Positions 1 through 64,000 of a DNA stretch of 64,000 nucleotides are shown piece by piece (the first letter of the stretch is position 1; each line of letters starts with the position of its first letter). The stretch is from Streptacidiphilus pinicola (GTDB lineage: Bacteria > Actinomycetota > Actinomycetes > Streptomycetales > Streptomycetaceae): positions 1 to 64,000 of the forward strand of contig NZ_QKYN01000022.1 of the NCBI RefSeq assembly GCF_003258295.1. The letters run 5' to 3'. The notes beneath the pieces were generated by a model. It searched no databases. It was not told where the DNA came from and was given only the letters and a program-made list of their open reading frames with translations. The position numbers were made by a program, and so were the translations under genes.

Positions 1-76
1 CCCCCGCCACGTGGCCGTCAACGAACTGCTCGTTCGCTCCACCGAGCAGGGCTGTCCCACCGAGCCCGCCCCTGTG

Positions 77-95
77 CCTGCCCCCGCCGGGCAGG
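77..95 (-). terminator. weak hairpin after serine hydrolase gene
   Basis: CCTGCCC and GGGCAGG can pair around a 5-base loop just past the stop of the leftward serine hydrolase gene. The stem is short and has no T tract. The first 75 bases of the window hold no feature I can support. Confidence 0.35.
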
Positions 96-103
96 GCAGG
101 GCC

Positions 104-1495
104 TCAGGGGAAGTTCGGGTGGGTGGGGTACGCGTGGGCGGCCAGCGGGGTCTCCGGGCGGGTCATCAGCGGTACGGTCCGCCACTCGGCGTCGAAGGTG
201 CCGGTGCGCAGGTCGCAGGTGAGGCGGAGCTTGTGCGCGCTCCGGACGAGCTGGAGGTGGGCGACCACGGTGTCCGGGCTCGTCCTTGTCGCCCGCGCCG
301 CGATGTGTCCGGTCACCGGCCAGGAGCCTGCATGGAGGCGCAGAGTCGTGGTGGCGCCGTGCTTCTCGTACAGCGTCAGCTCCGTCGGGGCGAGGGTGAT
401 CCGCTCCAGCAGGGGGAGGGCCGAGCGGGCGGCGGTGAACTCGCCGCGCGGCACCGCGTCGCCTTCGGGGAACGGCAACTGAAGTCCCGTCAGCCTGCGT
501 TGCAGCAGCGCGTCAGCTGTGGCGGAGCCCGTGCCCCCGTCCCCGAGCGCGGGGAGGAGGTGGGCCCACGCCGCGTCGAGTACGCCCTGCATGTTCTCGG
601 TCTCGGCGGTCAGGGCCAGGACGGCGTCCTGTTCGGGCAGGACGACGCAGAACTGGCCGAAGGCCCCGTCACCGCGGTAGCCGTGCCGGGACATCCAGAA
701 CTGGAAGCCGTACCCCTGCGTCCAGTCCGGTGTCGCGCCGGTTCCGCTGTTGTCGACCTGGGCGCGGGTCGCGGCGGCGACCCACTCCGGCGCCAGCAGC
801 TGCCGTCCCTCCCAGACTCCGCCCTGCAGATACAGCTGACCGAGCCGGGCCACGGCCTCCGTGGTGGTGTGCAGGCCGGCGAAGCCCGCCTCCCGCCCCG
901 CCGGGTAAGGGAGCCAGAACGCCTCACCGATCCCCAACGGCTCGAACAGTCGGGGCCGCAGGAACTCCGTCAGTGTCTGCCCCGTCACCCGCTGGACGAT
1001 CGCGGCCAGGGTGTAGGTGGTGGACTGGCTGTAGGCGAAGGTGACGCCCGGAGTCCCGTCCGGCGGCTCCAGCAGGAAGCCGCGCACCGGCTCGGCCGGA
1101 TCGGTGGCCAGGGCCCGGAACCACTGCTCGGTGGTGTGACCGGCGGACATGGACGCGATGTGCCGGACCAGGATGGACCGGCTGCGTGGGTCCGTGATCT
1201 CCGCGGCCAACTCCGGAAAGTACGAGACGACCGGGGCGTCGAGGTCCAGCCGCCCCTCCGCCCGGGCGAGGCCGACCGCCGTGGCGGTGAACAACTTCCC
1301 CAGCGAGTAGAGCTGCTGCACCCCCTGCGGAGCGTAGGGGGCCCACCATCCCTCCGCGATCACGTAGCCGTGCCGCAGCAGCATGACGCTGTGCGGCTCG
1401 ATCCCGGCCACGCCGTCGATCGCGTCGAGGAAGGCGACGACTCCGCGCGCGTCGGTGTCCTGCGCGGACGGCGAACAGCGGGGCACGGATGCCAT
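104..1495 (-). CDS. serine hydrolase, beta-lactamase/PBP-like (class C fold)
   Basis: A 463-residue protein of the beta-lactamase-related serine hydrolase family (esterase/D-aminopeptidase-like). The SxxK nucleophile motif is seen as S64-L-G-K67, the second motif as Y155-S-Q, and a C-terminal HGYRGDGAFGQ segment resembles the third active-site element. About 120 residues after that form an extra C-terminal domain of the lipocalin-like kind found in such enzymes. No signal peptide is visible, so it is probably cytosolic. The ATG is preceded by AGGAGG four bases upstream. The substrate cannot be inferred. It reads away from the neighbouring glycosidase gene and appears to stand alone. Confidence 0.85.
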   Translation of the reverse strand: MASVPRCSPSAQDTDARGVVAFLDAIDGVAGIEPHSVMLLRHGYVIAEGWWAPYAPQGVQQLYSLGKLFTATAVGLARAEGRLDLDAPVVSYFPELAAEITDPRSRSILVRHIASMSAGHTTEQWFRALATDPAEPVRGFLLEPPDGTPGVTFAYSQSTTYTLAAIVQRVTGQTLTEFLRPRLFEPLGIGEAFWLPYPAGREAGFAGLHTTTEAVARLGQLYLQGGVWEGRQLLAPEWVAAATRAQVDNSGTGATPDWTQGYGFQFWMSRHGYRGDGAFGQFCVVLPEQDAVLALTAETENMQGVLDAAWAHLLPALGDGGTGSATADALLQRRLTGLQLPFPEGDAVPRGEFTAARSALPLLERITLAPTELTLYEKHGATTTLRLHAGSWPVTGHIAARATRTSPDTVVAHLQLVRSAHKLRLTCDLRTGTFDAEWRTVPLMTRPETPLAAHAYPTHPNFP

Positions 1496-1537
1496 CGGAC
1501 CTCCTGACGGGGCGGACGACGCGTCGCGCCCGCACGG

Positions 1538-1634
1538 TCAATCATGCTCGACCACGACCATCGCGTGCCCGTCCAGGACGGTGACGCGCAGGGTGCCTCG
1601 ACTGGGTGCGGGTACGGGTGCGGTCCTGGGTGCG
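1538..1634 (-). pseudogene. possible 3' relic of a lost gene
   Basis: On the minus strand an open frame ends in GTLRVTVLDGHAMVVVEHD and a stop. It reads like the tail of a larger enzyme (a terminal beta-strand of a glycosidase is possible) but has no start or body. It begins exactly where the 457-bp inverted repeat ends (1635), suggesting the repeat was inserted against, or replaced, the rest of the gene. This is weak evidence from a short stretch only. Confidence 0.3.
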
Positions 1635-3306
<1,672 letters not shown>

Positions 3307-3362
3307 TCAAGTACATGCACGGAGAGACTTGTTGATCGGGCCTTGGTCGGGCCAGTGGTTTC

Positions 3363-3384
3363 CGAAACTTCTACGAAAGTTTCC
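3363..3384 (+). promoter_or_regulatory. xylanase-type inverted repeat GAAACTT...AAGTTTC
   Basis: GAAACTT (3364-3370) and AAGTTTC (3377-3383) form an inverted repeat with a 6-base spacer, about 205 bases upstream of the GH10 start. It resembles the CGAAACTTTCG elements described in Streptomyces xylanase promoters. Its role here is inferred from that resemblance and its position. Confidence 0.6.
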
Positions 3385-3396
3385 GCCGCGTCTTGA

Positions 3397-5125
<1,729 letters not shown>

Positions 5126-5127
5126 GG

Positions 5128-6690
5128 TCAGCCCCAGGGAGAGGCGGTGAGCCAGCTGGTGTCCTGGCTCCACGAGGACGCGGAGTCCCAGGCGTTGGAG
5201 CCGCCGTCGCTCGCCACATACACCGTGTAGTCGTAGTGGCGGAGGTACTTCGTCGCGTAGTTGACGGACTGGAAGGAGTGGCCGACCCCGCTGTTGCCCG
5301 GGGTGGGGCAGAAGGTGGCGTCCTGGGCGAAGGTGCTGCCGCCGTCGTCGGTGTTCAGGTAGAGCTCGAAGGCGTAGTGGCGCAGGAACTGCCCGGGGTT
5401 GTTGGCGGACTCGAAGGACAGGCAGGAGCTGTCGGCCAGCCCGGCTCGGACGATCCAGCTGGCGTCGGCCTTCTCGGTGGCCGAACTCGCGGAGTTGACA
5501 GCCGAGATGACGACCTTGGTGTCCGCGTCGTCGTGGCGGAGGTAGTCGGAGGTGCAGCACGCCGTGGTGGCCTGCAGGGACACGCGCGAACCGGGCGTCA
5601 GCGAGCCGGTGCTCGTCGAGGCGCTGCTGTAGCCGGCGGCGGTGATGTTGGCCTGGACGGCGTTCTCGGTGGCGTCGGAGGGGTAACCGGAGGTCATGAC
5701 GCCCTCGTAGAAGGTGCCGGCCGATCCGTTGCTGTTGTCGCCGCCGATGCCGAGGATGATCGCGCCCTCCTTGTGCATCGGGTTGTAACCGGAGACGTTG
5801 GGGCGCACGCCGCTGTAGTAGGTGGACAGGCCGCCCGACTGCGCGTTGCCGGCGCGGATGGCCCACAGGTTCGGGCCGCCCTTGGCGACGGCGGTCAGGA
5901 ACCGGTCGTTGACGCTCGGATCGTTGGCGTTGTAGCGGGCGTTGACGCCGGAGAAGAGGCCGTTCTCCTGGTCGGTCATGATCCAGGGCCCGTTGCCGCT
6001 GCCGTAACCCCAGGTCTTGCTGTTGCCGAAGTAGATGGCCTCCATATGGCCGTTGCCGGTGTCGGTGCTGCTGGTCTCGGCGTTCCCGTAGTCGAAGCAG
6101 CAGCCGCCGTTGTAGTGCGTGCCGTCCAGGACCCCGTACTCGCCCTCCGGCTGGTCGCCCGTCGCGATGCCCGAGGTGTGGTTGTTCCGGTAGCCGGTGC
6201 CGGGGGCCACGTAGACCCCGTAGGCCTCGTGACCGCCGACGCTGACCGGCGCCTCGAAGGCATTCGCCAGGTTGTCGTTCCCGCCGGCGGCCGGGCCGGG
6301 CCAGTAGCCCTTGAGCGCCTGGGTGAGGTTGTTGCCCTTGCCGGACTGGTCGTAGATGACGGTGATGACGCAGCTGGTCCCGGCGCAGAAGGAGTCCTGC
6401 GCGGCGGCGTCGGCGTAGCCGCCGACGCTGAGCAGGCCGATGTCCTTCGTTGCTCCGTCGGAGGCGCGCTTCACCTGGTACAGCGGGCCGTTGTAGGCCC
6501 CGTACAGGGCGCGGGTGGTGCTGTGCGCCGCGACGCACGGGGTGCCGCCCGCCGCGTAGATGTCGCACGGCTCCTGGGTGGCGGCCTGCGAGGTGGTGGC
6601 CGTGGCGGTGAGCAGGCCGCCCGCGAGCACGGCGGTGGTGCCGGCCGCGAGGAGGGCGCGTCTGACGCGGTGGATCCACGGTCGCTTCAT
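5128..6690 (-). CDS. secreted GH54 alpha-L-arabinofuranosidase with CBM42
   Basis: A 520-residue secreted arabinofuranosidase. A signal peptide (about 1-35) is followed by an AbfB catalytic domain (about 38-350) with [19 protein letters not shown] (nucleophile Glu) and GIGGDNSNG (acid/base Asp). Residues 365-520 are a CBM42 arabinose-binding beta-trefoil (FLRHYAFELYL and YLRHYDYTVYV repeats). The catalytic domain is very close to that of the gene at 1696, but the binding module differs. The ATG at 6690 has AAGGAG nine bases upstream; an in-frame GTG at 6708 would place its codons over that site. It follows the GH54 gene at 6749 with a 58-base gap, so the two are probably one operon. Confidence 0.92.
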   Translation of the reverse strand: MKRPWIHRVRRALLAAGTTAVLAGGLLTATATTSQAATQEPCDIYAAGGTPCVAAHSTTRALYGAYNGPLYQVKRASDGATKDIGLLSVGGYADAAAQDSFCAGTSCVITVIYDQSGKGNNLTQALKGYWPGPAAGGNDNLANAFEAPVSVGGHEAYGVYVAPGTGYRNNHTSGIATGDQPEGEYGVLDGTHYNGGCCFDYGNAETSSTDTGNGHMEAIYFGNSKTWGYGSGNGPWIMTDQENGLFSGVNARYNANDPSVNDRFLTAVAKGGPNLWAIRAGNAQSGGLSTYYSGVRPNVSGYNPMHKEGAIILGIGGDNSNGSAGTFYEGVMTSGYPSDATENAVQANITAAGYSSASTSTGSLTPGSRVSLQATTACCTSDYLRHDDADTKVVISAVNSASSATEKADASWIVRAGLADSSCLSFESANNPGQFLRHYAFELYLNTDDGGSTFAQDATFCPTPGNSGVGHSFQSVNYATKYLRHYDYTVYVASDGGSNAWDSASSWSQDTSWLTASPWG

Positions 6691-6748
6691 CAGGAGGAAC
6701 TCCTTCACAGGGTGGGGTGTGAGGCGCGGTTCTCGGAGGGGCTGCTCG

Positions 6749-8305
6749 TCAGCTCCAGGGGGAGGCGACCAGCCAGCTGGTGTCCTGGGCCCACAACGCG
6801 GTCGTGTCCCAGGCGTTGGTGCCGCCGTCGCCCGCGACGTAGGCGGTGAAGTCGTAGTGGCGCAGGTACTTGCTCGGGTAGTCGAAGGACTGGAGGGAGT
6901 AGCCGGTGCCGCTGTTGCCGGGATGCGGGCAGAAGGTGGCGTCGTCGGCGAACTGCGTGGTTCCGTCGGTGGCCTGCAGGTAGAGCTCGAAGGCGTAGTG
7001 CCGGAGGTAGCGGCCGGGTTGGTCGGCCGACTCGAAGGAGAGACAGTTGCCGTCGGCCAGGCCGGGCTCGACGAGCCAGGTCGCGGCGGCCCTGGCGGTC
7101 GACGAACTGGCCGAGGTCACCGCCGCGATCACGACCTTGTCGTCACCGGCGTCGTGCTGCAGGTAGTCCGAGGTGCAGCAGGAGGTGGTGGCCCGGAGCG
7201 AGATCCTCGCCCCCGGGGTGAACGGCGTGGCCGTCGTGGCGTAACCCGCCGCGGCGATGTCGGCCTGGACCGCCGCGTCCGTCGCGTCGGAGGGATAGCC
7301 CTTGGTGACGGCACCCTCGTAGAAGGTGCCCGCGCTGGCGTTGTGGTTCGTCTGGCAGCAGTCGCCGCCGCTGCCGAGGATGATGGCCCCCTGCTTGGCC
7401 ATCGGGTCGTAGCCGCTGGGCAGCGCTCCGCTGTAGAGCGTGGTCAGGCTCCCGGACCGCGCGTCGGCGGCCTTGAGCGCCATCTGGGTCGTCCCGTTGT
7501 TCTTGAGCATCGCCGTGACGAAGTGGCTGGTCTCCGCGACCTGGCTCGGGTTCCACTGCGCGCTGCCCCCGGAGAACAGGCCGTTCTCGAGGTCGGCCTG
7601 GACCCACGGACCGGATCCGCCGCAACCGCCGAACCAGCACTCCGTGCCGAAGTTGATCGCGTCCATCGCGCCGTTGCCGTCGGCCCTGTGGTTCGTCTCG
7701 GTGTTGCCGTAGTCGAAGCAGCAGGCGTTGTCGGTGTGGGTGCCGCTGGTGACCATGTACTCGCCCTCCGGCGAGCTGCCGGTGGGCACGCCGGAGGAGG
7801 AGCCGTCGACCCAGTAGCTGTTGCCGGGGTTGACATAGAGCGCGTACGCCTTCTGGCCGTTGACCGTCACCGCCTCCGAGGTCGCGGTGGCCGCGGTGTC
7901 GGCGCCGCCGGTTCCGCCCGGCCCTTGGTAGAGCAGGGTGTTGCCGTGACCGGACTGGTCGTAGACGCGGGTGATGGTGCAGACGGCGCCCGCGCAGAAG
8001 GCGTCCTGAGCCGCGGCGTCCGCGACGCCTCCGGGGGAGAGCACTCCGATGTCCTTGACGGCGCTGTCCGAGGCGCGCTGCACCTGGTAGAGCACGCCGT
8101 CGTAGGCGGCGTAGAGGGCGCGGGTGGTGCTGTGGGCGGCGACGCACGGGGTGCCGCCGGCCGCGTAGATGTCGCAGGGCTCCTGCGTGGCGGCCTGTGA
8201 CGGGCCGCTCAGCGCGAGGAGTCCGGTCATGGCGAGCGCGAGGGTGGCGAGGAAGGCGAGTAGTCGCCTCAGCGTGGGGTGAGAAGCGCACAGGGCAGGC
8301 AACAC
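6749..8305 (-). CDS. secreted GH54 alpha-L-arabinofuranosidase with CBM42, divergent paralogue
   Basis: A 518-residue protein. Signal peptide 1-40, AbfB catalytic domain about 40-365, CBM42 about 375-518. The vicinal Cys pair (NACCFDYGN), the nucleophile segment ADLENGLFSGG and the acid/base Asp (GSGGDCCQ) are present, but two extra cysteines follow the Asp where the other two paralogues have NSNG. I place the start at GTG 8305: GGGAG lies seven bases upstream, the leader then reads as a clean signal peptide, and the operator at 8321-8334 falls just outside the gene. A longer frame to 8368 would encode the operator. It is probably the first gene of a two-gene GH54 operon. Confidence 0.88.
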   Translation of the reverse strand: MLPALCASHPTLRRLLAFLATLALAMTGLLALSGPSQAATQEPCDIYAAGGTPCVAAHSTTRALYAAYDGVLYQVQRASDSAVKDIGVLSPGGVADAAAQDAFCAGAVCTITRVYDQSGHGNTLLYQGPGGTGGADTAATATSEAVTVNGQKAYALYVNPGNSYWVDGSSSGVPTGSSPEGEYMVTSGTHTDNACCFDYGNTETNHRADGNGAMDAINFGTECWFGGCGGSGPWVQADLENGLFSGGSAQWNPSQVAETSHFVTAMLKNNGTTQMALKAADARSGSLTTLYSGALPSGYDPMAKQGAIILGSGGDCCQTNHNASAGTFYEGAVTKGYPSDATDAAVQADIAAAGYATTATPFTPGARISLRATTSCCTSDYLQHDAGDDKVVIAAVTSASSSTARAAATWLVEPGLADGNCLSFESADQPGRYLRHYAFELYLQATDGTTQFADDATFCPHPGNSGTGYSLQSFDYPSKYLRHYDFTAYVAGDGGTNAWDTTALWAQDTSWLVASPWS

Positions 8306-8320
8306 GCGCGGACTCCCGAA

Positions 8321-8334
8321 TGTTAGCGCTAACA
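8321..8334. promoter_or_regulatory. LacI-type operator TGTTAGCGCTAACA (copy 2)
   Basis: Identical to the palindrome at 3211-3224 and placed 16-29 bases upstream of the GTG start of the GH54 operon. Binding here would block transcription start or elongation. The two copies define a small arabinofuranosidase regulon in the window. Confidence 0.8.
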
Positions 8335-8452
8335 ATTTTGCGGGTGCCGAGCCCATGGCGAAATCCACGGTGATGGCCGGCCCCTGGGGGCGTTGCGGCC
8401 CTCACTATCGAGTAGGTGCTGAAGCCCCGTCAAGGCTTACGACACGGTGCAT

Positions 8453-8466
8453 TCGAACCGGTTCGA
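8453..8466. promoter_or_regulatory. operator TCGAACCGGTTCGA upstream of GH54 operon
   Basis: A perfect 14-bp palindrome whose 12-bp core matches the three operators around the LacI gene 23 kb away (31674, 31773, 31786). It lies about 150 bases upstream of the GH54 start at 8305 and just past the stop of the DUF1304 gene. Control of the GH54 operon by that LacI protein is inferred. Confidence 0.6.
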
Positions 8467-8484
8467 TGATGGGCGCCGGCGCGC

Positions 8485-8856
8485 TCAGTGGGCCGCGAGC
8501 ACCAGGGCGAGCGCGATCAGGGCGGGAACGGTCTGCACGAACAGGATCTTCCGGCTGGCCGTGGCCGCACCGTACGCGCCGGCCACGGCCACGCACACCA
8601 GGAAGAACACCTTCGCCTGGAAACCCACCGGGTCGGAGGCCACCGCACCCCACACCAGGCCGGCGGCGAGGAAGCCGTTGTACAGCCCCTGGTTGCCCGC
8701 GAGGGCCTTCGTCGCGGCGGCGAACTCGGCCGTGGTCCCGAAGGCGGCGCGCGCCCTCGGTCCGGTCCACAGGAACATCTCCAGGACCAGGATGTAGGCG
8801 TGCAGGGCGGCGAGAAGCAGGACCGCGACGGTTGCGATGATCGACATGGGCACCAT
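8485..8856 (-). CDS. DUF1304-family small membrane protein
   Basis: About 123 residues with four hydrophobic segments. The opening pattern of a membrane helix with HAYILVLEMFLW, followed by an NQGLYNG motif, is that of the DUF1304 family, which has no established function. Candidate starts are GTG 8862, ATG 8856 and ATG 8847, none with a convincing ribosome site; I use 8856. It lies downstream of the fucosidase genes in the same orientation, behind a possible terminator, so it may be transcribed separately. Confidence 0.75.
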   Translation of the reverse strand: MVPMSIIATVAVLLLAALHAYILVLEMFLWTGPRARAAFGTTAEFAAATKALAGNQGLYNGFLAAGLVWGAVASDPVGFQAKVFFLVCVAVAGAYGAATASRKILFVQTVPALIALALVLAAH

Positions 8857-8891
8857 GGTCACACACGGACATGGCCGGCCCGGGCAGGTGT

Positions 8892-8926
8892 GGGAGGGGC
8901 GGCCGTGGCACCGAGCGGCCCCTCCC
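8892..8926 (-). terminator. hairpin after GH29 gene
   Basis: GGGAGGGGC (8892-8900) pairs with GCCCCTCCC (8918-8926) around a 17-base loop, 13 bases past the stop of the leftward GH29 gene. It probably ends the fucose-uptake operon. Confidence 0.55.
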
Positions 8927-8938
8927 GGGAGCCGGTGT

Positions 8939-11278
8939 TCAGAGCGCGACGAGCTGCCAGTCCTGGTTGGCGCCGCCGGTCGAGGGCCACTGGATGATCT
9001 GGGTGCCGTCGGCGGTCGAGGCGTTCGCGACGTCCGCGCACCAGCCGGTACGGCTGTTGACGAGCCGGTAGTACCCGCTGGTGGTCGAGGGGACCAGCTG
9101 CCACCACTGGTTGTCGCTGCCCGTGTCGGTCCACTGGTCCAGGCTCGCGCCTTGGGCGGAACCGCCGGGGCTCTCCAGCAGCAGGCCGCTGTGGCCGTTG
9201 ACGAGCCGGGAGGACCCGTCCACGTTCGACACCAGGTTCCACTGCTGGTTGGACCCGCCGCTCCAGGGCCACTGGATGACCGCGGCGCCGTCGGCGGTCG
9301 AGGAGCCGTTGACGTCCAGCACCTTGCCGCTGTTGCGGTTGACCAGCTTGAACGGGCCCGAGACCGCCGAGAACGGCCGGTCGTAGAGCTCCAGGCTGCG
9401 GATGGAGGCCCACACGCCGGACGGCAGCCCGGTGACGGTGACGCGTACGAACCGTGCCTGGGCCCGGAAGGCGGCCGCCTGCACCTGGCTGGTCGCGGTG
9501 GTGGCGGTGTTGTCGACGAGCGTGGTCCAGGAGCGGTTGTCGGTGGACGCGTCGATCCGGTACCGGTAGTTGGTCTTGTCCATTTCCCAGGCGATCCGGG
9601 TGCCGGTCAGCGAGCGGGTCGAGCCGAGGTCGACGGTGAGCCAGTGCCCCGTGTTGCCGTCGTTCGCGCACCAGCGCGTCGCGGTGTTCCCGTCCACCGC
9701 GTTCGCGGCGACGTTGCCCTTGGACGCCTCGACGCTGTCGGCCGTCGCCGTGCTGCCGACGGCGATGTCGGCCGGCTGCACGGAGCGGTCCAGGGAGACG
9801 CCGACGACGCTGTCCTCGGGGTGGGCGGTGCGGTCGATGCCGTTGATGGTGACCCGGCCGTCGCTGCCGGTCGAGTACGTCAGAGCGGCGCCGGAGCGGA
9901 CGTCGAAGACGCGCGTGACCTGTGCGTCACCGATCGGCGGGGTGGTGAAGGAGGTGCCGCTGTACCCGGGCAGCAGGTGGACGTAGAAGGTGTCGCCCAG
10001 GTAGGTGAAGCCGTACTGGCCGTCGACCGGGTTCCACGGGCCGCCGCGGGTCTTGTAGATCGACTGGCCGCAGTCGGTCATGAAGGCGCCGATCTGCCGT
10101 AGCAGGGCCGCCTGCGGGGCGGAGACCGTGCCGTGCCGGTCCGGACCGACGTTGACCATCGCGGTCATGTTCCGGATCCAGCAGTTGACCAGGATGTCCA
10201 TGGCGGTGCCGTAGCTCATCACGGTGGCGGTGGCGTTGTAGCCCCAGGTGCCGTCGACGGTGAAGACCTTCTCGACGAGCTGACCGGTGCGGATCGCCCC
10301 GCTCGGCACCGAACCGCCCTCGTCGCTGGCGTAGTCGCCCATCCAGCCGGAGCGTGAGGTGGCGACGATGCCGGGCTGGTGCTTGCGGACCACGCCCATC
10401 AGACCCAACGGGTTGCCGCTGCTGTCGGTGTCGCCGTAGACCGCGTCCACCGGCCACTGGTTGGCGGTGTCCCGGTACTGGCCGGGCTCCCAGAAGAAGG
10501 CGGCGTCGGCGTCGGTGCCCTGCTCCGCGATCCAGCCGCCGTCCCACCACAGGTCGTCGATCACGCCGTACTGGGTGACGAGCTCCTTGACGGACTCGTA
10601 CACCTCGGTCTTCATGATCCGCGCGTTCTCCTTGTGCGCGGGGTCGGTGGTGTAGTTCCAGGGGTTGGGCGCGCAGTTGGTGCCGTACACGTCGTAGTAG
10701 CCGGGGTAGCGCCAGTCGATCGGCGAGTAGTAGAGGCCGACCCGCAGCCCGGCCGCCCGCACCGCCGCCACGTACTCCTTCACGAAGTCGCGGCTGAGCG
10801 GCGCCTGACCGGAGTTCCAGCTGTTGGGGTGGTTGAGCGGCCACAGCGCGAAGCCGTCGTGGTGACGCGTGGTCAGCGTGACGTACCCGGCGCCGAAGTC
10901 CTTGGCCAGCTGCACCCAGGCCGACGGGTCGTAGGCGTCCGCGGTGAACTGCTCACTGGTGGCGTCGGTGACGTACAGCTGGTAGTCGGCGGGGGTGATG
11001 GCCGCGTTGTGCATGTACCACTCGCCCTTGGCCGGGCCCGCGTACACGCCCCAGTGGATGAACATGCCCAGCTTGGCGTCCTGCAGCCACTGGATCCCGG
11101 AGTCCGGCTGCTGTTCGACGCCGAGGTCGGACTGCGGGATCCGCAGGGGCGGCAGGGGTAGGGGGTCGGCCGTGGCGGCGAACGCGGGCGTCGCCAGGGC
11201 GACGGGGCCGATCGCGGCGGCCGCGGTCATGGCCGCCATACCGGCGAGCACCGCCCGGCGGGATAGGGGTTCCGGCAT
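8939..11278 (-). CDS. secreted GH29 alpha-L-fucosidase with F5/8-type C and ricin-type modules
   Basis: A 779-residue secreted alpha-L-fucosidase. Residues 1-35 contain a twin-arginine-type leader (SRRAVLAGM). The GH29 domain (about 40-480) has the opening AKLGMFIHWGVY and TTRHHDGFALW segments, and the nucleophile Asp in DDLWWDGGW. A discoidin/F5-8 type C domain (about 505-640, WLTVDLGS) and a CBM13 trefoil (about 645-779, QQW repeats) follow. It lies 48 bases downstream of the GH95 gene and is probably the last gene of the fuc operon. Its expected product is free L-fucose from plant or microbial glycans, to be taken up by the importer in the same operon. Confidence 0.93.
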   Translation of the reverse strand: MPEPLSRRAVLAGMAAMTAAAAIGPVALATPAFAATADPLPLPPLRIPQSDLGVEQQPDSGIQWLQDAKLGMFIHWGVYAGPAKGEWYMHNAAITPADYQLYVTDATSEQFTADAYDPSAWVQLAKDFGAGYVTLTTRHHDGFALWPLNHPNSWNSGQAPLSRDFVKEYVAAVRAAGLRVGLYYSPIDWRYPGYYDVYGTNCAPNPWNYTTDPAHKENARIMKTEVYESVKELVTQYGVIDDLWWDGGWIAEQGTDADAAFFWEPGQYRDTANQWPVDAVYGDTDSSGNPLGLMGVVRKHQPGIVATSRSGWMGDYASDEGGSVPSGAIRTGQLVEKVFTVDGTWGYNATATVMSYGTAMDILVNCWIRNMTAMVNVGPDRHGTVSAPQAALLRQIGAFMTDCGQSIYKTRGGPWNPVDGQYGFTYLGDTFYVHLLPGYSGTSFTTPPIGDAQVTRVFDVRSGAALTYSTGSDGRVTINGIDRTAHPEDSVVGVSLDRSVQPADIAVGSTATADSVEASKGNVAANAVDGNTATRWCANDGNTGHWLTVDLGSTRSLTGTRIAWEMDKTNYRYRIDASTDNRSWTTLVDNTATTATSQVQAAAFRAQARFVRVTVTGLPSGVWASIRSLELYDRPFSAVSGPFKLVNRNSGKVLDVNGSSTADGAAVIQWPWSGGSNQQWNLVSNVDGSSRLVNGHSGLLLESPGGSAQGASLDQWTDTGSDNQWWQLVPSTTSGYYRLVNSRTGWCADVANASTADGTQIIQWPSTGGANQDWQLVAL

Positions 11279-11326
11279 CGTGGTTCCTCCAGTTCGATCA
11301 GTGCTGAGTTCGGTGGCGGGAGGGGA

Positions 11327-14218
11327 TCACAGAGCGACGAGCTGCCATTCCTGGTTGGAACCGCCGTTGGCCGCCCACTGGATGATCGGGGTGCCCGCCG
11401 CGGTGGAGCCGTTCTGGGCGTCGGCGCACCAGCCGGTGCGGACGTTGACGAGCCGGCCGTAGCCGCCGCTCGTGGGGGCGAGCTTCCACCACTGGTTGTC
11501 GCTGCCGCTGTCGGTCCACTGGTCCAGTTGGGTGCCCTCGCCGGAGCCGCCGGGGCTGTCCAGGACGAGACCGCTGTTGACGTTGCGGAGCCGGAAGGAG
11601 CCGTCCGCGTTGGTCTCCTGCCGCCACTGCTGGTTGGGTCCGCCGGACCACGACCACTGGATGAGGCCGCCGCCGTCGGCCGTGGACGCCCCGCTCGCGT
11701 CGAGGACCAGGCCGCTGCGCCGGTTGACGACGCGGAAGAGCGTGGACGGCCCCAAGCTGAGCGTGAGGGTTATGCCGGTGCCGGCGGTGAGCGTCACCCG
11801 GCGCGCGTCCGCGCCGAGGGGGGAGGAGGTGACCGGGGCGCTACTGGTGACGGCGTTGATGCCCCGGCGGCAGATCACGGTGAGCGTCTGGTCGATGTCC
11901 GAGGTGAGGGTCACCGTCGCCGTGGGGACGGTGGTGTCCCAGGTGAGGGACTGGATGTGGACGCGGTTGCGGCCGCGGATCCCGTTGATGGCGCCCTTGG
12001 CGAGCTGGTAGGGCAGCGCGGGGAGGAGTTCCAGGATTCCGGGCCGGGTGTAGACCAACGCCTCGGCGAGTACGGCCGGGAGGGTGTTGGCGACGTCGCA
12101 GTTGTAGACGCTGAGGTCGGGGTAGTGGGAGGTGATCATCCCGCGGAAGACCATGTCGTTGCCGAGGATCTTCAGCAGGTCGGTGTAGACGCCGGTGCCG
12201 TCCTTGAGGCGGGCGCGGGCCAGGGCGCGGTGCAGGCTGCCGTGGCCGGCGAGGTTCTCGTCGCCGCGCAGGTCCAGGGCGCGCAGGGCGGGTTGGACGA
12301 GTGCGGGGTTGTCCTCGGGGTTGATCTCGTGCAGGGGCCAGGCGCCGTAGAGGTGGGAGATGTGGCGGTGGTCGTAGTGGTCGGTCAGGCCCGGCCAGGA
12401 CCATTCGGCGAGGGCGTGGTCGCTGTTGACCGTGTAGGCGGGGAGTCGGGCCAGCAGGGCGGTCCAGCGCTGGACGCCCTGGCTGCTGCCCTGTTCGACG
12501 CCGAGGGTGTCGGCGGCGTCGATGGCGGCCTGGAGGGCGTGTCTGGCGGCGGCGATGTCGACGGTGGCGTTGACGGCGTAGGACTGGCCGGTGCCGGCGG
12601 GCTGGTTCTCGGGGGAGAAGGAGGGGACGAACACGGCCTTGCCGTTTTTGTCGGTGGTGGTGAGGAAGTCCTCGTAGAACAGGGCGAGGGTCATCAGGGC
12701 CGGGCCGAGCTTGTTCTGCAGGAAGGTGCTGTCGCCGGTGACCTGGTAGTACTCCAGCAGCGGCCACAGCAGCCAGTCGGCGCCGCCGGTCCAGGCCTCG
12801 CCGGGGAAGCCCCCGCTGTCGAAGTGGAGCATGTGCCCGTACTCGCCGTCGGTGCGGGTGGGGGCGAGGTAGCCACGGCAGCCGTAGATGTTGCGGGCGT
12901 TGGTCTGCCAGTCGGGGAGCTGGCCGAGGACGAGGTCGAAGTACCCCTGCATGGCGTCGCTGAGGTCGAGGATGTTGCCCCCGGCGACCTGCAGGTTGAC
13001 GTTGGCGTCGGTGGTGAAGTCGTCGGCCCAGGACCCGCTCCAGGTGCCCGTCCACAGTCCGGTGAGCCGCGGTGGCAGGACACCGCACGAGGAGACGAAG
13101 ACGTACCGGCCGGAGTCGTACATCCGCTCCAGCAGGGCGACGTCGACAGCGCCGCGGTTGGCGTTCTGCCGGGCGATCAGGTCGCTGGTGGCGAGCGCGC
13201 GGTCGGCGGCCGGGACGTCGAGGTCGATGCTGGACCGGTTGAACATCGCCGCGTGCAGCGGGCTGTGGCGGGTGAGGAGGGTCGCGTAGTCCGCGGTGAG
13301 CCGGGCGAGCGCCGTCTGCAGGGGGTGGGCGTTCCAGTCGGTGGCGTTCTCGTAACGCCCCAGCATGCTGAGCAGCAGCAACCTGCTTGCGCCGGAGACG
13401 GTGACGGTCTGCCCGTTCGCGGTGACCGAGCCGCCGATGGGCACGATGCGGGTGGTTCCCTCGAACCCGTAGGCGCCGCCGGCGGGGTAGATCCCGCGCA
13501 GGTCGAGGTAGCCGTCGCCGTTGGCGACGGTGGCGGTGGTGGTGAAGGCGACGCTGCCGGGGACGCCGTCGAGCGCGGTGTTGACGCTGAGGGTGGCGCT
13601 GAGGGTCTGGCCGGAGGCGGGCAGGAGCTCGTGGACGACGACCTTGTCGGCGCGGGAGACGAAGCCGTGGCGCAGCCAGGTGCCGCTGCTGTCGCTCCAG
13701 GTGGCGCCGACCTCGCCGGTCTGGAAGTCGGTGGTCCGCGCGTAGTTGTCCGCGGTGGTCATACCCGGGGTGCTGATCTGCAGTTCGTGGCTGGGGTGGA
13801 AGGTCTGCGTCCACCGCAGCTGCCAGCCGTGGTCCAGGGTGGCGGCGGCCTGGGCGTAGTTCCCGGCGAGCGCCTGGCTGCGGGAGGTGGCGAGCTGGGC
13901 TGCGACGACGGGGGGCTGGAGGTCCCGGGTGCCGTTGGGCAGGACGAAGTGGTGGCAGGTGAGGATGACCTTCTCCAGCGTCGGCGCCCCGTGGAAGACG
14001 GCGCCGAACTCCCCGTTGCCGCTGACGAAGCCGTCCGTCCAACTGCTGGCGGAGGCGCTGTCCCAGATGCCGCGTCGGGGCAGGGTGACGCCGGGTGGCA
14101 CTGGCGCCGCCGCGGACGCCCTGGCGGTGAACACGGCGGGCAGTGCGGTGGCGCCGGCGGTGAGGGCGGCGGCGACCAGGAAGCGCCGTCTCCCTAACGG
14201 AACGTTGGGCATATCCAT
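11327..14218 (-). CDS. secreted GH95-family fucosidase/galactosidase with ricin-type CBM13
   Basis: A 963-residue protein with a Tat-type leader (GRRRFLVAAAL). The long (alpha/alpha)6-type catalytic region (about 45-800) resembles GH95: SGNGEFGAVFHG, TTDANVNLQ, PSFSPEN and HRHISHLYGAWPLHEINPED. A CBM13 trefoil occupies the last 140 residues. Compared with classical GH95, the NINLQMNYWPAE and QIDGNFG blocks are replaced (VNLQVAGGN; VYNCDVANTLP), so the specificity may be altered, for example alpha-L-galactoside or an unusual fucoside. The ATG at 14218 has AAGGAG eight bases upstream; the frame runs open far beyond but codes nothing sensible there. It sits between the permease and GH29 genes in the fuc operon. 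Confidence 0.85.
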   Translation of the reverse strand: MDMPNVPLGRRRFLVAAALTAGATALPAVFTARASAAAPVPPGVTLPRRGIWDSASASSWTDGFVSGNGEFGAVFHGAPTLEKVILTCHHFVLPNGTRDLQPPVVAAQLATSRSQALAGNYAQAAATLDHGWQLRWTQTFHPSHELQISTPGMTTADNYARTTDFQTGEVGATWSDSSGTWLRHGFVSRADKVVVHELLPASGQTLSATLSVNTALDGVPGSVAFTTTATVANGDGYLDLRGIYPAGGAYGFEGTTRIVPIGGSVTANGQTVTVSGASRLLLLSMLGRYENATDWNAHPLQTALARLTADYATLLTRHSPLHAAMFNRSSIDLDVPAADRALATSDLIARQNANRGAVDVALLERMYDSGRYVFVSSCGVLPPRLTGLWTGTWSGSWADDFTTDANVNLQVAGGNILDLSDAMQGYFDLVLGQLPDWQTNARNIYGCRGYLAPTRTDGEYGHMLHFDSGGFPGEAWTGGADWLLWPLLEYYQVTGDSTFLQNKLGPALMTLALFYEDFLTTTDKNGKAVFVPSFSPENQPAGTGQSYAVNATVDIAAARHALQAAIDAADTLGVEQGSSQGVQRWTALLARLPAYTVNSDHALAEWSWPGLTDHYDHRHISHLYGAWPLHEINPEDNPALVQPALRALDLRGDENLAGHGSLHRALARARLKDGTGVYTDLLKILGNDMVFRGMITSHYPDLSVYNCDVANTLPAVLAEALVYTRPGILELLPALPYQLAKGAINGIRGRNRVHIQSLTWDTTVPTATVTLTSDIDQTLTVICRRGINAVTSSAPVTSSPLGADARRVTLTAGTGITLTLSLGPSTLFRVVNRRSGLVLDASGASTADGGGLIQWSWSGGPNQQWRQETNADGSFRLRNVNSGLVLDSPGGSGEGTQLDQWTDSGSDNQWWKLAPTSGGYGRLVNVRTGWCADAQNGSTAAGTPIIQWAANGGSNQEWQLVAL

Positions 14219-14265
14219 GACAGGTACTCCTTCGGCTCGGGCCGGACACGGGGTGGGTGCCGGGT

Positions 14266-14329
14266 GGTGCTCCAGGAAGTCGGTGTTCCAGGACGTCGGT
14301 GCTCGGGGACGTTGGTGCTGCGGGAAGGT
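14266..14329. repeat. four tandem 16-bp repeats between permease and GH95 genes
   Basis: Four units beginning GGTGYTSC lie head to tail at 14266-14281, 14282-14297, 14298-14313 and 14314-14329; for example GGTGCTCCAGGAAGTC and GGTGTTCCAGGACGTC. The array ends at the stop codon of the permease gene. Its function is unknown; it may be a slippage-generated spacer or an RNA-level signal between the transport genes and the fucosidases. Confidence 0.7.
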
Positions 14330-15363
14330 CAGTCCTGCGCCTTGCCGCCGGTGATGCGGGAGATGACCAGGGCGACCAGGATGATCGCGCCGTTGAGGGC
14401 GCCGATCCACTGGGCCGGGACGCCGCCCAGGGTGAGCACGTTCTGGATCAGGAAGAGCAGCAGGATGCCGGTGAAGGCCCCGAACATGCTGCCCTTGCCG
14501 CCGTTGAGGCTGATGCCGCCGATGACCGCCGCGGCGAAGACGGTGAAGATGTCGCCGTTGCCCTGCGCGGAGGCGACCGAGGCGAGGCGTCCGGAGAGCA
14601 TCAGGCCGCTGAGCGCGGCCAGCAGGCCGGCGGTCACCATCACCGTCCACAGCACCCGGTCGGTCCGGATGCCGGCGGCCTTGGCCGCGTCGATGTTGCC
14701 GCCGATGGCGTACAGGGAGCGGCCGAAGCTGGTGAAGCCCAGGACGACGATCCCGGCAGCGAACAGCAGCAGGCAGATCCACACCGAGGCGGGGACGCCG
14801 AGCCACTCGGTGGTGCCGAGATAGAGCATCGAGCCGGGCAGGTTGAAGAAGGTCTGGCCGCTCGAAATGCCGGTGAGCAGGCCGCGCAGAACGATCAGCA
14901 TGCCCAGGGTCACGATGAAGCCGTTCAGTCCGAAGCGGATGATGAACAGGGCGTTGACGGCGCCGACCACCAGGCCCACGGCCAAGGTGACCGGGACGGC
15001 CCAGGCGCCGGGAAGCAGGCCGAGCCCGTGGCCCGCCCCGGCCGGGACGGTGAGCCAGGCGGCGATGCCGGGCGCGAGACCGACGGTGGACTCGAGCGAG
15101 AGGTCCATCTTCTTGACGATCAGGACCAGCGTCTCCGCCAGCACCAGGACGGCCATCTCGGACATGGTCTGCAGGACGTTGACGAGGTTGTCGGTCTGCA
15201 GGAACACCGGGTTGACGAGCTGTCCGACGATCGCGATCACCACGATCGCGGGGATGAGCGCCAGGTCCCGCAGCCGCGCCACGGCGATCCGGCGCACCGG
15301 GCGGGCGCCGGCCGGTGCGCTCGGAACGGTTGTCGTGGTGGTGGTCTCGGTGGTCTCAGACAC
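14329..15363 (-). CDS. ABC sugar transporter permease, CUT2/RbsC type
   Basis: A 344-residue polytopic membrane protein of the RbsC family with about ten hydrophobic segments and characteristic motifs (FIVTLGMLIVLRGL, GRSLYAIGGNIDAAKAAGI, AAVIGGISLNGGKGS). It would form the channel of the importer encoded with the ATPase and binding protein upstream. I choose GTG 15363, which overlaps the ATPase stop by eight bases and starts just before the low-complexity Thr-rich N terminus. The longer open frame upstream is only a shadow of the ATPase gene. The fuc context suggests L-fucose or a fucoside as cargo. Confidence 0.9.
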   Translation of the reverse strand: MSETTETTTTTTVPSAPAGARPVRRIAVARLRDLALIPAIVVIAIVGQLVNPVFLQTDNLVNVLQTMSEMAVLVLAETLVLIVKKMDLSLESTVGLAPGIAAWLTVPAGAGHGLGLLPGAWAVPVTLAVGLVVGAVNALFIIRFGLNGFIVTLGMLIVLRGLLTGISSGQTFFNLPGSMLYLGTTEWLGVPASVWICLLLFAAGIVVLGFTSFGRSLYAIGGNIDAAKAAGIRTDRVLWTVMVTAGLLAALSGLMLSGRLASVASAQGNGDIFTVFAAAVIGGISLNGGKGSMFGAFTGILLLFLIQNVLTLGGVPAQWIGALNGAIILVALVISRITGGKAQD

Positions 15364-16873
15364 GGAGATCCATTCCTTCCATGGCGGCCACCAGGGCGTG
15401 GTCGTGCCAGCCGCGTTGCATCTCGCCGACGATCCGGCCCTGGAAGAAGACCAGGACCCGGTCGCACAGCCGTAAGTCGTCCAGTTCGTCGGAGGCGACC
15501 AGCACGGCGGTGCCGCGGTCGGCGGTCTCCTCGACCTTGCCGAGCAGGAACTCCTTGGAGCGCACGTCCACACCCGCGGTGGGGTTGATCAGCACCAGCA
15601 GTCCGGGGTCGTTGGCCAGGGCGCGGGCCATGACGACCTTCTGCTGGTTGCCGCCGGAGAGGCCGGAGACGTGCTGACCGGGCCCAGGGGTCTTGATGGC
15701 CAGGTTGTCGATCATGGTGTGGGCGAGGGCGTCCCGGCGGCGGCCGTCGATGAGGCCGCGGGGGCCCAACCGCTCCGGGACGGTGAGCGTGCCGTTGTCC
15801 GCGATGGACATCTCCGGCACATAGCCCTGGTGGTGGCGGTCCTGGGGTACGAAGCCGACCCCGGCCGCCAGCGCGGCCGGGACACTGCCGGGGCGCGGCC
15901 GTCGCCCGCCGATGCGCACCTCACCGGCGTCGGCCGCCCGCAACCCGACCACGGTCTCGGCCAGTTCGGTCCGGCCGCTGCTCGCCGCGCCCGCCAGGCC
16001 CACGATCTCGCCGGCACTCACGGCGAACGACACGTCCTGGTACCCGCCGGTGGCGGAGAGGCCCGCCACCGACAGGACCTCCGCCGTGCCGTCGGTCCGG
16101 GCCGGACGGGGCCGCCCACCCGGTGCCGCTCCGCGGTCCGCATCGCCCGTCATCGCGGCTACCAGCTCCGTCCGCGGCAGGTCGTCGACCCGGGAGGTGA
16201 GGATGTGCCGGGCGTCCCGGAAGACCGTCACCGTGTCGCAGAGGTCGTAGATCTCCTGCAGGTGGTGGCTGATGAACAGGAAGGTGACGCCCTGCTGCTG
16301 GAGTTCCCTGATCCGGTCGAAGAGCCGGTTGATCGCCGCGCCGTCGAGCTGGGCGGTGGGCTCGTCCAGCACGATGAACCGCGCACCGAAGGAGAGGGCG
16401 CGGGCGATCTCCACGAACTGGCGTTGCTCGACCGAGAGTTCGGCGGCCGGGGTGCTGACGTCCACGTCGACCGACCAGGTCTCCAGCAGCTCGCGGGCTT
16501 GGCGCCGGACGGTACGCCAGCTGATCAGGCCGCCGCGGGCGTGCGCGTGACGGTTCAGGAAGAGGTTCTCCGCCACGGTGAGCTCGGGAATGATCGTCGA
16601 CTTCTGGTAGACGCAGGCGACCCGGCGTCTCCAGGCGTCCCGGTCGGCGACGCGGGGCGCCGGCTCGCCGCCGAACGTGACCGTTCCCTCGTCGGGTGCC
16701 TGCAGGCCGGTCAGGATCGAGACCAGCGTGGACTTGCCGGCGCCGTTGCGGCCGACCAGGGCGTGGGTCTCCCCGGCCAGGACGGTGAGGTGCGCGTCGC
16801 GCAGGGCCACCGTCGACCCGAACCGCTTGGTGACCGCCGTCGCCTCGGCGACGGGCGGGGTCGTGCTGCCCAT
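15356..16873 (-). CDS. ABC sugar transporter ATPase, duplicated domains (CUT2/RbsA type)
   Basis: A 505-residue protein with two ABC domains in tandem. The first has Walker A GRNGAGKST, a QQQ-type helical region and Walker B IVLDEPTAQLD. The second has a degenerate Walker A region (AGAASSGRTE), signature LSGGNQQKVVMARAL and LVLINPTAGVD. This one-site-degenerate arrangement is typical of RbsA/MglA/XylG. The ATG at 16873 is preferred over GTG 16882, whose Shine-Dalgarno spacing would be only two bases. It drives the importer formed with the adjacent permease and lipoprotein. Confidence 0.92.
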   Translation of the reverse strand: MGSTTPPVAEATAVTKRFGSTVALRDAHLTVLAGETHALVGRNGAGKSTLVSILTGLQAPDEGTVTFGGEPAPRVADRDAWRRRVACVYQKSTIIPELTVAENLFLNRHAHARGGLISWRTVRRQARELLETWSVDVDVSTPAAELSVEQRQFVEIARALSFGARFIVLDEPTAQLDGAAINRLFDRIRELQQQGVTFLFISHHLQEIYDLCDTVTVFRDARHILTSRVDDLPRTELVAAMTGDADRGAAPGGRPRPARTDGTAEVLSVAGLSATGGYQDVSFAVSAGEIVGLAGAASSGRTELAETVVGLRAADAGEVRIGGRRPRPGSVPAALAAGVGFVPQDRHHQGYVPEMSIADNGTLTVPERLGPRGLIDGRRRDALAHTMIDNLAIKTPGPGQHVSGLSGGNQQKVVMARALANDPGLLVLINPTAGVDVRSKEFLLGKVEETADRGTAVLVASDELDDLRLCDRVLVFFQGRIVGEMQRGWHDHALVAAMEGMDLRV

Positions 16874-16892
16874 TTCACGCACCGCCTTCCGG

Positions 16893-17951
16893 TCAGCCGA
16901 GGTGGTTGCCCCACAGGGAGGAGTCCGTGCTCGTCAGGGAGGTGATGCCGCCGTACGTCCCGCCGTCGGCGGTGACCAGCGGGGCGGAGAGCTGGTCCTC
17001 CAGCAGACCGGGCCGGACCTGCACGATCTGGCTGCCGTGGTCGGTCGGGCCGGGCTTGAACACCTTCCCCGCGATCGCGGACTGCAGGTAGTACAGGGCG
17101 TACTTCGCGTAGAGGTCGGCGGGCTGCGAGACCGTGGCGTCGATCTTCCCGGCGGCGATGTCCTTCAGCTCCTCCGGGATGCCGTCGTTGGAGACCACGA
17201 ACACGTGCTTCGGATCCTTGGGGCCGGCCAGCAGCCCCTTCTGCTGGAGGACCTGGAGGGTGCCCGCAAGGGCGAAGCTGGACTGCATGTAGACGCCCTT
17301 GACGTCCGGATGCGCCGTCAGGTCGGTCTGCAGCTTCTGGGCCGCGGTCGCCGCGTCCCAGTTGGTGGCCTCGCCGTAGACGGTGACGGAGGGGAAGTTC
17401 TGCTTCATGCAGGCGTTGAACGCCTCGGTGCGGTCGCGGCCGTTGATGGAGGCGAGGTCGCCCTCCAGCATGACCACCGAGCCCTTGCCGCCGAGCTTGG
17501 TGCCGAGGAACTCGCACGCCTTCTGCCCGTAGGCGCGGTTGTCGGCGCGGACCACCATGTAGACGTCGCCGGTGTCCGGGCGGGTGTCGACGGTGACCAC
17601 GGGGATCTTCTTGGCGTTGAGCTGGGCCAGGGTCGGCGCGATGGCGGCCGTGTCCTGGGGCGCCATGGCGACGCCTTTCACGTCCTCGGCCACGAAGGTC
17701 TGGACGTTCGCGGCGAGCTTGGCGACGTCATTCTGCGAGTTGGTGGTTTTCAGGCTCAGGCCGAGCTGCTTGGCGTACTGCGGTGTGTACTGGATGTAGG
17801 AGTTCCAGAAGTCGGTGTCGGACCGGGGGTAGTCGACGCCGACGACCTGGGCCCCGGCACCGCCGCCGGCGGATGTCGTGCTCGCGCAGCCGGCGAGCGG
17901 GGCGAGGGCGAGGAGAGCGGCGGCACGTACGGTGAGGTGTCTGAGCTTCAT
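16893..17951 (-). CDS. sugar-binding lipoprotein of the fuc ABC importer
   Basis: A 352-residue substrate-binding protein of the periplasmic-binding-protein-4 (RbsB-like) type. The leader MKLRHLTVRAAALLALAPLAGC ends in a lipobox, so the mature protein is anchored outside by the Cys. The core contains VAMAPQDTAAIAPTLAQL and IPVVTVDTRPD, as expected for a pentose/deoxyhexose binder. The start is ATG 17951; an open frame upstream is not needed. It is 40 bases downstream of the SDR gene and upstream of its ATPase, in operon order. By context it binds L-fucose or fucosyl oligosaccharides; this is inference. Confidence 0.9.
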   Translation of the reverse strand: MKLRHLTVRAAALLALAPLAGCASTTSAGGGAGAQVVGVDYPRSDTDFWNSYIQYTPQYAKQLGLSLKTTNSQNDVAKLAANVQTFVAEDVKGVAMAPQDTAAIAPTLAQLNAKKIPVVTVDTRPDTGDVYMVVRADNRAYGQKACEFLGTKLGGKGSVVMLEGDLASINGRDRTEAFNACMKQNFPSVTVYGEATNWDAATAAQKLQTDLTAHPDVKGVYMQSSFALAGTLQVLQQKGLLAGPKDPKHVFVVSNDGIPEELKDIAAGKIDATVSQPADLYAKYALYYLQSAIAGKVFKPGPTDHGSQIVQVRPGLLEDQLSAPLVTADGGTYGGITSLTSTDSSLWGNHLG

Positions 17952-17991
17952 GGTGGCCTGCCCAAGGGATACGAGGGTGGTGGAGGGTGGC

Positions 17992-18756
17992 TCAGCTGGG
18001 ACGGGGAGGGCGCAGGCGGAGGCCGTCCATGCCTCCGTCGACGGCCAGGTCGGTGCCGGTGGTCGCGCCCGCGAGCGGGCTGGCGAGGTAGGCGATGGCG
18101 GCGGCCACCTCGTCGGGGGTGACCAGTCGCCCGAGGGGCTGACGGGCCCTGAGCGCGGCGCGTTCGTCGGCCGGATCGTCGGCCCGGCCGAGCAGCCGGT
18201 CGACCCAGGGGGTGGCGACCGTACCGGGGTTGACACAGGTGACGCGGATGCCGTCGGCGACGAGGTCGGCGGCCATCGCGCGGGTCATCGCGAGCACGGC
18301 GCCCTTCGAGGCCGAGTAGAGCACGCGGTCGGGCAGCCCGGCGGTGGCGGCGACGGAGCAGGTGTTGACGATCGCCGGGGCGGCCGACCGCCGCAGGTAG
18401 GGTAGGACGGCGCGGGTCGTTCTGACCACGCCGAGGACGTTCACCTCCAGGACCTGGCGCCATTCGTGGTCCGGGTTGTCCTCGATGCCACCCTGGGCGC
18501 CGATCCCGGCGTTGTTGACCAGGATGTCCACGCCACCGAGGAGTTCGGCGGCCCAGGTCACCCCGGCGCGGACGGACTCCTCGTCCGCGACGTCGACGTG
18601 GGCCCTGACCATCGGCTCGGGAACGTCCTGCGGGTTGAGGTCCAGACATGCGACGCGAGCGCCGCGCGCGGTCAGCAGTTGGGCGGTGGCGAGCCCGATG
18701 CCCGAGGCCCCTCCGGTGACGACGGCGGTCAGGCCGTCGAACTCCAGGTCGCTCAT
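17992..18756 (-). CDS. short-chain dehydrogenase, probable 2-keto-3-deoxy-L-fuconate dehydrogenase
   Basis: A 254-residue classical SDR with the cofactor motif [12 protein letters not shown], and the catalytic Ser (NTCSVAAT) and YSASK. Its start codon overlaps the stop of the L-fuconate dehydratase gene by four bases (ATGA), so the two are translationally coupled. In the non-phosphorylating L-fucose pathway the enzyme after FucD is a 2-keto-3-deoxy-L-fuconate 4-dehydrogenase of exactly this family. An alternative role as L-fucose dehydrogenase is possible and cannot be excluded from sequence. Confidence 0.85.
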
Positions 18757-20060
18757 GCGGGGTGCTCCTCGCGCCAGACGGGGCCGTCGGGGTAGCGGTG
18801 CTCGGCGGCGGAGGCAGGGTGGAGTTCGGCGCCGATGCCGGGGGCGGTGGGCGCCAGGTAGCGTCCCTCGCGGATCCGTACCGGGGCGGTGAAGTGCTCA
18901 TGCAGGTGGTCGACGTACTCGACGACCCGGTCCTCGGTCGTGCCGCTGACGGCCACGTAGTCGAACATCGCCAGGTGCTGCACCATCTCGCACAGCCCGA
19001 CGCCGCCCGCGTGCGGGCAGACCGGCACGCCGAACTTGGCGGCCAGCAGCAGGATCGCGACGTTCTCGGTGACGCCGGCGGTGCGGCTCGCGTCCAGCTG
19101 CAGCACGTCGAGCGCCTGGGCCTGGAGCAGCTGCTTGAACATCACCTGGTTGTGGCAGTGCTCGCCGGTGGCGACCTTGACGGGTGCGACCGCGCGCCGG
19201 ATCGCCGCGTGGCCGAGGATGTCGTCGGGGGAGGTCGGCTCCTCGATCCAGTACACGTCGTGCGCCGCGAGCGGGGCCATCCAGTCGATCGCCTGCCGCA
19301 CGCCCCAGGCCTGGTTGGCGTCGACGGCGATCCGGATGTCAGGGCCGACCGCCTGGCGGGCCAGGGCGACGCGGCGCAGGTCGTCGGCCGGATCCGCGCC
19401 GACCTTCAGCTTGATCTGGGTGAAGCCGTCGGCGACGGCCTGCTTCGCGAGCCGGACGAGCTTCTCGTCGGTGTAGCCGAGCCAGCCGGGGGAGGTGGTG
19501 TAGGCCGGGTAGCCCTCCGTGAGCAGGCGCTGCCTGCGTTCGGCCCGGCCGGGCTCGGCGCGGCGCAGGATGTCCAGTGCCTCGTCGCGGGTGAGGGCGT
19601 CCTCCAGGTACCGGAAGTCGACCAGGTCGACGAGTTGTTCGGGCGTCAGGTCGCTGAGGAGCTCCCAGACCGGCTTGCCCTCGCGGCGGCCGTACAGGTC
19701 CCAGACGGCGTTCACGATCGCGGCGGCCGCCATGTGGATCGCGCCCTTCGCCGGTCCCAGCCAGCGCAGTTGGCTGTCGCCGACGAGCCGGCGGGAGAAC
19801 CCGCCGAGGTCGCCCAGCACCTCGTCCACCGGCAGGCCCACGACGAGTGGGGCGAGCGCCCGCACCGCCGCGACCTCCACCTCGTTGCCGCGCCCGACGG
19901 TGAACGCCAGCCCGTGGCCGGCCTGGCCGGTGCTCGTACGGATCGTCACGTAGGCGGCGGAGTAGTCGGGTTCGGGGTTCAGCGCGTCGGAGCCGTCCAG
20001 CTGACGGGAGGTCGGGAACCTGATGTCGGCGGCCTCGACGGCGGTGATCACTTCGGTCAC
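18753..20060 (-). CDS. fucD: L-fuconate dehydratase (enolase superfamily)
   Basis: A 435-residue mandelate-racemase-type enolase superfamily enzyme that would turn L-fuconate into 2-keto-3-deoxy-L-fuconate. Visible active-site elements are the KLK base motif in [10 protein letters not shown], metal ligands in [17 protein letters not shown] and ATGEHCHN, and the second-base segment [13 protein letters not shown]. The length and the N-terminal [16 protein letters not shown] segment fit the L-fuconate dehydratase subgroup. The GTG at 20060 follows AGAGG with a short gap. It is the first gene of the leftward fuc operon and is read divergently from the GntR regulator. Confidence 0.9.
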
Positions 20061-20248
20061 GGCGCCTCTTTTGCCTTGCCTGGATACATGGGATGGATTT
20101 ATAGGAGGAGCGGCTGTCGGCGTCCAGGGGTCGCGCAGTGGAAGTTTGAAAGTCCCAGGTGAATAAGGTTTTTTGACAGGCTGGCATGGCTTGGTCAGAT
20201 GACAGGCGATCCAATGTCTTCCGTAGACATGGGATCTCCTGTTAGGTT
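20061..20248. promoter_or_regulatory. divergent fuc promoter region with GntR/FadR-type operator
   Basis: A 188-base region between fucD and the GntR gene. The imperfect palindrome GATCCAATGTCT (20208-20219) / AGACATGGGATC (20225-20236) matches at 11 of 12 positions with a 5-base spacer and lies just upstream of the regulator start. The half-site ACATGGGAT is repeated at 20086-20094, close to the fucD start. This is the expected pattern for autoregulation and control of the divergent operon by a FadR-subfamily protein. Confidence 0.7.
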
Positions 20249-20992
20249 GTGGCCGTGTCACTGACCGACAAGGCCATCGCCCGTATCCGCCGGATGATCA
20301 GGGACGGTGAGCTTCCCCCGGGGTCCAAGCTGCCCCCGGAGCAGGAGCTCGCCGCCGAGCTCGGGCTGTCGCGGAACATGATGCGCGAGGCCGTCAAGAC
20401 GCTCGTGGTCGCCCGGGTCCTGGAGATCCGGCGAGGCGACGGCACCTACGTGACCAGCCTGGAGCCCGGCCTGCTGCTGGAGGGCCTGGGCGGCGCCGTC
20501 GAACTGCTGCAGGGGGACACCGTCCTGGAGCTGACGGAGGTGCGCAGGCTCCTCGAACCGGCCGCCACCGGTGTGGCCGCGGCGCGCATCACCGACGACG
20601 CCCTCGCGGAGGTGGAGCACCACCTGTCCGCCATGCGCGCGGCGCGGGACGACGTCGAGCGCTTGAACCACCACGACGCCGCCTTCCACCGCGCCGTGAT
20701 CCGCGCCACCGGCAACGAGACCCTGGCCACCCTGCTGGAGCACATCTCCGGTCGCACGCTGCACGCACGGATCTGGCGCGGGCACGTCGACGCCGACGCG
20801 GCCGACCGGACCATCGCCGAGCACGAGGCCATCCACCAGGCTCTCCGAGCCCACGACTCTGCCCTGGCCCAGGCTGCGGCGCTGCTCCACGTCGACACCA
20901 CCGAGCGCTGGCTGCGTGAGCACCTGGCCGAGGGAGCAGCCCTCCCCGCCGACGCCTCCGAGCCCGCCTTGGACCCACCCCGTTCTGCCTGA
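20249..20992 (+). CDS. GntR/FadR-family transcriptional regulator of the fuc island
   Basis: A 247-residue regulator. A winged-helix GntR domain occupies about 8-75 ([27 protein letters not shown]), followed by an FCD all-helical ligand domain (about 90-220) with the Asp and His residues that usually bind metal and a carboxylate ligand ([20 protein letters not shown]). FadR-type proteins commonly sense sugar acids, so L-fuconate or 2-keto-3-deoxyfuconate is a plausible effector. The start is GTG 20249 or GTG 20255. A matching palindrome lies just upstream. Confidence 0.88.
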
Positions 20993-21034
20993 ACTCCTAG
21001 CGACCCACCACACGCCGACCGAGGAGCGTCGCGG

Positions 21035-21916
21035 GTGAGAATCGACGCGCACCACCACATCTGGCAGTTGACCCGCCGTCCGCAGTCCTGGCTCGACGTA
21101 CCGGAGTTGGCGCCCATCCGGCGCGACTTCGGCCTCGCCGACCTGGCGCCGCAGGCCCGGGCGGCGGAGATCGAGGGCACCGTGCTGGTGCAGGTCCTGC
21201 CGGACCTGGACGAGACCCGCGAGTTCCTCGTTCTCGCCGCCACCTCACCGCTGGTTGCGGGCGTCGTCGGCTGGGCGGACCTCACCGCGCCGCAGCTCGC
21301 CGACACCCTGGCCGAACTGCGCCGAGGCCCCGGCGGCGAACTGCTCGTCGGCGTGCGCCACCTGGTCCAGGGCGAGCCCGACCCGGCCTGGCTCTCCCGG
21401 CCCGACGTCCGGCGCGGACTGCGCACCGTCGGTGACGCCGGACTCGGCTACGACCTGCTCACCCTGCCCCGCCAACTGCCCGCCGCCATCGACACCGTCC
21501 GCGCCCTGCCCGGGCAGACGTTCGTCCTCGACCACCTCTCCAAGCCGCCGATCGCCCGTGGCACGCTCCAGCCCTGGGCCGCCCTGCTGCGCGAACTGGC
21601 CCGCGAACCCAACGTGTTCTGCAAACTCTCCGGGCTGGTCACGGAGGCCGACCCCGCCGCCTGGAGCGTCGCCGACCTGCGCCCTTACACCGAGACCGCC
21701 CTCGACGCCTTCGGACCCGAACGGGTCATGTTCGGCTCGGACTGGCCGGTCTGCCTGGTGGCCGCATCGTACGAGCAAGTCGTCAGCACCGCCGACGAGT
21801 TGACGTCATCTCTTGACCCGTACGAACGGGCGCAGGTCTTCGGCGGCACGGCGGCCCGGGCCTACGGGCTGCCGCGCGAACCGAAGCCGCCGGGCGCCGA
21901 GGAGGAGCCGGCATGA
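21035..21916 (+). CDS. amidohydrolase-family lactonase, probable L-fucono-1,5-lactonase
   Basis: A 293-residue amidohydrolase-2 (COG3618) enzyme. It begins RIDAHHHIWQL with metal-binding histidines and carries FVLDHLSKPPI, NVFCKLSGLVTE and the closing MFGSDWPVC motif. This family includes the L-fucono/L-rhamnono lactonases of non-phosphorylating deoxysugar pathways; here it would open L-fuconolactone to L-fuconate, the FucD substrate. The GTG start has GAGGAG eight bases upstream. Its stop overlaps the larA start by four bases (ATGA), so lactonase and racemase are translationally coupled. Confidence 0.88.
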   Translation: MRIDAHHHIWQLTRRPQSWLDVPELAPIRRDFGLADLAPQARAAEIEGTVLVQVLPDLDETREFLVLAATSPLVAGVVGWADLTAPQLADTLAELRRGPGGELLVGVRHLVQGEPDPAWLSRPDVRRGLRTVGDAGLGYDLLTLPRQLPAAIDTVRALPGQTFVLDHLSKPPIARGTLQPWAALLRELAREPNVFCKLSGLVTEADPAAWSVADLRPYTETALDAFGPERVMFGSDWPVCLVAASYEQVVSTADELTSSLDPYERAQVFGGTAARAYGLPREPKPPGAEEEPA

Positions 21917-23202
21917 AGGTCCGCCTGGCCTACGGCGAGACCGGACTCGACATCGACGTCGACCCGGCCGTCACGACCGTGGTCGAGCCCCTGCACCACC
22001 CCGGCGCCGCCGACGAGTCCGCCGTGCTGCGGGAGGCGCTGCGCCGTCCGGTCGCCGGGCCGCCGCTGCGGGAGCGGGTCAGGCCGGGGCAGACGGTGGC
22101 CATCTCCGCCTGCGACGGGACCCGACCGCAGCCGCGCCACCTGATGATCCCGGCCGTCCTCGCCGAGCTCGACGGGATCGTCCGCCCCGAGGACGTGGTC
22201 GTCCTCGTCGCCACCGGCACCCACCGGGGTAACGACCCGGACGAGCTGCGGCGCATGTTCGGCGACGAGGTGGTCGACCGGATCCGGATCGTCAACCACG
22301 ACGCCCGCGACGCGACCCGGCTCGCGTGGATGGGGATCTGGGGCGACGGCGTCCCGGTTCGGCTCAACCGCGCCTGGGTCGAGGCCGACGTCCGCATCAC
22401 CACCGGTTTCGTCGAACCGCACTTCTTCGCCGGCTTCTCCGGCGGACCCAAGCTGGTGGCACCGGGCCTCGCCGGACTGGAGACGGTGCTGGTCCTGCAC
22501 GACGCCGAGCGCATCGCGGACCCCCGGGCCACCTGGGGCGTCACCCACGGCAATCCCGTCCACGACGACGTACGGGCCATCGCCGAGGGCACCGGTGTGG
22601 ACTTCGCCCTGGACGTCGTCCTCAACCGGGAGCAGCGCATCGTGGCGGCCTTCGGCGGCGACCTGCTGCCGATGCACGCCGCGGCCACCGCCGCCGCCCG
22701 CCGCATCGCGATGTGCCCGGTCGACCAGCGCTTCGACGTGGTCGTCACCACCAACGCCGGACATCCGCTCGACCAGAACCTCTACCAGTCGGTCAAGGGC
22801 ATGTCCGCAGCGCACACCGTGGTCCGGCCCGGCGGGCTGATCGTCTGCGCGGCCGAGTGCCGCGACGGCTTCCCCGACCACGGCTCCTACCGCGAGGTGT
22901 TGGCCTCGGCGCCCTCCCCGCAGGCGCTGCTCGCCGACATCCGCGCCAGGTCGCAGACCGTGCCCGACCAGTGGCAGGTGCAGGTCCAGGCCCGCATCCA
23001 GGCCTCGTGCCGCGTGGTGATGCACACCTCCCACCTCAGCGACGCCGAGCTGGCCACCGCGCACCTGGAGCAGACCGCCGACATCTCGGCGACCGTGGCC
23101 GAGGCGCTGGCCGCGGCGGGCCCGGACGCCCGGGTCTGTGTCCTGCCGGAGGGGCCCATGACGATCCCCTACCTGCGGAACGGCGCCGACACGGCGAGAT
23201 GA
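21913..23202 (+). CDS. larA: LarA-family nickel-pincer hydroxyacid racemase/epimerase
   Basis: A 429-residue LarA homologue. Family hallmarks are visible: DGTRPQPRH, ATGTHRGND (catalytic His), EPHFFAGFSGGPKLVAPG (catalytic His and the Lys that carries the nickel-pincer nucleotide), THGNPVHDDV and QSVKGMSAA. Classical LarA interconverts L- and D-lactate; other members racemise or epimerise different 2-hydroxyacids. The fuc context gives two candidates: L-lactate, the end product of the pathway, or a sugar acid intermediate such as fuconate. The gene overlaps the lactonase stop. The accessory genes larB, larC and larE follow directly. Confidence 0.93.
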   Translation: MKVRLAYGETGLDIDVDPAVTTVVEPLHHPGAADESAVLREALRRPVAGPPLRERVRPGQTVAISACDGTRPQPRHLMIPAVLAELDGIVRPEDVVVLVATGTHRGNDPDELRRMFGDEVVDRIRIVNHDARDATRLAWMGIWGDGVPVRLNRAWVEADVRITTGFVEPHFFAGFSGGPKLVAPGLAGLETVLVLHDAERIADPRATWGVTHGNPVHDDVRAIAEGTGVDFALDVVLNREQRIVAAFGGDLLPMHAAATAAARRIAMCPVDQRFDVVVTTNAGHPLDQNLYQSVKGMSAAHTVVRPGGLIVCAAECRDGFPDHGSYREVLASAPSPQALLADIRARSQTVPDQWQVQVQARIQASCRVVMHTSHLSDAELATAHLEQTADISATVAEALAAAGPDARVCVLPEGPMTIPYLRNGADTAR

Positions 23203-23279
23203 CGCGCGCCAGGATCCTGCCGCGCCCGCCGTTCGGCCGCTCACTCTTCTCGTAACAACTGCACCAGGAGCACAGCCAC

Positions 23280-23960
23280 ATGCACCCCACCCGCGTCCAC
23301 GATCTCGACTTCGCCCAACTGGACGTCGGCCGCGAGCAGCGCCAGGGACTGCCCGAGGTCGTCTACGGCCCCGGCAAGACGCCCGCCCAGATCCGCGCCA
23401 TCACCGCACAGTTGCTGCAGCACAACGCCGGACCGGTGCTGGTCTCCCGGGTGGACGCCGAGACGGCGGCCGACGTCCTCGACGACGTCCCCGGAGGGTC
23501 CTACGACGTCACGGCCGGACTGCTCGTCTGGCGTCCGGCCGCGCCGAACGGCTTCGCGCTGACCGTTGTCTCCGCCGGAACCTCAGACGGGCCGGTCGCC
23601 CAGGAAGCCGCCGCCGTGGCGCGGGCCGTGGGCCTGTCGGTCACGACCGTGAACGACGTCGGAGTCGCGGGCCTGCAGCGCGTACTCCGGGTCCAGGAAC
23701 AGCTGCGCGACAGCGACGCGGTGGTCGTCGTCGCCGGAATGGAGGGCGCGCTCGCGAGCGTCGTCGGCGGCCTCGTCGGCTGCCCGGTGATCGCCGTGCC
23801 GGTCTCGACCGGCTACGGGGCGTCGCTCGCCGGCGTAACCGCCCTGCTGGCCATGCACGCCTCCTGCGCCGCCGGGATCACCGTCGTCAACATCGACTCC
23901 GGCTTCGGCGCGGCCATGGCAGCCCACCGTCTCGCCTGGGCGAGGAGCCGGCGCACATGA
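23280..23960 (+). CDS. larB: LarB, pyridinium-dicarboxylate synthase for the nickel-pincer cofactor
   Basis: A 226-residue PurE-like protein. LarB carboxylates nicotinic acid adenine dinucleotide and hydrolyses it to the dicarboxylated mononucleotide, the first step in making the nickel-pincer cofactor. The N-terminal extension (LDVGREQRQGLPEVVYGPGKT) and the PurE-fold core with SAGTSDGPVAQEAA and VVVVAGMEGALASVVGGL are clear. CAGGAG lies upstream of the ATG. It is separated from larA by 77 bases and overlaps larC by four (ATGA). Confidence 0.93.
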   Translation: MHPTRVHDLDFAQLDVGREQRQGLPEVVYGPGKTPAQIRAITAQLLQHNAGPVLVSRVDAETAADVLDDVPGGSYDVTAGLLVWRPAAPNGFALTVVSAGTSDGPVAQEAAAVARAVGLSVTTVNDVGVAGLQRVLRVQEQLRDSDAVVVVAGMEGALASVVGGLVGCPVIAVPVSTGYGASLAGVTALLAMHASCAAGITVVNIDSGFGAAMAAHRLAWARSRRT

Positions 23961-25177
23961 TCTGCTGGATCAACCCCTTCACCGGCCTGGCCGGAGACAT
24001 GCTCCTGGGCGCCCTGCTGGACGCGGGAGCGCCGCTGGACCTGGTCAGGGCCGCGATCGGCGCGACCGGCCTCACCGGCTGGGAACTCGACGCCGAGCGG
24101 GTCACCACCCACGGCCTCGTCGCGACGAGCGCGCGGGTGCGGGTGACCGACACCGCCACCGAGCGGCGCGCCGCCGAACTGCTGGAGTTGGCCGCTCGCG
24201 CGCGGCCGGAGCCGGTGGCCGCGTGGAGCATCGCGGCGCTCACCGCGATCGCCCGCGCCGAAGGCCGCCTGCACGGCACCGATCCGGCCGAGGTCCACCT
24301 GCACGAACTCGGCGGCCACGACGCCCTGGTGGACATCGTCGGCGTCGCCGCCGCGCTCCACGCCCTCGGCGTGACCGACGTGGTCTGCGCGCCGCTGCCG
24401 CTCGGGACCGGACACGTCTCGGCGGCCCACGGCCGGCTGCCCTGCCCGGCGCCCGCCACCCTGGAGCTGCTGCGCGGCGCAGCCGTGGTCGGCACCGACC
24501 TCGGCGGGGAGACCGTCACGCCGACCGGCGCCGCCCTGCTGCGCGCGGCCGGAGCCCGCTACGGCCCACTGCCGCCGATGACGCCGACCGCCACCGGATA
24601 CGGCGCGGGGACGCGCGAACTGGCCGACCGCCCCAACGTCGTGTCCGTCACGCTCGGCCATCCGATGTCTCCGCCCGGCCCGCCCGGCCCACCCGGCCCG
24701 ATCGGTCCGGCCGTCGCGACGGAGGACGTCGTGACCCTGGAGAGCAACCTCGACGACGTCACCGGCGAGACCCTGGCCCACACGATCGCCCGCGCCCTCG
24801 CCGAAGGCGCGCTGGACGCCTGGACGACGCCGGCCGTGATGAAGAAGGGCCGTCCCGCGCAGGTGCTGCACGTCCTGGCCCGGCCGGAGGACGTCGGTCG
24901 GCTCCGCGAGCTGATCCTGGCCGAGACCGGCACGCTCGGCGTCCGGCAGACCGCCCAGACGCGCGTCGCGGCACCCCGTCGGACGAGCGGCGTCGAGGTC
25001 GACGGGCTGCCGGTCCGGGTGAAGTACGGACCCTTCGGCGTCAAGGCGGAGCACGACGACGCCGCGGCCGTGGCCGGGCGACTCGGCCTGCCGTTGCGCC
25101 TCGTCGCCGACAGGGCCCGGAGCCTGGCCGAGCAGGAACACCCCAACGCGTCGACGACGGAAGGCGGAACCCGATGA
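23957..25177 (+). CDS. larC: LarC, CTP-dependent nickel insertase (single-frame, with collagen-like linker)
   Basis: A 406-residue LarC that would insert nickel into the pincer nucleotide. The N-terminal part (NPFTGLAGDMLLGALLDAGA, EVHLHELGGHDALVDIVG, PTGAALL) and C-terminal part (LESNLDDVTGETL, MKKGRPAQVLHVL) correspond to LarC1 and LarC2. In Lactiplantibacillus plantarum these are joined by a ribosomal frameshift; here one uninterrupted frame encodes both. The join is a Pro-Gly stretch (PPGPPGPPGPIGP, about residues 237-249), a short collagen-like spacer. It overlaps larB and larE by four bases each. Confidence 0.93.
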   Translation: MICWINPFTGLAGDMLLGALLDAGAPLDLVRAAIGATGLTGWELDAERVTTHGLVATSARVRVTDTATERRAAELLELAARARPEPVAAWSIAALTAIARAEGRLHGTDPAEVHLHELGGHDALVDIVGVAAALHALGVTDVVCAPLPLGTGHVSAAHGRLPCPAPATLELLRGAAVVGTDLGGETVTPTGAALLRAAGARYGPLPPMTPTATGYGAGTRELADRPNVVSVTLGHPMSPPGPPGPPGPIGPAVATEDVVTLESNLDDVTGETLAHTIARALAEGALDAWTTPAVMKKGRPAQVLHVLARPEDVGRLRELILAETGTLGVRQTAQTRVAAPRRTSGVEVDGLPVRVKYGPFGVKAEHDDAAAVAGRLGLPLRLVADRARSLAEQEHPNASTTEGGTR

Positions 25178-26019
25178 ACAGCCCGACCGAGGGCGAGCAC
25201 GCGGTCGAGGCGAAGGCCGCCGCGCTGCTGTCGACCGTGCGCGAGATCGGGCCGTTCGCCGTCGCCTACTCGGGCGGCACCGACTCCGCCCTCGTGCTGG
25301 CCGCAGGCGTCCGCGCGCTGGGAGCCGGCCGGGTGCTCGCCGTGACGGCGGTCTCCGAGAGCCTGGCCGCCGGCGAGCTCGCCGCCGCTCACGCCCTCGC
25401 CGACGCCCTGGGCGTGGCGCACCTGACGCCCCGCACCGACGAACTGAGCCGCCCCGGATACCGCGCCAACGGCCCGGACCGCTGCTACTTCTGCAAGTCC
25501 GAGGTGCTCGACGTGATCACGGCGCTGGCCCACGCGCACGGCTTCGCGCAGGTCGCGACCGGCACCAACGCCGACGACGCGGCCGACCCCTTCCGGCCGG
25601 GCATCCGCGCCGGACAGGAGCGCGGCATCCGCACCCCGCTGCGGGACTGCGGGCTCACCAAGACGGACGTACGCGCCGTCAGCCGCCTGTGGTCCCTGCC
25701 CACCTGGGACAAACCGGCCACTCCGTGCCTGGCCAGCCGGATCCGCTACGGCATCCCCGTCACCGGCCACCGTCTGGCCCGCGTCGACCGCGCCGAGGCG
25801 GCCGTGCGCGCCTCACTCGACAGCGCCGGGCTCAGATCCGGACAACTGCGTGTGCGCGACCTCGGCGACACGGTCCGCATCGAACTCGACATCGAGATCG
25901 TGCAGGCGGCCGCCCGGCTGCCCTCCCTCGTCGACGCCGTCGCGCGGGCGGGCTTCGGCGCGGCGCCCGTCGTGGTTGACGGATTCGCCTCGGGCCGGCT
26001 CAACCACGAGCAGCGCTGA
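25174..26019 (+). CDS. larE: LarE, ATP-dependent sulfur transferase for the nickel-pincer cofactor
   Basis: A 281-residue PP-loop enzyme with the ATP site SGGTDS (residues 33-38). LarE adenylates the pyridinium carboxylates and replaces them by thiocarboxylates. Three cysteines are placed as C104-Y-F-C107 and C185 (ATPCLASR). Sacrificial-sulfur LarE of L. plantarum has a single key Cys, whereas three-Cys LarE proteins are known to hold an iron-sulfur cluster; this one fits the latter type. The ATG overlaps the larC stop (ATGA), with GGAAGG upstream. Confidence 0.92.
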   Translation: MNSPTEGEHAVEAKAAALLSTVREIGPFAVAYSGGTDSALVLAAGVRALGAGRVLAVTAVSESLAAGELAAAHALADALGVAHLTPRTDELSRPGYRANGPDRCYFCKSEVLDVITALAHAHGFAQVATGTNADDAADPFRPGIRAGQERGIRTPLRDCGLTKTDVRAVSRLWSLPTWDKPATPCLASRIRYGIPVTGHRLARVDRAEAAVRASLDSAGLRSGQLRVRDLGDTVRIELDIEIVQAAARLPSLVDAVARAGFGAAPVVVDGFASGRLNHEQR

Positions 26020-26041
26020 AACAGGAAGGGTCACCCGCCAG

Positions 26042-26245
26042 ATGTCCACCGTTTCACCCCATGCGTACGTCGAGGACCCGTCGCCCGGCGCGGGCCGCCT
26101 TCGTCCGCGCGCGTAGGACCTCCACCTCCGCCTGGACGCCGACCACCACTGCATCGGCAGCGCCGCGTGCGGTCCGCTGCTGCCGGCTCCGCACACCCTG
26201 GCGGCCGTCCCGACGACCTTCACGATCGGAATGACACCGTGCTGA
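26042..26245 (+). pseudogene. relic of a GH2 (LacZ-type) beta-galactosidase C terminus
   Basis: One frame reads MSTVSPHAYVED..., meets TAG at 26114-26116, and continues in the same frame as DLHLRLDADHHCIGSAACGP with a PAPHTL...TFTIG tail to TGA at 26243. The HLxLDxxxxGxGxxxCGP pattern is the conserved end of LacZ-type beta-galactosidases. The first 900 or so codons are absent. It lies directly behind larE and its end overlaps the next start codon, so a beta-galactosidase gene was probably deleted from the operon. Confidence 0.65.
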
Positions 26246-28680
26246 CGGACTCCCACCACTCCTGCATCGACCGGCTCTGGTACCGCGGCCCCGCCGACGC
26301 TTTCCTGGAGGCGCTGCCGCTCGGCAACGGCCGACTGGGCGCGCTGGTGTACGGCGGCGTGCACACCGAGCGGATCGAACTCAACGCGGACACCCTCTGG
26401 TCCGGCGGACCCGGCCCCCGGGACCGGGCCGGAGCCGCCGACCACCTGCCCGCGCTGCGGGAGGCGGTGCTACGCGACCGCGACTACGCCCGTGCCGACG
26501 CGATCGCCGCCGCCCACCACCAGGGCCCCGACACCGAGGCGTACCAGCCGCTGGCGGCCCTGCTGCTGACCTTCCCGTCCGTGGGCGCGCTCGGAGCGGC
26601 GGACGCGGAGGACATGACCGACGTGACGGACTACCGGCGGGTTCTCGATCTCGACCTGGCCGTGCACACCGTCTCGTTCACCGCGGGCGGGGTGCGCTAC
26701 CGGCGCGAGAGCTTCGTCTCCGCCCCGGCGGGCGTGCTGGCGGTGCGGCTGACAGCGGACACGCCCGGCGCGCTGTCCTTCCGCGCGGGCTTCAGCACGC
26801 CCCACCTCGGCGCGGAGGTGACCGTCGGGCCCGACGGCGCGGGCCTGTCGATCCAGGGCCGCGCCCCGGCACGCGTTCCCCGCGGGCAGGAGGCCTCGAC
26901 CGCGTACCGAGCCGGCACCGGCTCGGGCTTCGCCGCCGCGCTGCGGGTCCACGCCGTGAACGGCCGCATCACCGCCGACGCGGGCGGCATCGAGGTCACC
27001 GGCGCCGACGAGGCGGTCATCCTCACGGCCGTCGGCACCGGGTACCGGGGCTGGCAGGAGAAACCCGGGGGCCCCGAGGCGGCGCTCACGGAGGCGCGCC
27101 GGTGGCTGGACGAGGCGCAGGCGCAGGAGTTCGACACGCTGCGCGCCGCCCATCTGGCCGACCACCGGCGGCTCTTCGGTGCGGCCGGGCTGCGCCTGCA
27201 CGGGCCGGCCGAGGCGGACGAGCTGCCGACGGACGAGCGGATCGTCGCCGCGAACGGCGGCGCCGACGATCCGGGCCTCGCGGCTCTGCTCTTCGCCTAC
27301 GGCCGCTACCTGCTCATCGCCTCCTCGCGGCCCGGCACCCAGCCCGCGAACCTCCAGGGCATCTGGAACAACGAGGTCGCTCCGCCCTGGAACTGCGACT
27401 GGACCTCCAACATCAACCTCCAGATGAACTACTGGCCCGCCGAGACCACCGGCCTCGCCGAGTGCCACGAGCCGCTCTTCGACCTCGTCGCCGATCTCGC
27501 CGAGTCCGGGCGGAACACCGCACGGGCCTACTACGACGCGCCCGGCTGGTGCTGCCACCACAACGTCGACGTCTGGCGCGCCACCAACCCCGTCCTGGGC
27601 GACCCGGTCTGGGCCAACTGGCCGATGGCCGGGCCGTGGCTGGCGGCCCACCTGTGGGACCACCACCTCTTCCACGGCGACCGTGCCTTCCTCGCCGAGC
27701 GCGCCTACCCGGTCCTGCGCGAGGCCGCCCGGTTCCTCACCCACCTGCTGGTCGAGGACCCGGACGGCACCCTGGTCAGCTGCCCCTCCACCTCGCCCGA
27801 ACACCACTTCCGGCTCGACGGCGACACCCTGGCCGCCGTCTCCGCCGGCTGCACCATGGACTACTGGCTCGCCGCCGAACTGCTCGACAACACCGTCGCC
27901 GCCGCGCGCGAACTCGGCATCGACCAGGAGTTCGCCGAAGAACTGGCCGGCGTCCGCGCGCGGCTCCGGCGACCGGCCGTCGGGGCGGACGGGCGGTTGC
28001 TGGAGTGGTGGGAGGACCTCCCCGAGGAGGACCCCGGCCATCGGCACCTCTCCCACCTCTACGGCGTCTACCCGGGCAGCGCCGTCGACCCGCTCGGCGA
28101 CGACACCCTGCTGGCCCCCGCGCGCCACGCGCTGGGCCGCCGCCTCCAGCACGGCGGAGGCGGCACGGGGTGGAGTCTGGCCTGGGTGGCCGCACTCGCC
28201 GCCCGGCTGGGCGACGGTCCGCTAGCCGGACACGCGGTCGCACGCCTGCTGGAGACCTCCATCGCGCCCAACCTCTTCGACCTGCATCCGCCGCAGCTGT
28301 TCCAGATCGACGGCAACTTCGGCATCACCGCGGCAATCGCCGAGATGCTGGCGCAGAGCCACAACGGCATCCTGCGGCTGCTGCCCGCCCTCCCGCCGTC
28401 CTGGCCGGACGGCGAGGCACGCGGGCTGCGCGCACGAGGCGGCGTGGTCCTCGACCTGAGTTGGCGTCACGGTGCCTTGCATCGAGCGGAACTGCGCGCC
28501 GTACGGGACACGAGCGTCGAACTGAGCCTGCCCGAGCGTGCGGGCCGCCCGAGCGTCACCGATGAGGGCGGCGCCGAGGTCACGCTCACCCCCGTCCCGG
28601 GGGCGGGTCTGCTCCGGCTGCACCTCGCGGCGGACCGTGCGTACCGGCTCACGTTCACGGGCGCGGGTGCCGGACGCTGA
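26239..28680 (+). CDS. cytosolic GH95 alpha-L-fucosidase
   Basis: An 813-residue GH95 enzyme without a signal peptide. It opens with LWYRGPADAFLEALPLGNGRLGA and has the canonical blocks TSNINLQMNYWPAE (Asn pair that activates water), STSPEH (general acid Glu), HRHLSHLYGVYPG and FQIDGNFG (Asp). It would cleave fucosyl oligosaccharides (1,2-linked in studied members) after uptake. I choose GTG 26239, since the family homology begins just after it; upstream codons are a beta-galactosidase relic in another frame. It is read in line with the lar operon and ends before a strong terminator. Confidence 0.92.
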   Translation: MLTDSHHSCIDRLWYRGPADAFLEALPLGNGRLGALVYGGVHTERIELNADTLWSGGPGPRDRAGAADHLPALREAVLRDRDYARADAIAAAHHQGPDTEAYQPLAALLLTFPSVGALGAADAEDMTDVTDYRRVLDLDLAVHTVSFTAGGVRYRRESFVSAPAGVLAVRLTADTPGALSFRAGFSTPHLGAEVTVGPDGAGLSIQGRAPARVPRGQEASTAYRAGTGSGFAAALRVHAVNGRITADAGGIEVTGADEAVILTAVGTGYRGWQEKPGGPEAALTEARRWLDEAQAQEFDTLRAAHLADHRRLFGAAGLRLHGPAEADELPTDERIVAANGGADDPGLAALLFAYGRYLLIASSRPGTQPANLQGIWNNEVAPPWNCDWTSNINLQMNYWPAETTGLAECHEPLFDLVADLAESGRNTARAYYDAPGWCCHHNVDVWRATNPVLGDPVWANWPMAGPWLAAHLWDHHLFHGDRAFLAERAYPVLREAARFLTHLLVEDPDGTLVSCPSTSPEHHFRLDGDTLAAVSAGCTMDYWLAAELLDNTVAAARELGIDQEFAEELAGVRARLRRPAVGADGRLLEWWEDLPEEDPGHRHLSHLYGVYPGSAVDPLGDDTLLAPARHALGRRLQHGGGGTGWSLAWVAALAARLGDGPLAGHAVARLLETSIAPNLFDLHPPQLFQIDGNFGITAAIAEMLAQSHNGILRLLPALPPSWPDGEARGLRARGGVVLDLSWRHGALHRAELRAVRDTSVELSLPERAGRPSVTDEGGAEVTLTPVPGAGLLRLHLAADRAYRLTFTGAGAGR

Positions 28681-28691
28681 TCGGGTCGTGC

Positions 28692-28729
28692 CCGCCGGCC
28701 CTGTGCGTGGGGACGCACAGGGCCGGCGG
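28692..28729. terminator. strong bidirectional terminator
   Basis: A perfect 17-bp stem (CCGCCGGCCCTGTGCGT with its complement) around a GGGG loop, 11 bases past the GH95 stop and 4 bases from the stop of the convergent GH5 gene. Confidence 0.9.
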
Positions 28730-28733
28730 TGTT

Positions 28734-30494
28734 TCAGGAGGCGTTGCCGGTGACGGAGTTGCCCCACGCCGTCACGTGGTACGTGACGGCCGCGCCGCTC
28801 CAGAAGCGGACGGTGAGAGTGACCTGCGCGCCCTCCTTGATCCCCTTGAAGAAGTCGGGGGTGAGGGCGAGGGTGTTGTGCGCGTAGTCGGGGACGAAGT
28901 CGGTGTCGAAGCCCTGGAACGGCGTCCAGCTGTTCGCGCCGGCGTTGCTGCCGTCGGCGTAGTGGGCCTCGATGGTCGCCAGCACGTCACCGTGGAACTG
29001 CGCCGGGACGGTGAGGCCGCTGGTGCTGCCCGAGGCGCCGGACAGGACCGGGGTCGCGGAGGAGATGACGTTGATCTGCCACGGCGCCCCCGCCGAGAAC
29101 CGGGCCGTCAGCGTGGCGGCGACGCCGTAGCCGTGGTGCGCCGTCAGCCGGGCGAGCAGGGCCGGGGTGAGGGTGAGGCGGTTGCCGGAGAGTGTGTAGT
29201 CCCGGCCCTTGACCAGTGCGGTGTGGCCCTGGAACAGGCCTCGGAAGGCGGTGCCGTTCGGGTTGAGGATCAGGGTGCGGGCGGTGACGTGACCCGACGC
29301 CGGGACGAAGACCTGATCGCTGGAGGCGGTGCCGGAACGGGTGGTCCAGCCGTCCTTGATCTCCGCGAACAGGCCCGGGTCCCGCCACCGCAGGGTGGTG
29401 CGGTTCAGGTAGGCGCCGTTGTCCCACAGGAAGCCGGTGATGCCGTTGACCCGCTCCAGGTGGCCGATCTCCTCGAAGTACTTCAGCGCCTCGCCCCGTT
29501 CGACGATGTCCGGGTGGTTGATGTCGGGGTAGCTGAGCAGCCCGTACTCGCCGAGGATGGCGGGGATGCCCTTGGCGACGAACGTGTTGTGGATACGCGC
29601 GAAGACGGTGGTCATATCCCGCAGGCCGGTCGCGTCGAACCGGACCACGCCGGCGTTGTCCGAGCTGAACGGCCAGTAGCCGTAGTAGTGCAGGCTCGCG
29701 ATGATCCGGTCGTCGTGCAGCGAGGCGATGGTGGTCGCCAGGTCGTTCATCAGCGACTGGTCCGGCGTGTCGACGACGGTGGGCAGGACCAGGAAGCGCG
29801 TCGCGTTCGCGCCGCCCGACGCGCGCACGATCCGGTGGAACGAGGTGTTCAGCTCGTTGAGGAGGGCGGTCTTCTGGGCGTCCGACGCACCGGTGAAGGT
29901 GGGCTCGTTGACGCTCTCGAAAACCAGGTGGTCGGACTCGTCGCGGAACTGCGCGGCGATCTGCGTCCAGGTGGCGTCGTAGCGGGCCAGGACGCCGTCG
30001 TGGTCGGCGGGCATGGCGGAGATCCACTGCCAGGAGTCGTGGTGCACGTTGAGGACCACGTAGAAACCGTCCGCCAGCGCCCAGTTCACCACCTGCCTGA
30101 TCCGGGCGAAGTAGGCCGGGTCGATCGCCCAGCCGGGGCCGGAGCCCTGGTGGGCGCTCCAGGTGACGGGGATGCGGATGCTGCGGAAGCCCTGCGCGCG
30201 GATCGCGTCCAGCTGCGCCTTGGCGACCACCGGGTTGCCCCACGAGGTCTCGGCCGGGATGGCGTCCAGGCTGTTGCCCAGGTTCCAGCCGGGCTGCATC
30301 GCGGCCACTGCCGCCACGACGCCGGACGTCGCGTGGTTCACCGCCGCGGTCGCCGGGACGGGCGCGCCCCCGCTGGTCGCGCCGGACGCTGTGCCGTAGA
30401 CGAGCCCACCGGCGGCGATCAGCGCCACCGGGGTCCCCACCATCAGCCCGAGCTTATTGCGACGGTGCCGTGCGGCCTGGCGGATTGCCTTCAT
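28734..30494 (-). CDS. GH5 endo-beta-glucanase with CBM_X2 and CBM46
   Basis: A 586-residue secreted or membrane-anchored glucanase. Basic residues followed by a hydrophobic stretch (about 16-40) form an uncleaved or late-cleaved export signal. The GH5 barrel (about 60-385) contains GWNLGNSLDA, ESVNEPTF (acid/base Glu) and ILGEYGLLSY (nucleophile Glu). The remainder holds an Ig-like CBM_X2 (about 395-485) and a CBM46-like domain (about 490-586), an architecture known for GH5_4 enzymes acting on glucan or xyloglucan. The ATG has AAGGAC seven bases upstream. Confidence 0.9.
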   Translation of the reverse strand: MKAIRQAARHRRNKLGLMVGTPVALIAAGGLVYGTASGATSGGAPVPATAAVNHATSGVVAAVAAMQPGWNLGNSLDAIPAETSWGNPVVAKAQLDAIRAQGFRSIRIPVTWSAHQGSGPGWAIDPAYFARIRQVVNWALADGFYVVLNVHHDSWQWISAMPADHDGVLARYDATWTQIAAQFRDESDHLVFESVNEPTFTGASDAQKTALLNELNTSFHRIVRASGGANATRFLVLPTVVDTPDQSLMNDLATTIASLHDDRIIASLHYYGYWPFSSDNAGVVRFDATGLRDMTTVFARIHNTFVAKGIPAILGEYGLLSYPDINHPDIVERGEALKYFEEIGHLERVNGITGFLWDNGAYLNRTTLRWRDPGLFAEIKDGWTTRSGTASSDQVFVPASGHVTARTLILNPNGTAFRGLFQGHTALVKGRDYTLSGNRLTLTPALLARLTAHHGYGVAATLTARFSAGAPWQINVISSATPVLSGASGSTSGLTVPAQFHGDVLATIEAHYADGSNAGANSWTPFQGFDTDFVPDYAHNTLALTPDFFKGIKEGAQVTLTVRFWSGAAVTYHVTAWGNSVTGNAS

Positions 30495-30604
30495 CTCTCA
30501 GTCCTTCGTGACGAACGAACGTGATCCGCTCCCTTGTTGCCGCAGGGGGAGCGGAAGGTTGCTCGTGGGAAGGCAGAGATCGCGAAAGGGCGGTTCCTCG
30601 GATG

Positions 30605-31615
30605 TCAGCGCGGCGCGGGGGCGGAGCTGGAGCGCAGCGAGATGGGCGGGGTCAGCAGGATGTGGCGCGGGATGGTGTCGGGTGCGGCGATCCGCTCGAC
30701 GAGCAGTTCGACGGCCTGCGCTCCCATCTGTTGGGCCGGCACGTCGGCGGCCGTCAGCGGTGGGCGGAAGTCCTGGGCCCACTGGGCGGCGGCGACACCG
30801 ACGATGGACACGTCCCGGGGCACCCGCAGGCCGGCGTCCTCCAGCCCGTGCTGAACGCCGGGCAGCGCGGCCTCGTTGAGGGTGGCGATGCCGGTGACCT
30901 CCGGGTGCTCGGCACGGATCCGCTCGACGACGGAACGGCCGGAGGCGGCGTCGTCCCCGCACAGGTACGCGTAGCCGGCGATGCCGCGCTCGGCCACAGC
31001 GGCGCCGAACCCCTCCGCGGCGCGCAGCCCGGGCCCGTAGCCGGAGGCGACCAGCTCGGGCGAGCGGTTGACCAGCGCGACGGCGCTGTGCCCGAGGTCC
31101 GCCAGGTGGTGCACGCAGCGGCCGATGAGCGTGGCGTAGTCGACGTCGATCCAGCACATGCGGTCGGCCCGGGCGGTGTGGCCGATGCCGACGAACGGCA
31201 ACTCCTCGTCGAGAAGTCGCTCGACGCGGGCGTCCTGGACCCGGATCTCCATGACGATGGCTCCGTCGACGCGGCGCCCGGAGATCATCCGCTCGAAGGA
31301 GCGGTCGTGGTCCCCCCCGGAGGGTGACAGCAGCACGTCGAGGTCGACCTTGGCCGCGGCCTCGACCACGGCGGCGACGAAGTCGAGCTGCATGTGCGTC
31401 AGCCGGGCGGCGGCAGGGGGGATCACCAGGCCGATGGTGCGCGTGCGGCCCTCGGCCAGGGCGCGGGCGGCGGCGTTGGGCTTGTAGTCCAGTTCGTCGA
31501 TGACGTCCTGGATCCGCCGCCGGGTCGCCTCGGAGACCGGACGCTTGCCGGTCAGCGCGTACGAGACAGTGCTGCGGGACACGCCGGCGCGGCGTGCGAT
31601 CTCCCCGATGTTCAT
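30605..31615 (-). CDS. LacI-family sugar-responsive repressor
   Basis: A 336-residue LacI protein. The helix-turn-helix and hinge (1-60) read IGEIARRAGVSRSTVSYALTGKRPVSEATRRRI and YKPNAAARAL, followed by a periplasmic-binding-protein-like effector domain. The ATG at 31615 follows AGGAG with a 5-base gap. It is divergent from a CUT1 importer operon and flanked by clustered CGAACCGGTTCG palindromes, so it very likely represses both itself and the importer. The effector sugar is unknown. Confidence 0.9.
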   Translation of the reverse strand: MNIGEIARRAGVSRSTVSYALTGKRPVSEATRRRIQDVIDELDYKPNAAARALAEGRTRTIGLVIPPAAARLTHMQLDFVAAVVEAAAKVDLDVLLSPSGGDHDRSFERMISGRRVDGAIVMEIRVQDARVERLLDEELPFVGIGHTARADRMCWIDVDYATLIGRCVHHLADLGHSAVALVNRSPELVASGYGPGLRAAEGFGAAVAERGIAGYAYLCGDDAASGRSVVERIRAEHPEVTGIATLNEAALPGVQHGLEDAGLRVPRDVSIVGVAAAQWAQDFRPPLTAADVPAQQMGAQAVELLVERIAAPDTIPRHILLTPPISLRSSSAPAPR

Positions 31616-31650
31616 CGTGCTCCTGCCGCTCTGGCGTCGTCGATCCCTGG

Positions 31651-31685
31651 TCGAACCGTCGTCGAACCGTGGTCGAACCGGTTCG
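31651..31685. promoter_or_regulatory. three phased half-sites plus full operator upstream of LacI gene
   Basis: TCGAACCG occurs at 31651, 31662 and 31673, i.e. in direct repeat with an 11-base period. The last one is completed by GTTCG into a CGAACCGGTTCG palindrome (31674-31685). The array lies 36-70 bases upstream of the LacI start. The helical phasing suggests cooperative binding on one face of the DNA. Confidence 0.75.
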
Positions 31686-31770
31686 TCGAGCATAGCCCGG
31701 CCGACAACGGCGGTAAAGAAGCAGTTCTGCCCAACCTCTTGACGGTGGGCCTCGGCGTCCTTACGGTCCA

Positions 31771-31799
31771 GTCGAACCGGTTCGCCGAACCGGTTCGAC
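31771..31799. promoter_or_regulatory. tandem double operator upstream of CUT1 importer
   Basis: Two CGAACCGGTTCG palindromes (31773-31784 and 31786-31797) separated by one base. With the flanking GT/AC the whole 29 bases are palindromic about the C at 31785. It ends 21 bases before the binding-protein start codon, an ideal repressor position. Confidence 0.85.
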
Positions 31800-31820
31800 A
31801 GTCGAAGGGACCGACTCCGC

Positions 31821-33061
31821 ATGACCAGATCCGCGCGCCGCCTGGCCGCCGTCTCGCTCGCCGTCGTCGTGGCCGCGTCGGCCGCGGCCTGCTCCACCCC
31901 CGCGGCCTCCACCGCGTCCAGCTCCGGTTCCACCGGCACCTACGCGGTCTGGGACCCGTACCCACAGTTCGACGCCGGCTCCGCCTGGGCCAAGCTGCTG
32001 GACACCTGCGGCACCCAGGCCGGAGTGACGGTCAAGCGGACCGCCTACGACACCTCGGACCTGACGAACAAGACGCTGCTGGCCGCTCAGCAGGGCGCCT
32101 CACCGGACGTGCTGATCGTCGACAACCCCGTCGTGTCCACCCTGGCCGACGCCGGGGTGCTGACCACCACCGCCGACAACAAGGTCGACACCTCCGCCGT
32201 CCAGCCCAACCTGCTCGCCGCGGGCCAGGGGGGCGGCAAGACGTACGGCATCCCGATCGGCGCCAACACGCTCGCCTGTACTACAACAAGGCGGTCCTCA
32301 AGGCCGCCGGGGTGGACATCACCCAGGTCAAGGACTGGGCCTCGCTCACGGCCGCGCTGGCGAAGGTGAAGGCCGCGGGCAAGAAGGGCATCACCTTCTC
32401 CGCGATCGGCACCGAGGAGGGCAGCTTCCAGTTCCTGCCCTGGTTCTGGGGCTCCGGCGCGCAGCTGACGAAGCTGGACTCCGCCCAGGCCACAGCGGCG
32501 CTCTCGCTCTGGAACGGTTGGCTCAAGGACGGCTACGCACCCAACTCGGTGCTGCAGAACACCCAGACCACCAGCTGGCAGGAGTTCGCCACCGGCGACT
32601 TCGCCTTCGCCGAGAACGGGACGTGGCAGCTCGCCAACGCCAAGAAGGCGGGCTTCGACTACGGCATCATCCCGATCCCCGGCCAGTCCGGCGGCACCGC
32701 GCCGGCGCCGACCGGCGGTGAGTTCGTCACCGTGCCCGCGCAGAAGGACACCGGCCGGTACACCGTCTCGGACAAGATCGTCACCTGCCTGACCAGCGCC
32801 GCGAACGCCGTCGCCACCGACACCACGCTGTCCTACATCGGCGCCACCGACGCCGTGCAGGGCCAGCAGGCTTCGACCGACCCCGAGTTGCAGGTGTGGA
32901 TCCAGGCCGTCAAGGCCGCCAAGGGCCGCACCAGTGACGACCTCGGCACCAAGTACCCCAAGATCTCCGAGCAGCTGTGGGGAGCCGTCCAGAACACCCT
33001 CAGCGGCTCGAAGTCCCCACAGGCCGCGCTCGCCGCCGCGCAGAGCGCCGCCGGTCAGTGA
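31821..33061 (+). pseudogene. CUT1 sugar-binding lipoprotein gene, frameshifted
   Basis: An extracellular solute-binding protein of the CUT1 type, broken into two frames. The first frame begins with a lipoprotein leader (ASAAAC lipobox, Cys24) and runs to GIPIGANTLA. The family sequence continues in another frame from LYYNKAVLKAAGVDITQ to the stop at 33061. The shift is at about 32275, where GCCTG appears in place of an expected GCNCTG, i.e. one missing base. It is followed after 10 bases by the first permease gene. Either the importer has lost its binding protein, or the base is missing only in this assembly; the rest of the gene shows no decay, which favours an error or a very recent mutation. 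Confidence 0.85.
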
Positions 33062-33071
33062 GGCACCGGCC

Positions 33072-34037
33072 ATGACCGTCCTCATGACGCAGCGGCGCCG
33101 CGCGACCGGCTCGGCGGGGTCCGCGTCCCCGCCGTCCACGCTCCGGCGCCCCAAAGCCCCCGAACGGTTGGCGGCCTGGGGGTTCCTCGCCCCGGTCGTC
33201 AGCTACCTGGTGCTGTTCTACGCCTACCCGCTCTACCGCAACCTGGACCTGAGCCTGCGCGACTACACGGTGCGGTCGTTCGTCCAGGGCGACGCCCCGT
33301 TCAGCGGCCTGGCCAACTACCGTGCCGTCTTCGCCGACCCGACGTTCGTCCCCGCCCTGGTGCACACGCTGGTGTTCACCGCGCTGTCGCTGCTGGTCCA
33401 GTACGCCGCCGGGCTGGCGCTGGCCGTCTTCTTCAACCAGAACTTCCGGCTCTCCGCCACGCTGCGGGCACTGTTCCTGGTGCCGTGGCTGCTGCCGCTG
33501 ATCGTCTCCGCGTCCACCTGGGCGTGGATGCTCAACAGCGACTCGGGCGTGGTCAACGCCGTGCTGCACTGGTTCGGCGTCGGGCCCGTCGACTGGCTCA
33601 CCTCGCCGCAGTGGTCGCTGGCCTCGGTCGTGATCGCGAACATCTGGATCGGCATCCCGTTCAACCTGGTCGTGCTCTACAGCGGCCTGCAGGCCATCCC
33701 GGCCGGCCTGTACGAGGCGGCAGCGGTGGACGGGGCGAGCGCCTGGCAGCGGTTCTGGCGGATCACCTTCCCGCTGCTGCGTCCGGTCTCGGCGATCACC
33801 CTGCTGCTGGGCCTGATCTACACGCTCAAGGTCTTCGACATCATCTGGATCATGACCAGGGGCGGTCCGAGCGACTCCTCGACCACACTCGCGACCTGGT
33901 CCTACCGGTTGGGCTTCGGCAGCCCGCTCCCGCAGTTCGGCCCGGGCGCGGCGGTCGGCAACCTGCTGGTCGTCATAGCCCTGGCCTTCGGCCTGCTCTA
34001 CATCCGCCTGCAGCGCCGGCAACAGGAGGCGACATGA
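33072..34037 (+). CDS. ABC sugar transporter permease 1 (CUT1, MalF type)
   Basis: A 321-residue MalF/UgpA-type permease with six hydrophobic segments: FLAPVVSYLVLFYAYPL opens the first, and the EAA loop is YEAAAVDGASAWQRFWRITFPLLRP. The ATG at 33072 is 10 bases after the binding-protein stop. It is coupled to permease 2 by an ATGA overlap. No ATPase gene is encoded in this operon; CUT1 systems in streptomycetes commonly share the MsiK ATPase, so that is likely here. Confidence 0.92.
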   Translation: MTVLMTQRRRATGSAGSASPPSTLRRPKAPERLAAWGFLAPVVSYLVLFYAYPLYRNLDLSLRDYTVRSFVQGDAPFSGLANYRAVFADPTFVPALVHTLVFTALSLLVQYAAGLALAVFFNQNFRLSATLRALFLVPWLLPLIVSASTWAWMLNSDSGVVNAVLHWFGVGPVDWLTSPQWSLASVVIANIWIGIPFNLVVLYSGLQAIPAGLYEAAAVDGASAWQRFWRITFPLLRPVSAITLLLGLIYTLKVFDIIWIMTRGGPSDSSTTLATWSYRLGFGSPLPQFGPGAAVGNLLVVIALAFGLLYIRLQRRQQEAT

Positions 34038-34855
34038 GACGCGACCTCGCCCGCCGCGCGAAGACCGCACTCGGTCTGGTGCTCACCGCGCTCATGCTCT
34101 TCCCGGTCTACTGGATGGTCAACGCCTCCTTCACCCGCGACCAGGACCTGCGCCGGACCCCGCCCAGCTGGTTCCCTTTGCACGGCACGCTGGAGGGCTA
34201 CCGCGCCGTCCTGCGCGACCAGCTCCCGTACCTGGCCACCAGTCTGGTCGTCGCGGTCGGCACCGCCGCGCTGACCGTCGCCCTGTCCGCTCCGGCCGGC
34301 CACGCGCTGGCCAAGCTGCGCCCGCGCGGCGGCGGGGTGCTCGGATTCGTGCTGCTGGTCGCCCAGATGATCCCCGGGATCATCATGGCGATGGGCTTCT
34401 ACGCCATCTACCTCAGCGCCGGCATGCTCCAGTCGATCGGTGGACTGATCGTCGCCGACTCGACGCTCGCGGTGCCCTTCGGGGTGCTGATCTGCACGGC
34501 GTTCATGTCCGGCATCCCCGGCGAGCTGCTCCAGGCGGCCCGCACCGACGGGGCCGGACCGCTGCGGACCTTCTGGTCGATCGTGCTTCCGATGAGCCGC
34601 AACGCGCTGGTCACCGTCTCGCTGTTCGCGTTCCTGTGGGCGTGGTCCGACTTCGTCTTCGCCAGCACCCTGGACGGCGGCGGCGCCTACGAGCCGATCA
34701 CCCTCGGCATCTACCACTACATCGGCAACAACAACCAGCAGTGGAACGCCATCATGGCCACCGCCGTGGTCGCCTCGCTGCCCGCCGCCGTCATCCTCGT
34801 CCTCGCCCAGCGCTATGTCGCCGCGGGCGTGACCGCCGGGGCCGTCAAGGACTGA
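34034..34855 (+). CDS. ABC sugar transporter permease 2 (CUT1, MalG type)
   Basis: A 273-residue MalG/UgpE-type permease with six hydrophobic segments and the EAA loop LLQAARTDGAGPLRTFWSIVLP. The start overlaps the stop of permease 1 by four bases, and AGGAGG lies inside the end of permease 1. It pairs with permease 1 to form the membrane channel. The gap to the downstream hydrolase gene is only 29 bases. Confidence 0.92.
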   Translation: MRRDLARRAKTALGLVLTALMLFPVYWMVNASFTRDQDLRRTPPSWFPLHGTLEGYRAVLRDQLPYLATSLVVAVGTAALTVALSAPAGHALAKLRPRGGGVLGFVLLVAQMIPGIIMAMGFYAIYLSAGMLQSIGGLIVADSTLAVPFGVLICTAFMSGIPGELLQAARTDGAGPLRTFWSIVLPMSRNALVTVSLFAFLWAWSDFVFASTLDGGGAYEPITLGIYHYIGNNNQQWNAIMATAVVASLPAAVILVLAQRYVAAGVTAGAVKD

Positions 34856-34884
34856 CACCCCATCACAGAAGCGAGTAACCCCTG

Positions 34885-36591
34885 ATGACCGACGCCTCCG
34901 GCGGCCCGGCCTTCTCCCTCCACGAGATCCCGTTCAGCCACCACGGCTCCTGGTTCGACATCTCACCCGTGATCGGGGAGCACACCTACGCGGAGGACCT
35001 GCACCTGGTCTCGCACCAGAACGGCATGCACCCGGTGCTGCGGCTCACTCCGCCGGCCGGCGCCCACTGGCAGGCCACACCGGGCCAGTTGAGCTGGGTC
35101 TCCGAGGCGGGCCGGATCGACCTGGCCTACGAGACGCCGGACACGCTGCGGCTGCGTGGTCGCGGCCTCGGCCTGCGCCTCACCGCCGTGGCGCCCGTGC
35201 TGACGCCGTTCAGCGGGACGTACCTCTACCGCGACCCGGTCGACGGCGCGTTCACGTTCACCTCCTACGAGACCGGCCGTCGCTACCGGCTGACGGTGCT
35301 GACCGGCGCGGTTCAGGCCACCGGGGTCGAGGCGCTGGGGGAGGGGGAGCGGGGCGTGCTGCTGGACGGCGAGTGGGAGGCCGCCATCGAGGAACTGGAC
35401 AGCGCGCGGGAGCCGTACTCCTCGACCGCCGCCTTCGAGAAGATCGTCGCCTCCGCCGGCGCCGCGTTCGCGGACTTCGTCGACGCGATCGCGCCCTGGC
35501 GCACCGCCGGGACCCCGGCCGCGGACCTGGCCGCCTACGTGCTGTGGTCCGCGACCGTCCGTCCGGCCGGACTGGTCGGGCGGCCCGCCGTGCTGATGTC
35601 CAAGCACTGGATGGACAAGGTCTGGAGCTGGGACCACTGCTTCAACGCGCTCGCCCTCGCGGCGGGTGCGCCCGAACTCGCCCTGGACCAGTTCCTGCTG
35701 CCCTTCGACCACCAGGACGAGAGCGGCGCCCTGCCGGACTCCGTCACCCACTCCGAGGTCCTGTACAACTTCGTCAAGCCGCCCATCCACGGCTGGACAC
35801 TGCGCCTGCTGCGCGAGCGCCTTCCGGAACCGCTGTCGTCGGGCGAACTCTCGCTGATCTACCGGAGCCTGGCCGCGTGGACCCGGTTCTGGCTGCGGCT
35901 GCGGCGCGCACCGGGCAGCGCGCTGGCGCACTACCAGCACGGCAACGACAGCGGCTGGGACAACGCCACCGTTTTCGACGCCGGTCGGATCGTCGTCAGC
36001 CCCGACCTGGCCGCCTTCCTGACCCTCCAGCTGGGCGAACTCGCGGCCACGGCCGCCGAGCTGGGCCGTCCCGACGAGGCCGTCGAGTGGAGCCGAGCGG
36101 CGGCGGACATGCACCAGGCCCTGTTCGCGGAGCTCTGGGACGGCGAACGCTTCCTCGCCCGGAGCGCGGACACCGGTGAGCCGCGCGCCACCGCGAGCCT
36201 GCTCCACCTGCTGGTGGTCGTGCTGGGTGCCGACCTTCCGCCCGAGGCGAGAGCGGTGCTCTCCCAGCAGATCAGCGCTCATCTCACCGCGTTCGGGCTG
36301 GCCACCGAACACCCCGACTCGCCCCACTACCAGCAGGACGGCTACTGGCGCGGACCCATCTGGGCCCCGGCCACCGTCCTCGTCGAGGACGGCCTGCGCC
36401 GCGCCGGACACACCGCCCTGGCCGACGAGATCAGCGCGCGCTTTCTCGCGCTGTGCGAACGGTCGGGCTTCGCCGAGAACTTCGACGCGCTGAGCGGCGA
36501 AGGCCTGCGCGACCGCGCCTACACCTGGACCGCCGCCGCCTACCTGCTGCTCGCGGAGGCGGCCGCCCGCCGCAGCCGCGCCGCCGACTGA
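34885..36591 (+). CDS. cytosolic (alpha/alpha)6-barrel glycosidase, MGH1/GH63-like
   Basis: A 568-residue protein without signal peptide. After an N-terminal beta-rich region (about 1-190), the second half has repeated helical motifs of clan GH-G type glycosidases: KHWMDKVWSWDHCFNALAL, HQDESGALPDSV, GNDSGWDNATVF and YWRGPIWAPATVLVEDGL. Proteins of this class are usually annotated as amylo-alpha-1,6-glucosidase, GH63 or mannosylglycerate-hydrolase-like. Its place directly behind the importer genes suggests it splits the imported oligosaccharide. Substrate and exact family are uncertain. Confidence 0.75.
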   Translation: MTDASGGPAFSLHEIPFSHHGSWFDISPVIGEHTYAEDLHLVSHQNGMHPVLRLTPPAGAHWQATPGQLSWVSEAGRIDLAYETPDTLRLRGRGLGLRLTAVAPVLTPFSGTYLYRDPVDGAFTFTSYETGRRYRLTVLTGAVQATGVEALGEGERGVLLDGEWEAAIEELDSAREPYSSTAAFEKIVASAGAAFADFVDAIAPWRTAGTPAADLAAYVLWSATVRPAGLVGRPAVLMSKHWMDKVWSWDHCFNALALAAGAPELALDQFLLPFDHQDESGALPDSVTHSEVLYNFVKPPIHGWTLRLLRERLPEPLSSGELSLIYRSLAAWTRFWLRLRRAPGSALAHYQHGNDSGWDNATVFDAGRIVVSPDLAAFLTLQLGELAATAAELGRPDEAVEWSRAAADMHQALFAELWDGERFLARSADTGEPRATASLLHLLVVVLGADLPPEARAVLSQQISAHLTAFGLATEHPDSPHYQQDGYWRGPIWAPATVLVEDGLRRAGHTALADEISARFLALCERSGFAENFDALSGEGLRDRAYTWTAAAYLLLAEAAARRSRAAD

Positions 36592-36683
36592 CGGACCGAG
36601 CGCACCGAGCTAAGCCGCCGATCACAACCCCGAGCCGCACCACCCCGCATCGCACCATCCCTGCCACCCGGAGGAGATCCGAC

Positions 36684-38501
36684 ATGCACCTGCCCCGAAA
36701 GGCCGCGGCACTCGCCTGCGCCCTGGCCGCCGCCGTCGCGGCACCGCTCACCGCAGCCCCCGCACACGCGGCCGACACCTCGGTGACGGTCGACTTCGCC
36801 ACCGCCGGAGGCGCCCCCACCTACCACGCCTCCGGCACCCTCTACGGGATGACCCCGGACGGGTCGCTGCCGCAGGACCACTTCTACAAGGACATCAAGT
36901 GGCACCTCGAGCGGGCCGGCGGCGCCCAGCTCAACAACGGCGGATACGCCACCAGCCTCGCCGACTACCAGACCCGCTGGGCCGCCACCCTCGCCCAGTA
37001 CAAGCGCACCGCCGCCCTCGGCGGCACCTTCGTCCTGCTCCCGCACGACCTGTGGGGCGCCGACGGCACCACCAACCAGGCCTTCCCCGGCGACAACGGC
37101 GACTGGACCACCTTCGACAACTTCCTGAACCAACTCTTCTCCGACGTCAAGGCCAACCACATGACGGTGGAGTGGGACCTGTGGAACGAGCCGGACGGGA
37201 GCGGCTTCTGGGCGCGCACGCAGACCCAGTACCTGCAGATGTGGTCCCGCTTCTACAGCGCGGTCCGGGCGGACTTCCCCGGCCAGCTCATCGTCGGCCC
37301 CAGCATGGCCGGCCAGCCCACCTCCGGCAACGGCTGGTGGAACACCTACCTCGACTACGTGAAGACCAACAACGACGCCCCCGACATCTACAGCTGGCAC
37401 GATGAGCCGGCCGATCCCGTCCCCGGAGCCGCGAGCGCTGACTCCACGCTCGCCGCGCACGGTCTGACCACCACCCGCCCGTTCCAGATCAACGAGTACG
37501 GGGCCCTGTCGCAGCAGAACCCCGGCGGCGGCGCCTGGTTCATCGGCCGCCTGGAGCGCGCCGGAGCCGACGGGCTGCGCGGCAACTGGGGCTCCGGCAG
37601 CGGGCTCCACGACGACGAGGCCAACCTGCTGACCAAGAACAGCGCCGGGCAGTACCTGCCGCTCGGCGAGTGGTTCACGTACCGCTACTACGGCTCCCAG
37701 ACCGGCAACATCGTCAACCTCGTCCCCGGCAACGGCATCGACGGCCTGGCCACCAAGGACAACGCCGCCGGCAATGCCAAGATCCTGCTCGGCTCCGACG
37801 GCAACACCGGCAACGTCACCGTCAACCTCACCGGCCTGAACACCACTTCGGTCGTGCAGAACGGCCAGGTCCGCGCCGTCGTCCAGCGCGTCCCCGACAA
37901 CAACGGCGCCGCGGTCGAGGGCCCCGTCACGATCGCCGACACCACCCTGACGGTCAGCGACAACGCCGCCTCGGTGACCATCCCCTACACCGACGCCAAG
38001 GACGGCTACACCGTCACCCTGCTGCCGCCGTCCGACGGCACCGTCTCCACCGTGGCCGTCAGCGAGAACAGCGGGCAGTGCCTGGACGACGCCAACCTCT
38101 CCACCAGCGCCGGTACGCAGTACCAGCAGTACGACTGCGAGGGCGGCTACCAGCAGATGCTCGACCTCAAGCCGGTGGCCGGCAAGCCCGCCACCTACAC
38201 CGTCGTCAACGAGCTCAGCGGCCTGTGCCTGGACGTCTCTGGCGCCTCCACCGCCGACGGCGCGGCGGTCATCCAGTGGACCTGCAGTGGACAGCCCAAC
38301 CAGCAGTTCACCCTCCGGGCGGTCACCGCGCTCGGCAACAGCCAGGACTACCAGCTCGTCGCCGCCCACAGCGGCAAGTGCGTCGACGTCACCGGCGTCT
38401 CCACCGCGCCGCACGCGCTGATCCACCAGTGGACCTGCGACACCGGCAGCACCCTGAGCACCAAGACCAACCAGATCTGGCGCCTCCTCGGCAAGAACTG
38501 A
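36684..38501 (+). CDS. secreted clan GH-A glycosidase (GH39-like) with ricin-type CBM13
   Basis: A 605-residue secreted protein: signal peptide 1-29 (AAPAHAAD), a catalytic (beta/alpha)8-type region to about 430, and a CBM13 trefoil (about 450-605) with three CLD motifs. WDLWNEPDGSGFW supplies the likely acid/base Glu and QINEYGALSQ the likely nucleophile Glu, as in clan GH-A; the overall pattern resembles GH39 xylosidase/arabinosidase-like proteins. GGAGGAG precedes the ATG. It is 92 bases downstream of the importer-linked hydrolase and may be cotranscribed, supplying substrate for uptake. Confidence 0.75.
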   Translation: MHLPRKAAALACALAAAVAAPLTAAPAHAADTSVTVDFATAGGAPTYHASGTLYGMTPDGSLPQDHFYKDIKWHLERAGGAQLNNGGYATSLADYQTRWAATLAQYKRTAALGGTFVLLPHDLWGADGTTNQAFPGDNGDWTTFDNFLNQLFSDVKANHMTVEWDLWNEPDGSGFWARTQTQYLQMWSRFYSAVRADFPGQLIVGPSMAGQPTSGNGWWNTYLDYVKTNNDAPDIYSWHDEPADPVPGAASADSTLAAHGLTTTRPFQINEYGALSQQNPGGGAWFIGRLERAGADGLRGNWGSGSGLHDDEANLLTKNSAGQYLPLGEWFTYRYYGSQTGNIVNLVPGNGIDGLATKDNAAGNAKILLGSDGNTGNVTVNLTGLNTTSVVQNGQVRAVVQRVPDNNGAAVEGPVTIADTTLTVSDNAASVTIPYTDAKDGYTVTLLPPSDGTVSTVAVSENSGQCLDDANLSTSAGTQYQQYDCEGGYQQMLDLKPVAGKPATYTVVNELSGLCLDVSGASTADGAAVIQWTCSGQPNQQFTLRAVTALGNSQDYQLVAAHSGKCVDVTGVSTAPHALIHQWTCDTGSTLSTKTNQIWRLLGKN

Positions 38502-38557
38502 CGAGCCGTCCTACGCGCTCCGCACATCCAATGGGTGCCGAGTGGCGGCGGTGCTGG

Positions 38558-39943
38558 TCACACGGTCTCGCGGGTTCCGTTGGGCGGATCAGACCGGTGC
38601 GAATGGGCCCGGCCGGTTCTGGCGGGGCGCGCCGTACGGTTCGTCAACAGCAGTCCTGTCAGGGCCGCGGCGGCGAGCACGAGGATGAACAGGGTGTAGT
38701 CGCGGGCGGTGGAGACCAGTCCAGCGCCGTGGACGATCAGCACTCCGGCGCCGACCGAGGGCGCTCCCAGGCCTAGGTAGCAGACGACGAACAGGACGGA
38801 CAGCAGGCCGGCTCGGTCGTGCGGTGCCGCGCGAGGGACGACGGTGCGGATGCCGCCCTGGTACCCGGCGCCGAAACCGAGACCGGCAACCGTCGTGCCG
38901 CCGAAGAACCCGAGGGTCGATCCCGTGTCGACCGCGGCCAGGGTCGCCAGTGCCCCGGCCGTCAGCAGCGCGATGCCCAGCAGCATCACGGTGCGCGGTG
39001 CGGTGCGGTCGAGTGCGACGGCGGCCAGCGACCCGGTCACCGCCAGCAGAAACAGCCCGAGGCCGGCCACCACGGGCGAGGCGGAGCCGGACAGGTGGCG
39101 GACCAGCGCCGGGCCAAGCGAGCCGTAGAAGCCCGCGAGCGCCCAGACGGCGAACAGGATCGGCACCGCCGCGAGGACCGGGCCGCGCAGGTCGGACGGC
39201 ACGGCCAGTTCGGGGCGCAGCGCGGCGCGTACACCCGGGGTGCGGCTCGCGGTTTCCGGCATGCGGATCAGGGCCGCGCCCTGGGCGACGAACACGGCGG
39301 TGAGGACCAGGTAGACCAGGTGGGTGGGGGCGGGCGCGCACTGGACCAGCCATCCGGACAGCAGAGCGCCGGTGCCGGTGCCGATACCTGGCACGGCCGC
39401 GTTGGCGAGAGTGCCCCGGCGCCGGTCGATGTCCAGCATGGCCGCGCCCAGCGCGCCGAGGGCGCCGCCGGTGGACAGGCCTTGCAGGACGCGTCCGAGG
39501 AGCAGGGCGTCCAGGCCTGCCGCGGTGGTGAGTACCGTCATCGCGGCGATCTGCAGGACGAGCGCGGCCAGCAGCACCGGCCGCCGGCCGAGATGGTCGG
39601 ACACGCGTCCGAAGACCAGCAGGGACAGCAGCACCGCGATCGCGTAGACGCCGAAGACCACGGTCGTGGTCATCGATGAGAAGTGCCACATGCGGGCGTA
39701 GGTCGCGTAGAGCGGAGTCGGAGCACTGGAGGCGGCCAGGAGGGATACGACGATCAAGGCCAGCAGCACCAGGCTGCCGACGCCGGGCCCGCGCCCGGGA
39801 ACGGCAGCCCGGCCGTGTCGCCGCGGCGTCTCTGCGAGGGCAGGGACGGGATTCACGTGCAGGTCCATGGGCGCGCCCAGGTGCACCGGTGACGGAGCAT
39901 GGGCGGCCGACTCGGGCGCGGGTTGGGGGATTGTTCCAGCCAT
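38558..39943 (-). CDS. major facilitator superfamily transporter (efflux type)
   Basis: A 461-residue protein with about twelve hydrophobic segments and the MFS loop motif FGRVSDHLGRRPVLLAAL between TM2 and TM3. The GTGTGALLSGWL segment recalls motif C of drug/proton antiporters. The ATG at 39943 follows GAGGG; an internal ATG (39868) is a second option because the first 25 residues look disordered. It is divergent from a GlxA-type AraC regulator across 71 bases, which suggests that the regulator controls it. Substrate unknown. Confidence 0.85.
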   Translation of the reverse strand: MAGTIPQPAPESAAHAPSPVHLGAPMDLHVNPVPALAETPRRHGRAAVPGRGPGVGSLVLLALIVVSLLAASSAPTPLYATYARMWHFSSMTTTVVFGVYAIAVLLSLLVFGRVSDHLGRRPVLLAALVLQIAAMTVLTTAAGLDALLLGRVLQGLSTGGALGALGAAMLDIDRRRGTLANAAVPGIGTGTGALLSGWLVQCAPAPTHLVYLVLTAVFVAQGAALIRMPETASRTPGVRAALRPELAVPSDLRGPVLAAVPILFAVWALAGFYGSLGPALVRHLSGSASPVVAGLGLFLLAVTGSLAAVALDRTAPRTVMLLGIALLTAGALATLAAVDTGSTLGFFGGTTVAGLGFGAGYQGGIRTVVPRAAPHDRAGLLSVLFVVCYLGLGAPSVGAGVLIVHGAGLVSTARDYTLFILVLAAAALTGLLLTNRTARPARTGRAHSHRSDPPNGTRETV

Positions 39944-40014
39944 GCCCTCAAGCCTGGCTGTGCGGACCGGCTCCCACGAGTGGCAGAATTGCCTGTCTTC
40001 GGTAGAATTCCGCC

Positions 40015-40989
40015 ATGACGGTTCACCGAGTGGCAGTGCTGGCGCTGGACGGGATGGCCCCGCTCGACCTGGCCATCCCGCTGCAGATCTTCGGCCCGCG
40101 AGCGGAGACCGCCTACCAGGTGACGGTGTGCGCACCGAGCAGTTCCGTCTCTGTGGGCGGCGGTTTCACGCTGGCTGCCACCGGCGGACTGGACGCCCTG
40201 CGCTCGGCGGAGACCGTGATCGTGCCGGGGTTCGGCCTGGGATTCGAGCCGCAGCCGCAGTCGCAGCCGGTTCCGCCGGCGGTGCTCGACGCGCTGGCCA
40301 CGGCCCGCGACGAGGGCAGGCGGGTCGTGTCCATCTGCACCGGCGCCTTCGCGCTGGCCGCCGCAGGACTGCTCGACGGGCTGCACGCCACCACGCACTG
40401 GCAGTACGCCGACGAACTCGAACGCCGATACCCCGCCGTGCACGTGGACCGCGACGTGCTCTACGTGGACGAGGGTGACATTCTCACTTCGGCCGGGGTG
40501 TGCTGCGGCATCGACCTGTGCCTGCACATCGTCCGCCGCGACCTGGGCGCCGTCGTGGCCAATCAGATCGCCCGCAACATCGTCGCCGCGCCCCACCGCG
40601 AGGGCGGCCAGGCCCAGTACGTCCCCGCACCCGTTGCCACGACCGGCGACACGTCCCTCGCCGACACCCGCGCCTGGGCTCTGGAACGCCTCGCGCAACC
40701 GCTCACCGTGCCCCAACTCGCCCGCCACGCCGGCATGTCCGAACGCTCCCTCCTGCGCCGGTTCGCCGAGGAGACGGGGACGACACCACTGCAGTGGCTG
40801 GTGAACGCCCGGCTCGGCCTGGCCCGCGAACTCCTGGAGACCACCGACCAGTCGATCGACCTGGTCGCGCGCGACTGCGGCCTGGGCTCGGCCGCCAACC
40901 TGCGCCTGTACTTCCGGCGAGCGCTCAACACCACACCCACCGCCTACCGGCGCGCATTCACCCGCCAGGCCCCGGACCCAGCTATGTGA
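40015..40989 (+). CDS. GlxA-type transcriptional regulator (DJ-1/PfpI plus AraC domains)
   Basis: A 324-residue regulator. The N-terminal DJ-1/PfpI-like domain (about 5-190) has the nucleophile-elbow-like VSICTGAFALAAAGLLDG and ATTHWQYADELERRYP. The C-terminal AraC HTH domain (about 220-318) reads LTVPQLARHAGMSERSLLRRF and ARELLETTDQSIDLVARDCG. Such proteins usually activate adjacent genes in response to small metabolites. It is divergent from the MFS transporter gene. Confidence 0.9.
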   Translation: MTVHRVAVLALDGMAPLDLAIPLQIFGPRAETAYQVTVCAPSSSVSVGGGFTLAATGGLDALRSAETVIVPGFGLGFEPQPQSQPVPPAVLDALATARDEGRRVVSICTGAFALAAAGLLDGLHATTHWQYADELERRYPAVHVDRDVLYVDEGDILTSAGVCCGIDLCLHIVRRDLGAVVANQIARNIVAAPHREGGQAQYVPAPVATTGDTSLADTRAWALERLAQPLTVPQLARHAGMSERSLLRRFAEETGTTPLQWLVNARLGLARELLETTDQSIDLVARDCGLGSAANLRLYFRRALNTTPTAYRRAFTRQAPDPAM

Positions 40990-41012
40990 CGGGTGCTCCG
41001 CCTCCTTTCGCG

Positions 41013-41141
41013 ATCGCGGTGACGAGCCGGACACGCTTCTTCGAGGCGTATGCGATCTCCGCGGTGCTCGGCTGCAACAAGCCGGACCCGCGCATGTACC
41101 ACCATGCCAGCGACGCGTTGGAGCTCGCGCCCGCGGTCTGC
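41013..41141 (+). pseudogene. relic of a HAD-superfamily hydrolase
   Basis: One frame encodes TRFFEAYAISAVLGCNKPDP followed by RMYHHASDALELAPAVC. GxxKPDPRMYxHAxDALxLAP is the motif III region of HAD phosphatases. The start, the DxDGT motif and the motif IV continuation are absent. It sits between the AraC gene and a nucleotidyltransferase gene. The rest of the stretch up to 41305 holds nothing I can identify. Confidence 0.6.
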
Positions 41142-41305
41142 CGGCCGCAGGGGCGATGGTGCCGCCAGCGGGCCGCCGGTCACCTGCCGAGCGTCAGGCC
41201 GGTACTGCCGAGGCAGCCGTCGACCGTGTAGGAGACGAGGAACAGGCTGGTGATCGGGCCCGGCACCACCGCTCCACCTTCCGCCTCGCCGATCCGAAGC
41301 ACGGG

Positions 41306-41797
41306 TCAGAAGTGGGTGGCGATGCCGAAGGCCTGTCGGAGCTGCGCCATGTCGTGACGGTCGCGATCGACCGGTTCGTAGCCCTGGTGGAAGTAGACCT
41401 GCTGATCGGCCGACAGGCAGGGGACGGCGGTCCCCTGGATCGTTCCCGCGACAAAGCACGAGGCGGGATAGGTGAACGGGTGCTCAGCGTCGGTCGAGGC
41501 CTGGACCGCGGACCCGTCGGCGGCGAAGAGCAGCGGGTGCAGATCGATCTCCCGACCGCCGGGGTCGGTGACCACGAACCGTACCGGTCGCCAATCCAGG
41601 GTCTCGGCGAAGCCGGCCCGTGAGAGGGCCGCGACCACCTCTGGCTCCTGATCGATCCGGTGCATCAGGTCCAGGTCGCGGTGCTGGCGGGTCTGCTCAC
41701 CGACGAGGGCGTCGATGCCCCAGCCGCCACCGATCCAGATGTCCACCTCCGCGCGCCGCAGAAGGGCGAGGATGGCCAGTACGTCGTCTGCTGTCAT
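41306..41797 (-). CDS. nucleotidyltransferase-fold protein (aminoglycoside/lincosamide transferase-like)
   Basis: A 163-residue protein with the signature GGWGIDALVGEQTRQHRDLDL, combining the helix and the two metal-binding Asp of the DNA polymerase beta-like nucleotidyltransferase fold, and a later REIDLHPLLF Asp. It resembles the LinA/AadA2-type family used for antibiotic nucleotidylation. Many chromosomal members have unknown substrates, so resistance should not be assumed. The start is ATG 41797 or GTG 41800. Confidence 0.8.
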   Translation of the reverse strand: MTADDVLAILALLRRAEVDIWIGGGWGIDALVGEQTRQHRDLDLMHRIDQEPEVVAALSRAGFAETLDWRPVRFVVTDPGGREIDLHPLLFAADGSAVQASTDAEHPFTYPASCFVAGTIQGTAVPCLSADQQVYFHQGYEPVDRDRHDMAQLRQAFGIATHF

Positions 41798-41952
41798 CAC
41801 TTGCGGACGTTAACGCTGATCGCCCCCGGTGGGCGACCTGATTTGCCACGTTCGCTGGTCGAACCGGTCCCCGCCCGATTCGGACGAGGCAGGACTGAGT
41901 GTGGGGGTGGCGTTGGCCGGCCGGTGCCGAACCCGCCCGGTCCTTGCTGACA

Positions 41953-41990
41953 CGGCATCGTCCCGGCAGACGACTGCCGGGACGATGCCG
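41953..41990 (-). terminator. strong terminator of the secreted metallopeptidase-like gene
   Basis: A perfect 16-bp stem (CGGCATCGTCCCGGCA and its complement) with loop GACGAC, nine bases past the stop of the leftward gene. The stretch from 41798 to 41952 shows no gene. Confidence 0.85.
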
Positions 41991-41998
41991 ATGGGGGG

Positions 41999-43174
41999 TC
42001 AGTGCAGGATCGCGTGGGAGATGGCGCAGTTGTTGGTGTCGTTGGACCAGCTGGCCTGCTCGGCGTAACTGCCGTACGAGCCGAAGGAGATGTTCGCGGC
42101 GCCGCCGGGCTGGCCGGGGGCGATCCACGCGCACTCGTCGGAGTTCTCTTCGCCGTTGTACGTGCTGCCGGTGTGGTTGGTCCAGCCGCCGGCCGGGTTC
42201 TGGTCGGACATCATCTCGTGCCACTCGTGGCCGAGGGTCATCGTGTAACCGTCGAGCTTCCCCGCCGAGCCGGAGTTGACGAAGTCGACGCCGCACTCGC
42301 TCTGGCCCAGGAAGGAGAAGTCCATGTTGTAGGGCTGGTTGGAGAACGCGACGTCGCCGTAGGGCGAGGTGACCGCGCCGCCGCTGAGGCTGGAGTCGCC
42401 GTTGTAGTCGTGCCAGGCGCAGAAGCCGGTCAGCAGGTTCTCGTAGTTGTCCGGGTCGGTCCCGTGCGGGGAGAGGACGATGTAGTAGGCGTCCCGGTTG
42501 GACGCGGCCGTGGTGTTGCCGAAGTGGCCGGCCGCCTTGACGGCCTCCACGCCCAGCTGGTGCCCGCTGGCGGCGCTGGGGGAGGCCGCGGAGTTGTCGT
42601 ACCAGACGCCGGCCAGGACGCCGCCTGCCTGGTAGGGGATGAAGTTGGCGTTGCTCGGGCAACTGGTGGCGCCGGCTGAGACGTTGTGGCCGTCGCACCA
42701 CTGGGTCAGGTCGGCCGACCACTTCTCGCCGTTGGTGCCGATGCCCTTGAACATCTGCTGGGCCGCCGAGGCCGCGTGGTCGGGGTCGCCGGTGAAGGCG
42801 GCGTTGCCGTGCGAGTCGGTGGTCTTGGTTCCCCACTGGGTGCCGTAGAAGACCAGGTAGACCTTGGAGTGTCCGCTCTGGACGCCGATGCCGTCGATGC
42901 CGCCGCCGTAGGACAGCGTCTCCGAGCCCGTCGCGGCCGCGGCGGCGTGGGTCTTCGCCCACCGCTTCATCTTGAGGTTGCCTTCGAGGGTGGCGACCAC
43001 GCCGTGCCGGTAGTCGTGGTGGTACTCCGGGCTGTACGGGTTGGCCTGAGGGGTGGCGCTCGCGGCCGTCGCGGGGGACTGCGCGACGACGAGCGCGGTA
43101 GCGGTGATCAGGGTCAGCGAGGCGAGTCCGGTCAGGAGTGTGGGGCTGGTGCGGCGCTGGTGGGGGTGGCCCAT
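41999..43174 (-). CDS. secreted metallopeptidase-like protein of unknown function
   Basis: A 391-residue exported protein with a signal peptide (about 1-37, SPATAASA). The conserved-looking core is YTMTLGHEWHEMMSDQNP followed by GEENSDECAW. It looks like a zinc site, but the spacing HEWHE differs from HExxH. The overall pattern (KVYLVFYG, LVFYGTQWG, GHEWHE...GEE) recalls plant EXORDIUM/phosphate-induced-like proteins and their bacterial relatives, in which the His/Glu pairs are conserved. The reaction is unknown. The ATG at 43174 has AGAGG upstream. It stands alone between a terminator and the mce promoter region. Confidence 0.6.
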   Translation of the reverse strand: MGHPHQRRTSPTLLTGLASLTLITATALVVAQSPATAASATPQANPYSPEYHHDYRHGVVATLEGNLKMKRWAKTHAAAAATGSETLSYGGGIDGIGVQSGHSKVYLVFYGTQWGTKTTDSHGNAAFTGDPDHAASAAQQMFKGIGTNGEKWSADLTQWCDGHNVSAGATSCPSNANFIPYQAGGVLAGVWYDNSAASPSAASGHQLGVEAVKAAGHFGNTTAASNRDAYYIVLSPHGTDPDNYENLLTGFCAWHDYNGDSSLSGGAVTSPYGDVAFSNQPYNMDFSFLGQSECGVDFVNSGSAGKLDGYTMTLGHEWHEMMSDQNPAGGWTNHTGSTYNGEENSDECAWIAPGQPGGAANISFGSYGSYAEQASWSNDTNNCAISHAILH

Positions 43175-43691
43175 GGACGAGTGGTCCTCTCTGCATGCGA
43201 GGCCGTCTCCGGGTGGTGGCGCATGTCTCCAGAGCGGTCCGTGCTGTGGGTACGCCACGTAGTGAACCGCCAACTGGCGGTCCCGGAGACGTGCTTGAGG
43301 GGTCGGCTGGAGCGTGCGAGCGATGCACGCCGGCCGGGCTGAAGCGAAGCAGACTTGTTGAAATACGGTCAATGCCCCGCACAAAGTTTCACGGGTCCGT
43401 CAACAGACCTGCAACCGGTGAGTAACTTCGCCGAGGACCGGAGGGCCCGGGGCGAGGTCGCCGAGGCCCGGCCTCTCCACAGGCGCCTCATCGAAGTCGC
43501 ACAAGTTACCGGCAGGTCACGACGGTTTGGGTTCTGTGAAGAATCGCCACCGCCCTCTGGAGCGGAACCTCGCCCTCACCTTAGGTTCTGGCCTCGTGCT
43601 CAGCGCCCGCCAGTGATCTCTTCACCGGCACGGCCCGTGAGCGGAGCCGAATTGCTTCCCGTGCATGCCCCAGACCAGGAGGGCCTCCCCT
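43175..43691. other. intergenic region between metallopeptidase-like gene and mce operon
   Basis: About 500 bases without a credible gene. It must carry the divergent promoters of both neighbours. Single -35-like TTGAAA (43358) and TTGACG (minus strand, near 43400) elements are visible, but no convincing -10 or operator palindrome. Confidence 0.4.
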
Positions 43692-44699
43692 TTGGGTGTC
43701 GAGATCCGCGTGGAGGGCTTGACCAAGTCCTTCGGGCACCAGGTCATCTGGCAGGACGTGTCCCTGACGCTGCCTGCCGGCGAGATATCGGTGATGCTCG
43801 GGCCGTCCGGCACCGGCAAGTCCGTCTTCCTGAAGACGCTGGTCGGTCTGCTGCGGCCGGACCGCGGCTCGGTGCTGATCCAGGGCCAGGACGTCAGCAG
43901 GCTGCGGGAGCACGCGCTCTACGAGATCCGCAAGCTCTTCGGTGTGCTGTTCCAGGACGGTGCGCTGTTCGGGTCGATGAGTCTGTACGACAACATCGCC
44001 TTTCCGCTGCGTGAGCACACCCGCAAGCCGGAGAGCGAGATCAGGCGCATCGTCCTGGAGAAGATGGACATGGTCGGACTGATCGGTGCGGAGGGCAAGC
44101 TGCCTGGTGAGATCTCCGGCGGGATGCGCAAGCGCGCCGGGCTGGCGCGGGCGCTGGTGCTCGACCCGGAGATCATCCTCTTCGACGAACCCGACTCCGG
44201 GCTCGACCCGGTGCGTGTGGCGTACCTGAACCAGTTGATCGTCGACCTCAACGCGCAGATCGACGCGACGTTCCTGATCGTCACCCATGACATCGCGTCC
44301 GCCCGGCAGGTGCCCGACAACATCGGCCTGCTGTTCCGCCGTGAGCTGGTCATGTTCGGCCCGCGGGAGCAACTGCTCACCAGTGACGAGCCCGTGGTCG
44401 GGCAGTTCCTCAACGGCCGGATGCAAGGACCGATCGGGATGGCGGAGGAGAAGGACGCCGCCCAGGTCGAGCAGGAGCTCGCCGAGTTGGACGCCGGCCG
44501 GCACACCGGCCCGCGGGGTGGCAAGGGTGCCTCGGGGGAGGGCGTGGTCCCGCGACTGCTGCCGAGCCCCGGCATCACGCGTTCGCCGCGCTGGCAGGCG
44601 ATCGCCGAACGCGAGGAGATGGCCGCGCTCCGGGCGCGCGTCGCCGACCACGCGCGCAGCCGCCGCAGCGCGCGCGACGCAGCGGAGGAGGTCGACTGA
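43692..44699 (+). CDS. Mce transport ATPase (MceG/Mkl-like)
   Basis: A 335-residue ABC ATPase of the MlaF/Mkl type that would power Mce lipid import. Walker A is GPSGTGKS, signature SGGMRKRAGLARAL, Walker B IILFDEPDSGLDP. A C-terminal extension of about 90 residues is charged. I place the start at TTG 43692: AGGAGGG lies eight bases upstream and the protein then begins LGVEIRVEGLTKSFG, the usual family N terminus. ATG 43665 has no ribosome site. The stop overlaps the next start by one base. Confidence 0.9.
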   Translation: MGVEIRVEGLTKSFGHQVIWQDVSLTLPAGEISVMLGPSGTGKSVFLKTLVGLLRPDRGSVLIQGQDVSRLREHALYEIRKLFGVLFQDGALFGSMSLYDNIAFPLREHTRKPESEIRRIVLEKMDMVGLIGAEGKLPGEISGGMRKRAGLARALVLDPEIILFDEPDSGLDPVRVAYLNQLIVDLNAQIDATFLIVTHDIASARQVPDNIGLLFRRELVMFGPREQLLTSDEPVVGQFLNGRMQGPIGMAEEKDAAQVEQELAELDAGRHTGPRGGKGASGEGVVPRLLPSPGITRSPRWQAIAEREEMAALRARVADHARSRRSARDAAEEVD

Positions 44700-45496
44700 T
44701 GAGCCCGTCCGCGACCGCCGCGCTGACCGCGAAGGCCACGAACGGCCTGCGGCACTGCGGCAACCTGTTCGCGCTGGCCCTGGACGTGCTCCGGACCGTC
44801 CCCCGGCGGCCGTTCCAGGCGCGCGAGTTCATCCAGCAGGCCTGGTTCGTCGCCAGCGTCACGATCCTCCCCACGGCGCTCGTCTCCATTCCGTTCGGGG
44901 CGGTGATCTCGCTCCAGATCGGCTCGCTGACCCGGCAGCTCGGCGCGCAGTCGTTCACCGGCGCGGCGTCCGTGCTGGCCGTGCTGCGCGAGGCCTCGCC
45001 GATCGTGACGGCGCTGCTGATCGCCGGGGCCGGCGGCTCGGCGATCTGCGCCGATCTCGGCGCGCGCAAGATCCGCGAGGAGATCGACGCCATGGAGGTG
45101 CTCGGCATCGACCCGGTGCACCGCCTGGTGGTGCCCAGGGTGCTCGCCACCATGGCGGTGTCGGTCCTGCTCAACGGTCTGGTGTCGGTGGTCGGCGTGG
45201 CCGGCGGCTACTTCTTCAACGTCGTGCTGCAGCACGGCACTCCGGGTGCCTACCTGGCTTCCTTCACCGCACTCGCGCAGCTGCCGGACCTGTACGCGGC
45301 CGAACTGAAGGCGCTGGTCTTCGGGGCGATCGCGGCGATCGTGGCCGCCTACAAAGGGCTGAACGCGCGCGGCGGACCGAAGGGCGTCGGCGACGCGGTC
45401 AACCAGTCCGTGGTGATCACCTTCATGCTGCTGTTCGTCACCAACTTCGTGATGACGGCGGTCTACTTCCAGATCGTTCCGCAGAAGGGCGGGTGA
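44699..45496 (+). CDS. YrbE/MlaE-family permease A of the mce operon
   Basis: A 265-residue integral membrane protein of the MlaE/YrbE family, with five or so hydrophobic segments and the signature GAGGSAICADLGARKIREEIDAMEVLGIDP. With YrbE B it forms the inner membrane channel of the Mce lipid importer. It overlaps the ATPase stop by one base and the next gene by four. Confidence 0.93.
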   Translation: MSPSATAALTAKATNGLRHCGNLFALALDVLRTVPRRPFQAREFIQQAWFVASVTILPTALVSIPFGAVISLQIGSLTRQLGAQSFTGAASVLAVLREASPIVTALLIAGAGGSAICADLGARKIREEIDAMEVLGIDPVHRLVVPRVLATMAVSVLLNGLVSVVGVAGGYFFNVVLQHGTPGAYLASFTALAQLPDLYAAELKALVFGAIAAIVAAYKGLNARGGPKGVGDAVNQSVVITFMLLFVTNFVMTAVYFQIVPQKGG

Positions 45497-46332
45497 CGGA
45501 CATGCCGGGCATCCTCGTTCGCAAACTGGCGGCGCCGCTGCACGCCCTTGACCAGCTCGGCAGCCAACTCCTCTTCTACGCACGGTCGCTGGCCTGGACC
45601 CCGCGCACCGTGCGTCGCTACAAGAAGGAGGTGCTGCGGCTGCTCGCCGAGGTGAGCCTCGGCCGCGGCGCCCTCGCGGTGATCGGCGGGACGGTCGGTG
45701 TGCTGGCCTTCCTCACTTTCTTCACCGGCACCGAGGTCGGCCTGCAGGGCTACGCCGCGCTCAACCAGCTCGGCACCTCCAACTTCGTCTCCTTCCTGTC
45801 CGCCTACTTCAACACCCGCGAGATCGCCCCGCTGGTCTCCGCCCTGGCGCTGTCCGCGACCGTCGGCGCCGGGTTCACCGCGCAGCTCGGCGCGATGCGG
45901 ATCAGCGAGGAGGTGGACGCGCTGGAGGTGATGGGCATCCCGTCGCTGCCCTTCCTGGTCACCACCCGGATGCTGGCGGGCTTCGTCGCCGTCATCCCCC
46001 TGTACGTCATCGGGCTGCTCTCCTCCTACCTGGCGGCGCGCACCATCACGACCGACTACTACGGCCAGTCGACCGGCACCTACGACCACTACTTCCACCA
46101 GTACCTGCCGCCCGTGGACGTGCTCTGGTCCTTCGGCAAGGTCATCGTCTTCGCGATCGTGATCATCCTGATCCACTGCTACTACGGCTACCACGCCAAG
46201 GGCGGTCCGGCCGGTGTCGGCGTGGCCGTCGGACGCGCGGTGCGCACCTCCATCGTCGCCGTCAACATCCTCGACTTCTTTCTCAGCCTGGCGATCTGGG
46301 GAGCCACCACGACCGTCCGGATCGCGGGCTAG
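45493..46332 (+). CDS. YrbE/MlaE-family permease B of the mce operon
   Basis: A 279-residue MlaE-type permease with the paralogous signature TVGAGFTAQLGAMRISEEVDALEVMGIPS. GTG 45493 overlaps the previous stop (GTGA), a coupling seen throughout this operon; ATG 45502 is the alternative. It partners with permease A. Confidence 0.92.
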   Translation: MTDMPGILVRKLAAPLHALDQLGSQLLFYARSLAWTPRTVRRYKKEVLRLLAEVSLGRGALAVIGGTVGVLAFLTFFTGTEVGLQGYAALNQLGTSNFVSFLSAYFNTREIAPLVSALALSATVGAGFTAQLGAMRISEEVDALEVMGIPSLPFLVTTRMLAGFVAVIPLYVIGLLSSYLAARTITTDYYGQSTGTYDHYFHQYLPPVDVLWSFGKVIVFAIVIILIHCYYGYHAKGGPAGVGVAVGRAVRTSIVAVNILDFFLSLAIWGATTTVRIAG

Positions 46333-46342
46333 GGGGACGGAG

Positions 46343-47626
46343 ATGAACGAGACGACCACGAGTCCGGCCCTGCGGCTGCGGCTTTCCGGGGTGGTGTTCC
46401 TGCTGGTGCTCGGCCTGCTGCTGGGCCTGTCCGTCGCCGTCTACCAGCAGGCGTTCACCCCGGTGGTGGGGATCCGGCTGCAGGCGGACTCCATCGGCAA
46501 CCAGCTGGAACCCGATGCGGACGTCAAGCTGCGCGGCCTGATCGTCGGCGAGGTGCGCGGGGTGCACGCCGACGGCACGCGGGCCACCGTGGACATCGCG
46601 CTCAAGCCCGAGGACGTCCAGGACATCCCCGCCGACGTCGACGCGCAACTGCTGCCCAAGACCCTGTTCGGAGAGAAGTACGTGAACCTCGTGCTCCCGG
46701 CCGGCGGAGGATCAGGCGGCACGACGGGCCGCCACATCCGGGCCGGCGACGTCATCACCCAGGACCACACCACCATTGGTACCGAGGTGCAGCACGTACT
46801 CAACGACCTGCTGCCGCTGCTGCGCACGCTGCAGCCGGGCGAGCTCAACGCCGCGCTCTCCGCGATCTCCGACGCCCTGGAGGGCCGCGGCGACGCCATC
46901 GGCGGCAACCTGGTGCGCGCCGACACCTACTTCGCCGCGCTCAACCCCCACCTGCCCGCCCTCAAGCAGGACATCACCGCACTCGCCCAGGTCGCCGACG
47001 TCTACGCCGACGCCGCCCCGGACCTGCTGCGGATCCTGCAGAACACCGTCACCACCAGCCGGACCCTGGTGGACAAGCGCGACGTGCTGGATGCGTTCCT
47101 CACCAGCACCACCACCTTCGCCCACACCGCCACCGGCGTGCTGGACGAGGACCAGCAGCGGCTGATCACCCTGGCCGGCGTCTCCCGCCCCACACTGAGC
47201 CTGCTCGCCACCTACGCGCCCGAATACCCGTGCCTGCTCAGCGGCCTGGTGAAGTTCGAGCCGATCGACGAGCAGACGTTCAGCGGCGGTCACCTGCACA
47301 TCACGTTGGAGGTCGTGCTGCCCCGCTCCGCCTACCACCCCGGCGAGTACCCCGCGTACGAGGACACCTCCGGGCCCAACTGCCGCGGGCTGCCCGACCC
47401 GCAGGTGCCCGCGCCGGGCGTCGACCTCAAGGACGGGACGACGGCCGACAACACGAGCCCGCTCGCGTCCGGCCCCAACACCGGACTGGCCGGCACGGCC
47501 GCCGAGCAGCACGTCGTCAACTCACTGCTGGCGCCGGTCATGGACGTGCCCGCCGATCAGGTGCCGCCCGTCGCCACCCTGCTGATGGGCCCGCTCATGC
47601 GCGGAACGGCGGTGAGCGCGTCGTGA
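46343..47626 (+). CDS. MceA-family lipid-binding protein
   Basis: A 427-residue Mce protein. One N-terminal transmembrane segment (about 14-35) anchors it. The MCE domain (about 40-120) has DADVKLRGLIVGEVRGV and TLFGEKYVNLVLP. A helical region follows, then a C-terminal part with two CxxL-type cysteines. It would form part of the hexameric or tubular lipid shuttle outside the membrane. The first of six consecutive mce genes; GGGACGGAG precedes the ATG and it overlaps the next gene by four bases. Confidence 0.9.
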   Translation: MNETTTSPALRLRLSGVVFLLVLGLLLGLSVAVYQQAFTPVVGIRLQADSIGNQLEPDADVKLRGLIVGEVRGVHADGTRATVDIALKPEDVQDIPADVDAQLLPKTLFGEKYVNLVLPAGGGSGGTTGRHIRAGDVITQDHTTIGTEVQHVLNDLLPLLRTLQPGELNAALSAISDALEGRGDAIGGNLVRADTYFAALNPHLPALKQDITALAQVADVYADAAPDLLRILQNTVTTSRTLVDKRDVLDAFLTSTTTFAHTATGVLDEDQQRLITLAGVSRPTLSLLATYAPEYPCLLSGLVKFEPIDEQTFSGGHLHITLEVVLPRSAYHPGEYPAYEDTSGPNCRGLPDPQVPAPGVDLKDGTTADNTSPLASGPNTGLAGTAAEQHVVNSLLAPVMDVPADQVPPVATLLMGPLMRGTAVSAS

Positions 47627-48651
47627 GAGCCCGCGAGACCACCGGACCGCTCGTCAAGTTCAGCCTGTTCGCCATCGTGACCACACTCGCGACACTGCTG
47701 CTCGCCGCGACGATCGCCAACATCCGGTTCACGCCCACCCACACCTACACGGCGGTCTTCACCGACGCCACCGGCCTGATCCCGGACGACGACGTGCGCG
47801 TGGCGGGCGTCCAGGTCGGGAGCGTCACCGACGTCCGGATCAAGGACCGCGACCTGGCCGAGGTGACCTTCACCGTCTCCTCCGACCGGCCACTGCTCAC
47901 CAGCACCCACGCGGTGATCCGCTACCGCAACCTGGTCGGCTCCCGCTACCTGGCCCTGACCGAGGGCACCGGCGACGGCGCCGCCCTGCCGCCCGGCGGC
48001 GAGATCCCGCTGTCCCGCACGCAGCCCGCGCTGGACCTGACCGCGCTGTTCGACGGTTTCAAGCCCCTCTTCGCGGCCCTGAGCCCGAACGACGTCAACC
48101 AGCTTGCCTACGAGCTGATCACCACCCTGCAGGGCGAGGGCGGCTCGGTGGACAGCCTGCTCGCCCACACCGCGCAGCTCACCTCCACCCTCGCCGACCG
48201 CGACCAGGTGATCGGCTCGGTCATCGACAACCTGAACGGGGTGCTGACCGCGCTCACCCAGCACAGTGGCGCCTTCTCCGAGCTGCTGGACCAGCTGCAG
48301 CGGCTGGTGTCGGGCCTGGCGGCGGACCGCGTCGCGATCGGCGACTCGCTCGGCAACATCAGCGACCTGGCCGGCGCCACCGCCGGGCTGCTCGACCAGG
48401 GCCGGCCCGCGCTCAAGGACGACATCGCACAACTCTCCACGCTCGCCGGAACGCTGAAGGACAACCAGCAGACCGTCCAGGGCGTGCTGCAGCGCCTGCC
48501 CAGCAAGCTCAACGCGGTGATCGGCACCGCCTCCTACGGCTCCTGGTTCAACTTCTACCTCTGCGACTTCGACGGCCGGATCGTGCTGCCGAAGACCCAG
48601 CAGGTGATCACCCCGGACTTCCACGTGGACCAGGCGAGGTGCAGCCGGTGA
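47623..48651 (+). CDS. MceB-family lipid-binding protein
   Basis: A 342-residue Mce protein with an N-terminal transmembrane segment and an MCE domain (DATGLIPDDDVRVAGVQVGSVTDV, RNLVGSRYLALTEG). A long helical repeat-like region and a C-terminal YGSWFNFYLCDFDG element, typical of the MceB position, follow. GTG 47623 overlaps the previous stop (GTGA). Confidence 0.9.
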   Translation: MRARETTGPLVKFSLFAIVTTLATLLLAATIANIRFTPTHTYTAVFTDATGLIPDDDVRVAGVQVGSVTDVRIKDRDLAEVTFTVSSDRPLLTSTHAVIRYRNLVGSRYLALTEGTGDGAALPPGGEIPLSRTQPALDLTALFDGFKPLFAALSPNDVNQLAYELITTLQGEGGSVDSLLAHTAQLTSTLADRDQVIGSVIDNLNGVLTALTQHSGAFSELLDQLQRLVSGLAADRVAIGDSLGNISDLAGATAGLLDQGRPALKDDIAQLSTLAGTLKDNQQTVQGVLQRLPSKLNAVIGTASYGSWFNFYLCDFDGRIVLPKTQQVITPDFHVDQARCSR

Positions 48652-49628
48652 CCCCGTTCCGTGAACGCAATCCGCTGGTCATCGGCGCGGTGGGTCTCGG
48701 GCTGATCGTCGCGATGCTGGCCGCCGCCTTCAACGCGCAGGACCTGCCGCTGATCGGCGGCGGCACCGACTACGCCGCCGCCTTCTCGGAGGCGGGCGGT
48801 CTCAAGCCCGGCGACGACGTGCGGATCGCCGGGGTGAAGGTCGGGCAGGTCCAGAGCCTGGACCTGGAGGGCGACCACGTGCGCATCGACTTCCGGGTCC
48901 AGGACGGCGTCGACTTCGGCACGCAGACCGGCGCCGCCGTCAAGATCAAGACCGTGCTCGGCGCCAAGTACCTCGCCCTGGAGCCCGCCGGCCCCGGGCA
49001 ACTGCCCGCCGGCCGTGAGATCCCGCTGGACCGCACCGTCTCCGCCTACGACGTGGTGCAGGCCTTCAGCGATCTGGCCACCACCACCGACCAGATCGAC
49101 ACCAGGCAACTGGCCGTCGCGCTCGACACCGTGGCGGCCACGTTCAAGGACTCGCCCACCGACGTCAAGGCCTCCCTGGCGGGCATCTCCCGGCTCTCGC
49201 AGACCGTCTCCAGCCGCGACTCCGCACTGCGCGACCTGCTCGCCCACGCCGACAGCGTCACCGCCGTCCTCTCGGACCGCTCCACCCAGCTCACCACGCT
49301 GATCGACGACGGAAACGCGCTGCTCACCGAGATCCAGGGCCGCCGCGACGTGATCCACACCCTGTTGGTCAACACGGCGGCCCTGGCCGCCCAGCTGACC
49401 GGCCTGGTCCAGGACAACCAGACGCAGATCACCCCCGCGCTGTCGCGCCTCGGGGACGTCCTCGCGGTCCTGCAGCGCAACCAGGACAACCTCGACCACA
49501 GCATCCGGCTGCTGGCCCCGTTCGTGCGCGTCTTCGCCAACAACCTCGGCAACGGCCGGTGGTTCGACACGTACGTGCAGAACCTCGTCGCCGCCCCGGT
49601 CTCCGCGCAAGGGAGCACGACCCGATGA
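48648..49628 (+). CDS. MceC-family lipid-binding protein
   Basis: A 326-residue Mce protein with an N-terminal membrane segment and an MCE domain (SEAGGLKPGDDVRIAGVKVGQV, TVLGAKYLALEP), then a helical region ending NGRWFDTYVQNL. GTG 48648 overlaps the MceB stop; an in-frame GTG at 48639 is possible. Third of six mce genes. Confidence 0.9.
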   Translation: MTPFRERNPLVIGAVGLGLIVAMLAAAFNAQDLPLIGGGTDYAAAFSEAGGLKPGDDVRIAGVKVGQVQSLDLEGDHVRIDFRVQDGVDFGTQTGAAVKIKTVLGAKYLALEPAGPGQLPAGREIPLDRTVSAYDVVQAFSDLATTTDQIDTRQLAVALDTVAATFKDSPTDVKASLAGISRLSQTVSSRDSALRDLLAHADSVTAVLSDRSTQLTTLIDDGNALLTEIQGRRDVIHTLLVNTAALAAQLTGLVQDNQTQITPALSRLGDVLAVLQRNQDNLDHSIRLLAPFVRVFANNLGNGRWFDTYVQNLVAAPVSAQGSTTR

Positions 49629-50803
49629 GCCGTCTCCTGAAGATGTTCCGCTTCTTCCACCGCTTCCGCTCGCGGCGCGCGCTCGTGTGCGTCTGCGTGC
49701 TCGCGCTGGTCGTGGGCGCCGTGGTGGCCTTCTGGCCACAGCAGCGGACCGTCCGTGTGACCGCGTACTTCACCCGGACTGTCGGCATCTACCCCGGCTC
49801 GGACGTCCGGGTGCTGGGCATCCCGGTCGGACGGGTCGTCAGCATCACGCCGCAAGGCAGCCGGGTGCAGGTGGTGCTGGAGTACGACGCGGGCCGCAAG
49901 GTTCCGGCAGGGGCCAAGGCCGCCATCATCAACTCCTCCGTCGTCAGCGACCGTTACGTGCAGCTGCTGCCCGTCTACCGCGGCGGGCCGACGCTCGGCG
50001 ACGGCGCCGTCATCCCGCTGGACCGCACCGCCGTACCGGTGGAGCTGGACCGCGTCTACTCCAGCCTGGACATGCTCGCAGGCGCGCTCGGCCCCCAGGG
50101 CGCCAACGCCGACGGCTCGCTGTCCCGCCTGCTCGGCGTCTCGGCGGCCAACCTGAACGGGCAGGGCGACAAGCTGCACCAGAGCGTCCACGACCTCTCC
50201 GCGGCCCTGACCACCCTCGCCTCCGGGCGTCAGGACCTGTTCGGCACGGTGCGCCAACTCCAGGTCTTCACCGCCGCACTGGAGACCGACGACACGCAGG
50301 TGCGCCAGTTCAGCGAGAACCTCGCGGGCGTCTCCGCGCAGTTGGCGGGCGAGCGGGAGAACCTGGGCTCGGCGCTGAAGAACCTGGCCGTGGCCTTCGG
50401 CGACATCGCGGGCTTCGTCCGCGACAACAAGAGTGTGCTCGGCTCCGACCTGAAGGGCCTGCGCGACGTCACCGGCGTCCTGGTCAAGGAGCGGTCCGCG
50501 CTCACGGAGTTCCTGGACGTGGCCCCCACCGCGCTGTCCGATCTCAACCGCGCCTACAACCCCACCGCCGGCACCCTCGACACCCGCGACAACGCCGAGC
50601 AGACACAGGACCCGGCGCTGTACCTGTGCTCGCTGCTCGACTCGATCGGCAAACAGACCGACTGCACGGCGCTGCGCTCCCTCTTCGGGTCGCTCCCCAA
50701 GCTGCCGCTCGGCAACTCGCTGACAGGCCAGGCGCTCCCCGGCCTGCCGTCGGCAGGAGCGGTGGACAAGACCCTCGGCGGCATCCTGGGAGGTGCGGCA
50801 TGA
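49625..50803 (+). CDS. MceD-family lipid-binding protein
   Basis: A 392-residue Mce protein. The N-terminal membrane segment (about 18-36) follows a basic stretch; the MCE domain contains VGIYPGSDVRVLGIPVGRV and VVSDRYVQLLPVY. A long helical part and a C-terminal pair of cysteines (LYLCSLLDS, TDCTAL) follow. ATGA overlap with MceC; the stop overlaps the MceE start. Confidence 0.9.
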   Translation: MSRLLKMFRFFHRFRSRRALVCVCVLALVVGAVVAFWPQQRTVRVTAYFTRTVGIYPGSDVRVLGIPVGRVVSITPQGSRVQVVLEYDAGRKVPAGAKAAIINSSVVSDRYVQLLPVYRGGPTLGDGAVIPLDRTAVPVELDRVYSSLDMLAGALGPQGANADGSLSRLLGVSAANLNGQGDKLHQSVHDLSAALTTLASGRQDLFGTVRQLQVFTAALETDDTQVRQFSENLAGVSAQLAGERENLGSALKNLAVAFGDIAGFVRDNKSVLGSDLKGLRDVTGVLVKERSALTEFLDVAPTALSDLNRAYNPTAGTLDTRDNAEQTQDPALYLCSLLDSIGKQTDCTALRSLFGSLPKLPLGNSLTGQALPGLPSAGAVDKTLGGILGGAA

Positions 50804-52104
50804 GCAGCCACCACCGGAAGGCCCTGCGCGCAGCAGCCCTCGCCGGCGCCGCGGCACTGCTGCTGAGCGGCTGTCAGTTCAACGGGCTCTACGACGTGCC
50901 GCTGCCCGGCGGCGCGGCGGAGGGCGACCACGCCTACCACGTGACCGCGGAGTTCGAGGACGTCCTCGACCTGGTGCCGCAGTCCGCGGTGAAGGTCAAC
51001 GACGTGACCGTGGGGGCCGTCGAGAAGGTCACCCTCGACGGCTGGCACGCCCGGGTGCGGCTCCGCCTCGACGGCGCCGTGCAACTGCCCGCCAACGCCG
51101 AGGCGGAGATCCGCCAGACCAGCCTGCTCGGCGAGAAGTACGTGGCACTGGTTCCGCCAGCCGCCACGACCCCCACGGGCCGGCTGGGGGACGGCGCCGT
51201 GATTCCGCTCTCCCGCACCGGCCGCGACCCGGAGGTCGAGGAGGTGCTCTCCGCGCTCTCGGCGCTGCTCAACGGCGGCGGCGTGGCCCAGCTGCACACC
51301 ATATCCGTCGAGTTGAACGACGCGCTGAGCGGCCGCGAATCACGGGTGCGGGACCTGGTCACCCAACTGGACACCTTCGTCGGCGCCCTGGACGAGCAGC
51401 GGGCGCAGATCGTGCGCGCGCTGGACGGCATCGACCGGCTCAGTCGCACCCTCAACGCGCAGCACGCCGCCATCGCCCAGGCCGTCGACACCATGCCCGG
51501 TGCCCTGAAGGTCCTCGCGGACGAGCGCGGGAAGCTGACCGGGATGCTGACCGCCCTCTCGGACCTCGGCACCGTCGGCACCCACGTGGTGCAGGCGTCG
51601 AGCGCGAACACCGTCGCCGACCTGCAGCAGCTGCAGCCGGTGCTGACCCGGCTCAACCAGGCCGGGACGGACCTGCCGAACGCGCTGGAACTGCTGACCA
51701 CCTATCCGTTCCCGCGCAACGTCGTGAACGCGGTCAAGGGCGACTACGTCAACCTCGACGCCACGGCCGACCTCGACTTCTACAACCTCTACCACAACCT
51801 GACGACAGGTCAGCAGCCGGGCGGCGGACCGACCACCCCGACTCCCGGGCTGCCCGTGCCCACGCCGTCCCTCCCGGTACCGCTTCCCTCCCTGCCCGTT
51901 CCGTCCCTTCCGCCAGTGCCGGTGCCCGTGCCGTCCGCCATGCCCTCCGCGCTGCCGTCGGTGCTGCCGTCCTCGACCTGCACGCTCGTCTGCGGCGTCG
52001 CCTACGCGGGCGGCGGTCAGCCGGGTTCGGGCGACGGGCCGGGTGCCGCCAACGGCGTCGACCCGGCGCTCGCCGACCTGATGACCAGGGGGTTGTTCCA
52101 GTGA
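50800..52104 (+). CDS. MceE-family lipoprotein with Pro-rich C-terminal region
   Basis: A 434-residue Mce protein exported as a lipoprotein: the lipobox LLSGC ends at Cys25, as is usual for the fifth mce gene. The MCE domain (VPQSAVKVNDVTVGAVEKV, SLLGEKYVALVPP) is followed by a helical region. Residues about 345-392 are dominated by Pro, Ser, Leu and Val with repeated PSLPVP units, a likely extended cell-wall-spanning spacer. GGGAGG precedes the ATG. Confidence 0.92.
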   Translation: MSSHHRKALRAAALAGAAALLLSGCQFNGLYDVPLPGGAAEGDHAYHVTAEFEDVLDLVPQSAVKVNDVTVGAVEKVTLDGWHARVRLRLDGAVQLPANAEAEIRQTSLLGEKYVALVPPAATTPTGRLGDGAVIPLSRTGRDPEVEEVLSALSALLNGGGVAQLHTISVELNDALSGRESRVRDLVTQLDTFVGALDEQRAQIVRALDGIDRLSRTLNAQHAAIAQAVDTMPGALKVLADERGKLTGMLTALSDLGTVGTHVVQASSANTVADLQQLQPVLTRLNQAGTDLPNALELLTTYPFPRNVVNAVKGDYVNLDATADLDFYNLYHNLTTGQQPGGGPTTPTPGLPVPTPSLPVPLPSLPVPSLPPVPVPVPSAMPSALPSVLPSSTCTLVCGVAYAGGGQPGSGDGPGAANGVDPALADLMTRGLFQ

Positions 52105-53381
52105 TCTCGAGGATGGTGAGGACCCAGCTGGCGGCCTTCGCGGCGATCACGGCCCTCGGCGTGGCCTACGTGGGCGCCAACTACGTCGGCCTCGCCGACC
52201 CGCTGCTGCACCCCGGCTACACCGTGCGGGCCGACTTCGCCGACTCCGGCGGCATCTACACCGGCGCCGAGGTCACCTACCGGGGCGTCCCGGTAGGCCG
52301 GGTCGGCACATTGCAGCTGCGCGCGGACGGTGTCCGGGTCGACCTCCACATCGATGGCGGCCCGCCGATCCCGGCCGACACCGTCGCGGTCGTCGCGGAC
52401 CGGTCCGCGGTCGGCGAGCAGTACGTCGACCTGCAGCCGCGCAGCGACGGCGGACCCACGCTGCACGACGGCAGCACCATCGACCGCGCGGACACCCGCA
52501 TCCCGCTCCCCACCACCCAGCTGATGCTCAGCCTCGACCGGCTGGTGCAGTCGGTGAACAAGGGCGATCTGAAGATCACGGTCGACGAGCTGGGCAAGGC
52601 CTTCGCCGGCTCCGGCCCGGACCTGACCCGGCTGGTGGACTCGGGCAACGCCCTGGTCGGATCCGCCTCGGCGGCGCTGCCGCAGACCACGGCGCTCATC
52701 GACCAGTCGCGCACGGTGCTGCAGACCCAGATCGACGAGGGCTCCTCGATCAAGAGCTTCTCCCACGACCTGGCGCTGCTCACCGACCAGCTCCGCACCA
52801 GCGACCCCGACCTGCGCAAGGTGCTCGAGAACGGCACCCCCGCGGCGCAGCAGCTCGACGGCCTGCTCCGCTCCGACCAGCCGACCCTCGCGGTCCTGCT
52901 GGACAACCTGGTGACGGTCGGCCAGATCGAGGTCGCCCGGCTGCCCGCGCTGCGGCAGATCCTGGTCACCTACCCGGCGGTGGTCGCCGGCGGCTTCACC
53001 GTCGAACCCGGAGACGGCACAGCCCACTTCGGCCTCGTCCTCAACGCCGACTCGCCACCGCCCTGTACGCAGGGCTACGACACCGCACGCCGCGTCCCCC
53101 AGGACACCTCGCAGCGCCAGGCCAACCTCGACGCCCGCTGCACCGCGCCGCGCGGCAGCACGACCGACGTCCGCGGCGCGCAGAACGCCCCCTCGCCGGG
53201 CGGCTCGGCGGCCGGGGCGCAGTACGGCGCCTACACCGGCTACGACCCCCTCACCGGAGCCGCCCTCGGCCCGGACGGACAGCCGGTCGACATCGGCTCG
53301 ACCGGCGGCGAACAGAGCCTCTTCGGAAAGGAATCGTGGCAGTGGATGCTCGTCGGCCCGATGACGGGAGCCCGGTCATGA
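52101..53381 (+). CDS. MceF-family lipid-binding protein
   Basis: A 426-residue Mce protein with an N-terminal membrane segment and an MCE domain (DSGGIYTGAEVTYRGVPVGRV, SAVGEQYVDLQP). The long C-terminal region includes two cysteines (PPCTQGYD, DARCTAP) and a Gly/Ser-rich tail. GTG 52101 overlaps the MceE stop. Sixth and last mce gene. Confidence 0.9.
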   Translation: MISRMVRTQLAAFAAITALGVAYVGANYVGLADPLLHPGYTVRADFADSGGIYTGAEVTYRGVPVGRVGTLQLRADGVRVDLHIDGGPPIPADTVAVVADRSAVGEQYVDLQPRSDGGPTLHDGSTIDRADTRIPLPTTQLMLSLDRLVQSVNKGDLKITVDELGKAFAGSGPDLTRLVDSGNALVGSASAALPQTTALIDQSRTVLQTQIDEGSSIKSFSHDLALLTDQLRTSDPDLRKVLENGTPAAQQLDGLLRSDQPTLAVLLDNLVTVGQIEVARLPALRQILVTYPAVVAGGFTVEPGDGTAHFGLVLNADSPPPCTQGYDTARRVPQDTSQRQANLDARCTAPRGSTTDVRGAQNAPSPGGSAAGAQYGAYTGYDPLTGAALGPDGQPVDIGSTGGEQSLFGKESWQWMLVGPMTGARS

Positions 53382-53932
53382 ACAGCATGAGTGGCATGAA
53401 TGGTCTGAGCGGCGTGCGCCGACTGGCCCACCGCGTGGTGTCGATGCGGCTGCCGTCGGGCAAGGCGCTGACGATCGGCCTCGCCTGCGCCCTGACCCTG
53501 GCGGTCGCCCTGACCGGCTACCTCGGTGTCCAGGTGCACCGGCACCACCAGCAGGACCTGCGCGAGCAGGACATCCTCGGCGCCGCCCGTCAGGAGGCGC
53601 TGAACTTCACCTCGGTCGACTACCGGGACTTCGACCGGGACAGCAACAACGTGCTGAGCGGCGCCACCGGGGACTTCAAGACCCAGTTCGCGGCCCAGGC
53701 CAAGCAGCTGAGCAGCCTGGTGACAGCCAACCAGTCGGTCTCCCAGGGCCAGGTGCTGGACGCGGGCATCGTCCGCGCGGACGGCGACTTCGCCCGCGTG
53801 CTGGTGGTCGCCGACAGCAAGGTCACCAACACCGCCGCCCCCGCGGGCCAGGTTCGCAACTACCGCCTCCAGCTCGACCTGGTCCTTACCGGCGACCGCT
53901 GGCTCACCTCCGACGTGTCGTTCGTCGGCTGA
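53378..53932 (+). CDS. Mce-associated membrane protein 1
   Basis: A 184-residue protein with one membrane segment (about 30-48) and an extracytoplasmic domain of the Mce-associated (Mas) type: NFTSVDYRDFDRDSNNVLSGATGDFK and a final WLTSDVSFVG. In mycobacteria such proteins support assembly or stability of the Mce complex. ATG 53378 overlaps the MceF stop. Confidence 0.85.
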   Translation: MNSMSGMNGLSGVRRLAHRVVSMRLPSGKALTIGLACALTLAVALTGYLGVQVHRHHQQDLREQDILGAARQEALNFTSVDYRDFDRDSNNVLSGATGDFKTQFAAQAKQLSSLVTANQSVSQGQVLDAGIVRADGDFARVLVVADSKVTNTAAPAGQVRNYRLQLDLVLTGDRWLTSDVSFVG

Positions 53933-53957
53933 ACCGAACCGGAAGGAACCGATCACC

Positions 53958-54728
53958 ATGGCGCCATCGACTCTCCGGGGACGTGCTGACTCGACTCGCT
54001 CCCGCCAGGCACGCCCGGCCGGCCTGGCCGCAGCCGAACGCGCGGCGGCGAAGCGCGCCGCGCGGAAGCTGGGCGGGGGTGACGCGGACGCATCGTCGGA
54101 CACCGCAGGGACCACGGGCGTGGTCGACACGGCCGCGACCACCGAATCCACCTCGACCGGGGCGGAGCCAGGGGCGGCCGGCGCGGCCGCGAGGGCCGAG
54201 ACCCCGTCCGGCGACCGTGCCCGCAGCGGCCCGCGCCTGCTCCCGCTCGGTCTCTGCGCGGGCCTGATCGCGGCGTTGGTCACCGCGGTGCTGCTCGGCC
54301 TCCAGTACCGCGCCGCCGAGCGGACCGACCAGGCGCGCAACGAGGCGGTGGCAGCCGCCAGGACCGCCGCGCCCGTGATCTTCTCCTACGACTACCGCCA
54401 CCTCGACGCCGACTTCGCCACCGCGTCCGGCTACCTCACCGGCGCCTTCCGCTTCCAGTACGCCCGGACCACCTCCACCGTGGTCAGACCCACGGCTGCG
54501 CAGTACCACGGCGTCGTCAAGGCCACCGTCGCGGCGCCTCCGAACGGGGGCGACGCGGCGGCCGCGGTGGTGTCCGCCTCGCCCGACCAGGTGGTGGTTC
54601 TGCTCTTCGTGAACCAGACCACGACCAGCACCGCGATCACCGGTACCCACCTCGACCAGAACCGTGTCCGGATGACGATGGTGCGCACCGCCCAGGGCTG
54701 GAAGGTCGACGCCGTCGACGCGCTCTGA
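53958..54728 (+). CDS. Mce-associated membrane protein 2
   Basis: A 256-residue protein: an Ala/Arg/Thr-rich cytoplasmic N terminus (about 1-92), one membrane segment (about 93-115), and a Mas-type domain (IFSYDYRHLDADFATASGYLTGAFR, final GWKVDAVDAL). GGAAGG lies upstream of the ATG. It ends the mce operon. The next gene-free stretch carries a terminator and a gene relic. Confidence 0.85.
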   Translation: MAPSTLRGRADSTRSRQARPAGLAAAERAAAKRAARKLGGGDADASSDTAGTTGVVDTAATTESTSTGAEPGAAGAAARAETPSGDRARSGPRLLPLGLCAGLIAALVTAVLLGLQYRAAERTDQARNEAVAAARTAAPVIFSYDYRHLDADFATASGYLTGAFRFQYARTTSTVVRPTAAQYHGVVKATVAAPPNGGDAAAAVVSASPDQVVVLLFVNQTTTSTAITGTHLDQNRVRMTMVRTAQGWKVDAVDAL

Positions 54729-54780
54729 AGGGGATCCGTAAGGGCTGACCTCGAGTCACGAACGTGGGCATGCTCGAAGG

Positions 54781-54812
54781 GTGTGGCCGACGGCTCGCGC
54801 CGTCGGCCACAC
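54781..54812. terminator. strong hairpin after mce operon
   Basis: A perfect 14-bp stem (GTGTGGCCGACGGC and its complement) with loop TCGC, 52 bases past the last mce stop. It also lies 11 bases beyond the stop of the CBM13 tail relic on the minus strand, so it may originally have ended that lost gene. Confidence 0.85.
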
Positions 54813-54823
54813 CTCAGTCTGCG

Positions 54824-54853
54824 TCAGCCCAGGTTCCACTGCTGGTTCGAGAC
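54824..54853 (-). pseudogene. relic: last residues of a CBM13 (ricin-type) gene
   Basis: On the minus strand the codons read S-N-Q-Q-W-N-L-G-stop, the standard end of a ricin-type trefoil (compare NQKWTLG in this window). Upstream on the minus strand nothing of the module remains; the FAH homology on the plus strand begins at about 54853, marking a recombination junction. Confidence 0.6.
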
Positions 54854-54882
54854 TCGGTCCCCCCGGAGCCGAACGGCCGGCC

Positions 54883-56028
54883 GTGCTCGACACGACCCCC
54901 GACGGGCGCACCCGCTACCTCGGCCTCGACGGCATCACCGACGACATCGACGCGGCGTTCTTCGCCTCGGACGGAATCCGTCGGGTGCGCGAAGCGGTCG
55001 CGGGCAGCCTGCTCCGCGCACTGTCCCTTACCGCCGGCGCAGGGCGGATCGGCGCCCCCGTGGCCAGGCCGGGCAAGGTGGTCTGTATCGGGCTCAACTA
55101 CCGTGACCACGCCGAGGAGATCGGTGCGGCGATCCCGGAGCGTCCCGTGGTCCTCATGAAGGACCCCGGAACGGTGGTCGGCCCGTTCGACGAGGTGCTG
55201 ATCCCGCGCGGCTCGCGCAAGACGGACTGGGAGGTCGAGCTCGCGGTCGTGATCGGGCGGCGGGCCCGCTACCTGGACTCCCGCGAGGAGGCGCTGGCCT
55301 GCGTCGCCGGGTACGCGATCAGCAACGACGTGTCCGAGCGGGAGTTCCAGCTGGAGTTCTCCGGCCAGTGGGACCTCGGCAAGTCCTGCGAGACGTTCAA
55401 CCCGCTGGGCCCGTGGCTGGTCACGGCGGACGAGGTCGACGACCCGCAGGCGCTCGGCCTGCGGCTGTCGGTGGACGGCGTGCTGCGGCAGGAGGGCCAC
55501 ACCAAGAGCATGATCTTCGACGTGGCCGAGGTCGTCCGCTGTCTGAGCCAGTATCTGGTGCTGGAGCCCGGCGACGTGGTCAACACCGGCACTCCGGCCG
55601 GTGTGGCCCTCGGTCTGCCCGGCCATCCCTACCTGCGCCCCCGCCAGACCGTCGAGCTGACCTCCCTGCTGCCCGACGCCAACCGGCGCGGCGTCTCCGT
55701 GGTCGTCGGCGGCGTCTTCAACTCCGGCCTGCTGGCGGACCCGACGCCTGCCGCCACCTTCGACTACGCCCCCGCGCCCGCCGCTCTGCTGGAACGGGCC
55801 CTGCGCCTCAAGGACCTGTGCGGCGAGGCGGGCGTGCCGCTACGGGCCGCGGCCGTGCAGTTCCCCCTCGGCCATCCGGCCGTCGCAGGGGTCCTGGTCG
55901 GCGCGCGCAGCGCCGCCGAGGCCCGCGACGCCGCCGAGATGGCCCAGGTGGACATCCCGGCGCAGCTGTGGGACTCGCTGCGCGCCGAAGGTCTGCTGCC
56001 CGGGGATGCCCCCGTGCCGACCTCGTAG
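54883..56028 (+). CDS. chimeric ORF: FAH-family hydrolase fused to C-terminal part of L-fucose dehydrogenase (AKR)
   Basis: The open frame has two unrelated parts. Up to about 55659 it is a fumarylacetoacetate-hydrolase-family enzyme of the 2,4-diketo-3-deoxy-sugar-acid hydrolase type: GLNYRDHAEEIGA, DWEVELAVVIGRR, ISNDVSEREFQLEFSGQWD, GKSCETFNPLGPWL, NTGTPAGVALGL. From there it is the last 115 or so residues of an aldo-keto reductase of the L-fucose (D-threo-aldose) dehydrogenase type: RGVSVVVGGVFNSGLLADP, PLRAAAVQFPLGHPAV, LVGARSAAEARDA. The AKR catalytic Tyr/Lys region is absent. The usual FAH start is also missing: homology begins at 54853 beside a CBM13 relic. GTG 54883 is the first usable start I see. 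FAH activity may survive; the AKR part is inactive. Confidence 0.8.
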   Translation: MLDTTPDGRTRYLGLDGITDDIDAAFFASDGIRRVREAVAGSLLRALSLTAGAGRIGAPVARPGKVVCIGLNYRDHAEEIGAAIPERPVVLMKDPGTVVGPFDEVLIPRGSRKTDWEVELAVVIGRRARYLDSREEALACVAGYAISNDVSEREFQLEFSGQWDLGKSCETFNPLGPWLVTADEVDDPQALGLRLSVDGVLRQEGHTKSMIFDVAEVVRCLSQYLVLEPGDVVNTGTPAGVALGLPGHPYLRPRQTVELTSLLPDANRRGVSVVVGGVFNSGLLADPTPAATFDYAPAPAALLERALRLKDLCGEAGVPLRAAAVQFPLGHPAVAGVLVGARSAAEARDAAEMAQVDIPAQLWDSLRAEGLLPGDAPVPTS

Positions 56029-56081
56029 CGGGCGGCGGCGACACCCGCGCCGCGCGGACAAGCCCGAGGACGGCCCGTGGG

Positions 56082-57350
56082 TCAGCGGGTGGAGTCCCAG
56101 GGCTCGGAGCCCGGTACCTCGCCTGCGGCGCGGAGGGCTCCCAGACGGTCCGTCAGCAGACCCGTCATGGCCCGCACACCGTGGCCGATCGCCCGCTCGT
56201 CGGCGGCGAAGTCGGGGGTGTGCGGCGCGCCGTTCATCCCCGCCTCGGCGTCCGCGACGCCGAGGTAGAACTGTGCGCCTGGGGCCTCGTTGAGGAACAG
56301 GCTGAAGTCCTCGCAGTTGAAGGGCCAGGAGGCCCGGGCCCACAGGACGGACTCCGGCCCCAGCGCCGCGCTGAGGTACCGGCCGGCCGCCCTGCTGAGC
56401 TCCGGCGAGTTCACCAGGGCGGGGAACGGATCGCCGGTGAACTCGACGTGCCCGCCTGCGGCGGCCGCGAGCCGACTGACCTGCTCGCGCAGCTCCGGAT
56501 GCCGCTCCGGCGGCCAGATGCGCAACAGTCCGTTCAGGACGGGCCGCGCGTCGGAGGTCTGCGCGGTCCACTGGGCGACACAGACGGACTCCTGGACGGA
56601 CGCGGCCGTTTCGGGATCCAGCAGGGCACGGAAGCCCGCGTCGTAGTCGGCCAAGCTCTGCGGGAACCCGACGGTGCCGAGCTTCGCCACCTCGGCCGCG
56701 AGGGCGGCCGCGGCCGCTTCGTCGCCGCCCGGCAGCACGATCCGGAAGTGGTCGAGCCCGGGCAGGCCGTAGCCCGGAGACACCCCGATCCTGCCGGAGG
56801 GGTACGGACTGCAGTGCACCGAGTAGAACTCGCGCGGCGCGAGCCGTTGCACCAGGCCGGTCGCCAGCATCGCGCGGGCGCCCTGCAAGGGCTCCTCGGC
56901 CGGCTGGAAGACGAACACCAACCGTCCACGCACCGACGCGGATTCCTGAGCCAGCGTTCGGGCGATGCCGACGCCGATCGCGGTGTGCAGGTCGTGCCCG
57001 CACAGATGCGCGACGCCAGGGACGCGCGAGGCGAAGCCCTCGTCGAAGGCTTCGTCCGTCGTCCGGAAGGGCAGCACATTGGTCCGAGCGTCGACGGCGT
57101 CCATGTCCGCCCGGTACGCCACCGTCGGGCCGTCGGCGGACCCGTCGAGCACCGCGACGACTCCGTGCCCGCCGACGCCGGTCGTCACCTCGAGCCCGGC
57201 CGCGCGCAGCTGCTCCGCGACCAAACCCGCCGTCTCCCGCTCCTCGCCCGCGAGTTCGGGGCGGCGGTGGATCTCCCGGCGGAGCTCGATCAGTTCTTCG
57301 TCAAGGGTTGCCACCGCCCAAGCTTGCGCCCGGCCTTCGGCTTTGCGCAC
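56082..57350 (-). CDS. M20-family amidohydrolase/peptidase
   Basis: A 422-residue cytosolic zinc hydrolase of the M20 (hippurate hydrolase/IAA-amino acid hydrolase-like) family. The metal ligands and catalytic residues are visible in AYRADMDAVD, CGHDLHTAIG, FQPAEEPLQGARAM and the final APHTPDFAADE. It probably cleaves an N-acyl amino acid or similar amide. GTG 57350 is the longest start; GTG 57314 just before TLDEELIELRREIHRRPEL fits the family better, but neither has a clear ribosome site. It converges on the chimeric FAH ORF. Confidence 0.88.
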   Translation of the reverse strand: MRKAEGRAQAWAVATLDEELIELRREIHRRPELAGEERETAGLVAEQLRAAGLEVTTGVGGHGVVAVLDGSADGPTVAYRADMDAVDARTNVLPFRTTDEAFDEGFASRVPGVAHLCGHDLHTAIGVGIARTLAQESASVRGRLVFVFQPAEEPLQGARAMLATGLVQRLAPREFYSVHCSPYPSGRIGVSPGYGLPGLDHFRIVLPGGDEAAAAALAAEVAKLGTVGFPQSLADYDAGFRALLDPETAASVQESVCVAQWTAQTSDARPVLNGLLRIWPPERHPELREQVSRLAAAAGGHVEFTGDPFPALVNSPELSRAAGRYLSAALGPESVLWARASWPFNCEDFSLFLNEAPGAQFYLGVADAEAGMNGAPHTPDFAADERAIGHGVRAMTGLLTDRLGALRAAGEVPGSEPWDSTR

Positions 57351-57372
57351 GCCAATATTCCTCCGAGCCTGG

Positions 57373-57391
57373 ACGATGAAAGCTACATCGT
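57373..57391. promoter_or_regulatory. short inverted repeat ACGATG-N7-CATCGT
   Basis: A 6-7-6 inverted repeat in the 215-base gap between the divergent M20 and GH51-like genes, about 20 bases upstream of the M20 start. It could be a repressor site. No second copy was seen, so support is limited. Confidence 0.3.
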
Positions 57392-57565
57392 GCTTCCTCC
57401 CCGATCACCGCAGGTGAGCCCGCCGAACTGCGCCGATGGCAGGCGGCACCGTTGACGTCCGCCGACGCACCGGCCGACTCTCGGGGCACCGTCGGCGGTC
57501 CGGACCCACCACCACCCGCGATGCTCCGGCGGCACCCCACCCGCCGAGAGAAACCGGTCCAGCCC

Positions 57566-59746
57566 ATGCGAGCCCCATCGCGCACGTTACGCCTGCCCGT
57601 GTCCCTGGCCACCCTGGCCCTCCTGGCGGCCGCGCCGCTCTGGAGCTCCGCACCGAGCGCGGGCGCCACCACCGTCCCCACCGCCGCTGCCACCACCTCC
57701 GCGACGGTGAGCGTGAACGCCGCACAGTCCCTCGCCACCGTGCCCGTCACCGGGATCGGCACCAACGCCTCGGTCTACGACAGCAAGCTGACCGACGCCG
57801 CCGTTCCGGGTCTGCTGAAGCAGGCAGGCGTGGGGTTGGTGCGCTTCCCGGGCGGCAGCTCGTCCGACAGCTACAACTGGAAGACCAACAGCGACCTCAC
57901 CAACGGCACCCAGGCCGTCGACTTCGACCAGTACGCCACCATGCTCCAGCAGTCCGGCGCCCAGGGCATGGTGACGGTCAACTACGGCAGCGGCGACACC
58001 ATCGGCGCGAGCGAGACCCCGGCCGAGTCCGGTGCGCAGCTGGCAGCCGACTGGGTGAGGTACGCCAACATCACGCACAACTACCACATCAAGTACTGGG
58101 AGATCGGCAACGAGGTCTACGGCAACGGGACCTACGGCGCCGACTGGGAGACCGACAAGCACTGCGCGGCCGGCACGAACCCGAGCAACTGCGGCCCGGC
58201 GGTGTACGCGCAGAACGTCAAGGCGTACATCGCCGCGATGAAAGCCGTCGACCCGACCATCCAGGTCGGCGTGGTGCTCACCGCGCCCGGCAACTGGCCG
58301 GACGGCGCCACCTCGGCGGGCAGCCCGCAGCCGTGGAACCAGACCGTGATGACGGCGCTGGCCGGTCAGATCGGCTTCGCGGACGTGCACTGGTACCCGC
58401 AGAACCCGAGCAGCGTCACCCCGCCCGGGCCGACGGACGCGGGCCTGCTCGCCGACGCGGCGCAGATCCCCACCATGGTCGGCACCCTGCACGCACAGCT
58501 CGGCCAGTACGCGGGGAGCAGCTCGGTGCCGATCATGGTGACCGAGACCAACTCCGTCTCGTCCAACCCCGGCAAGCAGACCGTCGGCCTGGTCAACGCG
58601 CTGTTCCTGCCGCAGGACTACCTCGGCTGGCTCGCGAACGGCGTCTCCAGTGTGGACTGGTGGCAGATCCACAACGGCATGGTGACCACGGGCGACAACG
58701 GATCCTCGCTCTACGGTTCGGCGAACTACGGCGACTACGGCATGCTCGCCGACGGAAGCTGCGCCACAGCCGCCGGCGCGCAGCTGTGCGAACCGTCGGC
58801 CGACACTCCCTTCCCGGCCTACAACGGCATGACGCTCCTCAGCCGGTTCGTCCACCCGGGCGACACACTGGTCTCCGCCGGCTCCAGCCAGTCCCTGCTG
58901 CAGGCCTACTCGGTGAAGGCCGGCGACGGCTCGCTGCGGGTCCTGCTGGTGAACGACGACCCGGCCAACAGCTACCAGGTGAACCTCTCCTACGCGGGGT
59001 TCAGTCCCGCCTCGGGAACCCCGACCGTGACCACGATGGCGGGCGCCACGGCCGCGCTGACCACCGCGAGTGCCGGCACGGCCGGGTCGCAGACCGTCGC
59101 GCCCTACAGTGCGGCGCTCTTCACCCTGCAGCCGGGCAGCGCGGTGACCCCGCCGACCACCCCCGGCACGCCCACCGCCTCGGGGCTCACCAGCGGCTCG
59201 GTGAACCTGAGCTGGAGCCCGTCCACCAGCTCCACCGGCCTGGCGGGCTACGACGTGGTGCAGGTGTCCGGCAGCACCGAGACCGTCGTGGCCTCACCGA
59301 CCAGCGCGAGCGCGACGGTGAGCGGCCTGCAGCCGAACACCGCCTACACCTTCGCCGTCTACGCCAAGGACACGTCGGGCAACCGCTCGGCCCGCTCCGG
59401 CACCGTCACGGTGACCACGGCCGCGGCGACCGGCGGAAGCTGCAAGGTCGGCTACTCGGTGAACGACTGGGGCGGCGGCTTCACCGCCACCCTGGTCCTC
59501 TCCAACACCGGCAGCACACCGGTGAACGGCTGGACGCTCTCCTTCAACTGGCCCGGCAACCAGCAGCTGACCAGCGGCTGGAACGCCAACTGGAGCCAGT
59601 CGGGCAGCACCGTGACCGCGACCAGCCTCTCCTACAACGGCGCGCTGGCACCGGGCGCGAGCACCACCGTCGGGTTCAACGCCTCCTACTCGGGCGGCAA
59701 CCCGGCCCCCGGCAGCTTCGCCCTCAACGGCGCGGCCTGCGGCTGA
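57566..59746 (+). CDS. secreted clan GH-A glycosidase (GH51-like) with FnIII and CBM2
   Basis: A 726-residue exoenzyme: signal peptide about 1-35, a catalytic region about 45-520, an FnIII domain about 535-615 and a family 2 cellulose-binding module about 625-726 (CKVGYSVNDWGGGFTATL, GWTLSFNWPGNQQ). The likely acid/base is the Glu of YWEIGNEVYGNG (about 185) and the likely nucleophile the Glu of MVTETNSVSS (about 327). VRFPGGSSSDSYNW also resembles arabinofuranosidases of GH51. The substrate may be arabinoxylan or another hemicellulose near cellulose. ATG 57566 begins the signal peptide; upstream codons in the same frame are not credible. Confidence 0.8.
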   Translation: MRAPSRTLRLPVSLATLALLAAAPLWSSAPSAGATTVPTAAATTSATVSVNAAQSLATVPVTGIGTNASVYDSKLTDAAVPGLLKQAGVGLVRFPGGSSSDSYNWKTNSDLTNGTQAVDFDQYATMLQQSGAQGMVTVNYGSGDTIGASETPAESGAQLAADWVRYANITHNYHIKYWEIGNEVYGNGTYGADWETDKHCAAGTNPSNCGPAVYAQNVKAYIAAMKAVDPTIQVGVVLTAPGNWPDGATSAGSPQPWNQTVMTALAGQIGFADVHWYPQNPSSVTPPGPTDAGLLADAAQIPTMVGTLHAQLGQYAGSSSVPIMVTETNSVSSNPGKQTVGLVNALFLPQDYLGWLANGVSSVDWWQIHNGMVTTGDNGSSLYGSANYGDYGMLADGSCATAAGAQLCEPSADTPFPAYNGMTLLSRFVHPGDTLVSAGSSQSLLQAYSVKAGDGSLRVLLVNDDPANSYQVNLSYAGFSPASGTPTVTTMAGATAALTTASAGTAGSQTVAPYSAALFTLQPGSAVTPPTTPGTPTASGLTSGSVNLSWSPSTSSTGLAGYDVVQVSGSTETVVASPTSASATVSGLQPNTAYTFAVYAKDTSGNRSARSGTVTVTTAAATGGSCKVGYSVNDWGGGFTATLVLSNTGSTPVNGWTLSFNWPGNQQLTSGWNANWSQSGSTVTATSLSYNGALAPGASTTVGFNASYSGGNPAPGSFALNGAACG

Positions 59747-59774
59747 AGCCGGCCCAACCGGGGCTGCCCGTCCT

Positions 59775-60072
59775 CGAAGGAGAGCCGCCGCGTCGGGCGG
59801 CACGCCGGGACCACGTGGTTTCTCGCGCTGCTGGGCGTCCTGGCAGCGCTCCTGCTACCGGCGCAGGCCACCGCGGCCACCGCGTCGTTCACCTGAGCCG
59901 CGACATCGGCCTCTTCCAGGACACCGACGGCACCGGCTACCTGCTGGACACCGGCGCGGGCACCTGGCCCCCGACTCCGGCATCCCGACGAACGCGGTGC
60001 ACACCCTGACGAACGCCAACAGCTCCATGCTGATGGACGTCTCAGGCGGCTCCACGTCCAACGGCGCTCAAT
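59775..60072 (+). pseudogene. relic of a secreted GH43 enzyme with CBM13
   Basis: Three pieces in different frames keep the order of a known architecture. First comes a signal-peptide-like stretch (TTWFLALLGVLAALLLPAQA). Then SRDIGLFQDTDGTGYLL (59895-59946), a hallmark of GH43 exo-beta-1,3-galactanase-like proteins. Then AVHTLTNANSSMLMDVSGGS, the opening repeat of a ricin-type module. All catalytic Asp/Glu blocks and the rest of the trefoil are lost. The stretch from 60073 to 60240 shows nothing else. Confidence 0.7.
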
Positions 60073-60240
60073 GCCGAGCCGATCGCGTGGATGGCGCGTC
60101 AACAGCGTTTCTGGCCGGCCGGTCGAACCGCCTCGAAGCCGGTGACACGTACCCGGACGGAGGGTGGCAGGATCTGACGTTCATTCAAGAGTTGAAGAAA
60201 GCGCGAACTCTTGACGCCCTTTTGGGTTCCTGGCTCCATG

Positions 60241-60256
60241 TTGGGAGCGCTCCCAA
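60241..60256. promoter_or_regulatory. CebR-type operator TTGGGAGCGCTCCCAA
   Basis: A perfect 16-bp palindrome containing TGGGAGCGCTCCCA, the consensus site of the Streptomyces cellobiose/cello-oligosaccharide repressor CebR. It lies 36-51 bases upstream of the LacI-family gene, pointing to autoregulation. Confidence 0.88.
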
Positions 60257-60291
60257 TCACCGTCCGGCGTCCAAACAGAGGAGACAGGGCC

Positions 60292-61281
60292 GTGACCGCC
60301 AAGCCGACGCTCGCCGAGGTCGCCACACGCGCCGGCGTGTCCACTGCCACCGCGTCCCGCGCGCTCAGCCGGTCCACCCGGGTCAGCCGGGAGGCGCGGA
60401 CCGCCGTGGAGGAGGCGGTCGCCGAACTCGGCTACGTCCGGCACCGCGCGCCGCGGGCGGGCTCCCGCGACACCGGTGCGGTCGCCGTGGTGGTCTGCGA
60501 GGACATGCTGCACTACCAGTCCGACCTCTTCTACAGCCGCCTGCTGGTCGCGGTGGAGCGTGCGCTGGTGCCGTACGAGCGCGAGCTGCTGGTACTGACC
60601 GCGCTGCGGCACACCTCGCGCCCCTCCCTGCTGCGCTTCCTGCGCGGCGGCCACGTCGACGGCGTGATCCTCGTCGGACTGCGCGGCGAGGACGCGCTGC
60701 CGCGCCTGCTGCGCGCGGCGGACGTGCCTGTCGTGTCCATGGGCCGCCCGCCGGGAGGCGCGGAGGTCCCCTTCGTCGACGCCGACAACGTCGGCGGCGC
60801 GATCGAGGCGGTCCGTCACCTCCAGGTCCACGGCCGCCGTCGGATCGCCACGATCGCCGGGCCGGTGGACATGTGCGTCGGCGTCGACCGCCTCACCGGC
60901 TACCGCCGCGCGGTCCGTCTGACCGGCGCCGCCCGCGAGATCGTCGCCCACGGCGACTTCACCGTCGCCTCCGGCGACCACGCCATGATGCTTCTCCTCG
61001 AACGCTCCCCCCGCGTCGACGCGGTGTTCGCCGCCTCCGACCCCATGGCCGCGGGCGCGCTGCGCGCCCTGACCCGCCTCGGCGTCCGCGTCCCCGACGA
61101 CATCGCCCTCATCGGCTTCGGCGACGACCCCCTGGCCCGCCGCACCTCCCCACGCCTCACCACCGTGCGTCAGCCGGTCGAGGAGATGGGCGCCCGCGCC
61201 GTCGCCGAGCTCGTGGGCGGCGGCGCGGTCCCGGGCCGGGTTGTGATGGACACACAGCTGGTGGTCCGCCAGTCGGCCTGA
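60292..61281 (+). CDS. LacI-family repressor, CebR-like
   Basis: A 329-residue LacI protein: HTH and hinge (KPTLAEVATRAGVSTATASRAL, ELGYVRHRAP) and an effector domain ending VRQPVEEMGARAVAELV. The GTG at 60292 has GAGGAG eight bases upstream. A perfect CebR box precedes it and cellulase genes flank it, so it probably senses cello-oligosaccharides and controls cellulose use. True CebR genes usually adjoin cebEFG transport genes, which are not seen here, so it may be a paralogue. Confidence 0.85.
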   Translation: MTAKPTLAEVATRAGVSTATASRALSRSTRVSREARTAVEEAVAELGYVRHRAPRAGSRDTGAVAVVVCEDMLHYQSDLFYSRLLVAVERALVPYERELLVLTALRHTSRPSLLRFLRGGHVDGVILVGLRGEDALPRLLRAADVPVVSMGRPPGGAEVPFVDADNVGGAIEAVRHLQVHGRRRIATIAGPVDMCVGVDRLTGYRRAVRLTGAAREIVAHGDFTVASGDHAMMLLLERSPRVDAVFAASDPMAAGALRALTRLGVRVPDDIALIGFGDDPLARRTSPRLTTVRQPVEEMGARAVAELVGGGAVPGRVVMDTQLVVRQSA

Positions 61282-61289
61282 GCCGGGCC

Positions 61290-61316
61290 GGGGCGCGGAG
61301 CTGAGCCCCGCGCCCC
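61290..61316. terminator. bidirectional terminator between LacI and GH48 genes
   Basis: GGGGCGCGG pairs with CCGCGCCCC around a 9-base loop in the 41-base gap between two convergent genes. Confidence 0.75.
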
Positions 61317-61322
61317 TTACGG

Positions 61323-64000
61323 TCAGCCTCCTGGGGTGATCGTCGGGAAGAGCTGGGCGAAGGAGTCGAAGGCCGTGGCGATGTCCGCCTCGGCCCAGAA
61401 GCGGTGGTAGTTGAAGACCGGGGCCGCCCCGCCGTTCAGGTAGGACTGCACCTTCGACCACTGCGGGTCGTTCTTGTACCACTGCCGGATGGACAGGAAG
61501 GTGTTGGTGTTCGTCGAGCTCAGCACCGTGCCGTCCGGGTAGGTGCCGGTCCAGCCCGGAGGGACGTAGAGGCCCTCGTGGGTGGTGGGGCTGTAGGCCT
61601 GGGTGAAGCGGCTGTAGTCGGTGCGGGTCTCCGGCGCGGAGTAGCCCAGCGCGTCGGAGTACTTGCTGTGAACGATGTCCAGGATGTGCTGCGCGAAGTC
61701 GCGGGACGTGGTGTCCCCGGACTTGGCGGCGTAGTAGGTCAGGGTCTTGGCCAGCGAGCCGGCCACGCCCAGGTCCGTGGCGCTGCCGCTCGCGGTGACG
61801 TGCAGCGAGGCGTTGGCCCCGGGGCTGGTCGCGTTCCAGGTGTCCGGCGCGCCGCTCCAGGAGAGGGTGCCGGGGGTGGTCAGCGTGCCGGTCGTGGGGT
61901 CGGCGGTGGAGACGGACATCGCCCACTTGACCCATTTGTCGAGCACGACCTTGGCATTGGCGTCGCCGGTGGCGTAGTAGTACTCCGCCACCCGCTCCAT
62001 CGCCCAGGTCTGGAAGCCGAACCAGGAGTTGCTCGCCGGGTCGTGGTACTCCGGCTCCCAGTCGTAGTAGAGGCCGTAGAAGGTCGGGTCGCCGGCCGGC
62101 GGCGCGGAGACGTCGCCGTAGTTGCCGCCCCAGCTGTTGGTCGCGCCGCCCGCGATCGCGCCCTCGCTGGACTGCAGCCAGCGGAAGAACTGCAGCTGCT
62201 TGGTCAGGCTCCCGGACCAGTCGGCCGCGGCCGTCGGCGACTTGGGTGTGAGGTCGGGGTCGTTGGCCAACGCCCAGGCGGCCAGCGGGTTCTGGTAGCC
62301 CTGGTGCGCCGTGGAGCCGGAGATGCGCCACGACCAGGAGCCGTCCGCCGCGCCACCCCAGGCGAAGTACCACGTCAGCAGGCCGAGTTGCTCATTGGCC
62401 TTGGAGGTGCCGGCCGGGCAGGTCGTCGAGCCGTTGCAGTTGCCCGCCTGCTTGAAGTACTTGTCGTAGAGCGCGTAGCGCAGGTAGTCGCCCAGCTTGG
62501 ACGCCTTCGCCAGGGTGCCGCTGATGACCGAGGACTTGCCCTGCGCCTTGGCGAAGGTGTCGGCCCAGTACGCGGCCTGCACCAGGCGCGCATCGGCGTC
62601 CGGGGCGTCGGTGTACTTGTACTGCTTGGCGTAGGAGCCGCCGCCGTCGTTGAAGAGGCTGAGGAAGCCGGAGCTGGAGTTGCCGTACTTGAAGACGTCG
62701 CAGTCGGGCTGCGGGATCGTCTCCCAGACCGACTCCTCCGGGCCGCGCTGGTAGGAGTTGATCAGGCTCGGCTTGCTGGTGCCGTCCTCGCAGGTCCCGA
62801 ACCCGTACTTGTTGTCGGTGTCCATGATCCAAGCCGGCGAGTACATGTCCGAGGTGCCGTAGGTGGAGGTGAGCTCGGCGGCCAGCGGGTCGGTGCCCAC
62901 GGGTACGGAGGAGTTGAGCTTGACCGGGTACTGGTCCGGCTGCGGCAGCTCCGGGCCGTAGGTGGCGGGCTTGGCGGGGTTGTAGGTGGACTGACCCGGC
63001 TGCTGGGCGTGGCTCGGGATCATGTACGTCTCGAGGTTGGTCCAGGCGTTGTTGAAGCCCGACCAGTCACCGGTCACGCGCCCGTAGTCGGCCTCCAGCC
63101 ACAGCCAGTAGCTGTAGGTCTCCGAGGTCGTCTCGTGGCCGTAGTCCGGCGCCTCCACGATCAGCGTCTCCACCGAGTGGTAGGGGATGCCGAGCGGGCT
63201 GAAGTAGCCGTTGTTCGGGTTCTTGATCTTCGAATAGAGGTCCAGGAAGTACTGGTCGTATCCGGAGACCTTGGTCGACTCGGTCGCGGTGACCGAAGCC
63301 GAGCCGTAGCCCGTCGCGGTCGCCGTGAACGTCGCCGTGCCGCCGGCCTGGGACGCGGCCGTTCCGGCGGTGACGGTCACGTTCTGCGCCGTGTTCCAGT
63401 TCGACGGCGTGAACGTCAGCGTCGTCGGCGACGCGCTCAGGTCCGTGTCGGTGCCCGACTGTGCCACCGCGACCGTCACGTTCGCGGACGGCGCGGAGGA
63501 GAGCGTCACGCCGAAGGTGCCGCTGGAACCCTGCTGCACGGTCAGCGTGTTCGGGTTGACCAGGATGCTCGGACCGGTCACGTTGATCGCGACCGGTGCC
63601 GAGGTCGTGGTCAGGCCCGCGTTGTCCGTGGCCACGGCGGTGATCGAGTACGTGCCCGCCGCGACGTTCGCCCAACTCGCCGTCCACGGAGCGGCCGTGG
63701 CGGTGGCAACGAGCGTCTGGGAGCCGGTGCCCGAGCTGGCGTAGTAGTCGACCTTGCTGACCGTCCCGTCCTGGTCGGCCGCGGTTGCCGCCAGCGGCAC
63801 GGTCGCGCCCGGCTGGAAGACCTGCCCGGGCGTGGGCGAGGTGACGCTGACGGTCGGCGGCTGGTCCGCGCCGCCGCAGACCGTGCCGTTGACGGCGAAC
63901 ACCGTCGGCGCGGTGTTGGCTCCCGAGTAGGAGAAGTTGGCGTCCGTGGTGTAGCTCGCGCCCGCCGCGATACTCGCGGCGTAGCCGGGCGCGGTGACCG
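61323..64000 (-). CDS. GH48 exocellulase with N-terminal CBM2 and two Ig-like domains (5' end outside window)
   Basis: At least 892 codons, with the N terminus beyond the right edge. In order it shows the end of a CBM2 (ANFSYSGANTAPTVFAVNGTVC), an Ig-like domain (PPTVSVTSPTPGQVFQPGATV), a second beta-rich domain (LTVQQGSSGTFGVTLSSAPS), and a full-length GH48 catalytic domain from YDQYFLDLYSKIKNPNNGYF to the stop. GH48 segments SVETLIVEAPDYGHETTSE (catalytic Glu region), SDMYSPAWIMDTDNKYGFG and WAEADIATAFDSFAQLFP are intact. It releases cellobiose processively from cellulose ends and would be induced with the nearby CebR-like regulator. The frame is open to base 64000. Confidence 0.93.
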   Translation of the reverse strand, partial: VTAPGYAASIAAGASYTTDANFSYSGANTAPTVFAVNGTVCGGADQPPTVSVTSPTPGQVFQPGATVPLAATAADQDGTVSKVDYYASSGTGSQTLVATATAAPWTASWANVAAGTYSITAVATDNAGLTTTSAPVAINVTGPSILVNPNTLTVQQGSSGTFGVTLSSAPSANVTVAVAQSGTDTDLSASPTTLTFTPSNWNTAQNVTVTAGTAASQAGGTATFTATATGYGSASVTATESTKVSGYDQYFLDLYSKIKNPNNGYFSPLGIPYHSVETLIVEAPDYGHETTSETYSYWLWLEADYGRVTGDWSGFNNAWTNLETYMIPSHAQQPGQSTYNPAKPATYGPELPQPDQYPVKLNSSVPVGTDPLAAELTSTYGTSDMYSPAWIMDTDNKYGFGTCEDGTSKPSLINSYQRGPEESVWETIPQPDCDVFKYGNSSSGFLSLFNDGGGSYAKQYKYTDAPDADARLVQAAYWADTFAKAQGKSSVISGTLAKASKLGDYLRYALYDKYFKQAGNCNGSTTCPAGTSKANEQLGLLTWYFAWGGAADGSWSWRISGSTAHQGYQNPLAAWALANDPDLTPKSPTAAADWSGSLTKQLQFFRWLQSSEGAIAGGATNSWGGNYGDVSAPPAGDPTFYGLYYDWEPEYHDPASNSWFGFQTWAMERVAEYYYATGDANAKVVLDKWVKWAMSVSTADPTTGTLTTPGTLSWSGAPDTWNATSPGANASLHVTASGSATDLGVAGSLAKTLTYYAAKSGDTTSRDFAQHILDIVHSKYSDALGYSAPETRTDYSRFTQAYSPTTHEGLYVPPGWTGTYPDGTVLSSTNTNTFLSIRQWYKNDPQWSKVQSYLNGGAAPVFNYHRFWAEADIATAFDSFAQLFPTITPGG

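What the first reader, a model, noticed from the sequence alone, without database searches (positions are those of the whole stretch)
8939..28680. L-fucose utilisation island joined to a complete nickel-pincer racemase (Lar) operon
Seen: GH29 and GH95 fucosidases, an ABC importer, an SDR and fucD on one strand; GntR, lactonase, larA, larB, larC, larE and cytosolic GH95 on the other, with lactonase and larA overlapping by four bases. Known: the non-phosphorylating L-fucose pathway yields pyruvate and L-lactate; LarA with LarB/C/E racemises lactate, and other LarA homologues act on different 2-hydroxyacids. Inference: here LarA either converts the L-lactate formed to D-lactate for oxidation, or epimerises a sugar acid such as fuconate. 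Tight lactonase-larA coupling makes the second option worth testing. I know of no described fucose cluster with a built-in Lar cofactor pathway.
Basis: partly seen in the sequence, partly recalled or inferred. Interest (0 to 1): 0.8.

Follow-up and report, generated by a model that had tools for sequence, protein, structure and literature searches.

The report
Fucose gene cluster with nickel racemase
Many soil actinomycetes tie a nickel-cofactor racemase to their genes for breaking down the sugar L-fucose, and neighbouring glycerate kinase genes suggest that it flips the small acid left at the end (lactate or glycerate) so that the cell can use it.

Summary
In detail: fucosidases, ABC importer, SDR and fucD on one strand; GntR, lactonase, larA, larB, larC, larE and a cytosolic GH95 on the other, with lactonase and larA overlapping by ATGA. 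The linkage is not local. Of the 80 best named LarA relatives (374 found), 47 have at least two of five oxidative L-fucose genes within 10 kb; the overlap and a fucD/GntR operator are conserved. LarA has the lactate-racemase pocket (F, F, W, Q) and all catalytic residues, which disfavours a fuconate epimerase. I infer a racemase of the three-carbon acid released at the pathway's end: L-lactate from L-fucose and, perhaps more importantly, L-glycerate from L-galactose, for D-glycerate kinase to use. The substrate is unproven and the lactate reading stays open. The window's cluster lacks intact fucose dehydrogenase and FAH hydrolase; intact homologues lie on other contigs.

The parts
8939..11278 (-). 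secreted GH29 alpha-L-fucosidase with F5/8-type and ricin-lectin domains
   Evidence: Pfam PF01120 E 4.5e-56, PF00754, PF14200
11327..14218 (-). secreted GH95 with ricin-type lectin domain; start placed by me at an ATG before a twin-arginine-like signal
   Evidence: PF22124 E 8.1e-67; start checked by translation
14329..15375 (-). sugar ABC permease (start approximate)
   Evidence: conserved next to fucD in relatives; no domain scan run on it
15356..16882 (-). ABC ATPase of a sugar importer
   Evidence: PF00005, 2 stretches
16893..17951 (-). periplasmic sugar-binding protein (lipoprotein-like)
   Evidence: PF13407 E 3.9e-52 on the longer frame
17992..18756 (-). SDR, probable L-2-keto-3-deoxyfuconate 4-dehydrogenase
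   Evidence: PF13561; PDB 8xwk, H. huttiense L-KDFDH, E 2.6e-37, fifth among many SDRs; conserved beside fucD
18753..20060 (-). fucD, L-fuconate dehydratase (enolase superfamily; start approximate)
   Evidence: PDB 1yey E 1.6e-198
20086..20103 (+). candidate operator ACATGGGATGGATTTATA in the divergent fucD/GntR promoter; a second ACATGGGAT lies at 20227
   Evidence: core 9-mer in 18 of 18 divergent fucD/GntR promoters; 1 match in the window; 1 exact match in the whole genome
20249..20992 (+). GntR/FadR-type regulator
   Evidence: PF00392, PF07729
21035..21916 (+). amidohydrolase-family L-fuconolactonase
   Evidence: PF04909; NF052480 226.7 bits, below its cut-off of 400; PDB 4dlf E 2e-52
21913..23202 (+). 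larA, nickel-pincer 2-hydroxyacid racemase, lactate-racemase group
   Evidence: NF033504 548.5 bits against cut-off 460; PDB LarA structures; residues
23280..23960 (+). larB, NPN cofactor synthesis
   Evidence: NF033503 252.9 bits against cut-off 175
23957..25177 (+). larC, nickel insertion, one unbroken ORF with C1 and C2 parts
   Evidence: TIGR00299 and NF052512 above cut-offs
25174..26019 (+). larE, sulfur insertase with a CXXC-C motif
   Evidence: TIGR00268 281.7 bits against cut-off 150, on a longer frame; alignment to L. plantarum LarE; motif described in PMC9283937
26239..28680 (+). GH95 in which no signal peptide was noticed (cytosolic alpha-L-fucosidase or alpha-L-galactosidase); start approximate
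   Evidence: PF22124 E 7.1e-159; PDB 2rdy, 7kmq, 4ufc
54781..56028 (+). chimeric remnant: FAH hydrolase (residues 5-269 of the L064 homologue) fused in frame to the C-terminal third of the AKR

Best explanation
The window holds the regulated core of an oxidative (non-phosphorylating, Route III) L-fucose-type pathway into which a LarA racemase and its whole cofactor factory are built. Secreted and cytosolic fucosidases free the sugar and the ABC system imports it. An AKR encoded elsewhere oxidises it; lactonase, FucD and SDR carry it on, and an FAH hydrolase encoded elsewhere splits the product into pyruvate plus an L-2-hydroxyacid of three carbons. With L-fucose that acid is L-lactate; with L-galactose (6-hydroxy-L-fucose) the same chemistry gives L-glycerate. 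LarA with the nickel-pincer cofactor made by LarB, LarC and LarE then inverts C2. D-glycerate is taken up by glycerate kinase, and D-lactate could be oxidised. Shown: gene content, intact Lar proteins, lactate-racemase pocket, conserved linkage, conserved overlap, conserved operator, glycerate kinase coupled to larA in relatives. Inferred: the substrates, L-galactose as a growth sugar, and the completion of the pathway by genes on other contigs.
For: Linkage: 10 of 15 larA-bearing genomes in a family sample of 150 have fucD within 20 kb, and all 15 have fucD somewhere, against 97 of 150 overall. Of the 80 best named LarA loci, 47 have at least 2 of {fucD, lactonase, SDR, AKR, FAH} within 10 kb and 58 at least 1. 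By my start calls, lactonase overlaps larA by 4 bp (ATGA or GTGA) in 26 and by 1 bp in 7 of 36 adjacent pairs. One operator lies between both arms. Glycerate kinase: in 10 of 80 named loci, in each between larA and larB, with a 4-bp overlap in 7 of the 8 loci where both genes were called as neighbours; also between larA and larB in G038 and G122, and in G392 in the group kinase, LctP permease, larA, larE, larB, larC without fucose genes. LutA, LutB and LutC were found in 0 of 80 loci. Pocket F, F, W, Q: the LAR group usually has F, F, W, E/Q, and LarAH43 with Q359 is slightly more efficient on glycerate than on lactate (PMC11770544). Pathway enzymes tolerate L-galactose-type substrates: L-KDFDH acts on L-KDGal at about one fifth of the L-KDF efficiency (PMC11199699), and an AKR dehydrogenase uses D-arabinose, L-fucose and L-galactose (PMC6336799).
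Against: The window's own cluster has no glycerate kinase; the only one found in the genome is on contig C46. 70 of the 80 named loci have none. Q355 is invariant in all 93 LarA rows, so it does not separate glycerate-linked from other members. 22 of the 80 loci have none of the five fucose genes by my thresholds, though three of these keep the GntR gene. One fucose-linked locus (L183, Microbispora) has an FMN-dependent hydroxyacid dehydrogenase gene about 8 kb from larA, 69% identical to one of the window's genome, which would suit lactate. The genome has three FAD-oxidase-type proteins, of which one could be a D-lactate dehydrogenase, so D-lactate is not shown to be a dead end. The Thr at the GH95 specificity site fits L-galactosidase, but two fucosidases share it (PMC10063614). 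FAH and AKR are missing as intact genes from the cluster. In the window's own genus only 1 of 14 genomes has this LarA.
Confidence: 0.6

Rival explanations
1. Lactate-only reading: LarA turns L-lactate from L-fucose into D-lactate, which a D-lactate dehydrogenase oxidises; glycerate plays no part.
For: LarA passes the lactate-racemase equivalog cut-off. L-lactate is the known product of Route III (PMC11199699). Three FAD-oxidase_C proteins exist in the genome. One of 80 loci (L183) has an FMN-dependent hydroxyacid dehydrogenase gene near larA.
Against: No lactate oxidation gene recurs near larA: LutA, LutB and LutC in 0 of 80, the three FAD-type queries in 0 of 80, the two FMN-type queries only in L183. 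The genome already has LutABC on C85 and two strong FMN_dh proteins. In G122 and G068 LutABC-type genes lie inside the fucD cluster itself, yet the lar operon is kept within 17 kb. Glycerate kinase coupling is unexplained.
Confidence: 0.25
2. Sugar-acid epimerase: LarA inverts C2 of L-fuconate or a related hexonate made by the adjacent lactonase.
For: Lactonase and larA overlap by 4 or 1 bp in 33 of 36 adjacent pairs. LarA homologues of other groups do epimerise D-gluconate/D-mannonate (PMC7583248).
Against: Pocket residues are F, F, W, Q, while gluconate epimerases usually have E, V, A, H (PMC11770544). The hexonate epimerase model scores 20.7 bits against 548.5 for lactate racemase. larA also occurs without lactonase, next to an LctP permease and glycerate kinase.
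Confidence: 0.05
3. LarA serves uptake of racemic lactate or glycerate from outside, and is parked in the fucose regulon because both nutrients come from the same plant debris or fermentation.
For: G392 has LctP permease with larA and no fucose genes. 22 of 80 loci lack the five fucose genes.
Against: Overlap with the lactonase gene and the divergent operator argue for one pathway. No LctP-type permease appeared among the window proteins scanned (not all window ORFs were scanned).
Confidence: 0.1

Closest known systems
LarA lactate racemase group (L. plantarum LarA; LarAH42, LarAH43, LarAH51; NCBIfam NF033504)
   Same: Full-length match above cut-off; same catalytic, cofactor and pocket residues; larB, larC, larE present.
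   Different: Sits in a fucose regulon of actinomycetes, coupled to a lactonase and in relatives to glycerate kinase; LarE has the CXXC-C motif that L. plantarum LarE lacks; larC is one ORF (split larC of L. plantarum is recalled).
Non-phosphorylating Route III L-fucose pathway (Xanthomonas, Herbaspirillum, Acidovorax; PMC11199699, PMC6336799)
   Same: FucD, fuconolactonase and SDR here; AKR and FAH in related loci; sugar ABC importer and regulator clustered.
   Different: The passages of those papers that I saw name no racemase or nickel cofactor genes; here AKR and FAH are lost from the cluster.
LarAH19/20 D-gluconate 2-epimerases
   Same: Same superfamily and cofactor; linked to sugar-acid metabolism.
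   Different: Different pocket residues; the score of the window LarA to the hexonate model is marginal.

Membership tests
LarA, lactate-racemase group | Equivalog score above curated cut-off | tested here: met
   NF033504 548.5 bits against 460
LarA, lactate-racemase group | Catalytic and NPN-binding residues (D72, R75, H108, H174, K184, H200, K298 in L. plantarum numbering) | tested here: met
   D68, R71, H104, H170, K180, H196, K295 (residue list from PMC7583248)
LarA, lactate-racemase group | Pocket signature F, F, W, E/Q | tested here: met
   F171, F172, W354, Q355 (signature from PMC11770544)
LarA, lactate-racemase group | Racemase activity on lactate | not testable with these tools
   needs holo-enzyme assay
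NPN biosynthesis set (LarB, LarC, LarE) | All three proteins intact and above cut-off | tested here: met
Route III L-fucose pathway | L-fuconate dehydratase | tested here: met
   1yey E 1.6e-198 over residues 9-438
Route III L-fucose pathway | L-fuconolactonase | tested here: inconclusive
   NF052480 best family but 226.7 below cut-off 400; 4dlf E 2e-52
Route III L-fucose pathway | L-KDF 4-dehydrogenase | tested here: inconclusive
   8xwk is fifth among 80 SDR matches, 60 shown
Route III L-fucose pathway | L-fucose 1-dehydrogenase and diketo-acid (FAH) hydrolase in the cluster | tested here: not met
   only a chimeric remnant in the window; intact homologues on C7, C260 and C195
GntE-type hexonate 2-epimerase | Pocket E, V, A, H | tested here: not met
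   F, F, W, Q; NF052594 20.7 bits against 500
GH95 alpha-L-galactosidase | Thr instead of His two residues before the catalytic Asn pair | tested here: inconclusive
   cytosolic GH95 has TSNIN, but Thr also occurs in two fucosidases

The most novel reading that the evidence does not exclude
This LarA clade is a physiological glycerate racemase, the missing step of an L-galactose pathway: L-galactose is oxidised by the fucose enzymes to pyruvate plus L-glycerate, LarA turns L-glycerate into D-glycerate, and glycerate kinase makes 2-phosphoglycerate. Fucose and L-galactose would be eaten by one regulon with a nickel enzyme as the link.
Probability: 0.4. Interest if true: 0.78.

Novelty: new variant of a known kind. 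Interest (0 to 1): 0.62.

Why it matters
The authors of a LarA survey left open what lactate/glycerate-type LarA enzymes do in vivo (PMC11770544 Discussion). A conserved actinomycete operon that puts LarA after a sugar-acid pathway and beside glycerate kinase makes that question directly testable, proposes how L-glycerate can be used, and gives a candidate route for L-galactose from plant polysaccharides. It would also make growth on these sugars nickel-dependent.

Tried and rejected
A fuconate epimerase was considered and set aside on pocket residues and model scores. I hoped that the GH95 Thr/His site would prove L-galactose; it does not. I looked for lactate dehydrogenases beside larA in the 80 named loci; two of five query frames (L214, L215) were wrong, and the repeat with the right frames found one locus, L183. 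I looked for the operator elsewhere in the genome: besides this promoter only one site with 3 mismatches on contig C213, and no 9-mer core in the fetched stretches around the FAH, AKR, LutABC and glycerate kinase genes, so these are not shown to share the regulator. Loci around LarA relatives without fucose genes (Modestobacter, Kribbella, Actinoallomurus and others) gave no common theme from the few proteins scanned. The first gene caller was poor and was replaced. The LarA tree is a quick one with several long branches; its fucose label is loose (one gene is enough, and L082 and L083 carry it on weak SDR matches), so its label counts are rough. Structure prediction was not used. The thresholds for calling a gene present are mine (identity 35-60% by gene, at least 40% of the query).
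Full report
What is there. The window is the start of contig C102 of an 8.43-Mb, 281-contig genome. On the minus strand lie a secreted GH29 fucosidase, a secreted GH95, a sugar ABC importer (permease, ATPase, binding protein), an SDR and fucD. Divergently on the plus strand lie a GntR/FCD regulator, an amidohydrolase-type lactonase, larA, larB, larC, larE and a GH95 in which I noticed no signal peptide. The lactonase and larA share the sequence ATGA. LarA is the only Lar_N protein found in the genome.

Quality of the assignments. FucD matches the solved X. campestris L-fuconate dehydratase 1yey over its length (E 1.6e-198). The lactonase is closest to the L-fuconolactonase model but below its curated cut-off (226.7 against 400 bits), and matches 4dlf. 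The SDR matches the solved L-2-keto-3-deoxyfuconate dehydrogenase 8xwk at E 2.6e-37, fifth among 80 SDR matches (the code is identified in PMC11199699, passages), so its role is likely but not proved. LarA, LarB, LarC and LarE pass their cut-offs. LarE carries the CXXC-C motif that marks the iron-sulfur type in PMC9283937 (passages).

What is missing. In many related loci an aldo-keto reductase (of the kind used as fucose dehydrogenase) and an FAH-family hydrolase lie near larA. In this window both survive only as one chimeric ORF at 54781-56028, where FAH residues 5-269 run straight into the last third of the AKR. Intact homologues are elsewhere: FAH on C195 (66% identity), AKR on C260 and C7 (58%). 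A second fucD cluster with its own SDR, AKR, mutarotase, importer and regulator lies on C7. So the pathway can in principle be completed by genes in trans, which is inference.

Is the linkage real? In a family sample, 15 of 150 genomes have LarA above cut-off and 97 of 150 have fucD at E 1e-100 or better. All 15 LarA genomes have fucD, 10 of them within 20 kb of larA. By my own rough estimate, one fucD in an 8-Mb genome would fall that close by chance in under 1% of cases; the genomes are related, so this is no formal test. FucD of the window's type (78% identity or more) occurs in 8 genomes, the window's included, and 7 of these have larA within about 5 kb. The eighth, G003 of the window's own genus, has no LarA match; within the 20 kb fetched it keeps fucD, importer, regulator and operator but not lactonase or SDR. 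Within the genus only 1 of 14 genomes has this LarA. In a wider class sample 11 of 394 genomes have it.

Named scan. A search of GTDB species genomes found 374 relatives; the best 80 (72-93% identity, best segment) were examined with up to 10 kb on each side. fucD occurs in 32 of 80, lactonase in 43, SDR in 43, FAH in 41, AKR in 37. At least two of these five are present in 47 of 80, at least one in 58, none in 22; three of the 22 keep the GntR gene, and L151 has a partial lactonase. 15 of the 80 loci are under 15 kb, so genes may have been missed there. Genera with fucose-linked loci include Streptomyces, Kitasatospora, Actinacidiphila, Catenulispora, Amycolatopsis, Lentzea, Saccharothrix, Microbispora, Herbidospora, Nonomuraea and Streptosporangium. 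Where lactonase and larA were called as neighbours, they overlap by 4 bp (ATGA or GTGA) in 26 and by 1 bp in 7 of 36 pairs; this rests on start codons chosen by my gene caller. On a quick tree of 93 LarA rows the loose label fucose-linked needs 13 changes, and the window sits in a clade of six (SH-aLRT 100) with Kitasatospora and Streptomyces relatives.

One regulon. The divergent fucD/GntR promoter carries the 9-mer ACATGGGAT in 18 of 18 such promoters (window plus 17 loci). The 9-mer was picked from these promoters after a k-mer count, so this conservation is partly by selection. The 10-mer ACATGGGATG occurs in 21 of 32 named loci with fucD and in 7 of 48 without. The longer pattern ACATGGGATNNATTTATA occurs once in the window (given there without its last base) and once exactly in the whole genome, at this promoter, with one further site at 3 mismatches on C213; this shows a local operator but, for so long a pattern, uniqueness alone is expected. 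The operator lies between both arms, so the importer/dehydratase arm and the lactonase/lar arm are probably both controlled by the GntR protein. The 9-mer was not found in the fetched stretches around the FAH, AKR, LutABC and glycerate kinase genes elsewhere in the genome.

What LarA acts on. Desguin and co-workers (PMC7583248, abstract, Results and Discussion read; PMC11770544, abstract, first part of Results, structural section and Discussion read) tie substrate choice to pocket positions. Lactate racemases usually have F, F, W, E/Q; gluconate epimerases E, V, A, H. The window LarA has F171, F172, W354, Q355, and W and Q are the same in all 93 LarA rows. A C6 sugar acid is therefore unlikely. 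In PMC11770544 the enzyme with Q at this place (LarAH43) has slightly higher efficiency on glycerate (114 x 10^3) than on lactate (83 x 10^3 per M per s), while LarAH51 (E) and LarA1 (T) prefer lactate by about 10 to 17 fold.

The glycerate kinase clue. In K. humi, two Saccharothrix, five Lentzea loci, one Nocardia and one Solihabitans (10 of 80 named loci) a glycerate kinase gene lies between larA and larB; where both were called as neighbours it overlaps larA by 4 bp in 7 of 8. The family name rests on scans of the K. humi and G392 proteins, the others on similarity to the K. humi protein (55-59% identity). In G392 a group without fucose genes reads glycerate kinase, LctP-family permease, larA, larE, larB, larC. 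The quick tree needs 7 changes for this trait. By contrast LutA, LutB and LutC were found in none of the 80 loci; of five lactate-oxidase-type proteins of the window's genome, the three FAD-type ones matched none and the two FMN-type ones only L183, at 69% and 35% identity. That L183 gene lies in a fucose-linked locus and would suit lactate. In G122 and G068 the fucD cluster itself holds LutABC-type genes (families scanned on G068 only), and the window's genome has LutABC on C85, so L-lactate can probably be oxidised without LarA.

Proposed mechanism. L-fucose gives pyruvate and L-lactate by Route III (PMC11199699, passages). L-galactose differs only by a C6 hydroxyl; the same steps would give pyruvate and L-glycerate (my inference from the chemistry; no paper seen). 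Enzymes of the route tolerate it: the H. huttiense SDR uses L-2-keto-3-deoxygalactonate at about a fifth of its efficiency on the L-fucose-derived substrate, and an AKR of Paraburkholderia mimosarum oxidises D-arabinose, L-fucose and L-galactose (PMC6336799, passages). Glycerate kinases of this family use D-glycerate (recalled), so a racemase would be needed. An alpha-L-galactosidase of GH95 releases L-galactose from corn xylan (PMC4491172, passages). The window has GH54, GH10 and GH5 plant-wall enzymes nearby. The cytosolic GH95 has the Thr of the L-galactosidase, but this is not diagnostic (PMC10063614, passages).

Weaknesses. The window itself lacks a glycerate kinase in the cluster, 70 of 80 named loci have none, the pocket residue Q does not separate the subgroups, one locus has a lactate-type dehydrogenase gene, and the genome has candidate D-lactate oxidases, so the lactate reading stays open. 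No activity was measured.

Novelty. In the open-access library, no paper holds both lactate racemase and glycerate kinase. Five hold lactate racemase, fucose and larA; I looked inside only one, where fucose is a crystallisation additive and part of a reference title, and the other four I know only from the listing. L-galactose with L-glycerate gave one plant ascorbate paper, seen only as a listing. The parts are known; the built-in combination and the glycerate reading appear new within these searches, which miss most subscription journals.

Noticed in passing
window 54781-56028: Chimeric ORF: FAH hydrolase lacking both ends fused in frame to the last third of an AKR. The AKR part is 81% identical to the AKR on C260, where FAH is also found only as fragments (C260:10773-11056).
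   Followed up: partly
G000:C7:33400-44400 (L098): Second fucose-type cluster in the same genome: fucD (68% identity), SDR, AKR, RhaM-like mutarotase, ABC importer, GntR, without lar.
   Followed up: partly
L074 (G392:C12): Group of glycerate kinase, LctP-family permease, larA, larE, larB, larC without fucose genes: a possible stand-alone glycerate/lactate racemisation operon.
   Followed up: partly
L152, L160, L164, L167, L171, L173, L174, L177, L182: In Lentzea and relatives the lar operon is paired with a different enolase-superfamily dehydratase, a RhaM-like mutarotase and another ABC sugar importer (families scanned on L145 and L152 only), perhaps for a different sugar.
   Followed up: partly
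L101-L104, L106, L114: A second type of fucD cluster holds FucU-like and zinc alcohol dehydrogenase genes and, in L103, L106 and L114, KDPG-aldolase and PfkB-kinase genes, with no FAH seen (families scanned on L077 and L103 members only).
   Followed up: no
L183 (Microbispora sp. H13382), about 18550: FMN-dependent hydroxyacid dehydrogenase family gene about 8 kb from larA in a fucose-linked locus, the only lactate-oxidase-type match in the 80 named loci.
   Followed up: no
window 1696-8230: GH54 arabinofuranosidase with lectin domain at 1696-3177, two more proteins of the same similarity cluster at 5128-8230 (not scanned by Pfam), and a GH10 xylanase at 3649-5064.
   Followed up: partly
window 28734-38501: GH5 with CBM_X2/CBM46, a LacI-like regulator (by look, not scanned), a sugar-binding protein with likely permeases (not scanned) and an MGH1-like glycoside hydrolase next to the fucose cluster.
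   Followed up: partly
window 43692-53932: Mce-like operon (ABC ATPase, two YrbE-like and several Mce-like proteins), named from sequence look and recall, not scanned.
   Followed up: no
window 61323-63902: GH48 cellulase (PF02011).
   Followed up: no
L097 (G003:C102): A relative in the same genus keeps importer, fucD, GntR and both operator copies but shows no SDR, lactonase or lar in the 20 kb fetched: a natural lar-free version.
   Followed up: partly
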